Assembly (NCBI RefSeq): GCF_030064125.1
Contig: NZ_CP125957.1
Span: 4,216,001-4,280,000, forward strand
DNA: 64,000 nt
Reading direction: 5' to 3'
Source: Pseudomonas sp. G2-4
GTDB taxonomy: Bacteria; Pseudomonadota; Gammaproteobacteria; Pseudomonadales; Pseudomonadaceae
Part shown: one piece after another, positions 1 to 64,000 of the stretch
Numbering within the stretch: the stretch's first letter is position 1
Layout of the letters: the number at the start of each line of letters is the position of its first letter
Translations under genes and position numbers: made by a program
Notes under the pieces: generated by a model
Told to the model about the DNA's origin: nothing
Databases searched by the model: none
The model's input: the letters and a program-made list of their open reading frames with translations, nothing else

Positions 1-988
1 TCAGTCCGATGCCATCATCCTCCACCGAAACAGAAGCATCACCGTCTTGGTTCTGCCGCAACTCGATGCGCACATGCCGCGCATGGGAATGGCGTACCGC
101 ATTGGCCAGTGCCTCGCGAATGATCTGCAGAATCTGTAATTCGGTTTCCGGGCTCAAAGCGTCATCAGCCAGGCGATTGTCCAGTTCAAAAACGATGATG
201 CAGCGTCGCGAAAACTCGGCGATAGAGTCAGCCAGGGCCTGGCGCAGCGAGCGCCCGTCCATGGTCAGACGAGCGCTGGTGATCAGCTCGCGCACCTGAC
301 GTTGCAGCTGACTCAAGCCGCCGCACAGTTCCTGCAATACGGCGCTGGCCTGCGCAGGCTCACCCAACTGCGACTGCAGCGAACGCGCCTGGAACGACAG
401 GTAGCCCAACTGCTGAGCCACCGAATCATGCAGCTCACGGGCCAGGGCGCCGTGCCGGGATGTAGCCTGTTTGCGCTGTTGCTCACGGGTGTAGCCGCGC
501 AAGCGCACGGTGACGCAGACCGCCTGCGCCGCCTCCTCCACCAACTGGCGCCAGCTTGCGTGGACCGGATTTGGGGTATCGAGCAACAACACCCCTTTGC
601 TCGAATCATCGCTGTGCGGCAAGGCACACAGGAGCCGATGTACGCCCCGTTGCCGGCAAGGGTCACAAGCCTGAGCCGCATCCGGCAGTGTCGAGTTACG
701 CCAAGGGCAACGCGCAACGTCCTGACAGCCCTCGAGCAATCCGCGCCGTGCCGGCCCCAGATCTTCGCCGTCCAGGATCAGATTCAGTCTGCAGGTCGGC
801 AGCAGCGCTTCGAAACGGTCCAGAAAACCCGACAAGGCACCGTCAGCGTGCACCTGACACAAGGGCAATCCGGCCAGCAGTTTGCGCACGCTGCGCGCCT
901 GCTCGGGGCGGATACGCCCCAACCAGAGCGGCCACCACTGCGGTCGTGTTCGCACTCTCGATAACCCCCCGTCCGGTTGCTCAGCCAT
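1..988 (-). CDS. Soluble sensor histidine kinase, NarX/HisKA_3 type (C-terminus outside window)
   Basis: About 329 codons are visible, reading leftward from an ATG at 988; the ATP-binding end continues beyond position 1. The DHp motif ELHDSVAQQL (His187) and an N-box-like segment ending in NAVRHSHA identify a HisKA_3/HATPase_c kinase of the NarX/DesK class, which normally pairs with a LuxR-type response regulator. No membrane segment is seen before the DHp domain, so the sensor is cytoplasmic. The N-terminal half is rich in cysteine (C44, C66, C88, C94, C108, C111, C121, C158), and C88/C94/C108/C111 could bind metal or a cluster. An in-frame TAA lies upstream of the chosen start. It is divergent from the dmm operon and shares its promoter region, so a role in amine or redox sensing is inferred. 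The partner regulator is not in the window. Confidence 0.85.
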   Translation of the reverse strand, partial: MAEQPDGGLSRVRTRPQWWPLWLGRIRPEQARSVRKLLAGLPLCQVHADGALSGFLDRFEALLPTCRLNLILDGEDLGPARRGLLEGCQDVARCPWRNSTLPDAAQACDPCRQRGVHRLLCALPHSDDSSKGVLLLDTPNPVHASWRQLVEEAAQAVCVTVRLRGYTREQQRKQATSRHGALARELHDSVAQQLGYLSFQARSLQSQLGEPAQASAVLQELCGGLSQLQRQVRELITSARLTMDGRSLRQALADSIAEFSRRCIIVFELDNRLADDALSPETELQILQIIREALANAVRHSHARHVRIELRQNQDGDASVSVEDDGIGL

Positions 989-1078
989 GAGTAAAGAGCA
1001 GCAACTTCCATGCCCCGAACAAGCGTTGCGCAGGGCTTATCTCCAAAGACATAGCCCTTTTTCCGGATTGAGAAGATT

Positions 1079-1111
1079 TTCCCCATAGGAAAGTATCTTC
1101 CCCAACAGGAA
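1079..1111. promoter_or_regulatory. Candidate operator pair upstream of dmm operon
   Basis: Two copies of a 13-bp motif, TTCCCCATAGGAA (1079-1091) and TCCCCAACAGGAA (1099-1111), start exactly 20 bp apart. Each matches TTCCCAAYAGGAA at 12 of 13 positions. The same arrangement recurs at 18354, 18449 and 19301, in front of the other operons of the cluster. It lies 34 bp before dmmA in the intergenic space shared with the divergent kinase. Binding by the XRE-cupin regulator at 18571 is inferred. Confidence 0.6.
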
Positions 1112-1144
1112 ACAAATTCCCAGTTCAACGCCAGGAAAGCCCAC

Positions 1145-1657
1145 ATGACGGATAGACAAAGCGCCGCCCCGGACCGACTTCACAGCCTCCCGCGCTATCG
1201 CCAGCCGCTGCCTCGTGAAAGCGTCACCCGGCACATCGTGGTCATGCAGTCGGCGGCTGCCTGCGCGCCCTTTGTCGGGGAACTGGAACAGCCCTTGGTG
1301 CTGAATGGCGAGAACGCCGACTTTTCCCAGCGCCTGCATCAGGTGCTGGCCAGCGCCACCGTCGGCAGTCATCTCTACATCATGGGCGACGAGGCCTTTA
1401 TCTGGCGCATCCATGGCGAAGCCCGCTGTGCCGGGCTGGAGGATGACGAGATCGACATCACCCGCACGATTGCCGGTGCGCGCCTGGTGTACTGCGTGCA
1501 CTGCGGCCTGACTCAGGCCACCGGGCCAGCGCCGCTGCTGGCCTGCATCGCTTGCGACGTAGCGCTGGAAGTCCGCGAACATTTTTCCCGCCGCCTCGGG
1601 GCGTATCTGGGCGTCTGCACCAACCCCGACCAGCCTTACGCCGCAGGCCGGTCATGA
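1145..1657 (+). CDS. dmmA: Dimethylamine monooxygenase subunit DmmA
   Basis: 170 aa. It resembles the small DmmA subunit of the DmmDABC dimethylamine monooxygenase, which oxidatively demethylates dimethylamine to methylamine. Two CxxC pairs near the C-terminus (C117/C120 and C134/C137) form a zinc-ribbon or rubredoxin-like knuckle. The rest of the chain has no recognisable catalytic motif. It is the first gene of a long forward operon and its stop overlaps the dmmB start (ATGA), so translation is probably coupled. An AGGAAAG ribosome-binding site precedes the ATG. The name rests mainly on the neighbouring dmmB and dmmC genes. Confidence 0.75.
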   Translation: MTDRQSAAPDRLHSLPRYRQPLPRESVTRHIVVMQSAAACAPFVGELEQPLVLNGENADFSQRLHQVLASATVGSHLYIMGDEAFIWRIHGEARCAGLEDDEIDITRTIAGARLVYCVHCGLTQATGPAPLLACIACDVALEVREHFSRRLGAYLGVCTNPDQPYAAGRS

Positions 1658-2583
1658 GCGCCGCAATCGAAGTGCGAGTCAGCGCGGCGAGAATGCTTAC
1701 CCCAGTGGTGCGCGAATTCACCCTGCAAGCCTGCGCCGAGCCATTACCGGTTTTCTCCCCTGGCAGTCATGTGCAGGTGCACCTGCCCCTGGCCGAGGGC
1801 AAGGTGCGCAATGCCTATTCACTGACCAGCGACCCGGCGGACAACCAGCATTACCGCATCGCCGTACGCCTGCAGGAGACCTCCCGCGGCGGCTCGCGCT
1901 ACCTGCATCGGCAAGTCCAGGTCGGGGACAGGCTGCAGATTTCGGCACCGGCCAATCTGTTCGCCCTGCACTCGACCGCCAGCCTGCACATTCTGATCGC
2001 CGGAGGCATCGGCATCACGCCGTTCATGGCCTACATCGCGGCCCTTGAACAACGCCAGGCTCACTTCGAATTGCACTACCTCTGTCGTCCAGGCCAGAGC
2101 GATGCCTATGTCGAGGCGTTGCAACAGCGGCTGGGATCACGTCTGCACACCTACCCCAGCCGGCCGGACCTGAGCCGGATCTTGCGTGATCGACCGCTGG
2201 GCAGCCACGTTTACACCTGCGGTCCGCAACCTTTGCTCGATGCGGTTCGGCAACAGGCCAGGGCCCTTGGCTGGCCGCCCGGCCGGGTGCACTGGGAAGC
2301 CTTCAATGCCGCACAACCGGGCCAACCCTTCGACCTGGTACTGCTGCGCAGCGGCCAGCGCTTACGCGTCGGCGCCGAACAAAGCCTGCTCGAAGCCCTG
2401 GAGTCCGCCGGACTGCAGATCCCCAATCTGTGCCGTGGCGGAGTCTGTGGCCAATGCATGACCCGCCATGTGGCCGGCGACATCGAACACCGCGACAGTT
2501 TCCTGAGCCCCGCCGAGCAGGCTGACTTTCTCATGCCCTGTGTCTCCCGCGGCTGCGGCCCTTGCGTTTCGCTGGATCTTTAG
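1654..2583 (+). CDS. dmmB: Dimethylamine monooxygenase reductase subunit DmmB (FAD/2Fe-2S)
   Basis: 309 aa from the ATG that overlaps the dmmA stop. This is a phthalate-dioxygenase-reductase/VanB-type electron donor that passes electrons from NAD(P)H to the oxygenase. Visible motifs are the flavin-binding RNAYSL at 52-57, the nucleotide-binding GGIGITPF at 117-124, and a C-terminal plant-type ferredoxin domain with C260, C265, C268 and C296. An open frame continues upstream of the ATG to 1552, but that part overlaps dmmA and is not needed. Together with dmmA and dmmC it should form the three-part dimethylamine monooxygenase. Confidence 0.9.
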   Translation: MSAAIEVRVSAARMLTPVVREFTLQACAEPLPVFSPGSHVQVHLPLAEGKVRNAYSLTSDPADNQHYRIAVRLQETSRGGSRYLHRQVQVGDRLQISAPANLFALHSTASLHILIAGGIGITPFMAYIAALEQRQAHFELHYLCRPGQSDAYVEALQQRLGSRLHTYPSRPDLSRILRDRPLGSHVYTCGPQPLLDAVRQQARALGWPPGRVHWEAFNAAQPGQPFDLVLLRSGQRLRVGAEQSLLEALESAGLQIPNLCRGGVCGQCMTRHVAGDIEHRDSFLSPAEQADFLMPCVSRGCGPCVSLDL

Positions 2584-2592
2584 GAGTCGACC

Positions 2593-3609
2593 ATGACCAT
2601 TCAATCAAGCCCCCTGCAGAGTTACCGAGACGACTTCAGTTTTCGCAACAGCCCCGCGGCCATCCGCCGTTTTCCCTTCCCCTTCACCGAGGACAGCTAC
2701 CTGTACTCGGTGAACATCGAACCGGCGATTTCGCGGGATCCAGGCTCGATCTACCAGCACGGGTTCGACATCGACGAACACTACCGTTCGGAAATGGCCG
2801 AACGCGCCCTGGTACTGGACAAGGATCCGCGCCGCTACCTGGTAATGCCGCACATGCAAGTGGCGGCCTGGGACGCGCTGCAGATGCTCATGGAGCACCT
2901 GGCCGCCGACTATCCGCAGTGGTTCACCCTAGAACGTGACAATGATCGCTGGCATTGGCGCAACACGCTGCTGAACATCGAACAGCACTTTGTGTTCGGT
3001 GATGCCACCAGCCTGCCCTGCGAACCGTTGGAGTTCATTGGCCGACAGGTACAGGGGGATTTCGCCCTCCTCGATCAACGCGACGGCGATCTGTACATGG
3101 ACGCTGGCCTGGTCACCAGCCCGGCCGACTGGTCCCTGGCCTTCGACGCCGGCATGAGTTTCAAGCAGTGGCATTCGCCGGTACCCATGGCCCATCAGAT
3201 GGGCATTTTCGACCGCGCGCTGAAGTACCTGCTCAACTTGCAAACGGGCCAGCCGGTGCGGCGCCTGAACTGGACACTGACGATCAATCCGCGCCTGGAC
3301 TCCTCCCCCGAGACTTTCCATGAATGGGGCGCCGACCGTGGCCGCATCAGCGCCGAAAACGTCGGGCAACAGGTTCACCTGCGGGTCGAGTTGCAAGTGA
3401 TGACCCGTCTGCCGCGCAGTAACGCGGTGATGTTCAGCATCCGCACCTACCTGATCAGCATGCAGGAACTGGTCACCCAGCCCGGCTGGGGCTGCCGCCT
3501 GCACCGTGTGCTGCGCGACCTGCCCGAGCCGATCGCCGACTACAAGGGCATGAGTCGTTATCGACAGACCCTGGTGGAGTGGCTGAGCCGCTTCGACCCG
3601 CAAGCCTGA
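2593..3609 (+). CDS. dmmC: Heme-dependent oxidative N-demethylase DmmC (DUF3445)
   Basis: 338 aa. It matches the DUF3445 family, described as heme-dependent oxidative N-demethylases. In DmmABC this subunit is thought to be the oxygenase component acting on dimethylamine, giving methylamine and a C1 unit. The opening FPFPF and the HMQ/DALQML region are typical of the family. No signal peptide is present. It sits 9 bp after dmmB behind a TAGGAG ribosome-binding site. Substrate specificity follows from context; other secondary amines are possible. Confidence 0.85.
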   Translation: MTIQSSPLQSYRDDFSFRNSPAAIRRFPFPFTEDSYLYSVNIEPAISRDPGSIYQHGFDIDEHYRSEMAERALVLDKDPRRYLVMPHMQVAAWDALQMLMEHLAADYPQWFTLERDNDRWHWRNTLLNIEQHFVFGDATSLPCEPLEFIGRQVQGDFALLDQRDGDLYMDAGLVTSPADWSLAFDAGMSFKQWHSPVPMAHQMGIFDRALKYLLNLQTGQPVRRLNWTLTINPRLDSSPETFHEWGADRGRISAENVGQQVHLRVELQVMTRLPRSNAVMFSIRTYLISMQELVTQPGWGCRLHRVLRDLPEPIADYKGMSRYRQTLVEWLSRFDPQA

Positions 3610-3643
3610 CCCCTCACCTACTTTTCCCGACAAGGATCTTCAC

Positions 3644-4774
3644 ATGACTCACTCATGGCGTATTTCCGCGCTGGCCGAACGGCACCGCGCACTCGGCTCG
3701 AACCTGGAAGACTGGAACGGCATGGGCACTGCCTGGACCTACGACAGCGACCTGGCCGATCACCATCAGGCGATCCGCACCCGGGCCGGGCTGATGGACG
3801 TGTCCGGGCTGAAAAAAGTCCACTACGTCGGCCCCCACGCCGAGAGCCTGTTGCAGTGGGCCACCACCCGCGACATCGCCAAGCTCTACCCCGGCAAGTC
3901 GGTGTATGCCTCGATGCTCGACGAGGACGGAAAATTCGTCGATGACTGCATCGTCTATCGCACCGGCCCCAACGCTTTCATGGTGGTCCATGGTGCCGGC
4001 AGTGGCCACGAAATGCTGGTGCGTTCATCTCAGGGTCGCCAGGTGGCGGTGCTGTTCGATGACGACTTGCACGATCTGTCACTGCAAGGGCCGCTGGCGG
4101 TGGATTTTCTCGCCGAGCACGTCCCCGGAATCCGTCAGCTGCCCTATTTCCATCACCTGCAAACCCGCCTGTTCGATCGCCCGGTGATGATTTCTCGCAC
4201 CGGTTACACCGGCGAGCGCGGCTACGAGATCTTCTGCAAGGCCGCCGATGCCCCGGCGCTGTGGGACACGATCCTCGAACAAGGCGCGGGCCTGGGCATC
4301 ATCCCTTGCGCCTTTACCGCCCTGGACTGGTTGCGGGTGGAAAGCTCGCTGATGTTTTTCCCCTACGACAACTCGCAGATGTACCCCTTCGCCGATCAGA
4401 AGGCTGGCGACACCCTGTGGGAAATGGGCCTGGATTTCACCGTCTCCCCGGACAAGCGCGAATTCCGAGGCGCCGAAGAGCACTTTCGGTTGCGCGGCCA
4501 AGAGCGCTTCAAAATCACCGGCGTGTTGCTCGAAGGTGTCCGAGCCGCGGAGGCCGGCGACACCTTGTGGCAGGGCAACCAGCAAGTCGGGGTGATCACC
4601 TGCGGCATGTATTCGCGCCTGAGCAAGCGCTCCATGGCCATCGCCCGGATGAGCGTTGCCTGCTCGAATCCAGGCATTGCCCTGCAGGTGCGCGGCAGCC
4701 AGGAAAGCGCTGCGGTGACCCACGCCCTGCCCTTCGACGACCCGGAAAAAACCAAGCGCACGGCCAAGGGCTGA
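3644..4774 (+). CDS. dmmD: GcvT-family aminomethyltransferase DmmD
   Basis: 376 aa, full length for the GcvT/aminomethyltransferase family, with the conserved SRTGYTGERGYEI segment in the middle third and the C-terminal barrel. GcvT-like proteins bind tetrahydrofolate and accept C1 units. Beside dmmABC the expected job is to take formaldehyde released by demethylation into 5,10-methylene-THF. In described dimethylamine loci this subunit is DmmD. Here it lies after dmmC, with purU immediately downstream, which agrees with flow of C1 units through folate. Confidence 0.85.
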   Translation: MTHSWRISALAERHRALGSNLEDWNGMGTAWTYDSDLADHHQAIRTRAGLMDVSGLKKVHYVGPHAESLLQWATTRDIAKLYPGKSVYASMLDEDGKFVDDCIVYRTGPNAFMVVHGAGSGHEMLVRSSQGRQVAVLFDDDLHDLSLQGPLAVDFLAEHVPGIRQLPYFHHLQTRLFDRPVMISRTGYTGERGYEIFCKAADAPALWDTILEQGAGLGIIPCAFTALDWLRVESSLMFFPYDNSQMYPFADQKAGDTLWEMGLDFTVSPDKREFRGAEEHFRLRGQERFKITGVLLEGVRAAEAGDTLWQGNQQVGVITCGMYSRLSKRSMAIARMSVACSNPGIALQVRGSQESAAVTHALPFDDPEKTKRTAKG

Positions 4775-4804
4775 GCCTCCAACACTTTATCCAAGGGACC
4801 CTCG

Positions 4805-5671
4805 ATGGACACCTCTAACGAACATTACATTCTCAAGATCAATTGCCCGGCAGCGTCCGGCATCGTTGCCGCGATCACCACCTGCCTGGCCGGACAGCAG
4901 TGCTACATCAGCGAGCTGGCGCAATTCGACGACGAGTTCACGGGGCAGTTTTTCATGCGCGCGGTGTTTCGTTTCAACTCTGGCGTGACCGGCGATGTCG
5001 GCGCTCTACGCGAGGGTTTGGGCGACCTGGCCGGCGGCTTCGACATGCAGTGGCAGCTGTTCTGCAGCAGTCAACCAACCCGGGTGCTGCTGATGGTCAG
5101 CAAGTTCGACCACTGCCTGACTGACCTGCTGTACCGCCACCGCAAAGGCGAGATGGACATGCACATCACCGCAGTGGTCTCCAACCATCTGGACCTGCGA
5201 GCCATGGCCGAACGCGAAGGCATTCGCTTCATCTACCTGCCGATCACCAAGGACAGCAAGGCCAGCCAGGAAGCCGAGTTGATGCGCATCGTCGAGGACA
5301 CTCAGACCGATCTGGTGGTGCTCGCCCGCTACATGCAGATTCTGTCCGACGGCCTGTGCCAGCAGCTGTCCGGCCGGGCCATCAACATCCATCACTCGTT
5401 CCTGCCCGGTTTCAAGGGCGCCAAGCCGTATCACCAGGCCTACGACCGTGGCGTGAAGTTGATCGGCGCCACCGCCCACTACGTCACCAGCGACCTCGAC
5501 GAGGGGCCCATCATCGAGCAGGAAATCCAGCGCGTCGACCACACCCACCTGCCCGATTCACTCGTTGCCATCGGTCGCGACACCGAAACCGTCGCCCTTT
5601 CCAAAGCCCTGAAATACCACCTGGAACACCGGGTATTCATCAACCAGGACAAGACGGTGATTTTTCGCTGA
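4805..5671 (+). CDS. purU: Formyltetrahydrofolate deformylase (copy 1)
   Basis: 288 aa, normal length for PurU. It has an N-terminal ACT domain (about 8-85) and a formyltransferase-like hydrolase domain with the conserved [16 protein letters not shown] block and [15 protein letters not shown]. It releases formate from 10-formyl-THF and regenerates THF. In this operon it would drain C1 units derived from amine methyl groups. A second, clearly paralogous 288-aa copy lies at 19418-20284. Confidence 0.95.
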
Positions 5672-5709
5672 GCGAACCCTTTTTCGAATCACAGCCACGA
5701 GAAACGACC

Positions 5710-7077
5710 ATGACCACACGCGTAGCAATCATCGGCGCCGGCCCTTGCGGCATGGCTCAACTGCGGGCATTTCAATCGGCCAGGGACCAGGGAACGCCCA
5801 TCCCGGAACTGGTCTGCTATGAAAAACAGCACGACTGGGGCGGCATGTGGAATTACACCTGGCGCACCGGTCTGGATGAAAACGGCGAACCGGTGCACGG
5901 CAGCATGTACCGCTACTTGTGGTCGAACGGCCCGAAGGAATGCCTGGAGTTCGCCGACTACACCTTCGAAGAACATTTTGGCCGCCCCATCGGCTCCTAT
6001 CCGCCACGGGAGGTGCTCTGGGACTACATCAAGGGCCGCGTAGAAAAAGCCGGGGTTCGCGACTACATCCGTTTCAACAACGTGGTGCGCCAGGTCACCT
6101 TTGACGAAGAGACTCGCCGCTTCACGGTGGTCGCCCAGGACCACGGCAGCGATACCCAGACCTCGGAAGAGTTCGACTATGTGATCAACGCCTGCGGGCA
6201 CTTTTCGACGCCGATGATGCCGTACTTCCCCGGATTCGAGCAGTTCGGCGGGCGCATCCTGCACGCCCATGATTTCCGCGATGCGCTGGAGTTCAAGGGC
6301 AAGGATCTGCTGATCGTCGGCAGCAGCTATTCTGCCGAAGACATCGGCTCCCAGTGCTACAAATATGGCGCCCGCAGCATCACCAGTTGCTACCGCACCG
6401 CACCCATGGGCTATGACTGGCCGGCCAACTGGGAAGAAAAACCGCTGTTACAGCGCCTGGAAAAAAACCGCGCGTACTTTATCGACGGCACCCACAAGCA
6501 CATCGATGCGGTGATCCTGTGCACCGGCTACAAACATCACTTCCCCTTCCTACCGGACGAACTGCGCCTCAAGACCGACAACCGGCTATGGCCGATGAAC
6601 CTGTACAAGGGCATCTTCTGGGAGCCCAACCCGCAGCTGATCTACCTCGGCATGCAGGACCAGTGGTACTCGTTCAACATGTTCGACGCCCAGGCCTGGT
6701 ACGCCCGAGACGTGATCCTGCAACGCATCGCCCTACCCGACCAGGCACAAAGGGCCGCCGATAGTCAGCAATGGCATGCCCGTGAACAGCAGCTTGAAAC
6801 CAATCAGCAGATGTTCGAATACCAGGGCGCCTATATCCAACAACTGGTGGACGCCACCGACTATCCGAACTTCGATATCGCCGCGGTCAACGACACCTTC
6901 CTGCACTGGAAGCACGACAAGGCCCACAACATCATGGGTTACCGCGACAAGTCCTACCGATCGCTGATGACTGGCACCCAGTCGCCCCCCCACCACACGC
7001 CTTGGCTGCATGCCCTTGACGACTCCATGGCGGCGTACCTCGCTGAACCGCCGATGTCCGTCAAGTCGATCGGTTGA
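5710..7077 (+). CDS. tmm: Trimethylamine monooxygenase (flavin-containing)
   Basis: 455 aa from the ATG at 5710. The protein closely resembles bacterial Tmm, which oxidises trimethylamine to trimethylamine N-oxide with NADPH and O2. Motifs are the FAD site GAGPCG at 9-14, the FMO fingerprint [11 protein letters not shown] at 179-189, and the NADPH site GSSYSAED at 204-211, which includes the Tyr207 known to matter in bacterial Tmm enzymes. The stretches [33 protein letters not shown] and [20 protein letters not shown] are hallmarks of Tmm rather than other FMOs. The open frame extends upstream to 5356 but overlaps purU, and an ACGAGAAACG segment precedes the chosen ATG. It is followed 15 bp later by tdm. 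Confidence 0.95.
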
Positions 7078-7092
7078 CCCGGGAGCCTCACC

Positions 7093-9435
7093 ATGAACGC
7101 ACCTCGTGTTTCCAGCCCGCGGGAGCCCGGACTCTTTGCCCGGGCACCGGCCCTGGAGCGCTATCGGGTGGCCGCTGGCGGCCTGACCCTTGTCGCGCTA
7201 CAGCCCGGCGACAGCCTGCAAGTGATCGATCTCGAAGGTCGGCAACCTTGCCAATTGCTGGCCGTGGATAGGCTCGGTCGCAGCGCCTTGGCAGCCTGGG
7301 CACTGAGCGGTTCGACGGCCTGCGGATTTATCGGCGCACGGCTCGCCGAACCGACCTTGCAGGCTCGGCGTATCAACCAGGCGTTGAGCCGACGCGGGAT
7401 TGATCCGCAACATCTGCCCAGCGCCGCGTCACTCTGGGACGAGGACAGCCCCGCCGGCTTCAGCCGCCGCTTCGTCGCCAGCGATGAGCTACTGGTGATC
7501 ATCGCGGCGCCCGCCGGACCGACCGCCGTTGACCGGCAATATCGGCCTAGCGAACTCAGGTCATGGGTGACACGGGCCAATCCCTCGCCCCTGCTACTCC
7601 CCGCGTTGCCAGAACCGTTGGGTGAATTAATTGACGAGTTCACCATTAGCGCCGGCACCGCCCACAGTTACACCGTCGGCAAAGGGCAGTACGTGCAGGT
7701 GCTGGACGTCGCCGGCCGCCAGTGCTCGGATTTCGTCGCTCTGGACCGGTGGGCTCTCGATCGCGGCCAGGAACTGGACCTGGACCAGACCGTGACCCGC
7801 ACCCTGAACGGCAGCGCCTACCCGGCACCGGGGATGTTCTCGAAGTTTTTCGACCGGCAGATGCAGCCGATGCTGGAGGTGGTGCGTGACACCGTCGGCC
7901 GCCACGATTCCTTCGCCCTGGCCTGCGCCGCGCGCTACTACGAGAGCCATGGCTACTTCGGGCACGACAACTGCAGCGACAACCTCAACCGAGTGCTCGC
8001 GCCCCATGGGGTCAAGGCCTGCAATGGCTGGCCGGCGATCAATTTCTTTTTCAATACCGGGATCGACGCCCACCAGCAGATGACGCTGGACGAGCCCTGG
8101 TCGCGTCCCGGCGATTACGTGCTGCTGCGGGCCATGACCGATCTGCTGTGTGGCAGCACCTCGTGCCCGGACGACATCGACCCGGCCAACGGCTGGAACC
8201 CGACCGATATCCAGATCCGCATCTATAGCGAAAAGGAGCGTTTTTCCATCGCCATGAGCACTCGAACCACGGCCGATGCCGACCCGATTCTCACCCGTGA
8301 GTCCGCGTTCCACTCACGCACCAGCGCCTTGACCGGCAGCTTTACCGACTACCGCAATTGGTGGCTGCCGCTGCGCTACGACGGCTATGGCGCCATCGAG
8401 GAATACCTCGGCTGTCGCGAACGCGTCGCGGTGATGGACCTGACCGCCCTGCGCAAATTCGAAATCATCGGCCCCGACGCCGAAGCCCTGCTGCAGTACT
8501 GCCTGACCCGGGATGTGCGGCGCCTGGCGGTGGGCCAAGTGGTGTACTCGGCGATGTGCCACGAGCACGGCGGCATGCTCGACGACGGCACCCTGCTGCG
8601 CCTGGGCCCGGACAATTTCCGCTGGATCTGCGGCGAGGATTACGCCGGGGTCTGGCTACGCGAACAGGCGCAAAAGCTCGGCATGAAGGTCTGGGTCAAA
8701 TCCGCCAGCGAGCAGATTCACAACCTGGCGGTCCAGGGCCCGATGAGCCGTGAACTACTCAAACAGATGGTCTGGACCCCACCGACCCAACCGAGCCTGG
8801 AAACCCTGGGCTGGTTCCGTTTCCTGGTGGGCCGCCTGGACGGTTACGACGGCTGTCCGCTGATGATCTCGCGCACCGGCTACACCGGCGAGTTGGGTTA
8901 CGAAGTCTGGTGCCAGCCCGAGGATGCCGAGCAGGTCTGGGACCGGATCTGGCAACTGGGCCAACCCTTGGGCCTGGTGCCACTGGGCCTGGAAGCGTTG
9001 GACATGCTGCGCATCGAAGCCGGGCTGATTTTCGCCGGCTACGAGTTCAGCGACCAGACCGATCCGTTCGAGGCCGGTATCGGCTTTTCCGTGCCGCTGA
9101 AAAGCAAAACCGACGATTTCATCGGCCGGGATGCGCTGTTGCGGCGCAGCGCCTGCCCCGCTCACAAGCTGGTGGGTCTGCAACTGAGTGGCAATGAAGG
9201 CGCCCACCACGGCGACCCGGTGTACCGCGGCCGAGCCCAGGTCGGGGTCATCACCAGTGCCTGCCGCTCGCCGCTGCTGGCCAGCAATATCGCGCTGTGC
9301 CGGGTCGACGTGGCCTGCGCCGACGTCGGCACGACGCTTGAGATCGGCAAAGTCGATGGCCTTCAGAAGCGCATCAGCGCCACGGTCACCGCAGCGATTT
9401 TCTACGACCCGGACAAGAGCCGGGTACGCAGTTGA
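7093..9435 (+). CDS. tdm: Trimethylamine-N-oxide demethylase (DUF1989-GcvT fusion)
   Basis: 780 aa, the length expected for Tdm. The N-terminal half (to about residue 390) is a DUF1989/urea-carboxylase-associated domain. Candidate zinc-binding cysteines are C294 in DNCSDN and C353/C358 in LLCGSTSCPDD. The C-terminal half is a GcvT-like THF-binding domain with SRTGYTGELGYEVW. Tdm non-oxidatively splits TMAO into dimethylamine and formaldehyde, and the second domain passes the C1 unit to THF. Placed directly after tmm and with dmmABCD upstream, it closes the trimethylamine-to-methylamine route. Confidence 0.92.
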   Translation: MNAPRVSSPREPGLFARAPALERYRVAAGGLTLVALQPGDSLQVIDLEGRQPCQLLAVDRLGRSALAAWALSGSTACGFIGARLAEPTLQARRINQALSRRGIDPQHLPSAASLWDEDSPAGFSRRFVASDELLVIIAAPAGPTAVDRQYRPSELRSWVTRANPSPLLLPALPEPLGELIDEFTISAGTAHSYTVGKGQYVQVLDVAGRQCSDFVALDRWALDRGQELDLDQTVTRTLNGSAYPAPGMFSKFFDRQMQPMLEVVRDTVGRHDSFALACAARYYESHGYFGHDNCSDNLNRVLAPHGVKACNGWPAINFFFNTGIDAHQQMTLDEPWSRPGDYVLLRAMTDLLCGSTSCPDDIDPANGWNPTDIQIRIYSEKERFSIAMSTRTTADADPILTRESAFHSRTSALTGSFTDYRNWWLPLRYDGYGAIEEYLGCRERVAVMDLTALRKFEIIGPDAEALLQYCLTRDVRRLAVGQVVYSAMCHEHGGMLDDGTLLRLGPDNFRWICGEDYAGVWLREQAQKLGMKVWVKSASEQIHNLAVQGPMSRELLKQMVWTPPTQPSLETLGWFRFLVGRLDGYDGCPLMISRTGYTGELGYEVWCQPEDAEQVWDRIWQLGQPLGLVPLGLEALDMLRIEAGLIFAGYEFSDQTDPFEAGIGFSVPLKSKTDDFIGRDALLRRSACPAHKLVGLQLSGNEGAHHGDPVYRGRAQVGVITSACRSPLLASNIALCRVDVACADVGTTLEIGKVDGLQKRISATVTAAIFYDPDKSRVRS

Positions 9436-9510
9436 TCGATCACACGAGCCTGTGCGCCACCCGACTTTGACTGCCCCACTACCACGCTACTCAGACATGG
9501 GAATACGAAG

Positions 9511-11190
9511 ATGGAAGCGACTACGTTCGAGGCCGTACCGCAGGCCGCCAGCTCAGTGGGCAGCCTGCACCGCAAGATCGATTGGCGCGGGGCTTTCTGG
9601 GTTGCCAGTGGCGTGCCCGCGTTGGTGCTGTTCTCTATCGGCGCGATTGCCGCCACGGTGGGCAAACCGGCCTGGATCGTCTGGATCGTATCGATCCTGT
9701 TCGGGTTTATCCAAGCCTTCACCTACGCTGAAATCGCCGGGCTGTTCCCACACAAATCCGGTGGCGCCTCGGTCTATGGTGCAGTCGCCTGGGTGCGTTA
9801 CAGCAAGCTGATCGCACCGGTTTCGGTGTGGTGCAACTGGCTGGCCTGGTCGCCGGTGCTGTCGATCGGTTCAGGGCTGGCGGCCGGTTACATCCTCACC
9901 GCCTTGTTCCCTGCTGATGCGCTGATCAACACCTGGCAACTGACCCTGCTTGACCTGGGCTGGGTCAAGAGCGGCCTTTCACTGCGGATCAACGCAACGT
10001 TCGCCATCGGCCTGTTGATTTTACTGACCGTGTTCGCCGTGCAGCATGGCGGTATCTTGCGCTCGGCACGCCTGACTCTGGTGCTTGGCGTGACCTCGCT
10101 GATTCCTCTGTTGTTGGTGGGTGTGGTGCCGTTGTTCACCGGGGATTCGACCCAAGCCAACTTCCTGCCCCTGTACCCGCTTGCCCATGACTCGGCCGGG
10201 CAAGTGATCGACGGGCCTTGGGACATGTCCGGTTGGTCGTTGATGGCCGGCGGTCTGTTCATGGCCGCATGGTCCACTTACGGTTTCGAAACCGCAGTGT
10301 GCTACACCCGCGAATTCAAGGACCCCAAGCGCGACACCTTCAAGGCCATTTTTTACGCCGGCCTGCTGTGCATTCTGGTGTTCACCCTGGTGCCCCTAGC
10401 GTTTCAAGGCAGTCTGGGACTCGGGCAACTGGTGACCCCGGCGGTGCTCGATGCCAGCGGCGCGGTGGTCACACCAGCGGTCTACAGCGGTTTGCTGTCA
10501 CCCGCGATCTACAGCGGCATGGGCGTCGGCCAGGTGATGGCGGACAGCATCGGCGGCGGCAAACTGGTCGCCAACATCGTGCTGATCATGCTGGTCCTGG
10601 CCACCCTGCTGGCGATCATGACTTCGATGTCCGGCTCGTCGCGCACCTTATACCAAGCGTCGGTGGATGGCTGGCTGCCGAAGTACCTGGGCCGCACCAA
10701 TGAACACGGCGCGCCCACCGCCGCGATGTGGACCGACCTGTCGTTCAACCTGCTGCTGTTGCTGATGTCCGACTATGTCTTCGTGCTCGCCGCGTCCAAC
10801 GTCAGCTACATTATCTTCAACTTCCTCAACCTCAACGCTGGCTGGATCCATCGCCTGGATCGTCCCGACTGGATCCGCCCCTACAAGGCCCCTACCGTGC
10901 TCCTGGCAGCCGGTGGCGTACTGAGTTTCGTCAACCTGGCATGCATGGGTCTGGGCGCCGATATCTGGGGCGCGGGAACCCTGATGACCGGCCTGCTGCT
11001 GGCGCTGTTGATCCTGCCGGTGTTCTGCTACCGCCACTATGTGCAGGACAAGGGGCGCTTCCCGGACGCGGTGCTCAGTGACCTGTACATTCAGGACGAT
11101 GCCGGTCAAAAACGCGCCGGCTGGTTGCCTTATGCCACGCTGATCGCGGGTGTGCTGGTGGTGTACGGTTGCCATCAACTGGTAGCCTGA
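9511..11190 (+). CDS. APC-superfamily permease, candidate methylated-amine importer
   Basis: 559 aa, with many hydrophobic segments and the layout of amino acid-polyamine-organocation transporters. The conserved early motif lies around PAWIVWIVSILFGFIQAFTY and PHKSGGASVYGAVAW. It is an inner-membrane secondary transporter. No amino-acid specificity can be read from the sequence. Its place between tdm and folD in the amine operon, with no TMAO ABC importer in the window, suggests that it brings in trimethylamine, TMAO or dimethylamine. That substrate is inference. Confidence 0.85.
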   Translation: MEATTFEAVPQAASSVGSLHRKIDWRGAFWVASGVPALVLFSIGAIAATVGKPAWIVWIVSILFGFIQAFTYAEIAGLFPHKSGGASVYGAVAWVRYSKLIAPVSVWCNWLAWSPVLSIGSGLAAGYILTALFPADALINTWQLTLLDLGWVKSGLSLRINATFAIGLLILLTVFAVQHGGILRSARLTLVLGVTSLIPLLLVGVVPLFTGDSTQANFLPLYPLAHDSAGQVIDGPWDMSGWSLMAGGLFMAAWSTYGFETAVCYTREFKDPKRDTFKAIFYAGLLCILVFTLVPLAFQGSLGLGQLVTPAVLDASGAVVTPAVYSGLLSPAIYSGMGVGQVMADSIGGGKLVANIVLIMLVLATLLAIMTSMSGSSRTLYQASVDGWLPKYLGRTNEHGAPTAAMWTDLSFNLLLLLMSDYVFVLAASNVSYIIFNFLNLNAGWIHRLDRPDWIRPYKAPTVLLAAGGVLSFVNLACMGLGADIWGAGTLMTGLLLALLILPVFCYRHYVQDKGRFPDAVLSDLYIQDDAGQKRAGWLPYATLIAGVLVVYGCHQLVA

Positions 11191-11216
11191 GCGCCCTTGC
11201 CAGCAGGTCTCTGATG

Positions 11217-11248
11217 GATCATCGGGGCGCAACGACGCCTCGATGATC
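11217..11248. repeat. Inverted repeat between permease gene and folD
   Basis: The 13-base arms GATCATCGGGGCG and CGCCTCGATGATC can pair throughout with one G-U wobble, around a 6-base loop. No T run follows, so it is not a standard terminator. It may reduce read-through or stabilise the upstream mRNA 3' end ahead of folD. Confidence 0.5.
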
Positions 11249-11276
11249 ACTTCGCGCCCCTATCAATCAAACGACG

Positions 11277-12209
11277 GTGACTCTTTTGACCAGCACCATC
11301 CCTGCACTTGCCCGCGTTATCGACGGCAAAGCCATCTCTGCCCAGGTTCTCGACGAAGTTCGAGAAGAGGTTCTGCTCCTGGCCGCACAGCAGATTTACC
11401 CCGCCTTGGCCGTGCTACTCGTCGGTGCAGACCCGGCCAGCGAGGTCTACGTGCGCAACAAACTGCTGCGGGCCAAGGACGTCGGGATCCGCTCCCTTGA
11501 ATACCGTCTGCCGGAAACCGCCAGCCAGGTGCAAATATTGGAACTGATTGCGCAGCTCAATGCCGATGCCACGGTGAACGGCATCCTGGTGCAGCTGCCA
11601 TTGCCGGTCCATGTCGACGAAGGAGCGGTGATCCATGCCATTGATCCGATCAAGGACGTGGACGGTTTTCATCGCGAAAACGTCGGCGGCCTGGTGCAAG
11701 GCATCGAAGTCCTGACACCCTGCACGCCCAGCGGCTGCATGCGCCTGCTGCACGAAACCTGTGGTGATGTGAGCGGCTTGCACGCCGTGGTCGTCGGGCG
11801 TTCGAACATCGTCGGCAAACCCATGGCGACCTTGCTGTTGCAGGCTCACTGTTCGGTCAGCGTGGTGCACTCACGCAGCGTCGATGCCCCGGCGTTGTGT
11901 CGACTGGCCGATATCGTCGTCGCGGCAGTGGGCCGTCCTGGGCTGATCGATGCCAGTTGGCTCAAGCCTGGAGCGGTGGTGATCGATGTCGGGATCAATC
12001 GTATTACTGACGAATCCGGCAGCCATCTGGTGGGCGATGTCGACTACGCCAGTGCGCGCACCGTCGCCCGTGCGATCACGCCGGTTCCGGGAGGTGTGGG
12101 GCCAATGACCATTGCGTATCTGCTGAAGAACACCCTGATCGCCAGTCAATTGCAGCGTGCCGCTCAGGCCCGTGAGGAGAAATCTGCCAGCCACCTGGCT
12201 GAGATTTGA
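11277..12209 (+). CDS. folD: Methylene-THF dehydrogenase / methenyl-THF cyclohydrolase (copy 1)
   Basis: About 310 aa from a GTG at 11277; a TTG at 11286 is also possible, and no ATG is available. Family hallmarks are the DPIKDVDGF active-site segment, GRSNIVGKP of the NADP-binding domain and PGGVGPMT near the C-terminus. It converts 5,10-methylene-THF to 10-formyl-THF, supplying the substrate of PurU in the same operon. A paralogue lies at 20281-21186. The housekeeping folD is presumably elsewhere, making this a pathway-dedicated copy. Confidence 0.92.
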
Positions 12210-12220
12210 GCACCACGAAA

Positions 12221-12243
12221 ACGGCCCACTCGAAGGTGGGCCG
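12221..12243. terminator. Bidirectional terminator between folD and amt
   Basis: A perfect 9-bp stem, ACGGCCCAC/GTGGGCCGT, with a short loop sits between the convergent folD and amt genes. A-rich sequence lies on the left, and only a weak T-rich stretch on the right. It likely ends both transcripts. Confidence 0.65.
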
Positions 12244-12262
12244 TGTCGTTGAACAGTAACGA

Positions 12263-13588
12263 TTAGTGGTTGTAGGCGCGCTCATTGTGCTCGGCCAGGT
12301 CCAGTCCCATCTCCTCCACCGACTCATCGGCGCGCAAGCCGATCACCGCGTTGATGACCTTGAGAATGATCCAACTGATGGCGAAGCAGTACACCGTCGT
12401 CAGCAACACGCCCTTGATCTGCGCCACGACCTGAGCGCCCATGCTCACGCCTTCCACCAACCCGCCCAGGGACGGCACGCAGAACACGCCGGTCAACACC
12501 GCGCCAATCATTCCGCCGATGCCGTGCAAGCCGAACACGTCGAGGCTGTCGTCATAGCCGAAGCGGCGTTTCAGCACCGTGACGCTCAAGTAGCAGAACA
12601 CCCCGCACAGCAGACCGATGGCCAACGCGCCGCCTACGCCCACATACGCACACGCCGGAGTAATGCCGACCAAACCGGCCAAAGCACCGCTGGCCAGGCC
12701 CAAAGCACTCGGCTTGCCGACCTTGAACCACTCGGTGAACATCCAGCCGAGAACCCCGGCACAGGCACCCAGTTGCGTATTGAGCATGACAATGCCCGAA
12801 GTGCCATTGAGACCGCCGCCGGAACCGATATTGAAGCCGAACCAGCCTACCCAGAGCATTGCCGCGCCGGCCATGGTCAGGCTCAGGTTGTGGGCGGGCA
12901 TCGGCGTGTTCTGATAGCCCTTGCGCTTGCCGAGAATCAGGCACGCCGCCAATGCAGCGACGCCGGCATTGATATGCACCGCAGTGCCACCGGCAAAATC
13001 GAGAACGCCCCAGTTATGCATCAAAGCGCCCGAACCACCCCAGACCATATGGGCGACGGGCGCATAAACCAGGGTAAACCACAGCGCCATGAACCACAGC
13101 GCTGCCGAGAACTTCATGCGTTCGGCGAATGCACCGGCAATCAGCGCTGGGGTGATGATCGCGAAGGTCATCTGGAAGGTCACGAACACGCCCTCTGGAA
13201 TATCCCCCACCAGGCTCTCCGGGGTCATGCCCACCAGAAAAGCCCGGTTCAAACCGCCGACGAAACTGTTGAACGTCACCTGCCCCTCAATCATGCCGGT
13301 GCTGTCGACCACCATGCTGTAGCCATAGATCACCCACAGCACGCCGACCAGGCCGGCGATGCCGAAGCACTGGGTGAACAGCGAAAGCATGTTTTTCGCC
13401 CGCACCAGACCGCCGTAAAACAAGGCGAGACCCGGTAGACACATAAACAGCACCAGCACCGCGGCAGTAACCATCCAGGCGGTGCTGCCGGTGTTCAAAG
13501 TGGGGGCGTCGGCTGCCTGGGCGAGCGGCGCGAGCGCGCTGGACGCCAGTAAGCCAAGAAGGGATTTGCCGAGAAGACGATTGACCAT
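12263..13588 (-). CDS. amt: Ammonium transporter Amt
   Basis: 441 aa from the ATG at 13588 (MVNRLLGKSLLGL), which starts with a cleavable signal-like segment ending LAQAADA. It then has the usual Amt/AmtB multi-helix body, including DFAGGTAVHINAG and the late His-containing GLHGIGGMIGAVLTGVF. Amt proteins conduct ammonium and can also carry methylammonium. No glnK is adjacent, unlike the usual glnK-amtB pair. It lies downstream of and on the same strand as gmaS-mgsABC, separated by 335 bp holding two REP pairs. A role in methylamine or ammonium uptake for this pathway is inferred. Confidence 0.93.
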   Translation of the reverse strand: MVNRLLGKSLLGLLASSALAPLAQAADAPTLNTGSTAWMVTAAVLVLFMCLPGLALFYGGLVRAKNMLSLFTQCFGIAGLVGVLWVIYGYSMVVDSTGMIEGQVTFNSFVGGLNRAFLVGMTPESLVGDIPEGVFVTFQMTFAIITPALIAGAFAERMKFSAALWFMALWFTLVYAPVAHMVWGGSGALMHNWGVLDFAGGTAVHINAGVAALAACLILGKRKGYQNTPMPAHNLSLTMAGAAMLWVGWFGFNIGSGGGLNGTSGIVMLNTQLGACAGVLGWMFTEWFKVGKPSALGLASGALAGLVGITPACAYVGVGGALAIGLLCGVFCYLSVTVLKRRFGYDDSLDVFGLHGIGGMIGAVLTGVFCVPSLGGLVEGVSMGAQVVAQIKGVLLTTVYCFAISWIILKVINAVIGLRADESVEEMGLDLAEHNERAYNH

Positions 13589-13691
13589 GTTCAAAGCTCC
13601 TGCGAAGAAAGGTGGGTGTCGGGCAGCGAGCAATAAAGAATGAGATACGGGCCTTTTCGGCCTCTCGAATATAAATGCCATGAACAGGACT

Positions 13692-13781
13692 TGTCGGAGC
13701 GAGCTTGCTCGCGATAGCGGTGAGTCAGCTTGCGTCGGTTTTGACTGTGCCACCCTCATCGCGAGCAAGCTCGCTCCCACA
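13692..13781. repeat. REP pair (class 1), copy a of a duplicated unit
   Basis: Two inverted REP cores, GAGCGAGCTTGCTCGCGA and its complement, flank a 40-odd-base spacer. The unit is repeated at 13826-13914 with only a handful of differences, including an almost identical spacer. Confidence 0.9.
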
Positions 13782-13825
13782 ATTTTTCGGGGCGTTCACT
13801 TACATTGCGCACGCCACAAATCCCT

Positions 13826-13914
13826 TGTGGGAGCGAGCTTGCTCGCGATAGCGGTGGGTCAGCTTGCGTCGGTTTTGACTGTGCCACCTTCATCGCGAAC
13901 AAGCTCGCCCCCAC
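13826..13914. repeat. REP pair (class 1), copy b of a duplicated unit
   Basis: Near-identical duplicate of the unit at 13692-13781, spacer included, 44 bp further on. It sits immediately after the mgsC stop and before amt. The shared spacer shows duplication of the whole unit rather than two independent insertions. Confidence 0.9.
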
Positions 13915-13923
13915 CGTTTTTTG

Positions 13924-15267
13924 TCAGTAACCGGTACCGGAGCCCGGAACCCAGTTGGTCCCCGCCAGCGGCACCCGGGCCATGGCGGCCGACTCCACCG
14001 TCAGTGCGACCAAATCCTCGGGATCGAGGTTGTGCAGATGCGACTTGCCGCAAGCCCGGGCCATCGTCTGCGCTTCCAGCACCAGGACGCGCAGGTAGTT
14101 GGCCAAGCGGCGGCCACCCTCCACCGGATCCAGTCGCTTGGACAGTTCCGGATCCTGGGTGGTGATACCCGCCGGGTCGCGGCCGTTCTGCCAGTCATCG
14201 TAGAAACCGGCGGCCGAGCCGATTTTCTTCAGTTCCTCGTCCAGGCGTGGATGGTTATCGCCCAACGCGATCAGCGCCGCGGTGCCGATTGCCACTGCAT
14301 CCGCCCCCAGCGCCATCGCCTTGGCGACATCGGCACCGTTGCGAATCCCTCCGGAAACGATCAACTGAACCTTGCGGTGCATGCCCATCTCCTGCAAAGC
14401 CTGTACCGCCTGAGGAATGGCCGACAAAATCGGAATCCCCACGTGTTCGATAAAGACTTCCTGGGTCGCCGCCGTCCCGCCTTGCATGCCATCGAGCACA
14501 ATCACATCCGCCCCGGCCTTCACGGCCAACTTGACGTCGTAATACGGCCGGCTGGCGCCGATCTTCACGTAGATCGGTTTTTCCCAGTCAGTAATTTCCC
14601 GCAGTTCGGCAATCTTGATCGCCAGGTCATCCGGGCCGGTCCAGTCCGGGTGACGGCAGGCGCTGCGCTGGTCGACACCGATCGGCAAGGTGCGCATGCC
14701 GGCCACACGCTCGGTGACCTTCATGCCCAGCAACATACCGCCGCCACCGGGTTTGGCGCCCTGCCCCAGGACGATTTCGATGGCGTCAGCCTTGCGCAGG
14801 TCGTCCGGGTTCATGCCGTAGCGCGACGGCAAGTACTGATAAACCAAATGCTGCGACTGGCCGCGTTCCTCCGGGGTCATGCCGCCGTCACCGGTGGTGG
14901 TGCTGGTGCCCGCGATGGTCGCGCCACGGCCGAGGGCTTCCTTGGCATTGGCCGACAAGGCGCCGAAACTCATGCCGGCGATGGTCACCGGAATTTTCAG
15001 GTGGATCGGCTTCTTGGCAAAGCGGTTGCCGAGGATCACATCGGTGCCGCATTTCTCCCGATAGCCCTCCAGCGGGTAACGCGAAACGCTGGCACCGAGC
15101 AGCAACAAATCATCGAAGTGCGGCAGTTTGCGCTTGGTACCGCCGCCGCGAATATCGTAGATGCCCGTCTCGGCGGCACGTTGGATTTCCTGGATGGTCA
15201 GGCGGTCGAAGGTGGCTGACTCGCGCAGCACTGGAGTGGCTGCTTTTTGGTTAATCGGGTCGCTCAT
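13924..15267 (-). CDS. mgsC: N-methylglutamate synthase subunit C (GltB-like FMN domain)
   Basis: 447 aa. It matches the central FMN-binding synthase domain of glutamate synthase as a stand-alone protein. Visible landmarks are TTGDGGMTPEERGQ, GQGAKPGGGG, KIGASRPYYDVKLA, DGMQGGTAATQE and a C-terminal GSGTGY. In N-methylglutamate synthase MgsC carries the synthase chemistry, making N-methylglutamate from glutamate and a methylamine carrier. It is the last gene of gmaS-mgsABC, 20 bp after mgsB. By itself it could be mistaken for an ordinary glutamate synthase relative; the split three-gene layout and gmaS decide the call. Confidence 0.92.
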   Translation of the reverse strand: MSDPINQKAATPVLRESATFDRLTIQEIQRAAETGIYDIRGGGTKRKLPHFDDLLLLGASVSRYPLEGYREKCGTDVILGNRFAKKPIHLKIPVTIAGMSFGALSANAKEALGRGATIAGTSTTTGDGGMTPEERGQSQHLVYQYLPSRYGMNPDDLRKADAIEIVLGQGAKPGGGGMLLGMKVTERVAGMRTLPIGVDQRSACRHPDWTGPDDLAIKIAELREITDWEKPIYVKIGASRPYYDVKLAVKAGADVIVLDGMQGGTAATQEVFIEHVGIPILSAIPQAVQALQEMGMHRKVQLIVSGGIRNGADVAKAMALGADAVAIGTAALIALGDNHPRLDEELKKIGSAAGFYDDWQNGRDPAGITTQDPELSKRLDPVEGGRRLANYLRVLVLEAQTMARACGKSHLHNLDPEDLVALTVESAAMARVPLAGTNWVPGSGTGY

Positions 15268-15287
15268 ATCTGTTCTCCTCGCGCGGA

Positions 15288-15971
15288 TCAGTACGCGGAC
15301 GCGTTATCGACTTTGAAGTTGTACAACTGACGGGCCGAACCGTAACGCTTGAAGTCAGCCGCCTTATGCTCGAAACCAGCGCGGTTGAGCAGCCCTTGCA
15401 GCTCTTCCAGGTGCTCGGCGCGCATCTCTTTTTCGATGCAGTCCGAGCCGAGGGACTCGACGGTACCCTTCACGTAGATGTGGGTTTCGTACAACGAATC
15501 GCCCAGCGCATCGCCGGCATCACCACAGACCACCAGGCGCCCGGCCTGGCCCATGAAGCAGCTCATGTGGCCGATGCTGCCGCCGACCACGATGTCGATG
15601 CCCTTCATGGAAATCCCGCAACGCGCCCCGGCGTCGCCTTCAATCACCAGTAACCCGCCATGGGCCGTGGCACCGGCCGCTTGGGAGGCGCTGCCTTTGA
15701 CCCGGACGTAGCCGGACATCATGTTCTCGGCGCAACCGACACCAACGTTGCCGTGGACGGTGATCGAGGCCTTTTGATTCATGCCGGCGCAGTAGTAACC
15801 GGCGTGGCCCTGGATATCGATGGAGACGGCTTCGTTCACCCCGACCGCGAGGTTGTGCTTGCCGTTGGAATGAGTCACCAGCCACTCGTGATCGGTCACG
15901 TTATTGACCTGGTCATGCAGCGCCTGATTGAGGTCTCGCACGGTGGCAGTGGAAAGATCGATAGTTTTCAT
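15288..15971 (-). CDS. mgsB: N-methylglutamate synthase subunit B (GXGXG domain)
   Basis: 227 aa. It matches the C-terminal GXGXG beta-helix domain of glutamate synthase. Repeated glycine-turn modules run through AVSIDIQGHAGYYCAGMN, ITVHGNVGVGCAENMMSG and VRVKGSASQAAGATAHGG. In the full-length enzyme this domain is structural and couples the amidotransferase to the synthase site. It lies 11 bp after mgsA and 20 bp before mgsC. Confidence 0.92.
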   Translation of the reverse strand: MKTIDLSTATVRDLNQALHDQVNNVTDHEWLVTHSNGKHNLAVGVNEAVSIDIQGHAGYYCAGMNQKASITVHGNVGVGCAENMMSGYVRVKGSASQAAGATAHGGLLVIEGDAGARCGISMKGIDIVVGGSIGHMSCFMGQAGRLVVCGDAGDALGDSLYETHIYVKGTVESLGSDCIEKEMRAEHLEELQGLLNRAGFEHKAADFKRYGSARQLYNFKVDNASAY

Positions 15972-15982
15972 ATGTGCGCTCC

Positions 15983-16888
15983 TTAAGCTGACTCGCGTTC
16001 CCAGATGTACATAGTGGCCGGTGCCGGCTCCCAGACCCTGGCGTGTTCAATGCCCGGCAGGCTCGACAGCGCCTGATATTCCGAAGCCATGGCGACGTAG
16101 TCGTCGGTCTCGGCGAGGATCGCCGGCTTGCAGGCGATCGGATCGCGGATCACCGCAAAACCGTTGCGGGTGCCGATGGCGAAGGTGAAGAAACCGTCGA
16201 GATCCTCCAGCGAATGATCCAGCGCCTCTTTCAGCGAGTCGCCTTGCTGCAGGCGCCAGGTCAGATAGCCGGCGGCCACCTCGGTGTCGTTGTCGGTCTC
16301 GAAGTGAATGCCTTCGCGCTTGAGTTCCTGACGCAGGCGGAAGTGGTTGGACAGCGAGCCGTTGTGCACCAGGCACAGGTCGGCGCCGGTAGAAAACGGG
16401 TGGCTGCCCTCCATGGTCACCGCGCTTTCGGTGGCCATCCGCGTGTGGCCGATGATGTGGCTGCCCTTCATACTGGCCAAGCCAAAACGCTGGGAAATTT
16501 CCTCGGGCAAGCCCATGCCCTTGAGGATCTCGATGCTCTGGCCAGCACTCATGATGCGCACGCTCGGGGCCAGTTCGGCGAGGGCCAGACGTACCGGCGC
16601 CTCTTCGGCATGGATCTTGAGCACTGCGGCACTGGCGTTCTGGAACCAATCCAGCGAACAGCCAAGGCGCCCTTCCAGTTCACCCATCAGGGTTTTCCAG
16701 TCGAAGCCTTCGGTGGTCGCCTGCAGGGTCAGCTTGACCCAGCCGTCCGCCACTTCATCGCCATAAATGGCGAAGCCGGCACTGTCCGGGCCACGATCGG
16801 TCATGGCCTGCAACATCGGTTCAAACAGCTTGCCGAGCTGGGATTCCAGCTGCGGATTTTTCAGGTAAAGACCTACGATTCCACACAT
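15983..16888 (-). CDS. mgsA: N-methylglutamate synthase subunit A (class II amidotransferase-like)
   Basis: 301 aa from the ATG at 16888, which places Cys2 (MCGIVGLY) as the N-terminal nucleophile of class II glutamine amidotransferases; an upstream extension would bury that cysteine. Further landmarks are HTRMATESAVTMEGSHPF and LCLVHNGSLSN. In this pathway it should release methylamine from gamma-glutamylmethylamide and channel it to MgsBC, as amidotransferases do with ammonia from glutamine. It follows gmaS by 72 bp. Confidence 0.92.
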   Translation of the reverse strand: MCGIVGLYLKNPQLESQLGKLFEPMLQAMTDRGPDSAGFAIYGDEVADGWVKLTLQATTEGFDWKTLMGELEGRLGCSLDWFQNASAAVLKIHAEEAPVRLALAELAPSVRIMSAGQSIEILKGMGLPEEISQRFGLASMKGSHIIGHTRMATESAVTMEGSHPFSTGADLCLVHNGSLSNHFRLRQELKREGIHFETDNDTEVAAGYLTWRLQQGDSLKEALDHSLEDLDGFFTFAIGTRNGFAVIRDPIACKPAILAETDDYVAMASEYQALSSLPGIEHARVWEPAPATMYIWERESA

Positions 16889-16960
16889 ATCAAGTCTCCT
16901 TCGAAGGCACTGAACACCCGACGCCGCGCCGCGTGCCCGAATGGTTGTCAAAACACACAG

Positions 16961-18295
16961 TCAGAAAAATTCGGTGTAGCGCTGGATCTCCCAGTCGGAG
17001 ACGTGGCGGCTGTATTCCACCCATTCCATACGCTTGAGCTTGATGAACTCGTCTACGATCTGCGGACCGAGCATCTCGGCGAACAGCGGGTCGGCTTCGA
17101 GCGCGTCGCAGGCTTCCTTGAGCGATTGCGGCAGGGTCTTGATGCCCCGCGCGGCGATCTGCTCCAGGCTCAGGCTGTAGAGGTTTTCATTGCAGACGTG
17201 GTCGATTTCCAGCTGCCGATCGATGCCATCCAGGCCGGCGGCGATGATCGCGGCGCTGACCAGATAGGGGTTGCAACCAGCGTCCGGCAGACGGAATTCG
17301 AGGCGCCCGTAAGGCACCCTCACCATGGCCGAACGGTTGTTGGCGCCGAAGGCGATAAAGGCTGGCGCCCAGGTCGCACCGGACAACGAATTACCCACCA
17401 CCAGACGCTTGTAGGAGTTGACCGTCGGCGCGGCGAAGGCACACAGCGCCGGACCGTGGGCAAGCAGACCCGCGGCGAAGTGATAGGCCATTTTCGACAG
17501 CCCCATGCCGCTCGGATCACTGGCGTCATGGAACAGGTTTTTATTGTCGGCGCTGCTGATCGACAGGTGAAAGTGCATGCCATTACCGGCGCGCTTCGGG
17601 TCGGGCTTGGGCATGAACGAGCAGATCATGCCCAGGTCATTGGCGATCTCGCCGGCAGCCATGCGGAAGAAGGTGAAACGATCCGCCGAGGTCATGGCGT
17701 CGCTGTAGGTGTAGTTGATCTCGAACTGGCCGTTGGCGTCCTCGTGGTCGATTTGATAGACCTCGAAATCCACCGCCTGCAAGGCCTCGGTCAGGCGCTC
17801 GAGAAACACCCGGGAACGCGACAGGCCTTTATAGTCGTAGCAAGGCTTGTCCAGGTTGTCGCTGGGGTCGACCAGTTGCAGCTTGCCGCTCTCATCGCGG
17901 CGCATCAGGTTGAACTCCGGTTCCAGACCGGTGTTGAGGGTCCAGCCCTTTTCCGCCAGGCGTTGCACTTGCTGCCCCAGCACATAACGGCTGTCATACG
18001 GATGCGGCTTACCGTCGACGTGGCCAACGCACACTACCCGCCCGTAACCCGGCTGCCAGGGCACCGGGGTCAGGGTGGACAAGTCGCCGCGAGCCATGAA
18101 GTCAGGGCCGTGGGGTTCCATGCCCATGCCGCTGATCGCAAACCCGGCAAAACCTGCTCCCTCTTCAGCCACGGTCTTGAGCCCACAGATTGGCACCGAC
18201 TTGGTCTTGGCCGCACCGTGTATATCCACAAATTGCGCAAGTACGTATTTGATCCCGTGCTTGTCGATGATGCGCTGGGTTTCTGCTGGCAACAT
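16961..18295 (-). CDS. gmaS: Gamma-glutamylmethylamide synthetase (glutamine synthetase family)
   Basis: 444 aa. A glutamine-synthetase-fold ligase of the short GlnT/GmaS class. Landmarks are [38 protein letters not shown] and the ATP-binding [22 protein letters not shown]. GmaS joins methylamine to glutamate with ATP. Similar proteins are sometimes annotated type III glutamine synthetase, but co-transcription with mgsABC and the operator-containing promoter argue for the methylamide enzyme. An ATG at 18295 preceded by GAGGAG fits the start. It is the first gene of the reverse operon. Confidence 0.92.
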
Positions 18296-18353
18296 TGCTC
18301 GTCACTCCTCGCGAAAGGCAAAACATCTTGAATGGGCCTTGACCGTCTTTTTA

Positions 18354-18386
18354 TTCCTAAAAAGAAAGTTATTTTCCCAATAGGAA
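18354..18386. promoter_or_regulatory. Candidate operator pair upstream of gmaS
   Basis: TTCCCAATAGGAA at 18374-18386 is a perfect match to the cluster motif. A weaker copy, TTCCTAAAAAGAA (10 of 13), starts exactly 20 bp to the left. It lies 59-91 bp before gmaS, where the promoter of the reverse operon is expected. Confidence 0.6.
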
Positions 18387-18448
18387 TGCAAAGCCCTTGC
18401 CAGATTCGCGAGTGAACGCAGAAACGCCGTGACAGGCGCTTTTGTGCT

Positions 18449-18481
18449 GTATATATGGGAATATTCTTTTCCCTGTGAGAA
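18449..18481. promoter_or_regulatory. Candidate operator upstream of the XRE-cupin regulator gene
   Basis: TTCCCTGTGAGAA (18469-18481) matches the motif at 9 of 13 positions. The sequence 20 bp to the left keeps only the GGGAA half. The pair sits about 90-120 bp before the regulator gene, in the shared divergent promoter, which would allow autoregulation with weaker binding. Confidence 0.4.
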
Positions 18482-18570
18482 TACTGCCCACAGGCAAGGC
18501 GCCAAGCAGTGCCATTTGCACTTTCTCAGTGCGAAACAAATATTACTGAACGGAAAGTGTGCAGGACCTG

Positions 18571-19176
18571 ATGACTATGTCGACCGAAACCGCCCCGCGC
18601 CTCAAGCTTGAGCAATACCTGGGATTGCAGATCAAGCGCCAGCGCCAGGCTCAGGATCTGAAATTATCTGACGTGGCCAAGATTGCCGATATCAGCCAGG
18701 GCATGCTGAGCAAAATCGAAAATGCCCAGGTGTCCACCAGCCTCGACACCTTGAGCCGTCTGTGCGACGTGCTCGGCCTGCCACTGTCGAAGCTGTTCAG
18801 CGAATACGACCAGCAAGACGGTAGTGCGTTGCTGGTCAAGGCTGATCAGGGGATGGAAGTGGTTCGACGAGGCACCGAGAAGGGTCATACCTATCATCTG
18901 CTCAATCACACTCGTGGGCCGAAGAAAAGTTTTGAGGCCTATATGGTCAGCATGGATGATGCGAGTGAAGAGTTTCCGACCTTCTCCCACCCCGGCACCG
19001 AATTCCTCCACTTGCTGGAAGGTGAGCTGATCTATCGCCACGGCAATCAGCTTTACCGAATGGAAGCTGGTGACAGCCTGACGTTCGAAGGCGAAATCCC
19101 CCACGGCCCCGAGCAGCTGGTGCAGGTGCCGATCCGCCTGTTGTCGATCATGAATTACGGCAACGACAAAGAATAA
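18571..19176 (+). CDS. XRE-family regulator with C-terminal cupin domain
   Basis: 201 aa from the ATG at 18571 (an ATG at 18577 or a GTG at 18559 are alternatives). The N-terminal helix-turn-helix is at about 15-70, LGLQIKRQRQ through GMLSKIENAQVSTSLDTL. A cupin barrel follows at about 110-190, with HPGTEFLHLLEGE and DSLTFEGEIPHGPEQ, a likely ligand or metal pocket. This architecture is that of PuuR-like regulators, several of which control amine catabolism. It is divergent from gmaS and sits in the middle of the amine cluster, so it is the prime candidate to bind the shared 33-bp element. Ligand and sign of regulation are unknown. Confidence 0.9.
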   Translation: MTMSTETAPRLKLEQYLGLQIKRQRQAQDLKLSDVAKIADISQGMLSKIENAQVSTSLDTLSRLCDVLGLPLSKLFSEYDQQDGSALLVKADQGMEVVRRGTEKGHTYHLLNHTRGPKKSFEAYMVSMDDASEEFPTFSHPGTEFLHLLEGELIYRHGNQLYRMEAGDSLTFEGEIPHGPEQLVQVPIRLLSIMNYGNDKE

Positions 19177-19207
19177 CGCCCCCACTTCCCTTGCTTTGCC
19201 CTGTCTT

Positions 19208-19230
19208 GAGGCCGACCCAGCGTCGGCCTC
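19208..19230 (+). terminator. Terminator-like hairpin after the regulator gene
   Basis: A perfect 9-bp stem, GAGGCCGAC/GTCGGCCTC, with a 5-base loop, followed by ACGAATTTTC. It lies 32 bp after the regulator stop and separates it from the second purU operon. Confidence 0.7.
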
Positions 19231-19300
19231 ACGAATTTTCCTGTCAGTTAAAAAACTTTCTTGAAAGCTCTGGACGCGGCGCGACCATTCCCCTATAAAG

Positions 19301-19333
19301 CCACAACCAGGAATAATTTATTCCCAACAAGAA
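19301..19333. promoter_or_regulatory. Candidate operator pair upstream of purU2-folD2-mgdABCD
   Basis: TTCCCAACAAGAA (19321-19333) matches the cluster motif at 12 of 13 positions. The half starting 20 bp earlier keeps the CAGGAA side (8 of 13). It lies 85-117 bp before purU copy 2. The 20-bp spacing is the same as at the other three sites. Confidence 0.55.
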
Positions 19334-19417
19334 AATACGCTCATGGATGAGCCTGCTGTCCGTCGATGATTTTTTTCGCTATGCGATGAGCTGCCGCCAT
19401 CATCCCGAGGACGTGTC

Positions 19418-20284
19418 ATGCAACACGAAAAAAACCATTTCATCATCAAGATCACCTGTCCCGCGGTGTCCGGCATCGTCGCTGCCGTCACCACCTACCT
19501 AGCGGACAATGGTTGCTACATCGGGGAGATGGCGCAATTCGATGACGATTTCAGCGGCCGTTTTTTCATGCGTGCGGTGTTCCGCTTCAACGACAGCCAT
19601 CAGGGCGACATCCAACAGATCAAGGACGGCTTCGCCGACGTCGCCCAAGCATTCGACATGACCTGGGAATTGCACGACACCCGCGAGCCGATGCGTGTCC
19701 TGCTGATGGTCAGCAAGTTCGACCACTGCCTGACCGACCTGCTCTATCGCTACCACAAAGGCGAGATGGACATGACCATCACCGCCATCGTCTCCAACCA
19801 CCTCGACCTGCGGCCCATGGCTGAACGCGAAGGCATTCGTTTCATCTACTTGCCGGTGACCAAGGAAACCAAGGCTCGACAGGAAACCGAGCTGATGAAG
19901 ATCGTCGACGACACCGGCACCGAACTGGTGGTATTGGCGCGCTACATGCAAATCCTCTCTGATGACCTGTGCAAGCAACTCTCCGGGCGGGCGATCAACA
20001 TTCACCATTCGTTCTTACCCGGCTTCAAAGGAGCCAAGCCTTATCACCAAGCCTACCAGCGTGGTGTGAAACTGATCGGCGCCACCGCTCATTACGTCAC
20101 CAGCGACCTCGATGAGGGACCGATCATTGAGCAGGAAGTACAGCGCGTCGATCACGTCTACCTACCCGACGACCTGGTTGCCACCGGCCGTGACACCGAA
20201 ACCGTGGCCCTGTCCAAGGCGGTCAAGTATCACCTGGAGCACCGGGTTTTCCTCAACCAGGACAGAACGGTGATCTTCCGGTGA
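19418..20284 (+). CDS. purU: Formyltetrahydrofolate deformylase (copy 2)
   Basis: 288 aa, colinear with copy 1 at 4805-5671 over the whole length, including [20 protein letters not shown] and the HLEHRVF...NQD...TVIFR end. It hydrolyses 10-formyl-THF to formate and THF. First gene of the mgd operon; its stop overlaps the folD start by 4 bp. It would serve the methylene-THF made by MgdABCD, as copy 1 serves DmmD and Tdm. Confidence 0.95.
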
Positions 20285-21186
20285 ACGCATACAAACTGAT
20301 CGACGGAAAGGCCACTGCCGCCCGCGTCCTGGTGCAGGTTCGCGAGGACGTGGAGCGCCTGCGCGAGCAAGACATTCAACCGGCCTTGGCGGTGATTCTC
20401 GTGGGCAGCGACCCTGCCAGCCAGGTCTATGTGCGAAACAAGATCCTGCGCGCCGAAGAAGTGGGTATCCGCTCGCTGGAACATCGGCTGTCCACGGACA
20501 CCAGCACTGAACAGTTGCTCATTCTGATCGCCCGACTGAATACCGATCGCTCAATCCACGGCATTCTGCTGCAACTGCCGCTGCCTTCGCATATCGACGA
20601 ATTACGCGCACTGGAGGCTATCGCTCCGGACAAGGATGTAGACGGGTTTCACAGTCAGAACGTCGGTGGTCTCAGCCAGGGTCGCACGGTACTCGCGCCC
20701 TGCACCCCCAGTGGTTGTTTGTATCTGCTGGAACAAACCTGCGGCGATCTACGCGGCAAGCACGCGGTGGTGATCGGCCGCTCGAACATCGTCGGCAAAC
20801 CCATGGCCGCGTTGTTGCTGCAGGCCGACTGCTCGGTGACCGTCCTGCATTCGCGCAGCCCGGATCCGCAGGCCCTGTGCCGCCAGGCAGACATCGTCAT
20901 CGCCGCCGTGGGTCGCCCACGATTGATCGACGCCAGTTGGCTCAAACCTGGCGCAGTGGTGATCGACGTCGGCATCAACCGCATCGAAGAGGATGGCCGC
21001 AGTCGCCTGGTGGGCGACGTCGACTTCGACAGCGCCCTGGCACACGTCGCGGCGATCACCCCGGTGCCCGGTGGTGTCGGCCCGATGACCATTGCCTTCC
21101 TGATGAAAAACACTGTCACCGCAGCCCTTGCACAACACCGGGCCCTACGCAGCCAATCGGAGGCCTTATGCCATTCAATCTATTGA
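20281..21186 (+). CDS. folD: Methylene-THF dehydrogenase / methenyl-THF cyclohydrolase (copy 2)
   Basis: 301 aa from a GTG that overlaps the purU stop. It has the same motifs as copy 1: [35 protein letters not shown] and [18 protein letters not shown]. It oxidises and cyclohydrolyses C1-THF from N-methylglutamate oxidation to formyl-THF. Its 3' end overlaps mgdA by 19 bp, so the two are probably translationally coupled. Confidence 0.93.
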
Positions 21187-22409
21187 AATACGGGCTGAGT
21201 TCGGAGTACCCGGTGGAAGTGGATTTGCCGCCACCGAAGGAACTCAAGTCGAGCTATGACGTGGTGATCATCGGTGCCGGCGGCCACGGCCTGGCCATCG
21301 CTTATTACCTGGCCAAGTACCATGGCATCACTAATGTCGCGGTGTTGGAGAAGTCCTACCTGGGCGGCGGCAATACCGCGCGCAACACCGCGGTGATCCG
21401 CTCCAACTACCTGACCAGCGAAGGCGTGCGTTTCTATGCCGAATCGGTGCGGATGTTCCAGGGGCTTTCGAACGAGTTCGACTTCAACATCATGTATTCC
21501 GAGCGCGGCCAACTGACCCTGGCCCACACCGATGCCACGGTGCGTTCGTTCCGTCAGCGCGCCGAGGTGAACAAACACTTCGGCGGCCGTACCGAAATGA
21601 TTGATCGCCAGCAGATTCGCGAGCTGGTACCCAGCCTCAACCTCGATCCCGGCCACTTGCCGGTGATCGCCGGCCTGTGGCATATCGACGGCGCCACCGC
21701 GCGCCACGACGCCGTGGCCTGGGGTTACGCCAAGCAGGCGGCCAAGCGCGGTGTGGAAATCCATCAGCTCACCGAAGTCCAGGACCTGATCATCGAGAAC
21801 GGGGCGATCATCGCCGTGAAAACCAATCGCGGCACGATCAAATGTGGTTGCGCGGTGCAAGCGATTGCCGGGCACAGCTCATTGCTGATGACCAAGGCCG
21901 GGATCCGTTCGCCGATCCAGACCTTCCCGCTACAAGCGATGGTCACCCAGCCGTTCAAGCCGTTTCTTGATCCGCTGGTGAGCTCCTCCGCCCTGCACTG
22001 CTACGTGCAACAAACCAGCCGTGGCGAAGTGGTGTTCGGCGGCGGATCCGATCCCTATCCGCTGTTCAACACCCGCTCGACGCTGGACCTCAAGGAAAGC
22101 TTGCTAGCCCATGCGATCGAGATGTTCCCGTTCCTGGCCAACGCCAAGCTGATGCGCCAATGGGCCGGGATCACCGACATGACCCCGGATTACAGTCCGA
22201 TCATGGGCTTGTCGCCGGTGAAGAATTACTACCTCGACGCGGGCTGGGGTACCTGGGGCTTCAAGGCCACGCCGATCTGCGGCAAGACCATGGCCGAGTT
22301 GGTGGCCAGCGGCGGCAAGGTGCCGGATCTGATCAAACCTTTCGGCCTCGAACGTTTCTCGACCTTCCAGCAAGTCAACGAAATGGGCGCCACGGCGGCC
22401 AGTCACTGA
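21168..22409 (+). CDS. mgdA: N-methylglutamate dehydrogenase subunit A (SoxB-like)
   Basis: 413 aa from the ATG at 21168, preceded by CGGAGG; an open frame continues upstream but overlaps folD. It is homologous to the beta subunit of heterotetrameric sarcosine oxidase, with the FAD-binding [19 protein letters not shown] near residue 30 and [12 protein letters not shown] near the C-terminus. It holds the catalytic flavin for oxidation of an N-methyl amino acid. With gmaS and mgsABC in the cluster the substrate is most likely N-methylglutamate rather than sarcosine. Confidence 0.88.
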
Positions 22410-22422
22410 CGGAGAGCGGACT

Positions 22423-22725
22423 ATGAAAATCATGACTTGCCCGCTCAACGGGCCGCGCAATATCAGCGAATTCACCTATGGCGGTGAATTCAAGCCGATG
22501 CCTGACCCGGTCAGTTGCAGCGATGCCGAATGGGCCGACTACGTGTTCAACACCGACAACCTCGCCGGTGTGGTGCGCGAATGGTGGATGCACACGCCAT
22601 CCAGCTACTGGTTTCTGGCGGAGCGTCACACCGTCACCGATGAAATCCTGCGGACCTTCGACCCCAAAGAGCTCTTCAGCACCCGTGTCGAATTCAACGC
22701 CGCCGCCAAGGAGATCGCAGGATGA
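22423..22725 (+). CDS. mgdB: N-methylglutamate dehydrogenase subunit B (SoxD-like)
   Basis: 100 aa, the size of the sarcosine oxidase delta subunit. The start KIMTCPLNGPRNISEF and the late VREWWMHTPSSYWFLAER are typical. The small subunit binds zinc in sarcosine oxidase (Cys6 is visible here). It sits 13 bp after mgdA and overlaps mgdC by 4 bp. Confidence 0.88.
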   Translation: MKIMTCPLNGPRNISEFTYGGEFKPMPDPVSCSDAEWADYVFNTDNLAGVVREWWMHTPSSYWFLAERHTVTDEILRTFDPKELFSTRVEFNAAAKEIAG

Positions 22726-25619
22726 ATCGCCTCCCCGCCCCCATGGGCTTGCTGATCGACCGTGATCAGCCGCTGGATTTCAGCTTCGACGGCCAGCGCT
22801 ATCAAGGCTTGCAGGGCGACAGCATCGCCAGTGCCTTGCTGGCCAACGGACGCTTCCTGATCTCCCGCTCGTTCAAATACCATCGCCCGCGTGGCCCTCT
22901 GACGATGGCCGGCCAGGACGCCAACAGCCTGGTGCAATTGCCCGAAGAACCCAACGTACTGGCTGATGCACACGCGTTGTCCGCTGGGTTGCAGGTGACG
23001 GCGCAGAACGTCAACGGCTCGCTGGATAACGACCGCGACGCCTACCTGGGCAAGTTCTCCAAATTCATGCCAGTGGGCTTCTACTACCGCTCGTTCTACA
23101 AGCCCAAAGGCATGTGGAAGGTCTGGGAGCCGATCATTCGCAAGAAGGCCGGCCTCGGTGTGCTTGACCTGAAGTTTCAGCCTGAATACTACGACAAGGC
23201 CTACCTTTTCACCGACCTGGCAGTCATCGGCGCAGGCCCCGCAGGGCTCCATGCGGCGCTGACGGCAGCCAACGCGGGAGCCAAGGTGTTGATCATCGAG
23301 CAACAGCCGATTCTCGGCGGTTCCCTCACCTATGCCCGCTTCGATATAGAAGGTAACAAGGCTGAAAACCTACGTCGCGAACTGCTCGCTGCGGTCGAGC
23401 AACACGCCAATATCCAGATCTTGACCGAGGCCACGTGCAACGCCTGGTTCACCGACAACTACCTGCCGGTGATTCAGGGCAAACGCCTGTACAAGGTCCG
23501 CGCCCGCCAGTGCCTGGTGTGCAGCGGCGCGTTCGATCAGCCGGTTATCTTTCGCAACAACGACCTGCCGGGCGTGATGCTGACCAGCGCCGCGCAACGA
23601 CTGATGAAACTGTATGCGGTCAAACCGGGTAAACGCGCCGTGGTGCTGACGGGCAACGATGACGGTTACCTCGCCGCGCTGGATCTGCATGATCAGGGCG
23701 TGGAGGTCGTCGCCGTGGTGGACCTGCGCCAGGGTCCTTCGGACGAATCCTTGCTGCGCGCACTGGCGCAACGCAAGATCTACCATCAGAGCAACAGCAC
23801 CGTCTATGAAGCCCTGCACGAGAAAGGCATGCGCCATATCAACGGCGTCGACGTGCGCAAAATCACCGCACAAGGCCAGGTCGCCGAGAGCGGGCAACAC
23901 CTGGAGTGCGATTTACTGTGTATGTCCGCCGGTTACATGCCGGTCTATCAACTGCTGTGCCAGGCCGGCGGCAAACTGGCCTACGACGATCAGCGGGCCG
24001 AGTTCACGCTCAGCGGCCTACCAAAGAATCTGAATGTCGCCGGCTCGGTCAACGGTCGTCACCAGCTCGATAACGTGATTGCCGATGGTGTGAATGCCGG
24101 TGCCGATGCCGCCCTCGCGCTGGGTCTGGCAGTCGGCACGCAACGCGCGCCATTGAGCGGCGAGGCTCGGGTCAACTTTAATTGGCCAATCTTCCCGCAC
24201 CCCAAAGGCAAGGACTTCGTTGACTTCGACGAGGATCTGCAAGTAGCCGACATCGTCAACGCCACCCGGATCGGCTATCGCGACGTGCAACTGGTCAAGC
24301 GCTACTCCACCGTCGGCATGGGCCCGTCCCAGGGTCGTCACTCGGCGCTGCCGACCGCGCGGTTGGTCGCCTGGGCCACCCAGCGCAACATCAGTGAAAC
24401 CGGCGTAACCACCGCGCGACCGCCGTTTGTTGCGGAAAAGCTCGCGCATGTCGCCGGTCGCGCGTTCGACCCATACCGGCAAACGCCGATGCACGCTTGT
24501 CACCTGCAAGCCGGAGCGAAGATGATGCCCGCCGGCATCTGGCAGCGCCCGGCCTATTACGGCAACGCCAAGGATCGCGAGACATGCATGCAGGCCGAAG
24601 CCCTGCACGTGCGCAACAAGGTCGGCATCATCGATGTCTCGACCCTCGGTGGCCTTGATGTGCGCGGCCCGGATGCGGCCGAACTGCTCAATCGGATGTA
24701 CACCTTTGCGTTCCTCAAGCAGCCGATCGGCCGCTCCCGTTACGCGCTGATGACCAATGAGCACGGCGTGGTAATCGACGACGGCGTCTGTGCGCGCTTT
24801 GCCGAGAACCATTTCTACGTCACGGCCACCACCAGCGGTGTCGACCGGATCTATCAGCAAATGCTCAAGTGGAACGCGCAATGGCGCCTCGACGTGGATG
24901 TCGCCAACGTCACCGCGGCCATTTGCGCGGTGAACCTTGCCGGGCCGGACTCGCGCAAGGTGTTGGAACAGGTCTGCACCGACCTCGACCTGAGCGCCGA
25001 TGCCTTCCCTTATCTGGGCGTTCGCCAAGGCACCGTGGCCGGCATCAAGGCTCGGTTGTTGCGGGTCGGTTTTGTCGGCGAACTGGGCTATGAAATCCAC
25101 GTACCCGCGCGTCATGGGCTCAAGCTCTGGGACGCACTGATTGAGGCCGGCAAAGCACATGACATCCGCCCCTTCGGCGTCGAAACACAGCGCCTGCTGC
25201 GTCTGGAAAAAGGCCATGTGATCATCAGCCAGGACACCGACGGCATGACTCACCCGGCGGAAATCGACATGGGCTGGGCGATCAGTCGCACCAAGCCGTT
25301 CTTTGTCGGCCGCCGCTCAGTAGACATCCTCGAAGCTCAGCCACTGAAACGCAAACTGGTGGGTTTCAGCCTGCCAAGGAACAGCCCGCAACCGCTTGAG
25401 GGACACCTGGTGCTCAACGGCCCGGACATCAGCGGGAATGTCACGTCCTGCGAATATTCCGCCACCCTTGGCAAGATCATCGGCCTGGCCTACGCCGGCA
25501 TCGACCAAAGTACTCCGGGGCAAAAAATCCCGATCCGTGTCGAAGGTGGCATCGTAGTCCAGGCCGAGGTGGTGCCGTTGCCCTTCTTTGATCCAGACAA
25601 CCAACGCCAGGAGCTTTGA
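22722..25619 (+). CDS. mgdC: N-methylglutamate dehydrogenase subunit C (SoxA-like)
   Basis: 965 aa, matching the alpha subunit of heterotetrameric sarcosine oxidase. In order it has an N-terminal 2Fe-2S-like region near SFKYHRPRG, an NAD(P)-type Rossmann segment AVIGAGPAGLHAALTAANAGA, and a C-terminal GcvT-like THF-binding domain (about 580-965) with GFVGELGYEIHVP. The last domain yields 5,10-methylene-THF. It overlaps the end of mgdB. Use of NAD(P) rather than oxygen as electron acceptor, as in N-methylglutamate dehydrogenases, is inferred from context. Confidence 0.88.
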   Translation: MNRLPAPMGLLIDRDQPLDFSFDGQRYQGLQGDSIASALLANGRFLISRSFKYHRPRGPLTMAGQDANSLVQLPEEPNVLADAHALSAGLQVTAQNVNGSLDNDRDAYLGKFSKFMPVGFYYRSFYKPKGMWKVWEPIIRKKAGLGVLDLKFQPEYYDKAYLFTDLAVIGAGPAGLHAALTAANAGAKVLIIEQQPILGGSLTYARFDIEGNKAENLRRELLAAVEQHANIQILTEATCNAWFTDNYLPVIQGKRLYKVRARQCLVCSGAFDQPVIFRNNDLPGVMLTSAAQRLMKLYAVKPGKRAVVLTGNDDGYLAALDLHDQGVEVVAVVDLRQGPSDESLLRALAQRKIYHQSNSTVYEALHEKGMRHINGVDVRKITAQGQVAESGQHLECDLLCMSAGYMPVYQLLCQAGGKLAYDDQRAEFTLSGLPKNLNVAGSVNGRHQLDNVIADGVNAGADAALALGLAVGTQRAPLSGEARVNFNWPIFPHPKGKDFVDFDEDLQVADIVNATRIGYRDVQLVKRYSTVGMGPSQGRHSALPTARLVAWATQRNISETGVTTARPPFVAEKLAHVAGRAFDPYRQTPMHACHLQAGAKMMPAGIWQRPAYYGNAKDRETCMQAEALHVRNKVGIIDVSTLGGLDVRGPDAAELLNRMYTFAFLKQPIGRSRYALMTNEHGVVIDDGVCARFAENHFYVTATTSGVDRIYQQMLKWNAQWRLDVDVANVTAAICAVNLAGPDSRKVLEQVCTDLDLSADAFPYLGVRQGTVAGIKARLLRVGFVGELGYEIHVPARHGLKLWDALIEAGKAHDIRPFGVETQRLLRLEKGHVIISQDTDGMTHPAEIDMGWAISRTKPFFVGRRSVDILEAQPLKRKLVGFSLPRNSPQPLEGHLVLNGPDISGNVTSCEYSATLGKIIGLAYAGIDQSTPGQKIPIRVEGGIVVQAEVVPLPFFDPDNQRQEL

Positions 25620-25622
25620 GTC

Positions 25623-26189
25623 ATGACCAGTCTGAGAGAACAACACAGCATCGCCCGGCAACCCCTGACGCCGTTGCCGGGGTGCTGCCTGGCGGACCTC
25701 ACCGACCTGCCACGGGTGGGTTTTCGCGGTGCCCATGCTGCCGAGTACCTGCGCAGCCGCGGCTTCGTGCTGCCGGATGCGCCCAACCGTGCGGTGATTC
25801 AAGCCGATGGCAGTCAAGTAGCGCGGCTGTCACAGACCGAATACCTGCTGCTCGGCAGTCCAAAGGATCAAGGCCAACGAATGGCGGATGAGGAAGCCCA
25901 GTGGGAACTGGACCACCGCGCCAACTATCTGCTGCCGCGCCAAGACAGTCACGCCTGCTTTCAACTATCGGGAGAACACCTGAGCGAGGTGATGGCTAAA
26001 CTATGCGGCGTCGACTTGAGTTTGCAGGCGTTCGGCCCGGGTACAGTGGCGCAAACCTCCGCGGCGCGGATCAACGTGATCGTGATCAATTCAGACACCG
26101 TGCAACAAAGGAGCTTGCACATCCTTTGTGACCGGGCGTCGCGGGAGTATTTTCGGGAGGCGTTGGAGGATGCAATGCAAGAGTATTGA
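25623..26189 (+). CDS. mgdD: N-methylglutamate dehydrogenase subunit D (SoxG-like)
   Basis: 188 aa, similar in size and in the SGEHLSEVMAKLCGVDLS and QTSAARINVIVI segments to the gamma subunit of sarcosine oxidase, itself a reduced GcvT-like domain. It sits 3 bp after mgdC and ends the operon. The next gene is the converging tRNA-Gly. Confidence 0.85.
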   Translation: MTSLREQHSIARQPLTPLPGCCLADLTDLPRVGFRGAHAAEYLRSRGFVLPDAPNRAVIQADGSQVARLSQTEYLLLGSPKDQGQRMADEEAQWELDHRANYLLPRQDSHACFQLSGEHLSEVMAKLCGVDLSLQAFGPGTVAQTSAARINVIVINSDTVQQRSLHILCDRASREYFREALEDAMQEY

Positions 26190-26234
26190 GGTCTGGCTAC
26201 GGCTGTGACAACGCGCTGACGCTGCCGCCCTACT

Positions 26235-26279
26235 GGCCATGCATGCTGAGACGAAATTCCGTTCTGAGCATGCATGGGC
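26235..26279. repeat. Long imperfect palindrome downstream of mgdD
   Basis: The 10-bp arms CATGCATGCT (26238-26247) and AGCATGCATG (26267-26276) pair perfectly. The 19 bases between are themselves close to palindromic (CGAAATTCCG core). There is no T run. It could be a 3'-end-stabilising hairpin or a protein-binding site at the cluster boundary. Confidence 0.6.
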
Positions 26280-26320
26280 AGATGCCGACAGTAATGACAA
26301 TGCCGCTTGTAAATGTCACG

Positions 26321-26358
26321 CACAAAAAAACGCCACTCATTGAGTGGCGTTTTTTGTG
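26321..26358. terminator. Bidirectional terminator between mgd operon and tRNA-Gly
   Basis: The CGCCACTCA/TGAGTGGCG stem is flanked by runs of A on the left and T on the right. The inverted repeat therefore extends to AAAAAACGCCACTCA and is a proper terminator on both strands. It ends the tRNA transcript leftward and mgdABCD rightward. Confidence 0.9.
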
Positions 26359-26363
26359 AATCT

Positions 26364-26439
<76 letters not shown>

Positions 26440-26501
26440 GTCTTGGTGTGGCGCATTCTATAGCTTCAGAATACGCCGTCAACCCTTTGATTCAAAAAAG
26501 T

Positions 26502-27062
26502 TTATTTCGGGTCCACGTCAGTCCGCAGATGCGGCCAGGCGGCGCGCAGGTATTGGACCATCGACCACAGCGTCAAGCCTGCGGATATCAGCAGCAGCGC
26601 ATAGCCCAGCAGCACCCAGAAACTGAAGTCCGACGAGTTGGCCAGCAGGATCACCAGGGCCAGCATCTGCGCGGCGGTTTTCCATTTGCCGAGGTTCGAC
26701 ACGGCAACCTGGGCGCGGGCGCCCAGTTCGGCCATCCACTCCCGGAGTGCCGATACGACGATTTCGCGACCAATGATCACCGCCGCCGGCAAGGTCAGCC
26801 AGAGATTGCCGTGTTCTTGCACCAGCAGCACCAGGGCCACTGCCACCATCAGCTTGTCGGCCACCGGGTCGAGGAAGGCGCCGAAGGGCGTGCTTTGCTC
26901 CAGGCGTCGGGCCAGGTAGCCGTCCAGCCAGTCTGTCGCGGCGGCGAAGGCGAACACCGAGGCCGAGGCCGTGTAGCTCCAGTGGTACGGCAAATAGAAC
27001 AGCAATATGAAGATCGGGATGAGCAGGACGCGTAGAACGGTAATCAGGTTTGGGATATTCAT
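26502..27062 (-). CDS. pgsA: CDP-diacylglycerol-glycerol-3-phosphate 3-phosphatidyltransferase
   Basis: 186 aa from the ATG at 27062; a GTG two codons earlier is less likely. Inner-membrane enzyme of phosphatidylglycerol synthesis. The CDP-alcohol phosphatidyltransferase motif is visible as [10 protein letters not shown], then [11 protein letters not shown], giving the D-G-A-R-G-D-D pattern. It follows uvrC by 32 bp in the conserved gacA-uvrC-pgsA-tRNA order. Confidence 0.97.
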
Positions 27063-27094
27063 CGGCACAACTGGCTACGAGGTTGACGGGCATT

Positions 27095-28918
27095 CTACTC
27101 GCTGTGCAGGTTTGCATAAATCAACTCAGCGAGCTTTTTACTGATACCGGGTGCTTTGGCTATCTCTTCGATGCTGGCACGAGACAGCTCCTGCAATCCA
27201 CCAAAATGTTTGAGCAAGTCACGTCGCCGCGTCGGGCCGACCCCCGCCACACCTTCCAGCGTAGACGTACGGCGGGTCTTGCCGCGACGGGCGCGGTGCC
27301 CGGTGATCGCGAAACGGTGGGCTTCGTCACGGATCTGCTGGATCAGGTGCAACGCTGGCGAATCGCCCTTGAGGGTGAATTCATGGGCGGCATCGTTCAG
27401 GTACAGGGTCTCGAAGCCCGCCTTGCGGGTTGCGCCCTTGGCCACACCCAGCAGGATCAAGTCAGGGACCATCAGCTCATTGAGCACATCGCGGGCCATG
27501 GACATCTGGCCCTTGCCGCCGTCCACCAGCAGGATGTCCGGCAGCTTGCCCTCCCCGTCCTTCAGCTTGCCGAAGCGCCGCATCAGCGCCTGGTGCATTG
27601 CCGCATAGTCATCGCCTGCCGTCACGCCTTCGATGTTGTAACGGCGATAATCGGACTTGATCGGGCCTTCCGGACCGAACACCACGCAGGAAGCCACGGT
27701 GGCCTCGCCACTGGAATGGCTGATGTCGTAGCACTCCAGCCGTTGCGGTGGCTCGTCCAGCTTGAGGACCTCAGCCAGGGCATCGAACCGCGCCGCCACG
27801 TGCTGGCGGTTGGCCAAACGAGCACCCAAGGCCTGTTCGGCGTTGGTCACGGCCAATTGCTGCCAGCGCGCCCGGGTGCCGCGAACGCGGTGGCTGATGG
27901 TCAGTTCACGACCACGAAGCGTATCGATGGCCTCAATCAAGGCCGGAAAGTCTTCATGGACCACGTTGACGATCAACTCGGCAGGCAGGTCGCGCTCTGG
28001 ACTGCTGACATAATACTGGCCCAGAAAAGCCGCCATGACCTCGGAGACGTCTTCCTCGATACCCACTTGAGGGAAGAAGTTCTTGCTGCCCAGCACACGA
28101 CCGCCGCGCACGCTGATCAAGTGCACACAGGCGCCGCCCGGGTTGATGAACGCGGCGACCACATCGACGTCGCCACTGCCGCCCTCCATGCTTTGCTGGT
28201 CCTGCACGCGCCGCAGCAGCCCGATCTGGTCGCGCAGCTCGGCGGCGCGCTCGAACTCAAGGTTGACCGCCGCGTCTTCCATCGCCGCTGACAGCTCGTC
28301 GGTCAACGCGTTGCTGCGACCTTCCAGGAACATCACCGAGTGACGCACGTCCTCGGCGTAGACCTCGGGCTCGACAAACCCCACACAGGGCGCCTTGCAG
28401 CGTTTGATCTGGTATTGCAGGCAAGGGCGGGTGCGGTTCTTGTAGTAGCTGTCTTCGCACTGGCGCACAAAAAAAGTCTTCTGCAACAGGCTCAGGCTTT
28501 CACGAATCGCCCCGGCGCTGGGGTAAGGACCGAAATACCGACCCTTGGCCTTCTTCGCCCCTCGATGAATGCTCAGGCGCGGGAACGCCCCGTCGGACAG
28601 AAACACATACGGGTAGGATTTGTCGTCACGCAGCAGGATGTTGTACGGCGGGCGCCATTCCTTGATCAGCGTCTGCTCGAGCAGCAAGGCCTCGGTTTCA
28701 TTGGCGGTGATGGTGGTTTCGACTTGTGCGATACGCCCCACCAGGGCAGCAGTCTTCGGTGCGAGACCCGTCTTGCGGAAGTAGCTCGCCAAGCGTTTCT
28801 TGAGGTTCTTGGCCTTGCCCACATAGAGCAGGCGCGCGTCGCTGTCGAACATGCGGTACACGCCTGGGCGACCGCTGCAAGTGGACAGGAACGCGCTTGG
28901 ATCAAACAATTCAGTCAT
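27095..28918 (-). CDS. uvrC: Excinuclease ABC subunit C
   Basis: 607 aa from the ATG at 28918 ([10 protein letters not shown]), the usual Pseudomonas length. It has an N-terminal GIY-YIG nuclease domain ([23 protein letters not shown]), a cysteine-rich [10 protein letters not shown] segment, a central UVR motif near [10 protein letters not shown], an RNase H-like C-terminal nuclease and helix-hairpin-helix repeats ending in [14 protein letters not shown]. It makes both incisions in nucleotide excision repair. It starts 2 bp after the gacA stop. Confidence 0.98.
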
Positions 28919-28920
28919 TT

Positions 28921-29562
28921 TCAGGCGCTGGCATCGACCATGCCGTGGCGCACCGCCAGAAGTGTCAACTCGACGTCGCTGCTGATCGATAGTTTCTCGA
29001 AGATACGGTAACGGTAGGTGTTGACGGTTTTGGGCGACAAGCACAGCTTATCGGAGATGATCTGCACCTTTTGGCAACCAACGATCATCAAGGCAATCTG
29101 GATTTCCCGCTCCGACAGCGCATCGAAGGGCGAATCGTTGGTCGGCTGGAACGACTTGATCGCCAACTGCTGGGCGATTTGCGGGCTGATGTAGCGCTGC
29201 CCGGCAAAAACCAGACGAATGGCCTGGACCATCTCGTTCAAACCGGCGCCCTTGGTGAGGTAACCCGCCGCGCCAGCCTGTAACAACCGGGTGGGGAACG
29301 GATCTTCTTCGCAGACGGTTACCGCGACCACCTTGATGTCCGGGTGGCTGCGCAGCAGTTTACGCGTGGCTTCAAGACCGCCGATGCCAGGCATCTTGAC
29401 GTCCATCAACACCACGTCGGGTTTCAACTCACGCGCCTTGATCAGCGCCTCTTCACCGGATTCAGCCTGGCCAACTACCTGCAGACCGTCGATATCAGCC
29501 AGCATTCGTGTAATGCCCGTACGGACGAGATCGTGGTCGTCGACCACTAACACCCTAATCAA
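28921..29562 (-). CDS. gacA: Response regulator GacA
   Basis: 213 aa. The receiver domain carries the phospho-acceptor Asp54 ([12 protein letters not shown]) and is followed by a LuxR-type helix-turn-helix ([31 protein letters not shown]). In pseudomonads GacS/GacA drives the Rsm small RNAs and secondary metabolism. The gacA-uvrC order is conserved across gammaproteobacteria. The 128 bp upstream, shared with the end of the acetyltransferase gene, should contain its promoter. Confidence 0.98.
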
Positions 29563-29690
29563 GCAGACACCTCACGATTTGGTCTTATTTGGGTTGCCCC
29601 ACACCTTAGCAAAAAAGCAATCGACAGACCTAGCGCAAAGGGACAGATAAAAGTTACAACGCATCTTCATACGTCGCCCCCTTCAAGGCC

Positions 29691-30125
29691 TCAAGCACCG
29701 GTATCTCGCTGCATCCTCAGGAAACACTCATCCTCGCCGACGACGCGCAGCCCCATGCGTTCGTAGAGGGCCCTGGCCGGATTATTCTTGAAAACCGTCA
29801 ACCGCAGCGCCGGCCGACGTTCCAGCGTCACCATGTCCCAAACCTGTCCGATCGCCCAGGTACCGGCGCCCTGCCCGCGAAAGGCTTCGTCGATTTGTAA
29901 TTCCCGGATATACAAGGCCCGGGCGTCCCGGCTGAGGCTGGCAAAGCCCAGCCTCTGGTCCCCACGGCAGATGATCCAGTTCTGGCGGATGATCCACGCC
30001 AGGTCGAAGGCTTCGTCCTGCCACAGCAAATCATGCTTGAGGTAATAGGGAAGCATGTTGTCGCAGGTCAGTTGCCGGGCGAAGTCAATGTCGTCGGTCG
30101 TTGCCGCACGCCATTCAAAGCTCAT
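29691..30125 (-). CDS. GNAT-family N-acetyltransferase
   Basis: 144 aa from the ATG at 30125 (MSFEWRAATTDD). It has the acetyl-CoA-binding GNAT core, with RELQIDEAFRGQGAGTWAIGQVW matching motif A and LTVFKNNPARALYERMGLR matching motif B. The substrate cannot be told. It lies 10 bp after the nitrilase-family gene on the same strand, so the two are probably co-transcribed. Confidence 0.88.
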   Translation of the reverse strand: MSFEWRAATTDDIDFARQLTCDNMLPYYLKHDLLWQDEAFDLAWIIRQNWIICRGDQRLGFASLSRDARALYIRELQIDEAFRGQGAGTWAIGQVWDMVTLERRPALRLTVFKNNPARALYERMGLRVVGEDECFLRMQRDTGA

Positions 30126-30135
30126 GCGCACCTCG

Positions 30136-30894
30136 TCAAAGCGTTGCCACCGGCATGACTTGCCCTGCCCAACCATCAGCGTCGCGGCGAGCAATCACCA
30201 ACACCTCACCCGTGCCTGGGGCTGCCGCGATCAGCGAGCCGTCCGGGCCCCAGACCGCACTGCGGCCGGCCGACGCCCAGCCACCAGTGGCTCCACCATG
30301 ATTGGCCATCAGGACCGTCATGGCATGTTGCTTGGCGTAACCTTGCAACAACGTCGTATCAGGCAGGTAGCCACCTTCGGTGATCAACACACCTGCGGCA
30401 TACACCGTAGCGCCCTGCCCGGCTGCGGCGGCGGCATGGCTGGGGTGAGAGAAATCGGCACACACCGCCAGTGCGATGTGATCCTGCCCCATCTCCAACA
30501 TCGAGCCGCCATGGCCCGGGGCGAAGGCGACCTCTTCCCCAGGGTGCAAATGCTGCTTGCTGTACACCCCGAGGGAGCCGTCGGCGCCGAGCACCAACGC
30601 ACCGATCAATACCGGCGCGTCAGCCGCCAGGCGAATCGGCATGCCAACCACTGCGGTCAGACCAAGCTCACGTGCCAGCTCACGCAACGGTTGCAGTACG
30701 GGATCCTGCGGCAGGATGGCCAAGTCCGCCGCCAGGCCACGTTCGTAGCCAGTGAGTGACAGCTCGGGGAATACCAGCAACTGCACGTTCTGTTCAGCGG
30801 CAGCCTGCATGAAACGCTGATGACGCAAGAGATTGGCGTGGACATCCCCTGCGATGGAAATCGACTGGGCGGCGGCGAAGGCTGGAACGGTCAT
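30136..30894 (-). CDS. Carbon-nitrogen hydrolase (nitrilase superfamily)
   Basis: 252 aa from the ATG at 30894. The E-K-C catalytic triad can be placed: Glu in LLVFPELSLTGYE, Lys in YSKQHLHPGEE and Cys in ALAVCADFSHPSHA. Such enzymes hydrolyse amides, carbamoyl groups or nitriles in the cytoplasm. The substrate is not predictable from sequence alone. Confidence 0.88.
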   Translation of the reverse strand: MTVPAFAAAQSISIAGDVHANLLRHQRFMQAAAEQNVQLLVFPELSLTGYERGLAADLAILPQDPVLQPLRELARELGLTAVVGMPIRLAADAPVLIGALVLGADGSLGVYSKQHLHPGEEVAFAPGHGGSMLEMGQDHIALAVCADFSHPSHAAAAAGQGATVYAAGVLITEGGYLPDTTLLQGYAKQHAMTVLMANHGGATGGWASAGRSAVWGPDGSLIAAAPGTGEVLVIARRDADGWAGQVMPVATL

Positions 30895-31048
30895 GGTTAT
30901 CCCTGGAAGGCGGCGCAAGCCTGAAGTTTGTCATAAAGCCCACCGGACTCAAGCCAGGATGAACAATTGCATGTCGGCGATAGAATTTTCTGATTGAACC
31001 GACGCCCCGCCCTCTAGTAAGCTCGGGTCCATTCATCGGAGACAGACC

Positions 31049-31177
31049 ATGTTCAACGCCCTCACACTGCTTCAAACCGCCAGCGCCCCGCGCTCGGTTG
31101 CGGCTGCCTGGGCGAACAGCGTGCACACTCCGGTCAGCTTTTATTTTGGGTATTGGTTTAGCCACTGGCGCGCCTGA
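31049..31177 (+). CDS. Aromatic-rich leader peptide 1 of DAHP synthase attenuator
   Basis: 42-codon ORF with a GGAG ribosome-binding site 11 bases before the ATG. The end of the peptide reads FYFGYWFSHWRA, so 7 of the last 12 residues are Phe, Tyr or Trp. The codons TTT GGG TAT TGG overlap the left arm of a potential hairpin (31146-31153 with 31177-31184), and a strong terminator follows 48 bp after the stop. This is the arrangement of a transcription attenuator in which ribosome stalling at aromatic codons allows read-through to the DAHP synthase gene. Confidence 0.8.
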   Translation: MFNALTLLQTASAPRSVAAAWANSVHTPVSFYFGYWFSHWRA

Positions 31178-31224
31178 TACCCAACCGGCGCCCATTTTAA
31201 ACGGGTCGCCTTCCAGAGTTTTCC

Positions 31225-31264
31225 AAACCCCCGGTCGGCCTCCCGACCGGGGGTTTTGTTTTTT
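31225..31264 (+). terminator. Attenuator (intrinsic terminator) in DAHP synthase leader
   Basis: A perfect 14-bp stem (arms 31225-31238 and 31243-31256, core CCCCCGGTCGG) with a 4-base loop, followed by TTTTGTTTTTT. It lies between leader peptide 1 and the second small ORF, 246 bp before the structural gene. An AACCGG segment at 31183-31188 could pair with the left arm as an antiterminator. Confidence 0.88.
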
Positions 31265-31309
31265 CCGGCCACAACATTTGCAACACCTACACATTTTGAG
31301 GATTGAGCC

Positions 31310-31462
31310 ATGAACAACGCCACTTATTACCGTTACGACAGTTTTTCCGCCTGGCGATTTACCAGCCACCGCTCGGGACAGCCTGCCGCCTCCGATCGGT
31401 CACCTACCGGTGGCAAGCCTCAATTGCGGGCCAATACGGCCAATTGTCGAACACCCCAATAG
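31310..31462 (+). CDS. Second small ORF in DAHP synthase leader
   Basis: 50-codon ORF starting after the attenuator, with GAGGATTGAGCC ahead of the ATG. The N-terminus is again aromatic-rich (YYRY at 6-9, then F12, W15, F17), and the remainder is polar and low in structure. It ends 47 bp before the DAHP synthase start. It may be a second regulatory peptide or a translated spacer. The family is not recognised. Confidence 0.55.
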   Translation: MNNATYYRYDSFSAWRFTSHRSGQPAASDRSPTGGKPQLRANTANCRTPQ

Positions 31463-31509
31463 GACCTGTGCGCGGGAACGAACCCGCCGCTCGTCCAGGA
31501 AGCCTGATC

Positions 31510-32577
31510 ATGAATTCGTCCGTCTCTGCTTTGCCGCTGTCCACGCTCAACCCTGCCAATGAAGCCCTGACCCTGCGTCTGCCCAGCTCATTGCAACTCA
31601 AGCATCAACTGCCCCTCAGCACCGCGCTGAGCCAACAGGTGAGCGCCCATCGCCAGGCCATCCGCGCGATCCTCGACGGTGAAGACGCCCGTCTGCTGGT
31701 CATCGTCGGCCCCTGCTCCATCCACGACCCGAAATCCGCCCTCGAATACGCCGCCAACCTGGCTCGTGTTGCCCATGACGTGAGCGACAGCATGCTGCTG
31801 GTGATGCGTGCCTACGTGGAAAAGCCCCGCACGACCGTGGGCTGGAAAGGCCTGGCCTACGATCCGGGCCTGGATGGCAGTGATGACATGGCCGCCGGCC
31901 TGACGCTCTCCCGGGAGCTGATGCGCGAGATGCTGCAGCTCGGCCTGCCAGTCGCCACCGAGCTGTTGCAACCCATGGCTGCCAATTACTTCGATGACCT
32001 GCTCAGCTGGGTTGCCATTGGTGCTCGCACTACCGAATCACAGATCCATCGGGAAATGGCCAGCGGCCTGGGCATGCCAGTGGGTTTCAAGAACGGCACG
32101 GACGGTGGGGTCGGCATTGCCTGCGACGCTATGCGCTCGGCGGCCCACCCCCATCGACATTTCGGTGTCGACAGCCAGGGCCATCCGGCGATTATTCAGA
32201 CCCCGGGCAACCCCGACACCCACCTGGTGCTGCGCGGCGGCCATCGCGGACCGAACTACGACCGCCAGAACGTCGCCCAGATACACAGCGATCTGACCCG
32301 CCTGAAGATACCCGCGCGGATCATGGTCGATTGCAGTCACGCCAACAGCGGCAAGGACCCATTGCGCCAGCCGCAGGTGTTCAATGACGTGCTGGAGCAA
32401 CGCCTGCAAGGCAACCGTGCCCTCATCGGCATGATGCTGGAAAGTCATCTGTTCGAAGGCTGCCAGTCGCTGGGCCCGTCGATGCGCTACGGCGTATCGG
32501 TCACCGACGGTTGCCTGGGTTGGGAAGCCACCGAGCAGCTGTTGCGCCAGGCCCATGGGAAATTGCTGTCCACTTGA
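31510..32577 (+). CDS. 3-Deoxy-7-phosphoheptulonate (DAHP) synthase, class I
   Basis: 355 aa from the ATG at 31510. First step of the shikimate pathway: PEP plus erythrose 4-phosphate. Class I landmarks are LVIVGPCSIHDP, KPRTTVGWKGLAYDP, GARTTESQIHREMASGL, GFKNGTDGG and VDCSHANSGKDP. Which amino acid inhibits it cannot be read from sequence. The long leader with attenuator points to control by supply of charged aromatic tRNA. Confidence 0.95.
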   Translation: MNSSVSALPLSTLNPANEALTLRLPSSLQLKHQLPLSTALSQQVSAHRQAIRAILDGEDARLLVIVGPCSIHDPKSALEYAANLARVAHDVSDSMLLVMRAYVEKPRTTVGWKGLAYDPGLDGSDDMAAGLTLSRELMREMLQLGLPVATELLQPMAANYFDDLLSWVAIGARTTESQIHREMASGLGMPVGFKNGTDGGVGIACDAMRSAAHPHRHFGVDSQGHPAIIQTPGNPDTHLVLRGGHRGPNYDRQNVAQIHSDLTRLKIPARIMVDCSHANSGKDPLRQPQVFNDVLEQRLQGNRALIGMMLESHLFEGCQSLGPSMRYGVSVTDGCLGWEATEQLLRQAHGKLLST

Positions 32578-32593
32578 GACTTTCCTGGGTTAT

Positions 32594-32677
32594 GTGGCGA
32601 GGGCGCTTGCTCCCGCTTGAGTGCGCTCACACAGAAGGGCTGCTGCGCAGCCCAGCGGGAGCAAGCTCCCTCGCCAC
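32594..32677. repeat. REP pair (class 2)
   Basis: Inverted copies of GTGGCGAGGG(A/C)GCTTGCTCCCGC flank a short spacer with AAGGGCTGCTGCGCAGCCC. This is the first class 2 element in the window, between the DAHP synthase gene and the converging interrupted gene. Confidence 0.88.
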
Positions 32678-32692
32678 AGGCTCTTCATCTGT

Positions 32693-33754
32693 TCAACGCT
32701 GCACCTTGGAACGCACCTGGACCGTGACCTCTCCGGATTGTTGGGTGACATCATCCAGGCGTTCGACCTGATAAAACACGCGCACCGATCGGTCGCGCTG
32801 GTCCTGCCAATACGCCGCAGGCACCACAAAGCTGAGCGGCTGACCGGCCGTGGCCTAGGTGATTTCCCGCTCGTCTACATGGACGTAATTGCCGTTGCAC
32901 TGAAACCAGACCAATTCGCCGGCCTCCAGTCCGGCGCCGTCGATAACGACCGTCAACCCACCCTGAAGCTCATCGACATCCAACATCCCCTCCGCCACTC
33001 CCAGGATCCGAGGCGCCTTCAGCGCAGGGCGCACCAACGGGCCTATGTGCAACGACAAGGGCTCGGCGCGGCGTACCGAATGCCCGTGCCGGACAACATA
33101 AGCCAAGCCCAGTTCGTGGCCGACATGGGGGGCGATTTGCGAATGATCGACCCAGAACGATACCTCACGGCCGACTGCGTGGGCCTCTATCTCCAGCACA
33201 TCGCGCCAGAGCGCCTTGGCCTCCCGGCTGGCAATCAGGATCAGTCGGTCTCCTACCGCCATTCTGGGATAGGGCCGGATGGTCAAACGCGTGCCTTCCG
33301 GCACCCGAGCCGGATCAAGGCTGCCACCCACCGCGTCGTCGGCAACGGCGGCCAGCAGTAGCAAGGGCAAGTCACCGATCTGCAGTTGCAGGGACTGCGA
33401 AACCAGCGTGGCCGGCAATTGTTTGCCAGTCACTCGGTAGGATATCTCCAGCGAGCCGCCATCCAGCTCGGCGATATGCGGCTCGCGCACGACGAAAACC
33501 ACGTCTCGCCCAACCTGGCGCTCCGTCACGAACCGACTTTCTTCATGCCGGTAGGGCTGGGCGTCTGAATTGAGCCCGTGCCAACACAACACCAGTTCAT
33601 CCCCACACGCCATCATCGGATAGGGTTTGACGATGATGACCGCCTTCCTCCAGGCGGGGTTGATCACGCCTGCCTTGGCAGCAGGCAGAGAAGGTGCCGG
33701 CAGCCTCGCTGGCGATCTGAGCAGGGTTTTATGGGGGGATCGGTAAGTGGTCAT
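32693..33754 (-). pseudogene. Three-module Ig-like or surface protein gene with in-frame TAG
   Basis: From the ATG at 33754 (GGAG upstream) an open frame runs 299 codons to a TAG at 32855-32857. It then continues in the same frame for 53 more sense codons to a TGA at 32693. The protein is made of three similar modules of about 95 residues, each with a PYP.MA.GD-like start, a hydrophobic VVF/SFW/LSF strand and an ending like YRV/YVV/YQV. The TAG falls inside module 3, and the segment after it (GQPLSFVVPA then VRVFYQVERL) completes that module. It is therefore a nonsense mutation, a sequencing error or read-through, not a natural end. The modules look like beta-sandwich domains. No signal peptide is seen and the function is unknown. 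Confidence 0.8.
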
Positions 33755-34080
33755 GTATAGGCTCCAGTCCTTGGATAAGAGGCACCGTTCACATGACGGC
33801 GCCCGACAAAGCCATTAAAACCCGACCGTCCCAACCCCACAGTCAGACAAGACAACAAGGGCAGTGGTCCCTGGCGCTTGAAGCTGTAGCTGCAAACTAC
33901 AGAGGCTATCGGAAGTATCCAGATACCTTGGGCTCCGCTCGGCTTCCAGGACGATTCTTCCCACTTTTATTAGTCCAGTTTCAATAAGTCACTGCGGTTT
34001 CTTCCTACACCACCCAACAAAAGCCTGCATTAGAGTGAGGTCGCAATCTCAACGTGAACCTCTTCGAAAAAGGTACGAAC
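33755..34080. other. Intergenic region without a convincing gene
   Basis: 326 bp between divergent genes. A 64-codon frame at 33793 lacks a ribosome-binding site and any family likeness. No REP, terminator or clear promoter was recognised. It presumably holds the promoters for the flanking divergent genes. Confidence 0.5.
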
Positions 34081-34959
34081 ATGCAACGGAATGCAACCAC
34101 TCAATTTCCCATCTTGCTGGTCCATGGGTTGTTCGGGTTTGACAGGGTCGGCGGCCTCGAACTTTTCCACGGCATCAAACAGGCACTGCGCCTCGCCGGT
34201 GCCCGGGTGTTTATCCCCTACTTGTCGGCGACCCATTGCAATGAGGCCCGGGGCGAGCAGTTGCTGGCGCAGATGGATCGGGTCCTGAACGATACCGGCT
34301 CGGCCAGGGTCAACCTGATCGGCCACAGCCAAGGTGCGCTGGCCGCCCGCTATGCCGCCGCCGTGGCGCCCGACAGGGTTGCCTCGGTAACCTCGGTCAG
34401 CGGCCCTAACCATGGCTCCGAACTCGCCGATTTCCTGCACAAGGCCCTCACCCCGGGACGGTTGCCGGGGCCGGTAGCCAGTAGAATCGCCACGCTCTTC
34501 GCCGACTTCATCTCCTTGCTCGGCGGTCAGACTCAGCTCCCCCCCGCCGCCGTCGCGGCACTGACAGCGCTGACCACCGAGGGCGTAGGCGCATTCAATG
34601 ACAAATATCCCCAGGGCCTGCCGAAGAACTGGGGGGAAAGTGGGCCGAACAGGGTCAACGGTGTGCGCTATTACTCATGGAGCGGCACGTTGCCGGACGC
34701 ACCGGGAGAAGGACGCCAGGCAATGGACCCCGTGCATGCTTTCTGCCGCGCCTTTTCCGAATACTTCATTACCGAAGCCGGGCAGAACGACGGCATGGTC
34801 GGACGTTTCAGCTCGCACCTGGGCAAGGTCATTCGTTCCGACTATCCCATGGACCACATGGACACCCTCACCCCTGGAGCTGGCCAAGCACGCAACGGTA
34901 TGGACCCGACGGAGCTTTACCTGCGTCACGCCGAGCGCTTGCGCAAAGCTGGCCTTTGA
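34081..34959 (+). CDS. Triacylglycerol lipase, subfamily I.1, P. fragi type
   Basis: 292 aa from the ATG at 34081; a GTG at 34054 is an alternative. Alpha/beta hydrolase with nucleophile Ser83 in GHSQG, oxyanion-hole segment LVHGLFGF, and the likely triad partners Asp237 (NDGMVG) and His259 (MDHMDT). The chain resembles the P. fragi lipase along its length (YPQGLP, VSGPNHGSELAD, GRFSSHLGKVIRSDYP). Unlike most family I.1 lipases it has no N-terminal signal peptide, and no lif foldase gene is adjacent. Export, if any, would need another route, or it acts inside the cell or after lysis. Confidence 0.92.
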   Translation: MQRNATTQFPILLVHGLFGFDRVGGLELFHGIKQALRLAGARVFIPYLSATHCNEARGEQLLAQMDRVLNDTGSARVNLIGHSQGALAARYAAAVAPDRVASVTSVSGPNHGSELADFLHKALTPGRLPGPVASRIATLFADFISLLGGQTQLPPAAVAALTALTTEGVGAFNDKYPQGLPKNWGESGPNRVNGVRYYSWSGTLPDAPGEGRQAMDPVHAFCRAFSEYFITEAGQNDGMVGRFSSHLGKVIRSDYPMDHMDTLTPGAGQARNGMDPTELYLRHAERLRKAGL

Positions 34960-35054
34960 TCGCCAGGCTCAAGGTTTTGACGCAATTTTGACAACAAGCC
35001 GCTAATGAATCCGGTAGGCTCAACACCTTTAAAAATATTGAAAGGAATTACCCC

Positions 35055-35336
35055 ATGGCCAAAGCCACTGCCCGCCACATCCTGGTTGCCACCGAAGACA
35101 AGTGCAACGAACTCAAAGCCCAGATCGAAGGTGGCGCCGATTTCGCCGAAGTCGCCAAGGCCAACTCCTCGTGCCCATCCAGCCGTCAAGGCGGCGACCT
35201 GGGTTCGTTCGGTCCGGGCCAGATGGTCAAGGAATTCGACACCGTGGTATTTAGCGCCCCGATCAATGTGGTCCAGGGTCCGGTCAAGACCCAGTTCGGT
35301 TATCACCTGCTGGAAGTGACCAGCCGCCAGGACTGA
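35055..35336 (+). CDS. ppiC: Parvulin-type peptidyl-prolyl cis-trans isomerase PpiC (copy 1)
   Basis: 93 aa, a single parvulin domain with RHILV, GGDLGSFGPGQMV, FDTVVFSAP and TQFGYHLLEV. Cytoplasmic, as no signal peptide is present. A similar 91-aa parvulin lies at 51174-51449. A monocistronic unit with its own terminator. Confidence 0.95.
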   Translation: MAKATARHILVATEDKCNELKAQIEGGADFAEVAKANSSCPSSRQGGDLGSFGPGQMVKEFDTVVFSAPINVVQGPVKTQFGYHLLEVTSRQD

Positions 35337-35353
35337 TCCCGACTTAACGACAT

Positions 35354-35379
35354 AACGGCCCGCCCTTCGGTGGGCCGTT
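35354..35379 (+). terminator. Terminator after ppiC
   Basis: AACGGCCC pairs with GGGCCGTT around a GCCCTTCGGT loop and is followed by GTGTTT. It starts 18 bp after the ppiC stop. Confidence 0.75.
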
Positions 35380-35465
35380 GTGTTTGGGTCACATGAGGGG
35401 CTGGCGATCCACGCGCTGCTCGCGTACAAATCGTGCTCATCGATCACCCGGCTTTAAGGCTGACA

Positions 35466-37334
35466 ATGCGACTGGCATTTCCTTCACTGCTGTTCACTGC
35501 CGTGGCCCTGCTGACAGGCGCCGTTGGCGTGGATGCCGCACCGCAACATGCCCTGACCGTATACGGCGAACCGGCCAAGTACCCCGAGGGCTTCGGCCAT
35601 TTCGCCTACACCAACCCCCAGGCTCCCAAAGGCGGGACCATGCGCCGCTCGGCCATCGAGATCGGCCATTTCGACCATGTGCTGCCATACATCGACAAAG
35701 GCATCGGCGTCAGCCAGATCGACGGGATGTTGTATTCGCCACTGGCCCAGCGTTCGCTGGATGAACCCTATACCGTCTACGGCCTGGTGGCTGAGAAGAT
35801 GGAACGCGCCGACGACGGCCTGTCCCTGCGCTTCTACCTGAACCCCAAGGCCCGCTTTGCCGATGGCCAGCCCATTACCGCCGAGGACGTGCGCTACAGC
35901 TTCGAGCTGCTGATGACCCAGGGCAGCCTGCGCTATCGCTCCCAGTTCGCGGCCGTCAAAGGGGTCGAGGTGGAATCCGAGCGCACCGTCCGATTCGACT
36001 TCAAGAACAACGAAAACCGCACCCTGCCCCTGGACATCGCGACCCTGCCGGTCTTCCCCGAACACTGGTGGAAGACCCGCGACTTTGCCAGCGGGGGCGG
36101 CTACGAGGCACCACTGGGCAGCGGACCGTACCGGGTCGGCAAGGTCGATTCCGGGCGCAGCATTACCTTCAAACGCAATGCCGACTGGTGGGGCAAGGAT
36201 CTGCCGGTCAGCCGCGGGCTCTACAATTTCGACCATTTCAGCATCGAGTACTTTGGCGACACCGATGTGGCCCGCCAGGTGCTGCGCGGCGGTGCCTACG
36301 ATTACAACCGCGAATTCTCCGCCACCGGCTATTCCATCGGCTACGACAGCCCGGCGCTGCGCGACGGTCGCCTGCAAAAGGCTCACCTGGCCACCGAGGC
36401 GCCCCAGACCGCCCAGGGTTTCGTGTTCAACCTGCAAAAACCGCAGTTCCAGGATCGCCGGGTCCGCCAGGCGCTGGCCATGCTCTGGGATTTCGAATGG
36501 AGCAACCGCCAGATGATGCGCAACCTCTATGTGCGTCAGCAGAGTTTCTTTTCCAACACCGATCTCGCCGCCCGACAACTGCCCGATGCCGGCGAGCTGG
36601 CGATCCTCGAACCGTTGCGCGGACAAATACCCGACGAAGTCTTCACCCAGGTCTTCCAGGCCCCTAAGACCGACGGCAGCGGCGTGATTCGCGACAAGCA
36701 ATTGCAAGCCCTGGCGCTGCTGGAAGAAGCCGGCTGGAAACCCGAAGGCGACCGCCTGGTGAATGCCGAGGGCGAGCCACTGAGCTTCACCTTCCTGAAC
36801 ACCCAGAACGGTCTGGATCGCCTGTTGCTGCCCTACAAGCGCACCCTGGCGCAAATCGGCATCGACATGAGCATCCGGCGCATCGACGCGTCCCAATACG
36901 TCAATCGCCTGATGAGTCGCGACTACGACATGATCATCACCGGCTACCCCGTCAGCACTTCGCCAGGCATGGAACTCTACAATTACTTCGGCTCAGCGAC
37001 GGCCAACGACCCGGGCGCCAACAACTACATGGCCCTGCAGAACCCGGCGGTGGACGCCCTGATCGACGGGCTGGTCAAGGCCACGACCAAAACCGACATG
37101 CTCCGCCACGCCCACGCCCTGGATCGCGTGCTGCAATGGAATTACTACTGGATCCCCAACTATTACCCGCCGGGCAGCTCGACGGTGTGGTGGAATCGCT
37201 TCGGCATTCCGAAGGTACAAGCCAGCAATGACGAAGCCATCGAGAGCTGGTGGGAAGTGAGCACCACGCCGTTGACCAACGAGCAGATGACCGCCGAGCG
37301 CATCAAGCGCGGTACACCCGGAGGACCGCATTAA
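35466..37334 (+). CDS. yejA: Peptide ABC transporter substrate-binding protein (YejA-like)
   Basis: 622 aa from the ATG at 35466. A signal peptide (about 1-24, [17 protein letters not shown]) is followed by an SBP_bac_5 fold with [36 protein letters not shown] and [21 protein letters not shown]. YejA-type proteins bind oligopeptides and related compounds such as microcin C in other species. It overlaps yejB by 1 bp and begins a four-gene operon. Confidence 0.93.
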
Positions 37335-38392
37335 TGTGGGCTTATATCGCGCGGCGCCTGCTGCTGATCATTCCGACCTTGGTGATCATTCTGCTGGTGA
37401 ACTTCGTCATCGTGCAGGCCGCGCCAGGGGGGCCGGTGGAACAGGCCATCGCTCACCTGCAAGGCATCGGCGGCGCCAGCGTCGGCAGTTCGGGCAACAC
37501 CATGACTGGCAGTTCCCGGGCCAGTCGCGGTCTCGACCCACAGTTGATCAAGGACATCGAAAAACAATACGGCTTCGACAAACCGGCCCATGAACGCCTG
37601 TGGCTGATGCTCAGCAGCTACGCCCGCCTGGACTTCGGTAAAAGCTTCTTCCGCGGCGCCACGGTCACCGACCTGATCCTGGAAAAAATGCCGGTGACCA
37701 TTTCCCTCGGGCTCTGGGCAACACTGATCACCTACCTGGTGTCGATTCCCTTGGGGATCCGCAAGGCCGTGCGTCACGGTTCCGCGTTCGATGTGTGGAG
37801 CAGCACGGCGATCATCATTGGCTATGCCATGCCGGCGTTCCTTTTCGCGATGTTCCTGATCGTGGTGTTCGCTGGCGGCACGTCGTTGAACTGGTTTCCG
37901 GTGCGCGGGCTGGTGTCGGATAACTTCGAGTCGCTGTCGACCCTGGGCAAGATCGCCGATTACTTCTGGCACCTGGTGCTGCCGGTGACGTCCCTGGTGA
38001 TCGGCGGCTTCGCCACCCTGACGATCCTGACCAAGAACTCGTTCCTCAATGAAATCACCCGCCAGTACGTGGTCACGGCACGGGCCAAGGGCATGAGCGA
38101 ACGGCGGGTGCTGTATGGCCACGTGTTCCGCAACGCGATGCTGCTGGTGGTGTCCGGTATTCCACAGGCGTTCATCAGCGTGTTTTTTGCCGGCTCGCTG
38201 CTGATCGAGGTGATCTTTTCCCTCGATGGCCTGGGGCGTATGAGCTACGAGGCCGCCGTATCCCGGGACTATCCGGTGGTGTTCGGCTCGCTGTTCATCT
38301 TCACGTTGTTCGGCCTGCTCATCAAACTCATCGGCGACCTCTGCTACACCCTGGTGGACCCGCGCATCGACTTCGCCGCGAGGAATGCCTGA
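37334..38392 (+). CDS. yejB: Peptide ABC transporter permease (YejB-like)
   Basis: 352 aa. DppB/OppB-type inner-membrane permease with an N-terminal helix at [20 protein letters not shown] and the BPD_transp_1 domain. The EAA-like loop is [29 protein letters not shown]. The start overlaps the yejA stop (TAATG) and its own stop overlaps yejE (TGATG), so translation is coupled. Confidence 0.95.
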
Positions 38393-39414
38393 TGTTCAAG
38401 TTTTCACCCTTGGGCCGCCGGCGCTTCGAGCGTTTCAAGAAAAACCGTCGCGGCTGGTGGTCGCTGTGGCTGTTCATCGGTTTGTTCATCCTGACCCTGG
38501 GCGGCGAACTGATCGCCAATGACAAGCCGCTGGTGGTGAGCTACCAGGGCTCGCTGTATTTCCCCGTATTCAAGCGCCACACCGAGCAGGAGTTTGGCGG
38601 GCAGTTGCCGTTCCAGGCCGATTACCGCAGCAGCTATGTGCAGAACCTGATCCACAAGGACGGCGGCTGGCTGTTGTTCCCACCGATCCCGTTCAGCGAC
38701 GACACGCCCAACTATGACCTCAGCCAGCCGGCCCCGAGCCCGCCCTCATCGGTGAACTGGCTGGGCACCGATGACCAGTCCCGGGATGTGCTGGCCCGGG
38801 TGATTTTCGGGGCGCGAGTATCGATCCTGTTCGCCCTGGCCCTGACCGCCATCAGCGCGCTGATCGGCATTGCCGCCGGTGCGTTGCAAGGTTATTACGG
38901 CGGCTGGGTGGACTTGCTGGGGCAGCGCTTGCTGGAAGTCTGGTCCGGACTGCCAGTGCTCTATCTGTTGATCATTTTGTCCGGCTTCGTGGAACCGAAT
39001 TTCTGGTGGCTGCTGGGGATCATGGCGCTGTTTTCCTGGCTGGCCCTGGTAGACGTGGTACGGGCCGAGTTCCTGCGCGGGCGCAACCTCGAATACGTGA
39101 AAGCCGCCAGGGCCCTGGGGCTCAGCGACCGCAAGGTGATCGTCCGGCACATCCTGCCCAATGCGATGAACGCCACCCTGAGTTACCTGCCTTTCATTCT
39201 CACCGGGGCAATCTCGACACTCACGGCCCTGGACTTCCTCGGGTTCGGCATGCCGGCCGGTAGCGCGTCGCTGGGCGAGTTGATCGGCCAGGGCAAACAG
39301 AACCTGCAAGCGCCATGGCTCGGGCTGACGGCGTTCTTCACCCTGGCGCTGATTCTTTCCCTGTTGGTATTTATCGGCGAGGCGTTGCGAGACGCGTTCG
39401 ATCCACGCTCTTGA
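38392..39414 (+). CDS. yejE: Peptide ABC transporter permease (YejE-like)
   Basis: 340 aa. The OppC-type permease partner has a long periplasmic loop after the first helix, WLGTDDQSRDVLARVIFGARVS, and the cytoplasmic EAA segment YVKAARALGLSDRKVIVRHI. It forms the membrane channel with YejB. Confidence 0.95.
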   Translation: MFKFSPLGRRRFERFKKNRRGWWSLWLFIGLFILTLGGELIANDKPLVVSYQGSLYFPVFKRHTEQEFGGQLPFQADYRSSYVQNLIHKDGGWLLFPPIPFSDDTPNYDLSQPAPSPPSSVNWLGTDDQSRDVLARVIFGARVSILFALALTAISALIGIAAGALQGYYGGWVDLLGQRLLEVWSGLPVLYLLIILSGFVEPNFWWLLGIMALFSWLALVDVVRAEFLRGRNLEYVKAARALGLSDRKVIVRHILPNAMNATLSYLPFILTGAISTLTALDFLGFGMPAGSASLGELIGQGKQNLQAPWLGLTAFFTLALILSLLVFIGEALRDAFDPRS

Positions 39415-39440
39415 AAACAGCCATGAAGCGGAACCTTGAG

Positions 39441-41021
39441 ATGAGCGACAACCTGATCGAAATCCGCGACCTGAACGTGGCCTTCAACGACCAAACCGTG
39501 GTGCGCAACCTGTGCCTGGACATCCGCCCCGGCGAGTGCCTGGCGCTGGTGGGCGAGTCGGGCTCGGGCAAGTCGGTGACCGCCCATTCGATCCTGCAAT
39601 TGCTGCCCGAGAACGAAGCCCGCACCACCGGCAGCGTTCGTTATCGTGGTCAGGAATTGGTGGGGGCCGACGCCCAGACCCTGCGGGAGCTGCGCGGTAA
39701 CCGGATCGCGATGATTTTCCAGGAGCCGATGACGTCGCTGAACCCGCTGCACAGCGTCGAAAAGCAGATCGGTGAAACCCTGATGCTGCACAAGGGCCTG
39801 GGTGGTAAAGCGGCGCGCCAACGCATCCTGGAACTGCTGGCCTTGGTGGGCATCCAGAAACCCACCGAACGCCTCAAGGCCTACCCTCATCAACTGTCGG
39901 GCGGCCAGCGGCAACGGGTGATGATTGCCATGGCCCTGGCCTGCGAGCCGGAACTGTTGATTGCCGACGAGCCGACCACCGCGCTGGACGTAACCGTGCA
40001 GCGCAAGATTCTGTTGCTGCTCAAATCCCTGCAACAACGGCTCGGCATGTCATTGCTGTTGATCAGCCACGACCTCAATCTGGTGCGCAGCATCGCTCAA
40101 CGGGTCTGTGTGATGAAGGCCGGGGAAATCGTCGAACAGGCGCCGTGCGAAGCCCTCTTCAGCGCGCCGAAACACCCCTACAGCTGCGAGCTGCTGCATG
40201 CCGAACCGGAAGGCGAGGCCCTGCCCCGGGACGACCGCGAGGACGTGTTGCAGGTACAAGACCTGCGCGTGAGTTTCCCCCTGGGCGGCGGTCTGTTTCG
40301 GCGCAAGGAATACCTGCACGCCGTGGACGGCATCAGCCTGAGCATCCAGCGCGGCAAGACACTGGGCATCGTCGGCGAATCCGGCTCCGGCAAGTCCACG
40401 CTGGGCCAGGCGATCCTGCGGCTGATCGAGTCCGAAGGCAGCATTCGTTTCCAGGGCCAGGCCCTCGATCATCTGTCGCAGAAAGCGCTGCGGCCATGGC
40501 GCAAGCAGATGCAGGTGGTGTTCCAGGACCCGTTCGGCAGCCTCAGCCCGCGGATGTCGGTGCAGCAGATCATCAGCGAAGGCCTTGAGGTGCACAGCCC
40601 GTCCAGTGCCGAGCAGTGCGAAGCCCAGGTGATCCAGGCCCTCAAGGAAGTCGGCCTCGACCCGCAGACCCGCCATCGCTACCCCCACGAATTCTCCGGT
40701 GGCCAGCGCCAACGCATCGCCATTGCCCGGGCGTTAGTGCTCAAGCCGGCGTTGATTTTGTTGGATGAACCCACATCGGCCCTGGACCGCACGGTGCAAA
40801 AGCAAGTGGTCGCCCTGCTCCGTCAGCTCCAGGAAAAGTACGGCTTGACCTACCTGTTCATCAGCCATGACCTGGCAGTGATTCGCGCCCTGGCCCACGA
40901 CATGATCGTGATCAAGGACGGCAAAGTGGTCGAGCAAGGCGCCAGCCATGACGTGTTCGACTCACCCCAGCATCCCTATACCAAGGAGTTGTTGGCGGCG
41001 GCGCATCCGGGGTGGGCATAA
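39441..41021 (+). CDS. yejF: Peptide ABC transporter ATPase with two nucleotide-binding domains (YejF-like)
   Basis: 526 aa from the ATG at 39441 ([11 protein letters not shown], preceded by TTGAG); an ATG at 39423 is an alternative. Two complete ABC domains lie in tandem. Walker A motifs are [10 protein letters not shown] and [10 protein letters not shown], signature motifs are LSGGQRQR and FSGGQRQR, and Walker B regions are LLIADEPT and LILLDEPTS. It powers YejABE. A class 1 REP pair follows the gene. Confidence 0.95.
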
Positions 41022-41052
41022 TGCGGCGCATGACCTGGCTCCGTATCGCGCC

Positions 41053-41129
41053 CATCGCGAGCAAGCTCGCTCCCACAGAGGGCTGCGTCGCGCCGAAGAT
41101 CGAGTGTGGGAGCGAGCTTGCTCGCGATG
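41053..41129. repeat. REP pair (class 1)
   Basis: ATCGCGAGCAAGCTCGCTCCCAC and its inverted copy flank a 30-base spacer between yejF and the sigma-54 activator gene. Confidence 0.9.
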
Positions 41130-41165
41130 ACGGCCTGACAGGCACTACCTAATCCGGATCCGACC

Positions 41166-42581
41166 ATGAACCCCACCGAAAGCCTCAAGGATTACAAGCG
41201 CGTGCGCACGCTGGCGATCCGTTCGTTGTTCGAGATCATCGAGCAGTCCAGCGAAGGCACGGTGATTGTCGACCGCGATGCGAATATCGTCTGGATGAAC
41301 GAACGCTATGCCCGGCGCTTCGGCCTGAACTCGGCGCAGGAAGCCATCGGCCGGGCGTGCGAGAGCGTGATCCCAGGCAGCCTGTTGCGGGAAGTGGTGC
41401 GCACCGGGCGACCGATCCTGCTGGACATGCAGGACACGCCCAAGGAACCGCTGGTGGTGATGCGCCTGCCGATCCATGACAGCGCGGGCGCGGTGATCGG
41501 CGCCATCGGTTTTGCCTTGTTCGATGAATTGCGCAGCCTGTCGCCAATGCTCAAGCGCTACCTGAGCATGCAGGAAGAACTGGCCTCCACTCGCTCGTTG
41601 TTGCGGGCGCGGCAAACCAAATACAACTTCGCTCATTTCATTGGCACCAGCAGCGCCGGGCTGGAGGTCAAGCGGCGTGCCCGGCGCAGCGCCAGCGCCG
41701 ATTCGCCAGTGTTGTTGCTCGGCGAAACCGGCACTGGAAAGGAGCTGCTGGCTCAGGCCATCCACAGCGCTTCGCCGCGGGCGCACAAGGCGTTCGTCAG
41801 CATCAACAGCGCGGCGATTCCTGAATCGCTGCTGGAAGCCGAGTTCTTCGGTACCGCTCCAGGGGCCTTCACCGGTGCCGACCGCAAGGGCCGCGCCGGC
41901 AAGCTGCAGATTGCCCAGGGCGGCACGCTGTTCCTCGATGAGATCGGCGACATGCCGTTGCCGCTGCAAAGCAAACTGCTGCGGGTGCTCCAGGAAAAGG
42001 AATACGAACCGGTGGGTTCCAACGAGGTGCTGCAAAGCGATGTGCGAGTGATCGCCGCCACGTCCATGGATTTAGAAGCGGCCATCAAGCGCGGGGAGTT
42101 TCGCGCCGACTTGTATTACCGCCTCAACGTGCTGCCGATCCAGGTCCCACCGCTGCGCGAACGCCTGGATGACTTGCCGGCCCTGAGTGAGGCGATCCTC
42201 GAAGAACTGCGCAGCCAGCATGAACTGAACCGCGAAGCCCTCGACCTGTTGGGACAACACGCCTGGCCGGGCAACATTCGCGAGCTGCGCAACGTGCTGG
42301 AACGGGCCGCGCTGCTCAGTGACGACCTGGTACTGACAGCGGCGGACATCCGCGCGGCCATCGGCACATTCACACCAGTCACCCGCACGGCGAGCCCGAG
42401 CCTTGAGCCGCTGCCCCATGAAACCTTTAGCCAGGCCCGGGCGCGATTCGACCGGCACCTGATCGAAACCACCCTCGCGCAATGCGGGGGCAAGGTGGTC
42501 GAGGCGGCTGAGCGGTTGGGGCTGGGGAGGTCGACGCTGTACAAGAAGATGGTGGCGTTGGGGATTGTAGAGTCTCATTAA
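41166..42581 (+). CDS. Sigma-54-dependent activator of 3-hydroxybutyrate utilisation (HbcR-like)
   Basis: 471 aa. An N-terminal PAS-type sensor domain (about 15-125, SLFEIIEQSSEGTVIVDRDANIVWMN) is followed by an AAA+ domain with Walker A GETGTGKE, the sigma-54 contact loop GAFTGA and Walker B GGTLFLDEIGDM. A Fis-type helix-turn-helix ends the protein (VVEAAERLGLGRSTLYKKM). It lies directly upstream of a GntP permease gene preceded by a -24/-12 promoter, so it should activate that gene and bdhA in response to hydroxybutyrate or a related cue. The gene order resembles the P. aeruginosa locus with bdhA and gntP. Confidence 0.92.
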   Translation: MNPTESLKDYKRVRTLAIRSLFEIIEQSSEGTVIVDRDANIVWMNERYARRFGLNSAQEAIGRACESVIPGSLLREVVRTGRPILLDMQDTPKEPLVVMRLPIHDSAGAVIGAIGFALFDELRSLSPMLKRYLSMQEELASTRSLLRARQTKYNFAHFIGTSSAGLEVKRRARRSASADSPVLLLGETGTGKELLAQAIHSASPRAHKAFVSINSAAIPESLLEAEFFGTAPGAFTGADRKGRAGKLQIAQGGTLFLDEIGDMPLPLQSKLLRVLQEKEYEPVGSNEVLQSDVRVIAATSMDLEAAIKRGEFRADLYYRLNVLPIQVPPLRERLDDLPALSEAILEELRSQHELNREALDLLGQHAWPGNIRELRNVLERAALLSDDLVLTAADIRAAIGTFTPVTRTASPSLEPLPHETFSQARARFDRHLIETTLAQCGGKVVEAAERLGLGRSTLYKKMVALGIVESH

Positions 42582-42632
42582 GGAGACTTGTATCTCCAGA
42601 TATAGACAATCCCTTTCAGAGCGCTTTGCGCT

Positions 42633-42717
42633 CATCGCGAGCAAGCTCGCTCCCACAGTGGACGGCGTCATCCCTATAAACACGGTCGACCTGTGGGAGC
42701 GAGCTTGCTCGCGATGA
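42633..42717. repeat. REP pair (class 1)
   Basis: CATCGCGAGCAAGCTCGCTCCCAC and its inverted copy around a 38-base spacer, between the activator gene and the sigma-54 promoter. Confidence 0.9.
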
Positions 42718-42815
42718 GGCCAGCACAGCCCACAAAAATCTCAAAACAGAGACAAAATTCCAAACCCCTTCGGCGAAACTCAATAATTTCCTTATATTTC
42801 ATAAAGTTACCAAAC

Positions 42816-42831
42816 TGGCACAAAACTCGCT
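42816..42831 (+). promoter_or_regulatory. Sigma-54 (-24/-12) promoter of gntP-bdhA
   Basis: TGGCACAAAACTCGCT has the invariant GG at 42817-42818 and GC at 42829-42830, exactly 10 bases apart. It lies 52 bp before the permease start and downstream of a sigma-54 activator gene. The -24 half is a full consensus and the -12 half is slightly weak. Confidence 0.85.
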
Positions 42832-42882
42832 AAAGCCTCTCCCACCGCTTCACCACAACAATAACAATCCAGGAGACACACC

Positions 42883-44274
42883 ATGAGTGTGATCATTGCC
42901 TTGGCAGCCCTCACGCTGCTGATGGTCGCCGCCTACCGTGGCTACAGCGTTATCCTCTTTGCCCCCATCGCCGCCCTCGGCGCCGTCCTGCTCACCGACC
43001 CTTCCGCCGTCGCCCCTGCGTTCACCGGGGTGTTCATGGAGAAAATGGTCGGTTTCATCAAACTGTATTTCCCGGTGTTCCTGCTCGGCGCGGTGTTCGG
43101 CAAGCTGATCGAGCTGTCGGGCTTCTCCCGCTCCATCGTCGCGGCGGCGATTCGTCTGCTGGGTACGCGCCAGGCCATGCTGGTGATCGTGCTGGTCTGC
43201 GCCCTGTTGACCTACGGCGGCGTGTCGTTGTTTGTGGTGGTGTTCGCGGTCTACCCGTTTGCCGCCGAGATGTTCCGCCAGAGCAACATCCCCAAGCGCC
43301 TTATCCCGGCCACCATCGCCCTGGGTGCGTTCTCGTTCACCATGGACGCCCTGCCCGGCACGCCGCAGATCCAGAACATCATCCCCAGCACCTTCTTCAA
43401 CACCACCGCCTGGGCCGCGCCGTGGCTGGGCGTGATCGGTACGATCTTTGTGTTCAGCCTCGGCATGCTGTTCCTGCAACGCCAGCGCAACAAGGCCCTG
43501 CGCGTGGGTGAAGGCTACGGTACCGAACTGCGCAACGAACCGGAAACCGCCGAAGACATCAAGCTGCCCAACCCCTGGATCGCTGTTTCGCCGCTGCTGG
43601 CCGTGGGGATCATGAACCTGCTGTTCACCCAGTGGATCCCCCAGTGGTATGGCAAGACCCACAGCCTGGCACTGCCGGGCATGGCGACACCGGTGACCAG
43701 TGACATCGCCAAGCTCACCGCGATCTGGGCCGTGCAGGCGGCGTTGCTGGTGGGCATCATCATGGTCCTGCTGTTCGGCTTCCGGGCCATTCGCAGCAAA
43801 TTGGCCGAAGGCAGCAAGAGCGCGGTGGGTGGTGCATTGCTGGCAGCGATGAACACCGCTTCGGAATACGGTTTCGGCGCAGTGATCGCCTCGTTGCCGG
43901 GCTTCCTGGTACTGGCCGACTGGCTCAAGAACATTCCCAACCCACTGGTCAACGAAGCCGTGACCGTCACGCTGCTGGCGGGCATCACCGGCTCTGCGTC
44001 GGGTGGCATGAGCATCGCCCTGGCGGCAATGTCGGAAAGCTTCATCAGCGCCGCCAACGCCGCCAACATTCCCCTGGAAGTGCTGCACCGGGTAGCCGCC
44101 ATGGCCAGCGGCGGCATGGACACCCTGCCCCACAACGGCGCGGTGATCACCCTGCTGGCCGTCACCGGGCTGACCCACCGGGAAGCCTACAAAGACATTT
44201 TCTGCATTACGCTGATCAAGACCCTCGCGGTGTTCTTCGTGATCGGTGTGTTCTACGCCACTGGCATTGTGTGA
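42883..44274 (+). CDS. GntP-family permease, probable 3-hydroxybutyrate importer
   Basis: 463 aa, highly hydrophobic with the GntP/GntT layout: N-terminal helices, a long loop near QRNKALRVGEGYGTEL, and DTLPHNGAVITLL near the end. Members carry gluconate or short hydroxy-acids. Its place before bdhA in a sigma-54 unit points to D-3-hydroxybutyrate. Confidence 0.9.
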   Translation: MSVIIALAALTLLMVAAYRGYSVILFAPIAALGAVLLTDPSAVAPAFTGVFMEKMVGFIKLYFPVFLLGAVFGKLIELSGFSRSIVAAAIRLLGTRQAMLVIVLVCALLTYGGVSLFVVVFAVYPFAAEMFRQSNIPKRLIPATIALGAFSFTMDALPGTPQIQNIIPSTFFNTTAWAAPWLGVIGTIFVFSLGMLFLQRQRNKALRVGEGYGTELRNEPETAEDIKLPNPWIAVSPLLAVGIMNLLFTQWIPQWYGKTHSLALPGMATPVTSDIAKLTAIWAVQAALLVGIIMVLLFGFRAIRSKLAEGSKSAVGGALLAAMNTASEYGFGAVIASLPGFLVLADWLKNIPNPLVNEAVTVTLLAGITGSASGGMSIALAAMSESFISAANAANIPLEVLHRVAAMASGGMDTLPHNGAVITLLAVTGLTHREAYKDIFCITLIKTLAVFFVIGVFYATGIV

Positions 44275-44281
44275 GGTTCCT

Positions 44282-45058
44282 ATGACATCCCCTCTTTCGG
44301 GCAAGACCGCCCTGGTCACCGGCTCTACCAGCGGCATCGGCCTGGGCATCGCCCTGAGCCTGGCCAAGGCCGGCGCCAGTTTGATCCTCAATGGTTTTGG
44401 CGATGCCTCGGCGGTGATCGCCGAGGTGAAACAGTTTGGCGGCAAGGTCGGCCATCATCCCGCCGATGTCAGCGACCCGGCGCAGATCGCCGACATGCTC
44501 GCCTACGCCGAGCGCGAGTTCGGCGGCGTGGACATCCTGGTGAACAACGCCGGGATCCAGCACGTGGCCGCCGTGGAAGATTTCCCCGTGGAGCGCTGGG
44601 ACTCGATCATCGCCATCAACCTGTCCTCGGTGTTCCACGCCACCCGCCTGAGCCTGCCGGGCATGCGCGCCAAGGGCTGGGGGCGGATCATCAACGTCGC
44701 CTCGGTGCATGGCCAGGTCGGCTCGGTGGGCAAGGCGGCGTATGTCGCGGCCAAGCACGGGGTGATCGGCCTGACCAAAGTGGTCGGCCTGGAAACCGCC
44801 ACCAGCAATGTGACGTGCAATGCCATCTGCCCCGGCTGGGTGCTGACGCCACTGGTGCAAAAGCAGATCGACGACCGCATTGCCGCAGGCGTCGACCCGC
44901 AACAGGCGCAGCATGATCTGCTGGCGGAGAAACAGCCATCCCTGGCGTTCGTCACCCCTCCGCAACTGGGGGAACTGGTGCTGTTCCTGTGCAGCGAAGC
45001 CGGTAGCCAGGTGCGGGGCGCGGCGTGGAATATTGATGGTGGGTGGTTGGCTCAATAA
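44282..45058 (+). CDS. bdhA: D-3-hydroxybutyrate dehydrogenase
   Basis: 258 aa from the ATG at 44282. A short-chain dehydrogenase with the NAD-binding TGSTSGIGLGIA, NNAGIQHVA, catalytic Ser in NVASVHGQ and YVAAKHG (Tyr/Lys). The late WVLTPLVQKQID and QPSLAFVTPPQLGELVLFL are characteristic of 3-hydroxybutyrate dehydrogenases. It oxidises 3-hydroxybutyrate to acetoacetate. It starts 7 bp after the permease stop. Confidence 0.95.
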   Translation: MTSPLSGKTALVTGSTSGIGLGIALSLAKAGASLILNGFGDASAVIAEVKQFGGKVGHHPADVSDPAQIADMLAYAEREFGGVDILVNNAGIQHVAAVEDFPVERWDSIIAINLSSVFHATRLSLPGMRAKGWGRIINVASVHGQVGSVGKAAYVAAKHGVIGLTKVVGLETATSNVTCNAICPGWVLTPLVQKQIDDRIAAGVDPQQAQHDLLAEKQPSLAFVTPPQLGELVLFLCSEAGSQVRGAAWNIDGGWLAQ

Positions 45059-45088
45059 CACCACAACCCTCTGGCGAACATGCTGTTT

Positions 45089-45177
45089 GTGGCGAGGGAG
45101 CTTGCTCCCGCTGGACTGCGCAGCAGGCCCAATAGGCGGCCGCTGCGCAGCCGAGCGGGAGCAAGCTCCCTCGCCAC
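45089..45177. repeat. REP pair (class 2)
   Basis: Inverted GTGGCGAGGGAGCTTGCTCC elements flank a GC-rich spacer between bdhA and the acetoacetate-CoA ligase gene. Confidence 0.9.
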
Positions 45178-45234
45178 GAAAAGCACCTTGTGCTGCAATG
45201 TTTGTAAGCCCCATAAAAAACAAGAGGCCTTCCC

Positions 45235-47190
<1,956 letters not shown>

Positions 47191-47220
47191 CGTTGGCTAT
47201 CTGTTGCCCATGAGGGCCTC

Positions 47221-47313
47221 TTCGCGAGCAAGCTCGCTCCCACAAGGGGTCAGCGGTGAACATAAAAATCGCAGTCACCCGAGAACCCTGTGGGAGCGAG
47301 CTTGCTCGCGATG
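47221..47313. repeat. REP pair (class 1)
   Basis: TTCGCGAGCAAGCTCGCTCCCAC and inverted TGTGGGAGCGAGCTTGCTCG around a 45-base spacer, at the convergent junction of the ligase gene and pilU. Confidence 0.9.
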
Positions 47314-47341
47314 AACGATAACGCGGTCTAACGTTGAAGAA

Positions 47342-48457
47342 TCAATCCACCAACCCCCACTCCCCCGCCGCTGGGTCAGCTGGAGGCACCGCGCCCGACT
47401 CGGCATGCAACTTCAAACGCAAGCGCAGGTTGTTCGCCGAGTCAGCGTTTTTCAGCGCTTCCTCTTCATCGATAGCCCCTTCCACCACCAGGTTGAACAA
47501 GGCCTGGTCGAAGCTTTGCATGCCCAGCTCCTCAGACTTTTCCATAATCCCCTTGAGCTCGCCAAGCTCATTGCGCCGGATCAAATCGGCCACGGTGGGC
47601 GATCCCAGCATGACCTCCACCGCAGCCCGACGCTGGCCCGTACGGGTGCGCACCAGGCGCTGGGAGACGAACGCCTTGAGGTTATTGCCCAAGTCATTGA
47701 GCAACTGCGGCCGGCGCTCTTCCGGGAAGAAGTTGATCACCCGATCCAGCGCCTGGTTGGCGTTATGGGCATGCAGCGTGGAAATCACCAAGTGCCCGGT
47801 GTCGGCAAAGGACAGGGCATGTTCCATGGTTTCGCGATCACGGATCTCACCGATCAGCACCACGTCGGGCGCCTGGCGCAGGGTGTTCTTCAGCGCAGCA
47901 TGAAAACTGCGGGTGTCGACACCGACTTCCCGCTGGTTGATGATGGATTTCTTGTGCCGATGGATATACTCCACCGGGTCTTCGATGGTGATGATGTGGC
48001 CGCTGCTGTTGCGATTACGGTAGTCGATCAACGCCGCCAGGGAGGTCGATTTGCCCGACCCCGTCGCGCCAACGAACAGCATCAGCCCCTGCTTCTGCAT
48101 AATGGTGTCCAGCAATACCAGCGGCAGTTTCAGGTCTTCGAAGCGCGGAATGTCCAGTTTGACGTTGCGTATCACCATGGACACGTCGTTGCGCTGCTTG
48201 AAAATATTCACCCGGAACCGCCCGACACCGGCCATCGATATCGCCAGGTTCATTTCCAGTTCCCGATCGAACTCAAGGCGCTGTTCGGCGTCCATCAAAG
48301 ACTCGGCGAGCCCTGCAATGTCGCCGACCTTGAATGCCTGGTTACCCAAGGGTTTGATCACGCCCTCGAATCGCGCGCACGGCGGCGCGCCGGTGGACAT
48401 GTAGAGGTCGGAGCCATCCTGGCTCGCCAGGATTCGCAACAAAGGATCGATTTCCAT
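47342..48457 (-). CDS. pilU: Twitching motility ATPase PilU
   Basis: 371 aa. PilT/PilU hexameric ATPase with Walker A GATGSGKS (130-137), an Asp-box and Walker B region (IITIEDPVEYIHRHK, DVVLIGEIRDRETM) and the His-box DTGHLVISTLHAHN. The N-terminus (MEIDPLLRILASQDGSDLYM) and the extended acidic C-terminus match PilU rather than PilT. It assists type IV pilus retraction. Its usual partner pilT is not adjacent. Confidence 0.9.
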   Translation of the reverse strand: MEIDPLLRILASQDGSDLYMSTGAPPCARFEGVIKPLGNQAFKVGDIAGLAESLMDAEQRLEFDRELEMNLAISMAGVGRFRVNIFKQRNDVSMVIRNVKLDIPRFEDLKLPLVLLDTIMQKQGLMLFVGATGSGKSTSLAALIDYRNRNSSGHIITIEDPVEYIHRHKKSIINQREVGVDTRSFHAALKNTLRQAPDVVLIGEIRDRETMEHALSFADTGHLVISTLHAHNANQALDRVINFFPEERRPQLLNDLGNNLKAFVSQRLVRTRTGQRRAAVEVMLGSPTVADLIRRNELGELKGIMEKSEELGMQSFDQALFNLVVEGAIDEEEALKNADSANNLRLRLKLHAESGAVPPADPAAGEWGLVD

Positions 48458-48590
48458 GGACTGAAACTTCCGCGAGACATCAATTGAAACAAGCTGACCC
48501 GAGCATGAAACCCTTCAGACCAACCCGCGCTTACCTTCTTCAGAGGATAGTAGACGCCGAGGCACTGACACGACTTCCAGGGGTTCCGCT

Positions 48591-51128
48591 ATGAACGCAA
48601 TACCCTCCGGCAGCGACATACAGAGTCTGATTGCCCAACGGGACTGGACCACCAGCCCCTTGGGCGCTGTCGAAACCTGGCCGCAAAGCCTGCGCACCGC
48701 CGTGGACATCGTGCTCCACTCACCGATGCCGATGGCCTTGCTGTGGGGCCCCGAGCTGACCCATTTCTACAACGACGCCTATGCCGGATTGGCCGGCGAC
48801 AAGCATCCGCGGGCGTTCGGCCAGCCGACCCATACAGCATGGCCCGAACTGAGAGACGTCAACGCACCGATTTATCGCAGCGTGTTGCAAGGCCGCACGC
48901 ACAGCAGCCGCGACCAGCAATGGCGCCTGCCCTTCGCCGGCCGCCTCTGCGACCTGTGGCTGGACCTGACCTACAGCCCGGTGCACGACGAAAGCGGCTC
49001 CGTCGCCGGTATCCTGATCACAGCCTTGGAAACCAGCGAGCGACGCCGACTGGCCCAGGAATTCGAACGGCGCTCCGAGGCCAGCCTCAAGGCCCAGTAC
49101 GAGAGCGAGGAACGTCTGCAACTGGCCCTGGCCGCCACGGATGCGTTGGGCACCTGGGACTGGGATATCAGCGAAGATCGGTTCATTGCCGACGCACACT
49201 TCGCCCTGTTGCATGGTGTCGATCCGAGCCTGTCGCGCCAGTTGCCTATCACCGCCTATCTCGAGGGCGTGCACCCCGAAGACCGGGCCACGGTCGCTCG
49301 CAGCATCAAGCACTGCATCACCCACGGCACCGAATATGCCGAGGAATACCGTCTGCTGCGGCCCGACGGCGAGCTGCGCTGGGTGTTCGTGCGCGGTCGT
49401 TGCTACAAGGACCGCCACGGCCGGCCCAAGCGCTTTCTCGGCGCGGCCCTGGACCTGACCGAGCGCAAGCACACGGAGCAGGCCCTGCGCCAGAGCCAGA
49501 CCGAGCTGCAACTGATCATCAATGCCATGCCGATCCTCATCAGCTATGTGGATCGTGAAGAGCGTTTCCGGCTGAACAACAGTGCCTACCTGGACTGGTA
49601 CGGCCTGACGCCCCAGGAGCTGTACGGCAGGACCATCCGCGAAGTGATCGGCGAAGAAGCCTACGCGGCTCGTGCCGAACAGATCGCTGGCGCCCTGGCG
49701 GGCAAACCCTGCAGCTTCGCGGTGCAGTCGGATCATCGCGACGGCCGGCCACGCCATGCGTTGATCAACTACCTGCCCCGCCATGGGTCGGACGGTACGG
49801 TGAACGGCTTCTACATCTTTGTAATCGACGAGACGGAGAGCAAGAAAACCGAGGAAGCCCTGCGTAACCTCAACGAAACCCTGGAAGAGCGGGTCATCGC
49901 CCGTACCCAGCAACTGGCCGAAGCCAACCAACGGTTGCAAAACGAGATGTTCGAGCGCGAGCGCGCCGAAGAAGCCCTGCGTCATGCCCAGAAGATGGAA
50001 GCCGTGGGCCAGCTCACAGGCGGCATTGCCCATGACTTCAACAACATGCTCACGGGTATTCTCGGTAGCCTCGACCTGATCCAGCGCTACATTGCCAGCG
50101 GTCGCGCCGCCGAAATCGGCCGGTTTACCGAAGCGGCGGTGTCCTCGGCCAATCGCGCTGCCGCCCTGACCCACAGGCTGCTGGCATTCTCCCGGCGCCA
50201 GTCGCTGGACCGCAAACCCATGGACCCCAACCAGCTGGTGCACTCACTCGAAGACTTGCTAAGCCGTACCACCGGCGACCATATCGTGCTGCGCTTACAA
50301 CTGGCCGATGAGCTTTGGCCAGTGAACACCGATGTCAGCCAGTTGGAAAACGCCTTGCTCAACCTGGTGATCAACGCCCGGGACGCCATGCCCGACGGCG
50401 GCGAACTGACCATCGAAACCGCCAATGTCTATCTCGACGGCAATGACATCAGTACCCTGGAACCGGTGAAGGCTGGCGACTACGTGATGATTGCCGTCAG
50501 CGACAATGGCAGCGGCATGACGCCCTCGGTGCTGGCAAAAGCCTTCGATCCGTTCTTCACCACCAAGCCCATCGGCCAGGGCACCGGCCTGGGCCTGTCG
50601 ATGATCTACGGGTTTGCCCAGCAGTCCGGTGGGCACCTCAACCTGGACAGTGTTCCGGGCCAGGGCACACGCGTGCAGTTGTACCTGCCGCGGCTGCACG
50701 TCGCGCCCGCCGAACAGCCCGCGGCTTCATTGACTATCGACGCACCTGCGGCGATTGCCGGGGAGACCGTGCTGCTGGTCGAAGACGAGCCTGCGGTGCG
50801 CATGCTGGTACTCGATCTGCTGGATACCCTGGGCTATACCGCCCTTCAAGCCCAGGACGCCAAGTCGGCCCTTCCCCTGCTGGAGTCGAACCGGCGCATC
50901 GACTTGCTGGTGACCGATGTCGGTCTGCCGGGCATGAATGGCCGGCAACTGGCGGAAATCGCCCGCCAGCATCGGCCCGACCTGAAAGTACTGTTCATGA
51001 CCGGATATGCGCAGAAAGCCGCCGAACGCCAGGGGTTCCTCGACCAGGGCATGGACCTGGTCGCCAAGCCTTTCACCCTCGATCTGCTGGCGAACAAGAT
51101 TCGGACGATGATCAACCATGGCACCTGA
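48591..51128 (+). CDS. PAS-containing hybrid histidine kinase
   Basis: 845 aa, no membrane segments seen. In order: an N-terminal PAS/GAF-like domain (1-150), PAS-PAC (about 170-295, ending [16 protein letters not shown]), PAS (about 300-425), coiled coil with [28 protein letters not shown] (phospho-accepting His481), HATPase_c ([33 protein letters not shown]), and a C-terminal receiver with Asp776 in [10 protein letters not shown]. The histidine-box form is that of soluble FixL-like kinases. Signal and output are unknown, and no response regulator gene is adjacent. Confidence 0.92.
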
Positions 51129-51173
51129 CTTGAGGCATAATCGCCGCCCCGTAACGTTCAGGTCAGCGCTGCA

Positions 51174-51449
51174 ATGAAAGCCCAAGCCCGCCATATCCTG
51201 GTGAAAACCGCCGAAGAGGCCGAACAGCTCAAGCAACGCATCGCCAAGGGCGAAGCTTTCGATGTGCTGGCCAAGAAATACTCCACCTGCCCCTCCGGCA
51301 AACGCGGCGGTGACCTGGGTGAAGTGCGACCAGGGCAAATGGTCGGCGTGATCGATGCGGTGATCTTCAAGAAGCCCCTGCGGGTGGTGCATGGGCCGAT
51401 CAAGAGCAAGTTCGGCTATCACTTGGTGCAGGTGTTTTATCGGGATTGA
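51174..51449 (+). CDS. Parvulin-type peptidyl-prolyl isomerase (copy 2)
   Basis: 91 aa, a single cytoplasmic parvulin domain: RHILVKTAEEAEQL, GGDLGEVRPGQMVG and KFGYHLVQVFYRD. It is colinear with the 93-aa copy at 35055 but differs in the middle (IDAVIFKKPLRVV against FDTVVFSAPINVV). It sits 45 bp after the hybrid kinase gene. Confidence 0.93.
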   Translation: MKAQARHILVKTAEEAEQLKQRIAKGEAFDVLAKKYSTCPSGKRGGDLGEVRPGQMVGVIDAVIFKKPLRVVHGPIKSKFGYHLVQVFYRD

Positions 51450-51477
51450 AATGACATTGCCCTGACAACCTGACCCT

Positions 51478-51574
51478 GTGGCGAGGGAGCTTGCTCCCGC
51501 TGGCCTGCGAAGCAGGCCCCAACAAACAGAAACGGCTGCTGCGCAGCCGAGCGGGAGCAAGCTCCCTCGCCACA
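51478..51574. repeat. REP pair (class 2)
   Basis: Inverted GTGGCGAGGGAGCTTGCTCC elements with a 55-base spacer, between the converging parvulin and kdgK genes. Confidence 0.9.
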
Positions 51575-51598
51575 GGACACACCCAACTTCCGGTGCAG

Positions 51599-52516
51599 TC
51601 AGTCCTTGGGCATCAACGCCCCCGGCACCTGGATCACCCGGCTCGCCAACAAATGCCCCGCCTCGGCCGCCTCCTGCGGAGTGCCACCCAGCAACCGGCT
51701 CGCCAGGTACGCGGCACTGAAGGAATCTCCCGCCGCCGTGGTGTCCACCACCCGCTCGACCCGTTGAGCGGGAATCTCATAAGACTCGCCATCGCAACGA
51801 ATCAGACACGCCTCGGCACCGCGCTTGAGCACCACTTCCGGCGTTCCGAATTGCCCATAGGCGGCGAATACCGCGTCACTGTCGGCATAGCCGAACAGCG
51901 CCTGCTCATCCTCCACGGTCAGCAACGCCAGTTCCACGTAGGGCAGGACGCTGCGATAGGCCGCGCGGGCCGCTTCGACAGATGCCCAGAGCCTGGCTCG
52001 GTAGTTGTTGTCGAACACCACCTGCGCCCCGCGCCGACGCGCTTCGATCAGGGTCTCGATGAGCTTGCCCCGGCCCTGCTCGCCGAGCACCGCCAGGGTG
52101 ACGCCACTGAAATACAGCACATCGTAGTCCAGCAAGGCAGCCAGGATCGGCCCGGCAGCCGGGGTGAGAAAGCAATCACGCACCGCCGCCTCGTTGCGCC
52201 AGTACAGAAACCGCCGCTCACCCGCCGCATCGGTCTGGATGCAATACAAACCCGGCAAGCGGCCGGGCAAACGCTGAACCCGTTCCAGGCCGATGTTTTC
52301 CGCCGCCCAGCTTCGGCACATGGCATCGCTGAAACTGTCGTCGCCCAGGGCGGTGACATAGTCCACCGAACCGTTGTCACCCAAGGCGCGGGACAGGTAC
52401 ACCGAGGTGTTCAGGGTATCGCCGCCGAAGCTTTGCAGCAGGCTGCCGTCGGCGCGTTGTTGCAGTTCAATCATGCACTCGCCGATCAGGGCGATGCGGG
52501 GTTTTGGGTTGCTCAT
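51599..52516 (-). CDS. kdgK: 2-Keto-3-deoxygluconate kinase (PfkB family)
   Basis: 305 aa. PfkB sugar kinase with N-terminal IALIGECMIELQQRADG, a substrate segment GGDTLNTSVYLSRALG, and the C-terminal signature VDTTAAGDSFSAAYLA containing the catalytic Asp. It phosphorylates 2-keto-3-deoxygluconate to KDPG for the Entner-Doudoroff aldolase. It is on the same strand as, and just downstream of, the PLP lyase gene, which fits a shared pathway. Confidence 0.9.
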   Translation of the reverse strand: MSNPKPRIALIGECMIELQQRADGSLLQSFGGDTLNTSVYLSRALGDNGSVDYVTALGDDSFSDAMCRSWAAENIGLERVQRLPGRLPGLYCIQTDAAGERRFLYWRNEAAVRDCFLTPAAGPILAALLDYDVLYFSGVTLAVLGEQGRGKLIETLIEARRRGAQVVFDNNYRARLWASVEAARAAYRSVLPYVELALLTVEDEQALFGYADSDAVFAAYGQFGTPEVVLKRGAEACLIRCDGESYEIPAQRVERVVDTTAAGDSFSAAYLASRLLGGTPQEAAEAGHLLASRVIQVPGALMPKD

Positions 52517-52553
52517 GGATGATCCTGATGTTTCGGTGGTGTCTGGCAGGCCG

Positions 52554-52650
52554 CTATCGCGAGCAGGCTCGCTCCCTCAGGGGGATCGTGGCGACCACAA
52601 ATGTTGTGTTCACAACAAATCCAGTGTGGGAGCGAGCCTGCTCGCGATAG
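52554..52650. repeat. REP pair (class 1 variant)
   Basis: CTATCGCGAGCAGGCTCGCTCCC and inverted TGTGGGAGCGAGCCTGCTCG; the core carries CAGG/CCTG instead of the usual CAAG/CTTG. It lies between the PLP lyase gene and kdgK. Confidence 0.85.
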
Positions 52651-52669
52651 CCACAACTCGGTCCAAAGG

Positions 52670-53887
52670 CTAGAAACAAGTCTCCATGCTCTCCACCACC
52701 CGCAACCCCTCGTCCACCAGGCACCCCACCCGCCACTTATCAAACGTCAGGCATGGATGCGAAGTACCGAACGAGATGATGTCGCCCACCCGCAACTCAA
52801 CCCCAGGCGCCACTGTCATGAACGCATGCTGATCCATCACTGCCGTCACCTTGCAGCTGCTCACGTCGTCGCCCACCACTGAATCCGAACCTGGTTTATA
52901 GCGTTTGAGCGGCACCGGCAGTCCGGCGTCGTAGGCCACGTCGCGCTTGCCCAGGGCGATCACCGCGAAGCCTGGCTCCGGCAACGATTGCACATGGGCC
53001 CAGACTTCCAGGGCCGGACGCAGGCCTTCGTGCAGGTCGTTGCGCCGCTCCAGCACACAACACTGGGCTTCCTTGTAGATGCCGTGGTCATGGGCCACGT
53101 AACTGCCGGGACGCAGCACACTGAGAAAACGCCCGTGGGCATTCCGGGCTTCGAAGGACTCGGCGATCAGGTCGTACCAGGCCGAACCCGAGGCGGTGAT
53201 GATCGGCTTGTCGATGGCGAACGCGCCGCTGTCCTGCAACTGCACCGCGAGCCCCACCAAAGACGCTGCAAAGGCGCGGATGCCACTGATGGCGTGGTCA
53301 CCGTGGATCACCCCTTCGTAACCTTCGATACCGGTCAACGCCAGCGCCGGTTGCGCCCGGATCGCCTCGGCCAGGGCCAGTACCTCGGCCTCGCTCCGGC
53401 AGCCACAACGACCGCCAACCACGCCGTACTCGATCATCACGTTCAGCTTCATACCGCGCGAGGCGAAGAACGCCCCAAGATCAGCAACGTTGTCGGGATG
53501 ATCGACCATGCAATGGAATTCAAACGTTGGGTCGGCCAGCAAATCGGCGATCAGTGCCATGTTTGGCGTGCCCACCAGCTGGTTGGCCATCAACACCCGG
53601 CGTACGCCGTGGGCGTAAGCGGCACGGGTCTGCACGGCGGTAGCGAGGGTCAAGCCCCAGGCACCGGCATCGAGCTGACGACGAAACAGCGCCGGGGTCA
53701 TGCTGGTCTTGCCGTGGGGCGCCAGTTCGGCGCCGCTGTCGGTGACGAACACTTGCATCCAGTGAATGTTGTGCTCCAGTGCTGCGCGATGCAGCACCAG
53801 CGCCGGCAGGCTGACGTCCTTGAGCAGGTGGGCGCCGACGGGGGCCGCGCCCTTCTCTACGTCAGCATTGGAAATGGCAGAAGACAT
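52670..53887 (-). CDS. Type III-fold PLP amino acid lyase, candidate D-glucosaminate ammonia-lyase
   Basis: 405 aa from the ATG at 53887. It matches the alanine-racemase-like PLP fold of D-threonine aldolase and D-serine dehydratase (DSD1). The PLP lysine is Lys60 in LAPHGKTS, and a metal-binding H-x-C appears in GTSHPCLTFDKW near the end. It is often annotated amino acid deaminase. Flanking kdgK, RidA and an amino-acid-type ABC importer suggest D-glucosaminate ammonia-lyase, which yields ammonia and 2-keto-3-deoxygluconate. D-serine or D-threonine remain alternatives. Confidence 0.85.
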   Translation of the reverse strand: MSSAISNADVEKGAAPVGAHLLKDVSLPALVLHRAALEHNIHWMQVFVTDSGAELAPHGKTSMTPALFRRQLDAGAWGLTLATAVQTRAAYAHGVRRVLMANQLVGTPNMALIADLLADPTFEFHCMVDHPDNVADLGAFFASRGMKLNVMIEYGVVGGRCGCRSEAEVLALAEAIRAQPALALTGIEGYEGVIHGDHAISGIRAFAASLVGLAVQLQDSGAFAIDKPIITASGSAWYDLIAESFEARNAHGRFLSVLRPGSYVAHDHGIYKEAQCCVLERRNDLHEGLRPALEVWAHVQSLPEPGFAVIALGKRDVAYDAGLPVPLKRYKPGSDSVVGDDVSSCKVTAVMDQHAFMTVAPGVELRVGDIISFGTSHPCLTFDKWRVGCLVDEGLRVVESMETCF

Positions 53888-53917
53888 GTTCGAACTCCTC
53901 ACAGGCAGCGCTGCTGT

Positions 53918-54682
53918 CTATTCGTTGATGCGCCGGGCCAGGTTGTTGGCGCTTTCGATCAGCACCCGGCGGTAATCGGCATAATTGTTCCTGGCATCCG
54001 CCCGGGGGGCGACGATGCACAGGGTCGCGATGGCCACGCCGCGGGGGTCTTTGACCGGCGCGGCGAAGCAATGGGTGAAGGTGTCGGCGACGCTGTCGAA
54101 AGAGAAAAAGCCGTCGAGGCCGGCCTGGCGGATTTCCTTGAGGAATTGCTCCAGGGGCAGGCGCTCACCGTCCGGCAGGATGAAGTCGTCGGGGTCGATC
54201 AAGTCGACAATTTGCTGGTCGCTCAAATGCGCCAACAGCAGGCGACCGGACGCCGTCCAGGGAATCGGCGCGTTTTCGCCAATGTCCGATGAAATGCGGA
54301 AATGCCGCTCACCCTCCTTCATCAAGGCCACAGTGTATTTGCGCCCATTGAGCAGGCACATCTGGGCGGTTTCACGGGTCTGGCTGACGATCTCCTGCAA
54401 GGCGTGATCGGCCTCGCGACTCAGGTCGAAATGCCGCAGGTGCGCCTGTCCGAGAAAGTACAACTGACGGCCCAGGTAGACGTGACCGTCCTTGCCCACC
54501 GGTTCGAGGATGCGCCGATCCAGCAGTGACGCCACCAGCTCATAGACCGTGGACTTGGGGCTGCCGATACCACTGGCAATATCGTTCGGACGTAGCGGCT
54601 GGCCGATTTCCTTGAGGAAATCGAGGATATCGAACGCCCGATCCAATCCCCGGGCCCGGCGTTTGATGGTGTCTTCGGTCAT
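53918..54682 (-). CDS. IclR-family transcriptional regulator
   Basis: 254 aa. Winged helix-turn-helix (about 12-75, ARGLDRAFDILDFLKEIGQPLRPNDIA and SGIGSPKSTVYELVASLL) followed by the IclR ligand domain (WTASGRLLLAHLSDQQI, DSVADTFTHCFAAPV, GVAIATLCIVAP). It lies 30 bp upstream of the PLP lyase gene on the same strand. A perfect inverted repeat in front of the ABC transporter operon at 58325 is a candidate binding site. Confidence 0.95.
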   Translation of the reverse strand: MTEDTIKRRARGLDRAFDILDFLKEIGQPLRPNDIASGIGSPKSTVYELVASLLDRRILEPVGKDGHVYLGRQLYFLGQAHLRHFDLSREADHALQEIVSQTRETAQMCLLNGRKYTVALMKEGERHFRISSDIGENAPIPWTASGRLLLAHLSDQQIVDLIDPDDFILPDGERLPLEQFLKEIRQAGLDGFFSFDSVADTFTHCFAAPVKDPRGVAIATLCIVAPRADARNNYADYRRVLIESANNLARRINE

Positions 54683-54724
54683 GTCTTCGGTTCCTGGTCA
54701 TTCACTCATAGACGCTTGCATTTC

Positions 54725-54814
54725 GTGGCGAGGGAGCTTGCTCCCGCTCGGCTGCGCAGCAGTCGCTCATGGGGCCTGCTGCGCAGGCCAGCGGGAGCAA
54801 GCTCCCTCGCCACA
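54725..54814. repeat. REP pair (class 2)
   Basis: Inverted GTGGCGAGGGAGCTTGCTCC elements with a GC-rich spacer between ridA and the IclR gene. Confidence 0.9.
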
Positions 54815-54842
54815 CCGGCCTAGCATGCCAGCGTTTCTGGAT

Positions 54843-55232
54843 TCAGGCCTTTTTCTTGTAGGCCACACAATCGATCTCGACCTTGCAATCAACCATCATG
54901 CTCGCCTGCACACAGGCCCGGGCCGGGGCGTGTTCAGGGCTGAAGTATTCGCTGAACACCTTGTTGAAACTCCAGAAATCCCGCGGGTCATCCAGCCACA
55001 CGCCGCAACGCACCACATCCTTGAGCTCGTAACCGGCCTCTTCGAGAATCGCGACCAGGTTCTTCATGGTCTGGTGCGTCTGCTCGACGATCCCGCCGAC
55101 AATGATTTCGCCGTTCACCGCCGGCACCTGGCCGGACACATGCAACCAGCCATCGGCCTCCACGGCGCGGGCGAATGGCCGTGGCTGACCGCCGCCTGCG
55201 GAACTGCCGGTGCCGTAGCGCGTAATGCTCAT
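54843..55232 (-). CDS. RidA-family enamine/imine deaminase
   Basis: 129 aa, one YjgF/RidA domain with GQVPAVNGEIIVGGIVEQTHQTMKN, VVRCGVWLDDPRDFWSFN and ARACVQASMMVDCKVEIDCVAY (conserved Arg retained). RidA proteins hydrolyse reactive enamine intermediates released by PLP dehydratases, which fits the adjacent lyase. It lies downstream of the ABC transporter genes on the same strand. Confidence 0.93.
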   Translation of the reverse strand: MSITRYGTGSSAGGGQPRPFARAVEADGWLHVSGQVPAVNGEIIVGGIVEQTHQTMKNLVAILEEAGYELKDVVRCGVWLDDPRDFWSFNKVFSEYFSPEHAPARACVQASMMVDCKVEIDCVAYKKKA

Positions 55233-55274
55233 GGGTGTTTCTCCTTGCTTGGATAAATTAAAAACTCAACTGAA

Positions 55275-56066
55275 TCAAAAGCGGGTGTTCTTGAGGAACT
55301 CCGCCAGCCGCGGCGACTGCGGCCGCTCGAACAATTCTTTCGGTGGCCCCTGCTCTTCGATGCGGCCCTGGTTCATGAACACGATCTTGTCCGACACCTC
55401 GAAGGCAAAGCGCATTTCGTGGGTCACCAGCAACATGGTCATGCCGTCCTCGGCCAGGCCCTTGATCACGTTCAGCACTTCACCCACCAGTTCCGGGTCC
55501 AGGGCCGAGGTGACTTCGTCGAACAGCATCAGGCTGGGGTTCATGGCAATCGCCCGGGCAATCGCCACGCGCTGCTGCTGGCCGCCAGACAACTGACCGG
55601 GGAAGTGATCGCGCCGTTCCAGCAGGCCAACCCGCTCCAGCCATTTCTCGGCCAGGGCCACCGCTTCGTCCTTGGGCAGTTTTTTCACCTTGAGCAGACC
55701 CAGGGTGACGTTCTGCAACGCGGTCAAATGGGGAAACAGGTTGAATTGCTGAAAGGCCATGCCGGTCATGGCGCGGTGCCGGGCGATGACTTTTTCGGCA
55801 TGGCGCACGCGCTTGCCGCCGACGTCGTCATAGCCGATGGATTCGCCATCGAGCACGATCTGGCCGCCCTGGAATTCTTCGAGCATGTTCACGCAGCGCA
55901 GCAGCGTGGTCTTGCCCGAACCGCTGGAGCCGATCAGCGTGACCACGTTGCCGCGCTGCATGCTCAGGTCCACGCCCTTGAGCACTTCCACTGGGCCGTA
56001 TTGTTTGCGCAAGCCGCGAATGTCCAACAACGGTTGGGTGTTGGCAGGAGTCGAGATATCAGTCAT
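55275..56066 (-). CDS. Amino acid-type ABC transporter ATP-binding protein
   Basis: 263 aa. Complete ABC domain of the GlnQ class: Walker [15 protein letters not shown]-loop MAFQQFNLF, signature [14 protein letters not shown], Walker [14 protein letters not shown] and the switch His in LVTHEMRFA. It overlaps the preceding permease gene by 4 bp. Confidence 0.96.
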
Positions 56067-56725
56067 GGCAAGGCCACCCGCTTTTCAATGTACCGCCCGA
56101 ACAATTCGATGGCGTAATTGATGATAAAAAAGAGAAACCCGGCGAACAGGTAAAACTCCAGGGTCATGAAAGTCCGGGCGATGATCTGCTGGGTGCTGAG
56201 CAGCAGTTCGGCGACGCCGATCACCGACAGCAGGGTCGAGGCCTTGACGATCTCGGTGGAGGAATTGACCCAGGTCGGCAAGATCTGCCGCAGCGCCTGG
56301 GGCAACAACACATAACCCAGCGCCTGGAAGAACGTCAGGCCGATGGCCTGGCTCGCTTCCATTTGCCCGCGCGGCAATGCCTGTAGGGCGCCGCGCACAA
56401 TCTCGGCCACATGAGAGCCGCAAAACAGCGTCAGGCCCAGCACACCGGCCTCGAATGCGCCGATCTGCCAGCCCAGGGCCGGGGCCATGTAGAAACAGGC
56501 CAACACCAACACGAACACGGGGGTACCGCGAATCAGGTCGACGTAGAAACGAAACGGCGCACGCATCCAGACCCGGCCGTAAGTCAGCACCAACCCGGCC
56601 ATCAGGCCGATCACCGTGCCCAACAATATCGCCAGCACCGAACACTGCACGCTGGTGAGGAAACCGGCCCACAAGGTGTCCCGGGCGACCCACAACTCAT
56701 GCAACCAACTGGGTGATTCGTACAT
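56063..56725 (-). CDS. Amino acid-type ABC transporter permease (1)
   Basis: 220 aa. HisM/GlnP-type permease with several hydrophobic helices and the EAA loop [29 protein letters not shown]. It forms the channel with the 220-aa permease upstream, 9 bp away. The motif [15 protein letters not shown] is typical of the polar amino acid uptake family. Confidence 0.95.
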
Positions 56726-56734
56726 GGGACACTC

Positions 56735-57397
56735 CTAACGGCGGATCGCCAGGCGCTGCTCGAAATAGCGCAGCAGCATGGCAATGAGGTAACAGGCCGC
56801 GACATACAGAGCCGTGGTCACCAACCAGGTTTCGATCACCCGATAGCTCTCCACGTTGATCTTGCGGGCGTAATAGGTCAGCTCCGGGACGGCAATCGCC
56901 GCCGCCAGCGAGGTGTCCTTGAACAGCGAAATGAAGTTGTTCGACAAGGCCGGCAATACGTTGCGCAGCATCACCGGGACGGTGACATAGGCTTTCACCT
57001 GCCATTCGCCCAGGCCGATGGCCAGCCCCGCCTCACGCTGCCCCTTGTGAATGCTCAACAACCCACCGCGAAACACTTCGGTCAAGTAAGCCCCGGCGTA
57101 CAACGAGAGGGTGATGACGAACGAGGGCAGCTTGTCCAGGCGAATGCCCAGGCTCGGCAAGGCGAAGTAAATCAACAGGATCAGCACCAGAATCGGCGTA
57201 TTGCGGATCACCGTGACATACACCGAGGCCAGCACCCGCAGGACGCGATGCTTGCTCAGCAGCGCGAACGCCATCGCCAGGCCGATCACGCAACCGATGG
57301 CGATCGACACCAGCGCCAGGGAAAGCCCCAGGCCGAGTCCCGCCAGCAAGGTGTCGAAATCGCGCCAGACGGCGGCAAAGTTCAACTGATAATTCAT
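56735..57397 (-). CDS. Amino acid-type ABC transporter permease (2)
   Basis: 220 aa, second HisM/GlnP-like permease: VTVIRNTPILVLILLIYF and SIHKGQREAGLAIGLGEWQVKAYVTVPVML. Inner-membrane partner of permease 1. It lies 54 bp downstream of the binding-protein gene. Confidence 0.95.
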   Translation of the reverse strand: MNYQLNFAAVWRDFDTLLAGLGLGLSLALVSIAIGCVIGLAMAFALLSKHRVLRVLASVYVTVIRNTPILVLILLIYFALPSLGIRLDKLPSFVITLSLYAGAYLTEVFRGGLLSIHKGQREAGLAIGLGEWQVKAYVTVPVMLRNVLPALSNNFISLFKDTSLAAAIAVPELTYYARKINVESYRVIETWLVTTALYVAACYLIAMLLRYFEQRLAIRR

Positions 57398-57451
57398 GGT
57401 CAGCAGTACCTTCGACGGGGCGCCCTGAAGTGGCGCCCCGGGCTCACAGGG

Positions 57452-58300
57452 TCATTTGAACTCAACAGGAAAACCAATCGCCGGCGACGGCAGGTCCACG
57501 CCGAACCACTGCTTGAACGATGCGGCGTAGGTGGGGAATTCCACGCCGGTCATGGCTTCATGCAAGGTGGTGTTGACGAAGTTCAGCCAGTCCTGATCGC
57601 CGCGCTTGACCGCGCAGGCATAGGTTTGCGGGCTCCAGGCGTAGGCCGGGCTGCGATAACGGCCGGGGTTCTGCACCATCAGGTATTTGACCGAGGACTG
57701 ATCGGTGGCGGCAGCATCGGCGCGACCGGAGTTCACCGCCTGGTACATCAGGTCAACGCTGTCGTACTGGTCGACCTTGGCCTTGGGCAAGGCCTGATGC
57801 ACCAACTCTTCGGCGTACACATTCTGCAGTACCGCCACGGTGACACCGTCGCCGCCGGCCTTGAGGTCTTCGATCTCCTTGTACTTGCTGTTGTTCGGTA
57901 GCAGCAGGCCAACGCCTTCGCGGTAGTACGGCAAGGTGAACGCCACCTGCTGGGCGCGGCTGGCGGTGACGGTGATGAACTGGCAGCTCATGTCGACCTT
58001 GTCGGTCAGCAGGTTGGGAATCCGCGCATCGGAAGACTGCACCACGAACTCGACTTTCTCAGGATCATTGAACAGCCCCTTGGCGACCATCCGTGCGATG
58101 TCGATATCAAAACCCTGCAACTTGCCATCCGCTCCCTGGAAGTGCCACGGCGCATTGGTACTGCCCGTGCCCACGATCAATTTCCCACGTTGCAGCACGC
58201 TATCGAGCTTGCTGTCGGCCGCCTGGGCGACACCCACGGCAGCCGTCGTGGCCGCGAAGAGAAAAACACACGCTTTGAACAAGGATGGTCGGCGTTGCAT
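57452..58300 (-). CDS. ABC transporter substrate-binding protein (candidate D-glucosaminate/amino acid)
   Basis: 282 aa from the ATG at 58300, with GGAG 8 bases upstream; this excludes a GTG three codons earlier. A signal peptide (about 1-25, ending GVAQAAD) precedes a periplasmic binding fold with LQRGKLIVGTGSTNAPWHF, GFDIDIARMVAKGLF and VDMSCQFITVTASRAQQVAFTLPYY. The ligand is a polar amino acid or amino sugar acid. Linked lyase and kdgK genes favour D-glucosaminate. Confidence 0.92.
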   Translation of the reverse strand: MQRRPSLFKACVFLFAATTAAVGVAQAADSKLDSVLQRGKLIVGTGSTNAPWHFQGADGKLQGFDIDIARMVAKGLFNDPEKVEFVVQSSDARIPNLLTDKVDMSCQFITVTASRAQQVAFTLPYYREGVGLLLPNNSKYKEIEDLKAGGDGVTVAVLQNVYAEELVHQALPKAKVDQYDSVDLMYQAVNSGRADAAATDQSSVKYLMVQNPGRYRSPAYAWSPQTYACAVKRGDQDWLNFVNTTLHEAMTGVEFPTYAASFKQWFGVDLPSPAIGFPVEFK

Positions 58301-58324
58301 GGCAAGCACTCCAGGATGAGTTTA

Positions 58325-58362
58325 TTCCGCTATACCGGAACATGGTATGTAACAACGGAATA
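58325..58362. promoter_or_regulatory. Candidate IclR-type operator upstream of the ABC transporter operon
   Basis: TTCCG (58325-58329) and CGGAA (58336-58340) form an inverted repeat with a 6-base spacer. A further CGGAATA half (58356-58362) mirrors the initial TATTCCG. It lies 25-62 bp before the binding-protein start. IclR proteins bind such TTCC/GGAA palindromes, so control by the regulator at 53918 is inferred. Confidence 0.45.
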
Positions 58363-58574
58363 GACAGCAGAAAGTGTGCCACAGAGTTCAGGCCCATGGG
58401 CAGGGAAAATGGAAAGTTAAGGAAATCAGGGAGATGAGAAAAACAGACCCGCGGACGCCGGCGCTCGCACGTGAATGCTGTTGCTACCGTTAGCTACGAC
58501 GCACGGGTAATAAGGCCCCAAACCGGGTACTCGCGCACCGAAACGGAGCCACTCTGGAGTTGTAAATGGATACC

Positions 58575-58664
58575 TGTGGGAGCGAGCTTGCTCGCGATAG
58601 CTGTGGATCAGTCAATGTTGATGTTGAATGACCTGACGCTATCGCGAGCAAGCTCGCTCCCACA
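58575..58664. repeat. REP pair (class 1)
   Basis: TGTGGGAGCGAGCTTGCTCG and inverted copy around a 40-base spacer. With the operator above, this accounts for most of the 386 bp between the ABC operon and the small secreted protein gene; the remaining sequence shows no gene. Confidence 0.9.
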
Positions 58665-58686
58665 ATTGTTCGGCGGTGTGCCTGGC

Positions 58687-59028
58687 CTATTTGCGCTTGT
58701 AACTCTTGCTGCCGCCAGGCGTGAGGCAATAGACCCCACCCCGCGGACCGACGCAGTAATTGCCACTGCCGCACTGGCAACCGTCGGATGATTTGAGCAA
58801 CGACTGCGGCCGAGCCTCATTGCGAAGCCCCAGCACAGCAGAGCAGGATTTCTTCGAAGCGCTGATGGAGCCGTCATTACACAGGAAGGTATCGCCGTCA
58901 CACCCGGCAATACCGCCCTTGCGCCCGGAACACGGTTGATTGGCGGCGATGGCTGAAGTACCCAAGGCCAACAACAGGATCGCGACACAGGTGCGAAGTA
59001 AAGCGGACGTTCCGTGACAGAGGTTCAT
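58687..59028 (-). CDS. Small secreted cysteine-rich protein, unknown function
   Basis: 113 aa. A signal peptide (about 1-29, CVAILLLALGTSAIAA) leads to a mature domain of about 84 residues with 8 cysteines, probably disulfide-bonded in the periplasm or outside. Segments such as GGIAGCDGDTFLCNDGSISASKKSC and GCQCGSGNYCVGPRGGVYCL contain paired Cys. The tail is basic (SKSYKRK). No known family is recognised. It appears to be monocistronic, with a promoter in the space after the antitoxin-toxin unit. Confidence 0.75.
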   Translation of the reverse strand: MNLCHGTSALLRTCVAILLLALGTSAIAANQPCSGRKGGIAGCDGDTFLCNDGSISASKKSCSAVLGLRNEARPQSLLKSSDGCQCGSGNYCVGPRGGVYCLTPGGSKSYKRK

Positions 59029-59106
59029 GACAGCTTCCTGGCTGATAGATGGCTCTATGCTAGCACTGGAAAGAGTTCCACAAATGCTATCGGGTAAATT
59101 TGACCA

Positions 59107-59389
59107 TTACCGCTTGGCTGCCTCGTCATAAACCTGGCCGCGCTCGCGCTTACCCACTGCAATCACCGTGACGACCAGCACATCATCTACCACGCGGTAA
59201 ACCAGTCGATAACCCGCACTGCGCAGCTTGATTTTATAAGCGTTGCCCAACCCGGCGAGACGGTCGGCCGGAACATGCGGATTCACCAGTCGCTCTACAA
59301 GCTTTTTTTTGAATTGCTCCCTGAGTGTTGCCCCCCAATTTCTGCCATTCCTTCCATGCCTTATCGGAAAACTCCAACTCATAGGTCAT
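59107..59389 (-). pseudogene. RelE-family toxin, frameshifted in a G6 tract
   Basis: The expected start is the ATG at 59389 (MTYELEFSDKAWKEWQKLG), a good RelE N-terminus, which runs out of frame after a run of six G (complement of 59332-59337). The rest of the toxin (ATLREQFKKKLVERL, KIKLRSAGYRLVYRVVDDVLVVTVIAVGKRERGQVY) is in another frame. Removing one G joins the two into a normal toxin of about 93 aa. A second ATG at 59382 overlaps the antitoxin stop (ATGA) and is in frame with the downstream part, but gives an unrelated N-terminus (MSWSFPIRHG). It is either inactivated, a sequencing error, or slippage-controlled. Confidence 0.8.
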
Positions 59390-59627
59390 CGAGAGAAACC
59401 TTGATCGTTGGATCGTTTTCACGCTCGCGGCAAAGAGCAGCCAACTCCATGTCCTCAAGCCGGTCCATCATGGCTTCATATTCCCTGGCAGGGACGCAAT
59501 AGAACGCGGGCTCATTACGATTGAGGATCGCTACAGATAATCCTCCACCGGCAGCAACGGTGCCCATTGGGTTTTTCTTGAGCTCAGAAATGCTGGCGAC
59601 TACTTGGGAAAGCACGATATGTGTCAT
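59379..59627 (-). CDS. Phd/YefM-type antitoxin
   Basis: 82 aa. An N-terminal DNA-binding part (THIVLSQVVASISELKKNPMGTV) with the AVLNRN-like segment SVAILNRNEPAFYCVPAREYEAMMDRLED of Phd/YefM antitoxins, then an acidic toxin-binding tail (DPTIKVSLDDL). Its stop overlaps the toxin start by 11 bp. It still looks intact although the toxin frame is broken. Confidence 0.9.
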   Translation of the reverse strand: MTHIVLSQVVASISELKKNPMGTVAAGGGLSVAILNRNEPAFYCVPAREYEAMMDRLEDMELAALCRERENDPTIKVSLDDL

Positions 59628-59640
59628 GAACCGAGTCCTT

Positions 59641-59648
59641 GAGTACTC
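59641..59648. promoter_or_regulatory. Possible toxin-antitoxin operator
   Basis: The palindrome GAGTACTC lies 14 bp before the antitoxin start within TTGAGTACTCTTAA, and another, AGCGCT, follows at 59652. Autorepression by the antitoxin is usual for this family; the site is a guess from symmetry. Confidence 0.3.
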
Positions 59649-59691
59649 TTAAGCGCTAAAAATAGCACTCTAAAACACCCCTTGGCACTGC

Positions 59692-61338
59692 TCAGCGCCC
59701 ACAAAACCTCACCCTCGACAACATCCGCAAATCCCCCTCGCGGTAATAGTCATCGCTCCAGCTGTCATCCACCGCCAGCGGCTTGACCTGTTTGAGGGCG
59801 AGTTTTTTCGCGAAATAGCGGAAGCGATAGTGCTCATAGAAACGCAGCAACTCCAACCCGTAACGGTCCGCCAGGTGGGTGTCGCCTTGGATGATCAGGT
59901 AGTTCTCGTCGTTACCGCTGCTGGCGGCGGCGCTCAGGTTGTGGCTGCCGCTGATGATGGTCGGCGTGTCGCTGGTGAAGTCGGTGACGATGGCTTTGGT
60001 GTGTACCAGCAGGTTGCCCTTCTGGCCTTTCATGTTTTCCCGCAACCAACCTTCCAGGCCGGTGTTGAGCAGCGCGGTGGCGGCGAATTCGGCGGTGCGA
60101 TCGGCATGGAAGCCGGTGATGCGGCTGGTGGTGTTTTGCAGGCCGTAGCGCAACACGTCGTCATTGGGCTGGCCGAGCAAGGCGTCGAGGATGCGCTCGG
60201 GCAAGACGAATGCGGTGACGAACAACAGGTCCTTTCGAGCCGCATTGATGATATCGACGAAACGGTCCAGATCGCCCTCTCCCGTGCGTGGCGAAAAACC
60301 GATGAACAACTGTTCGTCCGGGGCCATGGGATTGTTCTGATTGACCCATTCACGCGTGGCCCCGACGTCCTGCGGTACCGCCCAGATCTGCTCGAACACC
60401 TGGCGATAGCTGTCGCTCACCCGGGGATCGTCCAGTACATGAATCACATTGGCCTGGCGGTAAACGCCGTTGGCGGTGAAATTGGTACTGCCGCACAACA
60501 CCGCCTCCGGTTGTAACGCACCGCTGCCGTCGACCCTACTCAGTACGATGAACTTGTCGTGGAAGATGTTGTGGGTGACCCGCCCGCGCTTGTTGGCCGC
60601 GGGCAGTTTTTCGAGGTTGGCTTCGTTGCGCAGCGTGGTGTCGTCGCCTGGCTCGGCATGGTAAAGCACGCGCACTTGGGCGCCGCGAGCGTGAGCGGCA
60701 TTGACCGCGTCGACAATCACCGGCAATTCGTATTCATAAATGGCGACGTCCAGGGCCCAGTTGGCATCCAGCGCCCGGTCGATGAAACCGGTCAAGCGCC
60801 CCAGCAAACCATTTTCCAACCAACGGCGCGGGGCATCGGGCCAGTCATCGATAGACAGGTTTTTGTTGGCGCTAATCAACGCGTCCACTTCGGGAAACTT
60901 GCGCTGGAACGCCTGGCTGGCAGCCACGGCCCGATTGAATATCACCCGCTGGTTGGTCGGCTGACCGTCGTCGCTGGTGATCGTGACGGCCAGGGATTCC
61001 CCCAACTGCGGCGCATCGGGGCTGCCATAGGCCAAGTGCACGCGGTAGTGGATCGTCACGCCAGGGTTGACAGCGTAGTCGGCCCAGCGAAATTTCTGCA
61101 ACGGCGCCTTGTCGCTGGGGGTGGCGTGGAACTGGGGAAACGTGTGGGCCTTGTCGGGGAAGGTCAGGCTGTTGAACAGGAACAGCCAGGGTTTGTCGCC
61201 CTGCTGCTTCTCGATGGCAAAGCCCAGCAGGCCCTTGCGCCGGGGTTCGGCCAGGTCCATGGCGAGCAGCACGCCGTTGGTGCCGGCATAGGCCTTGACC
61301 CGAAAATCGTCCTGGGGATTGGTGACGAGTACGCGCAT
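59692..61338 (-). CDS. Phospholipase D-like protein
   Basis: 548 aa, no signal peptide. Two PLD-type half-sites can be seen. The first is FHDKFIVLSR (His260, Lys262), where the aspartate position is Ser267. The second is VHTKAIVTD (His446, Lys448, Asp453), followed by SGSHNLSAAA, a complete HKD motif. The N-terminal 170 residues look like a separate beta-rich domain. It could act as a phosphodiesterase on lipid or nucleic acid; the substrate is unknown. The partner effector genes expected for type VI secretion effectors are not present. Confidence 0.75.
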   Translation of the reverse strand: MRVLVTNPQDDFRVKAYAGTNGVLLAMDLAEPRRKGLLGFAIEKQQGDKPWLFLFNSLTFPDKAHTFPQFHATPSDKAPLQKFRWADYAVNPGVTIHYRVHLAYGSPDAPQLGESLAVTITSDDGQPTNQRVIFNRAVAASQAFQRKFPEVDALISANKNLSIDDWPDAPRRWLENGLLGRLTGFIDRALDANWALDVAIYEYELPVIVDAVNAAHARGAQVRVLYHAEPGDDTTLRNEANLEKLPAANKRGRVTHNIFHDKFIVLSRVDGSGALQPEAVLCGSTNFTANGVYRQANVIHVLDDPRVSDSYRQVFEQIWAVPQDVGATREWVNQNNPMAPDEQLFIGFSPRTGEGDLDRFVDIINAARKDLLFVTAFVLPERILDALLGQPNDDVLRYGLQNTTSRITGFHADRTAEFAATALLNTGLEGWLRENMKGQKGNLLVHTKAIVTDFTSDTPTIISGSHNLSAAASSGNDENYLIIQGDTHLADRYGLELLRFYEHYRFRYFAKKLALKQVKPLAVDDSWSDDYYREGDLRMLSRVRFCGR

Positions 61339-61420
61339 GGTTCACTCCTGTGACGGGCTGCCTGAGCATAGTGCAGTGATGCGGGTCAGGTGGGCAGGTC
61401 ATTGGAACCGAGTGGATGCC

Positions 61421-61509
61421 ATCGCGAGCAAGCTCGCTCCCACAGGGGACCGGGGTGTTCATCATTCATGTGTTCACAAAACCGTGTGGGAGCGAGCTTG
61501 CTCGCGATG
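61421..61509. repeat. REP pair (class 1)
   Basis: ATCGCGAGCAAGCTCGCTCCCAC and inverted copy around a 40-base spacer, between the cobaltochelatase VWA gene and the PLD-like gene. Confidence 0.9.
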
Positions 61510-61533
61510 GGGCCCTGACGGTCACAGAACCTT

Positions 61534-62139
61534 TCAATCAGCCTCATCGATATGCCGATACTCAGCCCCCAACCGCCCCGCCAACTGCCGGACCCGGCCC
61601 AGGCGAATCGGGCCGCGCTCGATGTCGATCAACAGGCACGGGCAATCCAGGGAGGGCAGTGACAGCCCCTCCTTCACGCGCCCATCAGTCATCACCAACA
61701 CCCGCTGTTGCTCCGCCGGGAAGCGTTTGCGACGTGCGGTCAACCAGCGTCCGGCCTCGTTCAGCGCCGCCAGCAACGGTGTACCGCCGCCAGCGCCGAG
61801 CCCATCGAGCCAATCCCGCAGCCCGGCTGAGGCCTTGAGCCCTTGCACTTGCCAAGTCGGGACTGAGCCGCTGGCGGTCAACAGCGCCAAGCGGGCGCGT
61901 TGCCGGTAAGCATCGTCGAACAGCTGCGCCAGCAGGCCCTTGCCATCGCTCAAGGCCCGATGGCGGCGAGTCGAGGCCGAGGCGTCGACGATCACCAGCC
62001 ACAGTTCATGAGCTGAACGCTGGCGGCTGTGGAAACGCAAGTCTTCCCATAGGCGTGGGCGCCCATTGAGCAGCGTGCCCGGCCAATTCACCGCACCGCT
62101 GGCCGCCGCTTTGCTCCGGCCCTGGCGTCCCTGCTCCAA
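61534..62139 (-). CDS. VWA-domain protein, ChlD-like chelatase subunit
   Basis: 201 aa from a TTG at 62139; the frame is open only about 66 bp further upstream and offers no ATG or GTG, so a TTG start behind AGGA is the best choice. A von Willebrand A domain with the MIDAS motif DASAS (in ELWLVIVDASASTRRHRAL), then GGGTPLLAALNEA and VLVMTDGRVKEG. It matches the C-terminal part of ChlD/BchD but lacks the AAA+ half. With chlI and cobN upstream it should complete an aerobic cobaltochelatase for cobalamin synthesis. Confidence 0.82.
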   Translation of the reverse strand: MEQGRQGRSKAAASGAVNWPGTLLNGRPRLWEDLRFHSRQRSAHELWLVIVDASASTRRHRALSDGKGLLAQLFDDAYRQRARLALLTASGSVPTWQVQGLKASAGLRDWLDGLGAGGGTPLLAALNEAGRWLTARRKRFPAEQQRVLVMTDGRVKEGLSLPSLDCPCLLIDIERGPIRLGRVRQLAGRLGAEYRHIDEAD

Positions 62140-62157
62140 TTGTCCTGCACGGGGTCT

Positions 62158-62193
62158 GGCATTCGCCCCCGCCGTTGAACGAGGGCGAATGCC
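62158..62193. repeat. Perfect inverted repeat between chlI and the VWA gene
   Basis: The 11-bp arms GGCATTCGCCC (62158-62168) and GGGCGAATGCC (62183-62193) enclose a 14-base loop, starting at the chlI stop codon and ending just before the VWA start. The hairpin may influence expression of the TTG-started gene. Confidence 0.65.
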
Positions 62194-63194
62194 TAGGGCT
62201 TTTTTGGCCAGCTCGGCACATCACGCCGGGCACCGGTGGGCAATGCCCGGGCCGGCAGGTCACCCCATTGGCCTTGGCCTTCGTTGGGCTTGGCGGTTTC
62301 ATTCGCAGCCGTTTGCGGCGCTTGGGACGACGCCGGTGCCGAGTGCCCGCGACGCCGATGGCGCAAGGCAAACTCGGCGACCGCATCGATGTCTTCATCG
62401 GCAATCCCATCCGCCCCGCGCCAGGCGGCATGGGCTCGGGCCGCCCGCAGCCAGACCAGGTCGGCGCGCAAGCCATCGACCCCGGCGGCAAAGCAGCGCT
62501 CGGTGATCTGCGCCAGCGCCCAATCATCCAAGGCAATTCCGGCCAACCGATTGCGCGCCTGTTGGCAGCGTTCACGCAGCTGCTGCTGGGCCGCCTCCCA
62601 CTGCGCGCAGAACGCCGCCGGATCACTGTCGAAATCCAACCGCCGGCGAATGATCTGCCCGCGCTCAGTCGGCGCGGTGTGACCGTCGAGGGCCACGTTC
62701 AAACCGAAACGATCGAGCAACTGCGGGCGCAGCTCGCCCTCTTCCGGGTTCATGGTGCCGATCAGCACAAAGCGCGCCGGATGCCGATGGGAAATGCCGT
62801 CACGCTCGATCAGGTTGGTACCGCTGGCGGCCACATCCAACAGCAGGTCCACCAGATGATCAGGCAACAGGTTCACTTCATCGACGTACAACACGCCACC
62901 GTCGGCCTTGGCCAGCACGCCGGGAGAGAACTGCGCGCGCCCTTCCCCCAGGGCCACGTCCAGATCAAGGGTGCCCACCAGCCGCTCTTCGGTGGCGCCC
63001 AGGGGCAAGGTGACGAACTGACCGCTGGCCAGCAGATCCGCCAGGCCCCGGGCCAAGGTGGACTTGGCCATGCCACGCGGGCCTTCGATCAGCACACCGC
63101 CGATTTTCGGATCGATCGCGGCCAGGCACAGGGCGAGCTTCAGGTCATCGGCGCCGACCACGGCGGAGAGCGGGAAATGGGGGGTGTGGGTCAT
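62193..63194 (-). CDS. chlI: Chelatase AAA+ subunit (ChlI/BchI-like)
   Basis: 333 aa. AAA+ ATPase with Walker A GPRGMAKSTLA, Walker B GGVLYVDEVNLL and sensor segment VLIGTMNPEEGELRPQLLDRFGLNV, typical of magnesium/cobalt chelatase ChlI. It powers metal insertion with CobN (large subunit) and the VWA protein. A short low-complexity tail (SQAPQTAANETAKPNEGQG) precedes the stop. Confidence 0.92.
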   Translation of the reverse strand: MTHTPHFPLSAVVGADDLKLALCLAAIDPKIGGVLIEGPRGMAKSTLARGLADLLASGQFVTLPLGATEERLVGTLDLDVALGEGRAQFSPGVLAKADGGVLYVDEVNLLPDHLVDLLLDVAASGTNLIERDGISHRHPARFVLIGTMNPEEGELRPQLLDRFGLNVALDGHTAPTERGQIIRRRLDFDSDPAAFCAQWEAAQQQLRERCQQARNRLAGIALDDWALAQITERCFAAGVDGLRADLVWLRAARAHAAWRGADGIADEDIDAVAEFALRHRRRGHSAPASSQAPQTAANETAKPNEGQGQWGDLPARALPTGARRDVPSWPKKP

Positions 63195-63227
63195 ATCGAA
63201 TGCCTAATGAATGTGCGAGGTTCTCCT

Positions 63228-63345
63228 GTGGCGAGGGAGCTTGCTCCCGCTGGGGCGCGAAGCGCCCCCCAGGACTTGAGGTCCCAACACCCTTCCAGAA
63301 TGACGACTGCTGCGCAGCCGAGCGGGAGCAAGCTCCCTCGCCACA
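63228..63345. repeat. REP pair (class 2)
   Basis: Inverted GTGGCGAGGGAGCTTGCTCC elements flank a long spacer that contains GGGGCGCGAAGCGCCCC. They separate cobN from chlI. Confidence 0.9.
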
Positions 63346-63368
63346 AGTGCACGTCTCCTGTCCGCATT

Positions 63369-64000
63369 TCAGCCATCCTCCTCGATGTCCAACAACAAAT
63401 TCTCCAACGCCTCGCGATACTCACCCGGCTCTTGCCACATCCCCCGCTGCTGCGCTTCAAGCATGCGCTCGGTCATGTCCCGCAGGGCGTCGGGGTTGTG
63501 CTGGCGGACGAAGTCCCGGGTGTCGGGGTCGAGCAGGTAGGCATCGGCCAGCAAAGCGTACTGGTGATCGTCGATCAGTTGCGTGGTGGCGTCGAAGGCG
63601 AACAGGTTGTCCACCGTCGCCGCCAATTCGAACGCGCCTTTATAGCCGTGACGCTTGACCCCGTCGATCCACTTCGGATTGGCCGCCCGGGAACGGATGA
63701 CGCGGTTGAGCTCTTCTTTCAACGTGCGGATCTTCGGCAGGTCCGGCTGGCTGTGATCGCCATGGTAACTGGCCGCAGTTTCGCCGCTGAGGGTCTCCAC
63801 CGCTGCCAGCATGCCGCCCTGGAACTGGTAATAGTCGTTGGAATCGAGCAGGTCGTGCTCACGGTTGTCCTGGTTCTGCAGCACCGCTTGCACCTGGCTC
63901 AGGCGTCGAGAGAACTGCTCCCGGGCGGCGGTGCCTTCATCGCTGCCGCCGTAAGCGTAGCCGCCCCAGTTCAGGTACACCTCGGCCAGGTCCTCGCGAC
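63369..64000 (-). CDS. cobN: Cobaltochelatase large subunit CobN (C-terminal part only)
   Basis: About 210 codons are visible; the gene starts beyond the right edge. The segment REDLAEVYLNWGGYAYGG, then HDLLDSNDYYQFQGGMLAAVETLSG, KEELNRVIRSRAANPKWIDGVKRHGYKGAFELAATVDNLFAFDATT and QHNPDALRDMTERMLEAQQRGMW match the conserved CobN C-terminus. CobN inserts cobalt into hydrogenobyrinate a,c-diamide in aerobic cobalamin synthesis. Confidence 0.95.
   Translation of the reverse strand, partial: REDLAEVYLNWGGYAYGGSDEGTAAREQFSRRLSQVQAVLQNQDNREHDLLDSNDYYQFQGGMLAAVETLSGETAASYHGDHSQPDLPKIRTLKEELNRVIRSRAANPKWIDGVKRHGYKGAFELAATVDNLFAFDATTQLIDDHQYALLADAYLLDPDTRDFVRQHNPDALRDMTERMLEAQQRGMWQEPGEYREALENLLLDIEEDG

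Follow-up and report, generated by a model that had tools for sequence, protein, structure and literature searches.

Gene content of the methylated-amine locus

The window, meaning the whole 64-kb stretch of Pseudomonas sp. G2-4 DNA that was analysed, contains a single contiguous locus for the breakdown of methylated amines. All genes named in the initial annotation were found inside 1145-26189 and without internal stops. Families were assigned with two profile libraries, NCBIfam (curated cut-offs) and Pfam, as follows.

Left of the window (L108:11412-13989), minus: 3' end of the kinase gene, LuxR-type response regulator, PAS protein (Pfam)
1-988, continuing left of the window, minus: NarX-type histidine kinase (HisKA_3, HATPase_c; Pfam), divergent from dmmA
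1145-1657, plus: dmmA, dimethylamine monooxygenase subunit (NF041259, 102 bits, cut-off 60; PF22289/PF22290)
1654-2583, plus: dmmC, ferredoxin/FAD reductase subunit (Fer2, FAD_binding_6 and DmmA-like_N domains; revised start)
2593-3609, plus: dmmB, haem-dependent oxidative N-demethylase (PF11927; PDB 5lte, 614 bits, residues 1-338)
3644-4774, plus: dmmD, GcvT-like folate-binding protein (GCV_T; by context)
4805-5671, plus: purU1, formyl-THF deformylase (TIGR00655, above cut-off)
5710-7077, plus: tmm, trimethylamine monooxygenase (NF058570, 831 bits, cut-off 675; PDB 6hns, 866 bits)
7093-9435, plus: tdm, TMAO demethylase, DUF1989 + GCV_T (NF053776, 1152 bits, cut-off 1100; PDB 9q59, 875 bits, residues 4-780)
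9511-11190, plus: TMAO permease, APC family (NF053774 "TMAO permease", 844 bits, cut-off 690)
11277-12209, plus: folD1, CH2-THF dehydrogenase/cyclohydrolase (borderline NCBIfam scores; Pfam domains)
12263-13588, minus: amt, ammonium/methylammonium transporter (TIGR00836, 431 bits, cut-off 343; 441 aa when counted from the probable start, set by inspection)
13924-15267, minus: mgsC, glutamate-synthase-like subunit of N-methylglutamate synthase (PF01645; context)
15288-15971, minus: mgsB, GXGXG subunit (PF01493; context)
15983-16888, minus: mgsA, class II glutamine amidotransferase subunit (PF13522/PF13537; revised start)
16961-18295, minus: gmaS, gamma-glutamylmethylamide synthetase (TIGR03105, 658 bits, cut-off 470; PDB 9qur)
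18559-19176, plus: XRE-cupin transcription regulator, start perhaps 18571 (HTH_3 + Cupin_2)
19418-20284, plus: purU2 (TIGR00655, above cut-off)
20281-21186, plus: folD2 (NF010790, 584 bits, cut-off 508)
21168-22409, plus: mgdA, FAD subunit of N-methylglutamate dehydrogenase, SoxB-like (TIGR01373, 455 bits, below cut-off 529; revised start)
22423-22725, plus: mgdB, SoxD-like (PF04267)
22722-25619, plus: mgdC, SoxA-like with a GCV_T folate domain (TIGR01372, 890 bits, below cut-off 1164; Pfam)
25623-26189, plus: mgdD, SoxG-like (TIGR01375, 34 bits, weak, cut-off 144; position)

The starts of tmm (5710), dmmC (1654), mgdA (21168) and mgsA (16888) were revised, and from its new start mgsA begins with the amidotransferase N-terminus MCGIVG. 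Both PurU proteins exceed the TIGR00655 cut-off of 286 (322 and 327 bits), and folD1 is borderline (501 against the cut-off of 508 for PRK14194; 396.6 against 396 for PRK14188). The gene first called an APC permease does belong to that family, but TMAO permease homologue (NF053774) is the more exact name. The locus does not start at 1145 as annotated, since the genes of the kinase, response regulator and PAS protein extend leftwards, divergent from dmmA.

Family matches and the nearest solved relatives supported the enzymes initially proposed. Tmm is a Tmm-type flavin monooxygenase by both NF058570 and PDB 6hns, Tdm joins DUF1989 to a GcvT-like domain with PDB 9q59 spanning residues 4-780, and DmmABC include the haem-dependent N-demethylase subunit (NF041259, PF11927, PDB 5lte). 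GmaS is of the GmaS type and not a glutamine synthetase: its best PDB match was 9qur, "glutamate-methylamine ligase" (659 bits), followed by 7cql (316), with glutamine synthetases at 244 or less. DmmC, DmmD, MgsABC and MgdABCD were assigned from domains and context and not by equivalog cut-off; for MgsABC and MgdABCD neither profile library gave a match to a dedicated model, and the domains and gene order fit.

Promoter and operator-like elements

The following elements were found between the genes.

1079-1091: operator-like repeat TTCCCCATAGGAA, between the histidine kinase gene and dmmA (pattern match)
18354-18366: operator-like repeat, gmaS/regulator intergenic region (pattern match)
18374-18386: operator-like repeat immediately after the sigma-54 element, close to the expected gmaS transcript start (pattern match)
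18387-18402, minus: sigma-54-type promoter TGGCAAGGGCTTTGCA for gmaS-mgsABC, perhaps also amt (1 mismatch to TGGCACGN4TTGCW)
18469-18481: operator-like repeat, closer to the regulator gene (pattern match)
18517-18533: NtrC-like box TGCACTTTCTCAGTGCG (conserved position before gmaS; window count at chance)
18547-18563: second, weaker NtrC-like box (window count at chance)
19321-19333: operator-like repeat upstream of purU2-folD2-mgdABCD (pattern match)

The repeat TTCCYNNNNRGAA is, within the window, confined to three promoter regions of the cluster, and is newly described here as a candidate regulatory element. Its pattern, derived from the same promoter regions in which the window matches were counted, gave 7 strand-matches at 5 places in 64 kb, with a mean of 1.43 in shuffled sequences and none of 100 shuffles reaching 7. 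Across 20 other Tdm loci and the window (661,021 bases) there were 140 strand-matches, two of them inside cluster genes, and a reversed-pattern control gave no match in the same bases. A site lies between the kinase (or response regulator) gene and dmmA in 17 of these 20 loci. Upstream of dmmA it was counted in 52 of 87 loci, probably an undercount, since gene starts were placed by extrapolation from incomplete matches; some loci scored there as lacking a site do have sites in the 20-locus survey.

As judged from sequence, gmaS carries a putative -24/-12 element with an upstream NtrC-like site, as do sigma-54/NtrC-dependent genes. TGGCAAGGGCTTTGCA is the only match in the window to TGGCACGN4TTGCW at one mismatch. 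With up to two mismatches 18 were found against 16.6 expected, and NtrC-like boxes numbered 4 against 3.2, so that the NtrC-like box and the loose sigma-54 pattern were rejected as statistical signals in the window. What supports them is their conserved place before gmaS among loci that are related: a sigma-54-like element occurred in 64 of 68 gmaS upstream regions and GCAC-N7-GTGC in 61 of 68. The composite of sigma-54 element and TTCCYNNNNRGAA was present in 71 of 398 genomes of the genus, always upstream of gmaS (71/71), with none in GmaS-less genomes and none in reversed controls; the exact composite was absent from 26 of 97 GmaS genomes. The same operator was rejected for Burkholderia-type gmaS loci, of which 4 of 4 had neither the sigma-54 element nor the operator. 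A scan of 900-20000 for sigma-70 promoters and terminators stayed at or below chance. A sigma-54-like element with two mismatches was also seen at 1000-1015, before the kinase gene.

Distribution and flanks

The initial annotation implied a rare cluster, and this was rejected. Among 398 genomes of the genus, 51 have Tdm, 97 have GmaS and 49 have both; 16 of 20 Tdm loci inspected hold all 14 core genes within at most 31 kb. Up to the regulator, where the compared stretches end, the gene order is shared by named species such as P. mandelii, P. lini, P. marginalis, P. gingeri and P. viridiflava.

The kinase/response-regulator/PAS module goes with Tdm, the genome-wide evidence being the PAS protein, found in 48 of 51 Tdm-positive and 3 of 347 Tdm-negative genus genomes. 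In named loci, the kinase adjoins tdm in 59 of 80, the response regulator in 63 and the PAS protein in 68. No sensor domain was found by Pfam in the NarX-type kinase.

In 7 of 20 loci, part of the left flank (mostly under 500 bases) is matched by the DNA beyond the PAS gene. The right flank of the window matches none of the 16 other Tdm loci that include mgdD, and these have no pgsA, uvrC or tRNA in the 0.8-3.4 kb beyond it. No cluster genes were found in the 10-kb stretches beside tRNA-Gly in 16 Tdm-negative relatives (the G017 stretch lay on the uvrC side, and no tRNA was found in the G032 and G018 stretches). A genomic island at tRNA-Gly would be one possible reading of the right-side results, but the left-flank matches count against it.

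Pathway and use by the host

The locus probably belongs, complete and intact, to the known Tmm-Tdm-Dmm-NMG type for the catabolism of methylated amines; it would serve the host chiefly for obtaining nitrogen and would include the control proposed below. Pathway knowledge together with family and structure matches supports the chain TMA to TMAO to DMA to MMA to gamma-glutamylmethylamide to N-methylglutamate to glutamate, with C1 units leaving as CH2-THF and formate. From gene content and conservation, which were observed directly, the activities are predicted for G2-4. TMAO would be made from TMA by Tmm and also imported by the permease; Tdm and DmmABC(D) would each strip one methyl group, and GmaS, MgsABC and MgdABCD would turn methylamine into glutamate nitrogen. 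Formaldehyde would be captured as CH2-THF by the GcvT-like domains of Tdm, DmmD and MgdC, and two FolD/PurU pairs would release the C1 units as formate.

Use for nitrogen had been argued from the missing formaldehyde and formate dehydrogenases. Neither is found in the locus, but that argument fails because the genome encodes them elsewhere: FdhA (771 bits, cut-off 637), class III ADH (724, cut-off 544) and formate dehydrogenase alpha (939, cut-off 666). With all three above cut-off, the C1 units might be oxidised for energy by the genome's own enzymes, and the locus would then serve carbon and energy supply equally, the host formate dehydrogenase taking the formate from FolD/PurU and nitrogen being a by-product. 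We consider this unlikely, in view of the sigma-54/NtrC-like promoter of gmaS, the amt gene inside the locus, and a report in which P. mendocina MET, of the same genus, is termed not a methylotroph (PMC9800807).

Use as a nitrogen source thus stands on another footing than first given, being better supported by the putative sigma-54-type promoter and NtrC-like box before gmaS. Because of these elements, the gmaS operon might be expected to fire under nitrogen limitation. Against this counts the P. stutzeri A1501 ntrC mutant, whose activity on methylamine is reported as raised and not lowered (PMC8443478), a result bearing on gmaS only if A1501 has gmaS.

The protein reading the repeat

The neighbouring XRE-cupin regulator is the likely reader of TTCCYNNNNRGAA. 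The sites have observed positions close to where the gmaS, dmm/kinase and purU2-mgd transcripts would begin; the regulator may bind them there and repress these transcripts until it is itself bound by a methylamine-pathway metabolite. We infer this binding, the repression and the effector. In the same proposed control, the kinase/response-regulator/PAS module would detect the upstream amines, or products derived from them, and control tmm-tdm-dmm.

The window and 17 of the 20 other Tdm loci have a site between the kinase gene and dmmA, which would allow the repeat to belong instead to the LuxR-type response regulator. This alternative is improbable, since the gmaS/regulator sites persist where Tdm is missing: of 48 gmaS loci from Tdm-negative genomes 20 were retrieved, and in all 20 an XRE-cupin gene lies beside gmaS with at least one operator site; 18 of these genomes had no PAS-protein match. 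Of 15 loci with no kinase detected, 11 also had sites upstream of dmmA. Both results argue for the XRE-cupin protein as the reader.

With this protein as the reader, we might speculate, tentatively and at somewhat less than even confidence, that Pseudomonas holds the pathway under a double lock, unlike marine bacteria. NtrC and sigma-54 would open gmaS only under nitrogen limitation, and a product-sensing XRE-cupin repressor would act on one operator shared by the gmaS, mgd and dmm starts. The soluble kinase with its N-terminal cysteine cluster, the response regulator and the PAS protein, gained and lost with tdm, would be an added sensor of TMA, TMAO, formaldehyde or oxygen.

Comparison with known systems

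It is very hard to credit that other substrates are the main ones of these enzymes, with MgdABCD for example working as a sarcosine oxidase and GmaS as a different amine ligase: only sarcosine-oxidase-type NCBIfam models match the Mgd subunits well and TIGR03105 carries the name "type III glutamate-ammonia ligase", but MgdABCD match these sox models each below its cut-off, the solved glutamate-methylamine ligase is by far the nearest to GmaS, and every pathway step is encoded in one locus.

The enzymes are not new, and the locus is a known pathway with a regulatory variant, whose binding and expression are predicted. Aminobacter NyZ550 (PMC11446756) and MET (PMC9800807) are reported to have the same enzymes in the clusters tdm-tmm-dmmDABC and mgsABC-gmaS-mgdABCD, FolD and PurU being listed for MET as in G2-4 (PMC9800807); Aminobacter has separate clusters and a serine cycle (PMC11446756, PMC9800807), whereas G2-4 has one cluster. 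PMC13390433 already describes Pseudomonas sp. GX19020 as having the complete TMA pathway, shared with G2-4 but reported with TmaR.

Ruegeria pomeroyi DSS-3 (SPO1548-1588), in the same text, resembles G2-4 in having tmm, tdm, dmmDABC, gmaS-mgsABC and mgdABCD in one region and in using methylated amines as a nitrogen source, as proposed for G2-4 (PMC13390433). Its regulators are given as TmaR (AraC type) and TmoR (GntR type) (PMC13390433); G2-4 has instead the XRE-cupin regulator, the kinase/regulator/PAS module and the sigma-54-type promoter. By Pfam, no AraC-type domain as of TmaR near mgd or GntR-type domain as of TmoR near tmm was found in the 21 cluster proteins or the scanned neighbours. 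In titles and abstract openings of the open-licence PMC articles listed for control by two-component systems, NtrC or sigma-54, we found no description of a TMA-gene operator, promoter or kinase/PAS module like these.

The sigma-54/TTCCYNNNNRGAA composite, with its 71 of 71 occurrences upstream of gmaS, may serve as a genome marker for the methylamine branch. The regulation of trimethylamine use has been established for a marine bacterium, and the apparent controls in G2-4 seem unlike the marine ones described. In Pseudomonas, where this chain is frequent, its predicted control sites are now named and could be tested by deletion and binding assays.

Gene content and distribution of the locus

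Gene-by-gene inspection revealed that the methylated-amine locus is unbroken in the window and consists of three blocks:

First block, plus strand: dmmA-dmmC-dmmB-dmmD-purU1-tmm-tdm-permease-folD1
Second block, minus strand, facing the first: gmaS-mgsA-mgsB-mgsC-amt
Third block, plus strand: XRE-cupin regulator gene, then purU2-folD2-mgdA-mgdB-mgdC-mgdD

Tmm, Tdm, the TMAO permease, DmmA, both PurU proteins, the folD2 product, GmaS and Amt exceeded curated NCBIfam cut-offs, and the model matched by GmaS was type III glutamate-ammonia ligase. Among solved structures, Tmm was nearest to flavin monooxygenase 6hns (866 bits), Tdm to TMAO demethylase 9q59 (875 bits), DmmB to haem-dependent oxidative N-demethylase 5lte of P. 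mendocina (614 bits) and GmaS to glutamate-methylamine ligase 9qur (659 bits; next structure 316). DmmD, MgsABC and MgdABCD are predicted from domains, sub-cut-off sarcosine-oxidase scores and position. The initial annotation had claimed an intact gene set from trimethylamine to glutamate and formate in one locus, and families, structures and gene order bear this out; the enzymes and the pathway are already known.

Among 398 Pseudomonas genomes, Tdm was found in 51 and GmaS in 97: both occurred together in 49, Tdm without GmaS in two (G133 and G391) and GmaS without Tdm in 48. Within the 51 Tdm genomes, the two genes lay within 30 kb in 36 and further apart on one contig in four, and in eleven GmaS was on another contig or absent. 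All 14 core genes fell within 31 kb in 16 of 20 fetched Tdm loci, picked for long contigs and spread; in the remaining four the gmaS or mgd block was incomplete within the stretch. Up to the regulator, where the stretches end, the same gene order was seen in P. mandelii, P. lini, P. marginalis, P. gingeri and P. viridiflava; loci of other Pseudomonas and of Stutzerimonas, Nitrincola and Paraburkholderia showed another arrangement of the blocks. The locus is therefore a typical representative of an accessory trait with an ordinary distribution within Pseudomonas; the complete pathway is also reported for Pseudomonas sp. GX19020 in an excerpt of PMC13390433. P. putida KT2440, described in an excerpt of PMC6237917 as without GmaS or NMGS homologues, fits such a patchy trait.

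In two relatives the Tdm match was in two pieces, with internal stops at G358:C1:5734094-5736081 and with two frames or an assembly break at G285:C239:2863-5168; both carried a GmaS match without stops. In a plasmid collection, 139 of 72,556 records held Tdm relatives, chiefly from Rhizobium (95) and Acinetobacter (20), and 138 of the 139 were under 60% identity.

A tRNA-Gly(gcc) gene (window 26364-26439) has its 3′ end about 175 bases away from the right end of the cluster, and beyond it a conserved stretch, then uvrC, follow; the usual gene order would make the intervening gene pgsA. None of 16 other Tdm loci with mgdD in the stretch had this neighbourhood (0.8-3.4 kb read), and it is a possible insertion site. 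Pseudomonas sRNA P15 was located at 31135-31253 (Rfam RF00627, 127 bits).

Kinase, response regulator and PAS protein

A histidine kinase gene, outside the span annotated initially, diverges from dmmA and runs from 988 down past 1; beyond the window edge it is followed by genes for a LuxR-type response regulator and a PAS protein. Of 80 named loci around Tdm, 68 had the PAS protein, 63 the response regulator and 59 the kinase; as 17 of the 80 stretches were shorter than 22 kb, some misses reflect truncation. Genus-wide, the PAS protein matched in 51 of 398 genomes (E 1e-35): 48 of the 51 with Tdm (missing in G180, G357 and G391) and three of the 347 without (G244, G322 and G336). In G336 (C16:189695-197404), which has no Tdm match, gmaS and a partial PAS-protein match lie 6 kb apart and may be what is left of the cluster.

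A Pfam scan found no sensor domain in the kinase. The best-kept residues of positions 1-160 in 72 aligned kinases include Cys111 (64/72), Cys108 (63/72) and Cys94 (56/72); Cys88 is less kept (50/72).

Window 1-988 and L108:13002-13989 (L108 being the stretch reaching left of the window), minus strand: kinase with the N-terminal cysteine set

These cysteines could hold a metal or an iron-sulphur cluster, and the kinase might sense a metal, thiols or oxygen.

Promoter elements and control

Alignment of the promoter regions gave an operator-like repeat, TTCCYNNNNRGAA, with seven strand-matches at five places in the window (1079, 18354, 18374, 18469 and 19321), all within the kinase–dmmA, gmaS–regulator and regulator–purU2 regions; 100 dinucleotide shuffles averaged 1.43 matches and none reached seven. 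Since the pattern was derived from these same regions, other loci are the fairer test. The window together with 20 further Tdm loci (661,021 bases) gave 140 strand-matches, two of them inside mapped cluster genes, against none for the reversed pattern, and 121 stretches (2,455,156 bases) held 322 sites versus 11, the loci being related and partly duplicated so that these counts are not independent. Of the 20 other Tdm loci, 17 had a site between the kinase or response regulator gene and dmmA, and two of the three exceptions (G113 and G165) had sites between the kinase gene and tmm.

Upstream of gmaS, TGGCAAGGGCTTTGCA (18402-18387) has one mismatch to the sigma-54 consensus; window matches to this pattern with up to two mismatches were at chance (18 versus 16.6). 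We compared the DNA upstream of gmaS in 68 cases: the window, 16 genomes with Tdm, 20 without and 31 named loci, some strains being represented twice. Of these 68 regions, 64 had the TGGC...TTGC element, 64 had one or more operators and 61 had an NtrC-like GCAC-N7-GTGC box. Element and operator were both absent in four Burkholderia-type loci (L062, L068, L070 and L088), and the box additionally in G163, L213 and L073. The composite of sigma-54 element and operator, TGGCAHNNNNNTTGCANTCCYNNNNRGAA, occurred once each in 71 of 398 genomes (33 with Tdm, 38 without), always on the gmaS strand and at most 450 bases upstream of that gene; there was none in genomes without a GmaS match or in the reversed control, and the exact form was absent in 26 of the 97 GmaS genomes.

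The sigma-54/NtrC-like promoter favours nitrogen use by the host. This conclusion had been drawn initially from the lack of C1 dehydrogenases in the locus, an argument that fails because glutathione-independent formaldehyde dehydrogenase, class III alcohol dehydrogenase and formate dehydrogenase alpha subunit are encoded elsewhere in the genome, all over cut-offs. Against nitrogen use, an excerpt of PMC8443478 describes a P. stutzeri A1501 ntrC mutant as more active on methylamine.

The operator could be read by the response regulator or by the XRE-cupin protein. It was kept between gmaS and the regulator gene in all 20 stretches fetched from the 48 genomes with GmaS and without Tdm, each with an XRE-cupin gene (82-99% identity), and 18 of these 20 genomes had no PAS-protein match; it also stood upstream of dmmA in 11 of 15 loci without a detected kinase. 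Its retention in both settings makes the XRE-cupin protein a likelier reader than the response regulator. Lying directly behind the sigma-54 element, at the expected transcription start, the operator suggests repression. The four Burkholderia-type loci carry an XRE-cupin regulator beside gmaS (53-54% identity), with neither TTCCYNNNNRGAA nor the TGGC...TTGC element.

Such control is apparently a variant undescribed in the literature found by our searches. In Ruegeria, according to an excerpt of PMC13390433, TmaR is induced by a product downstream of methylamine in the pathway, and by analogy a similar signal is plausible here.
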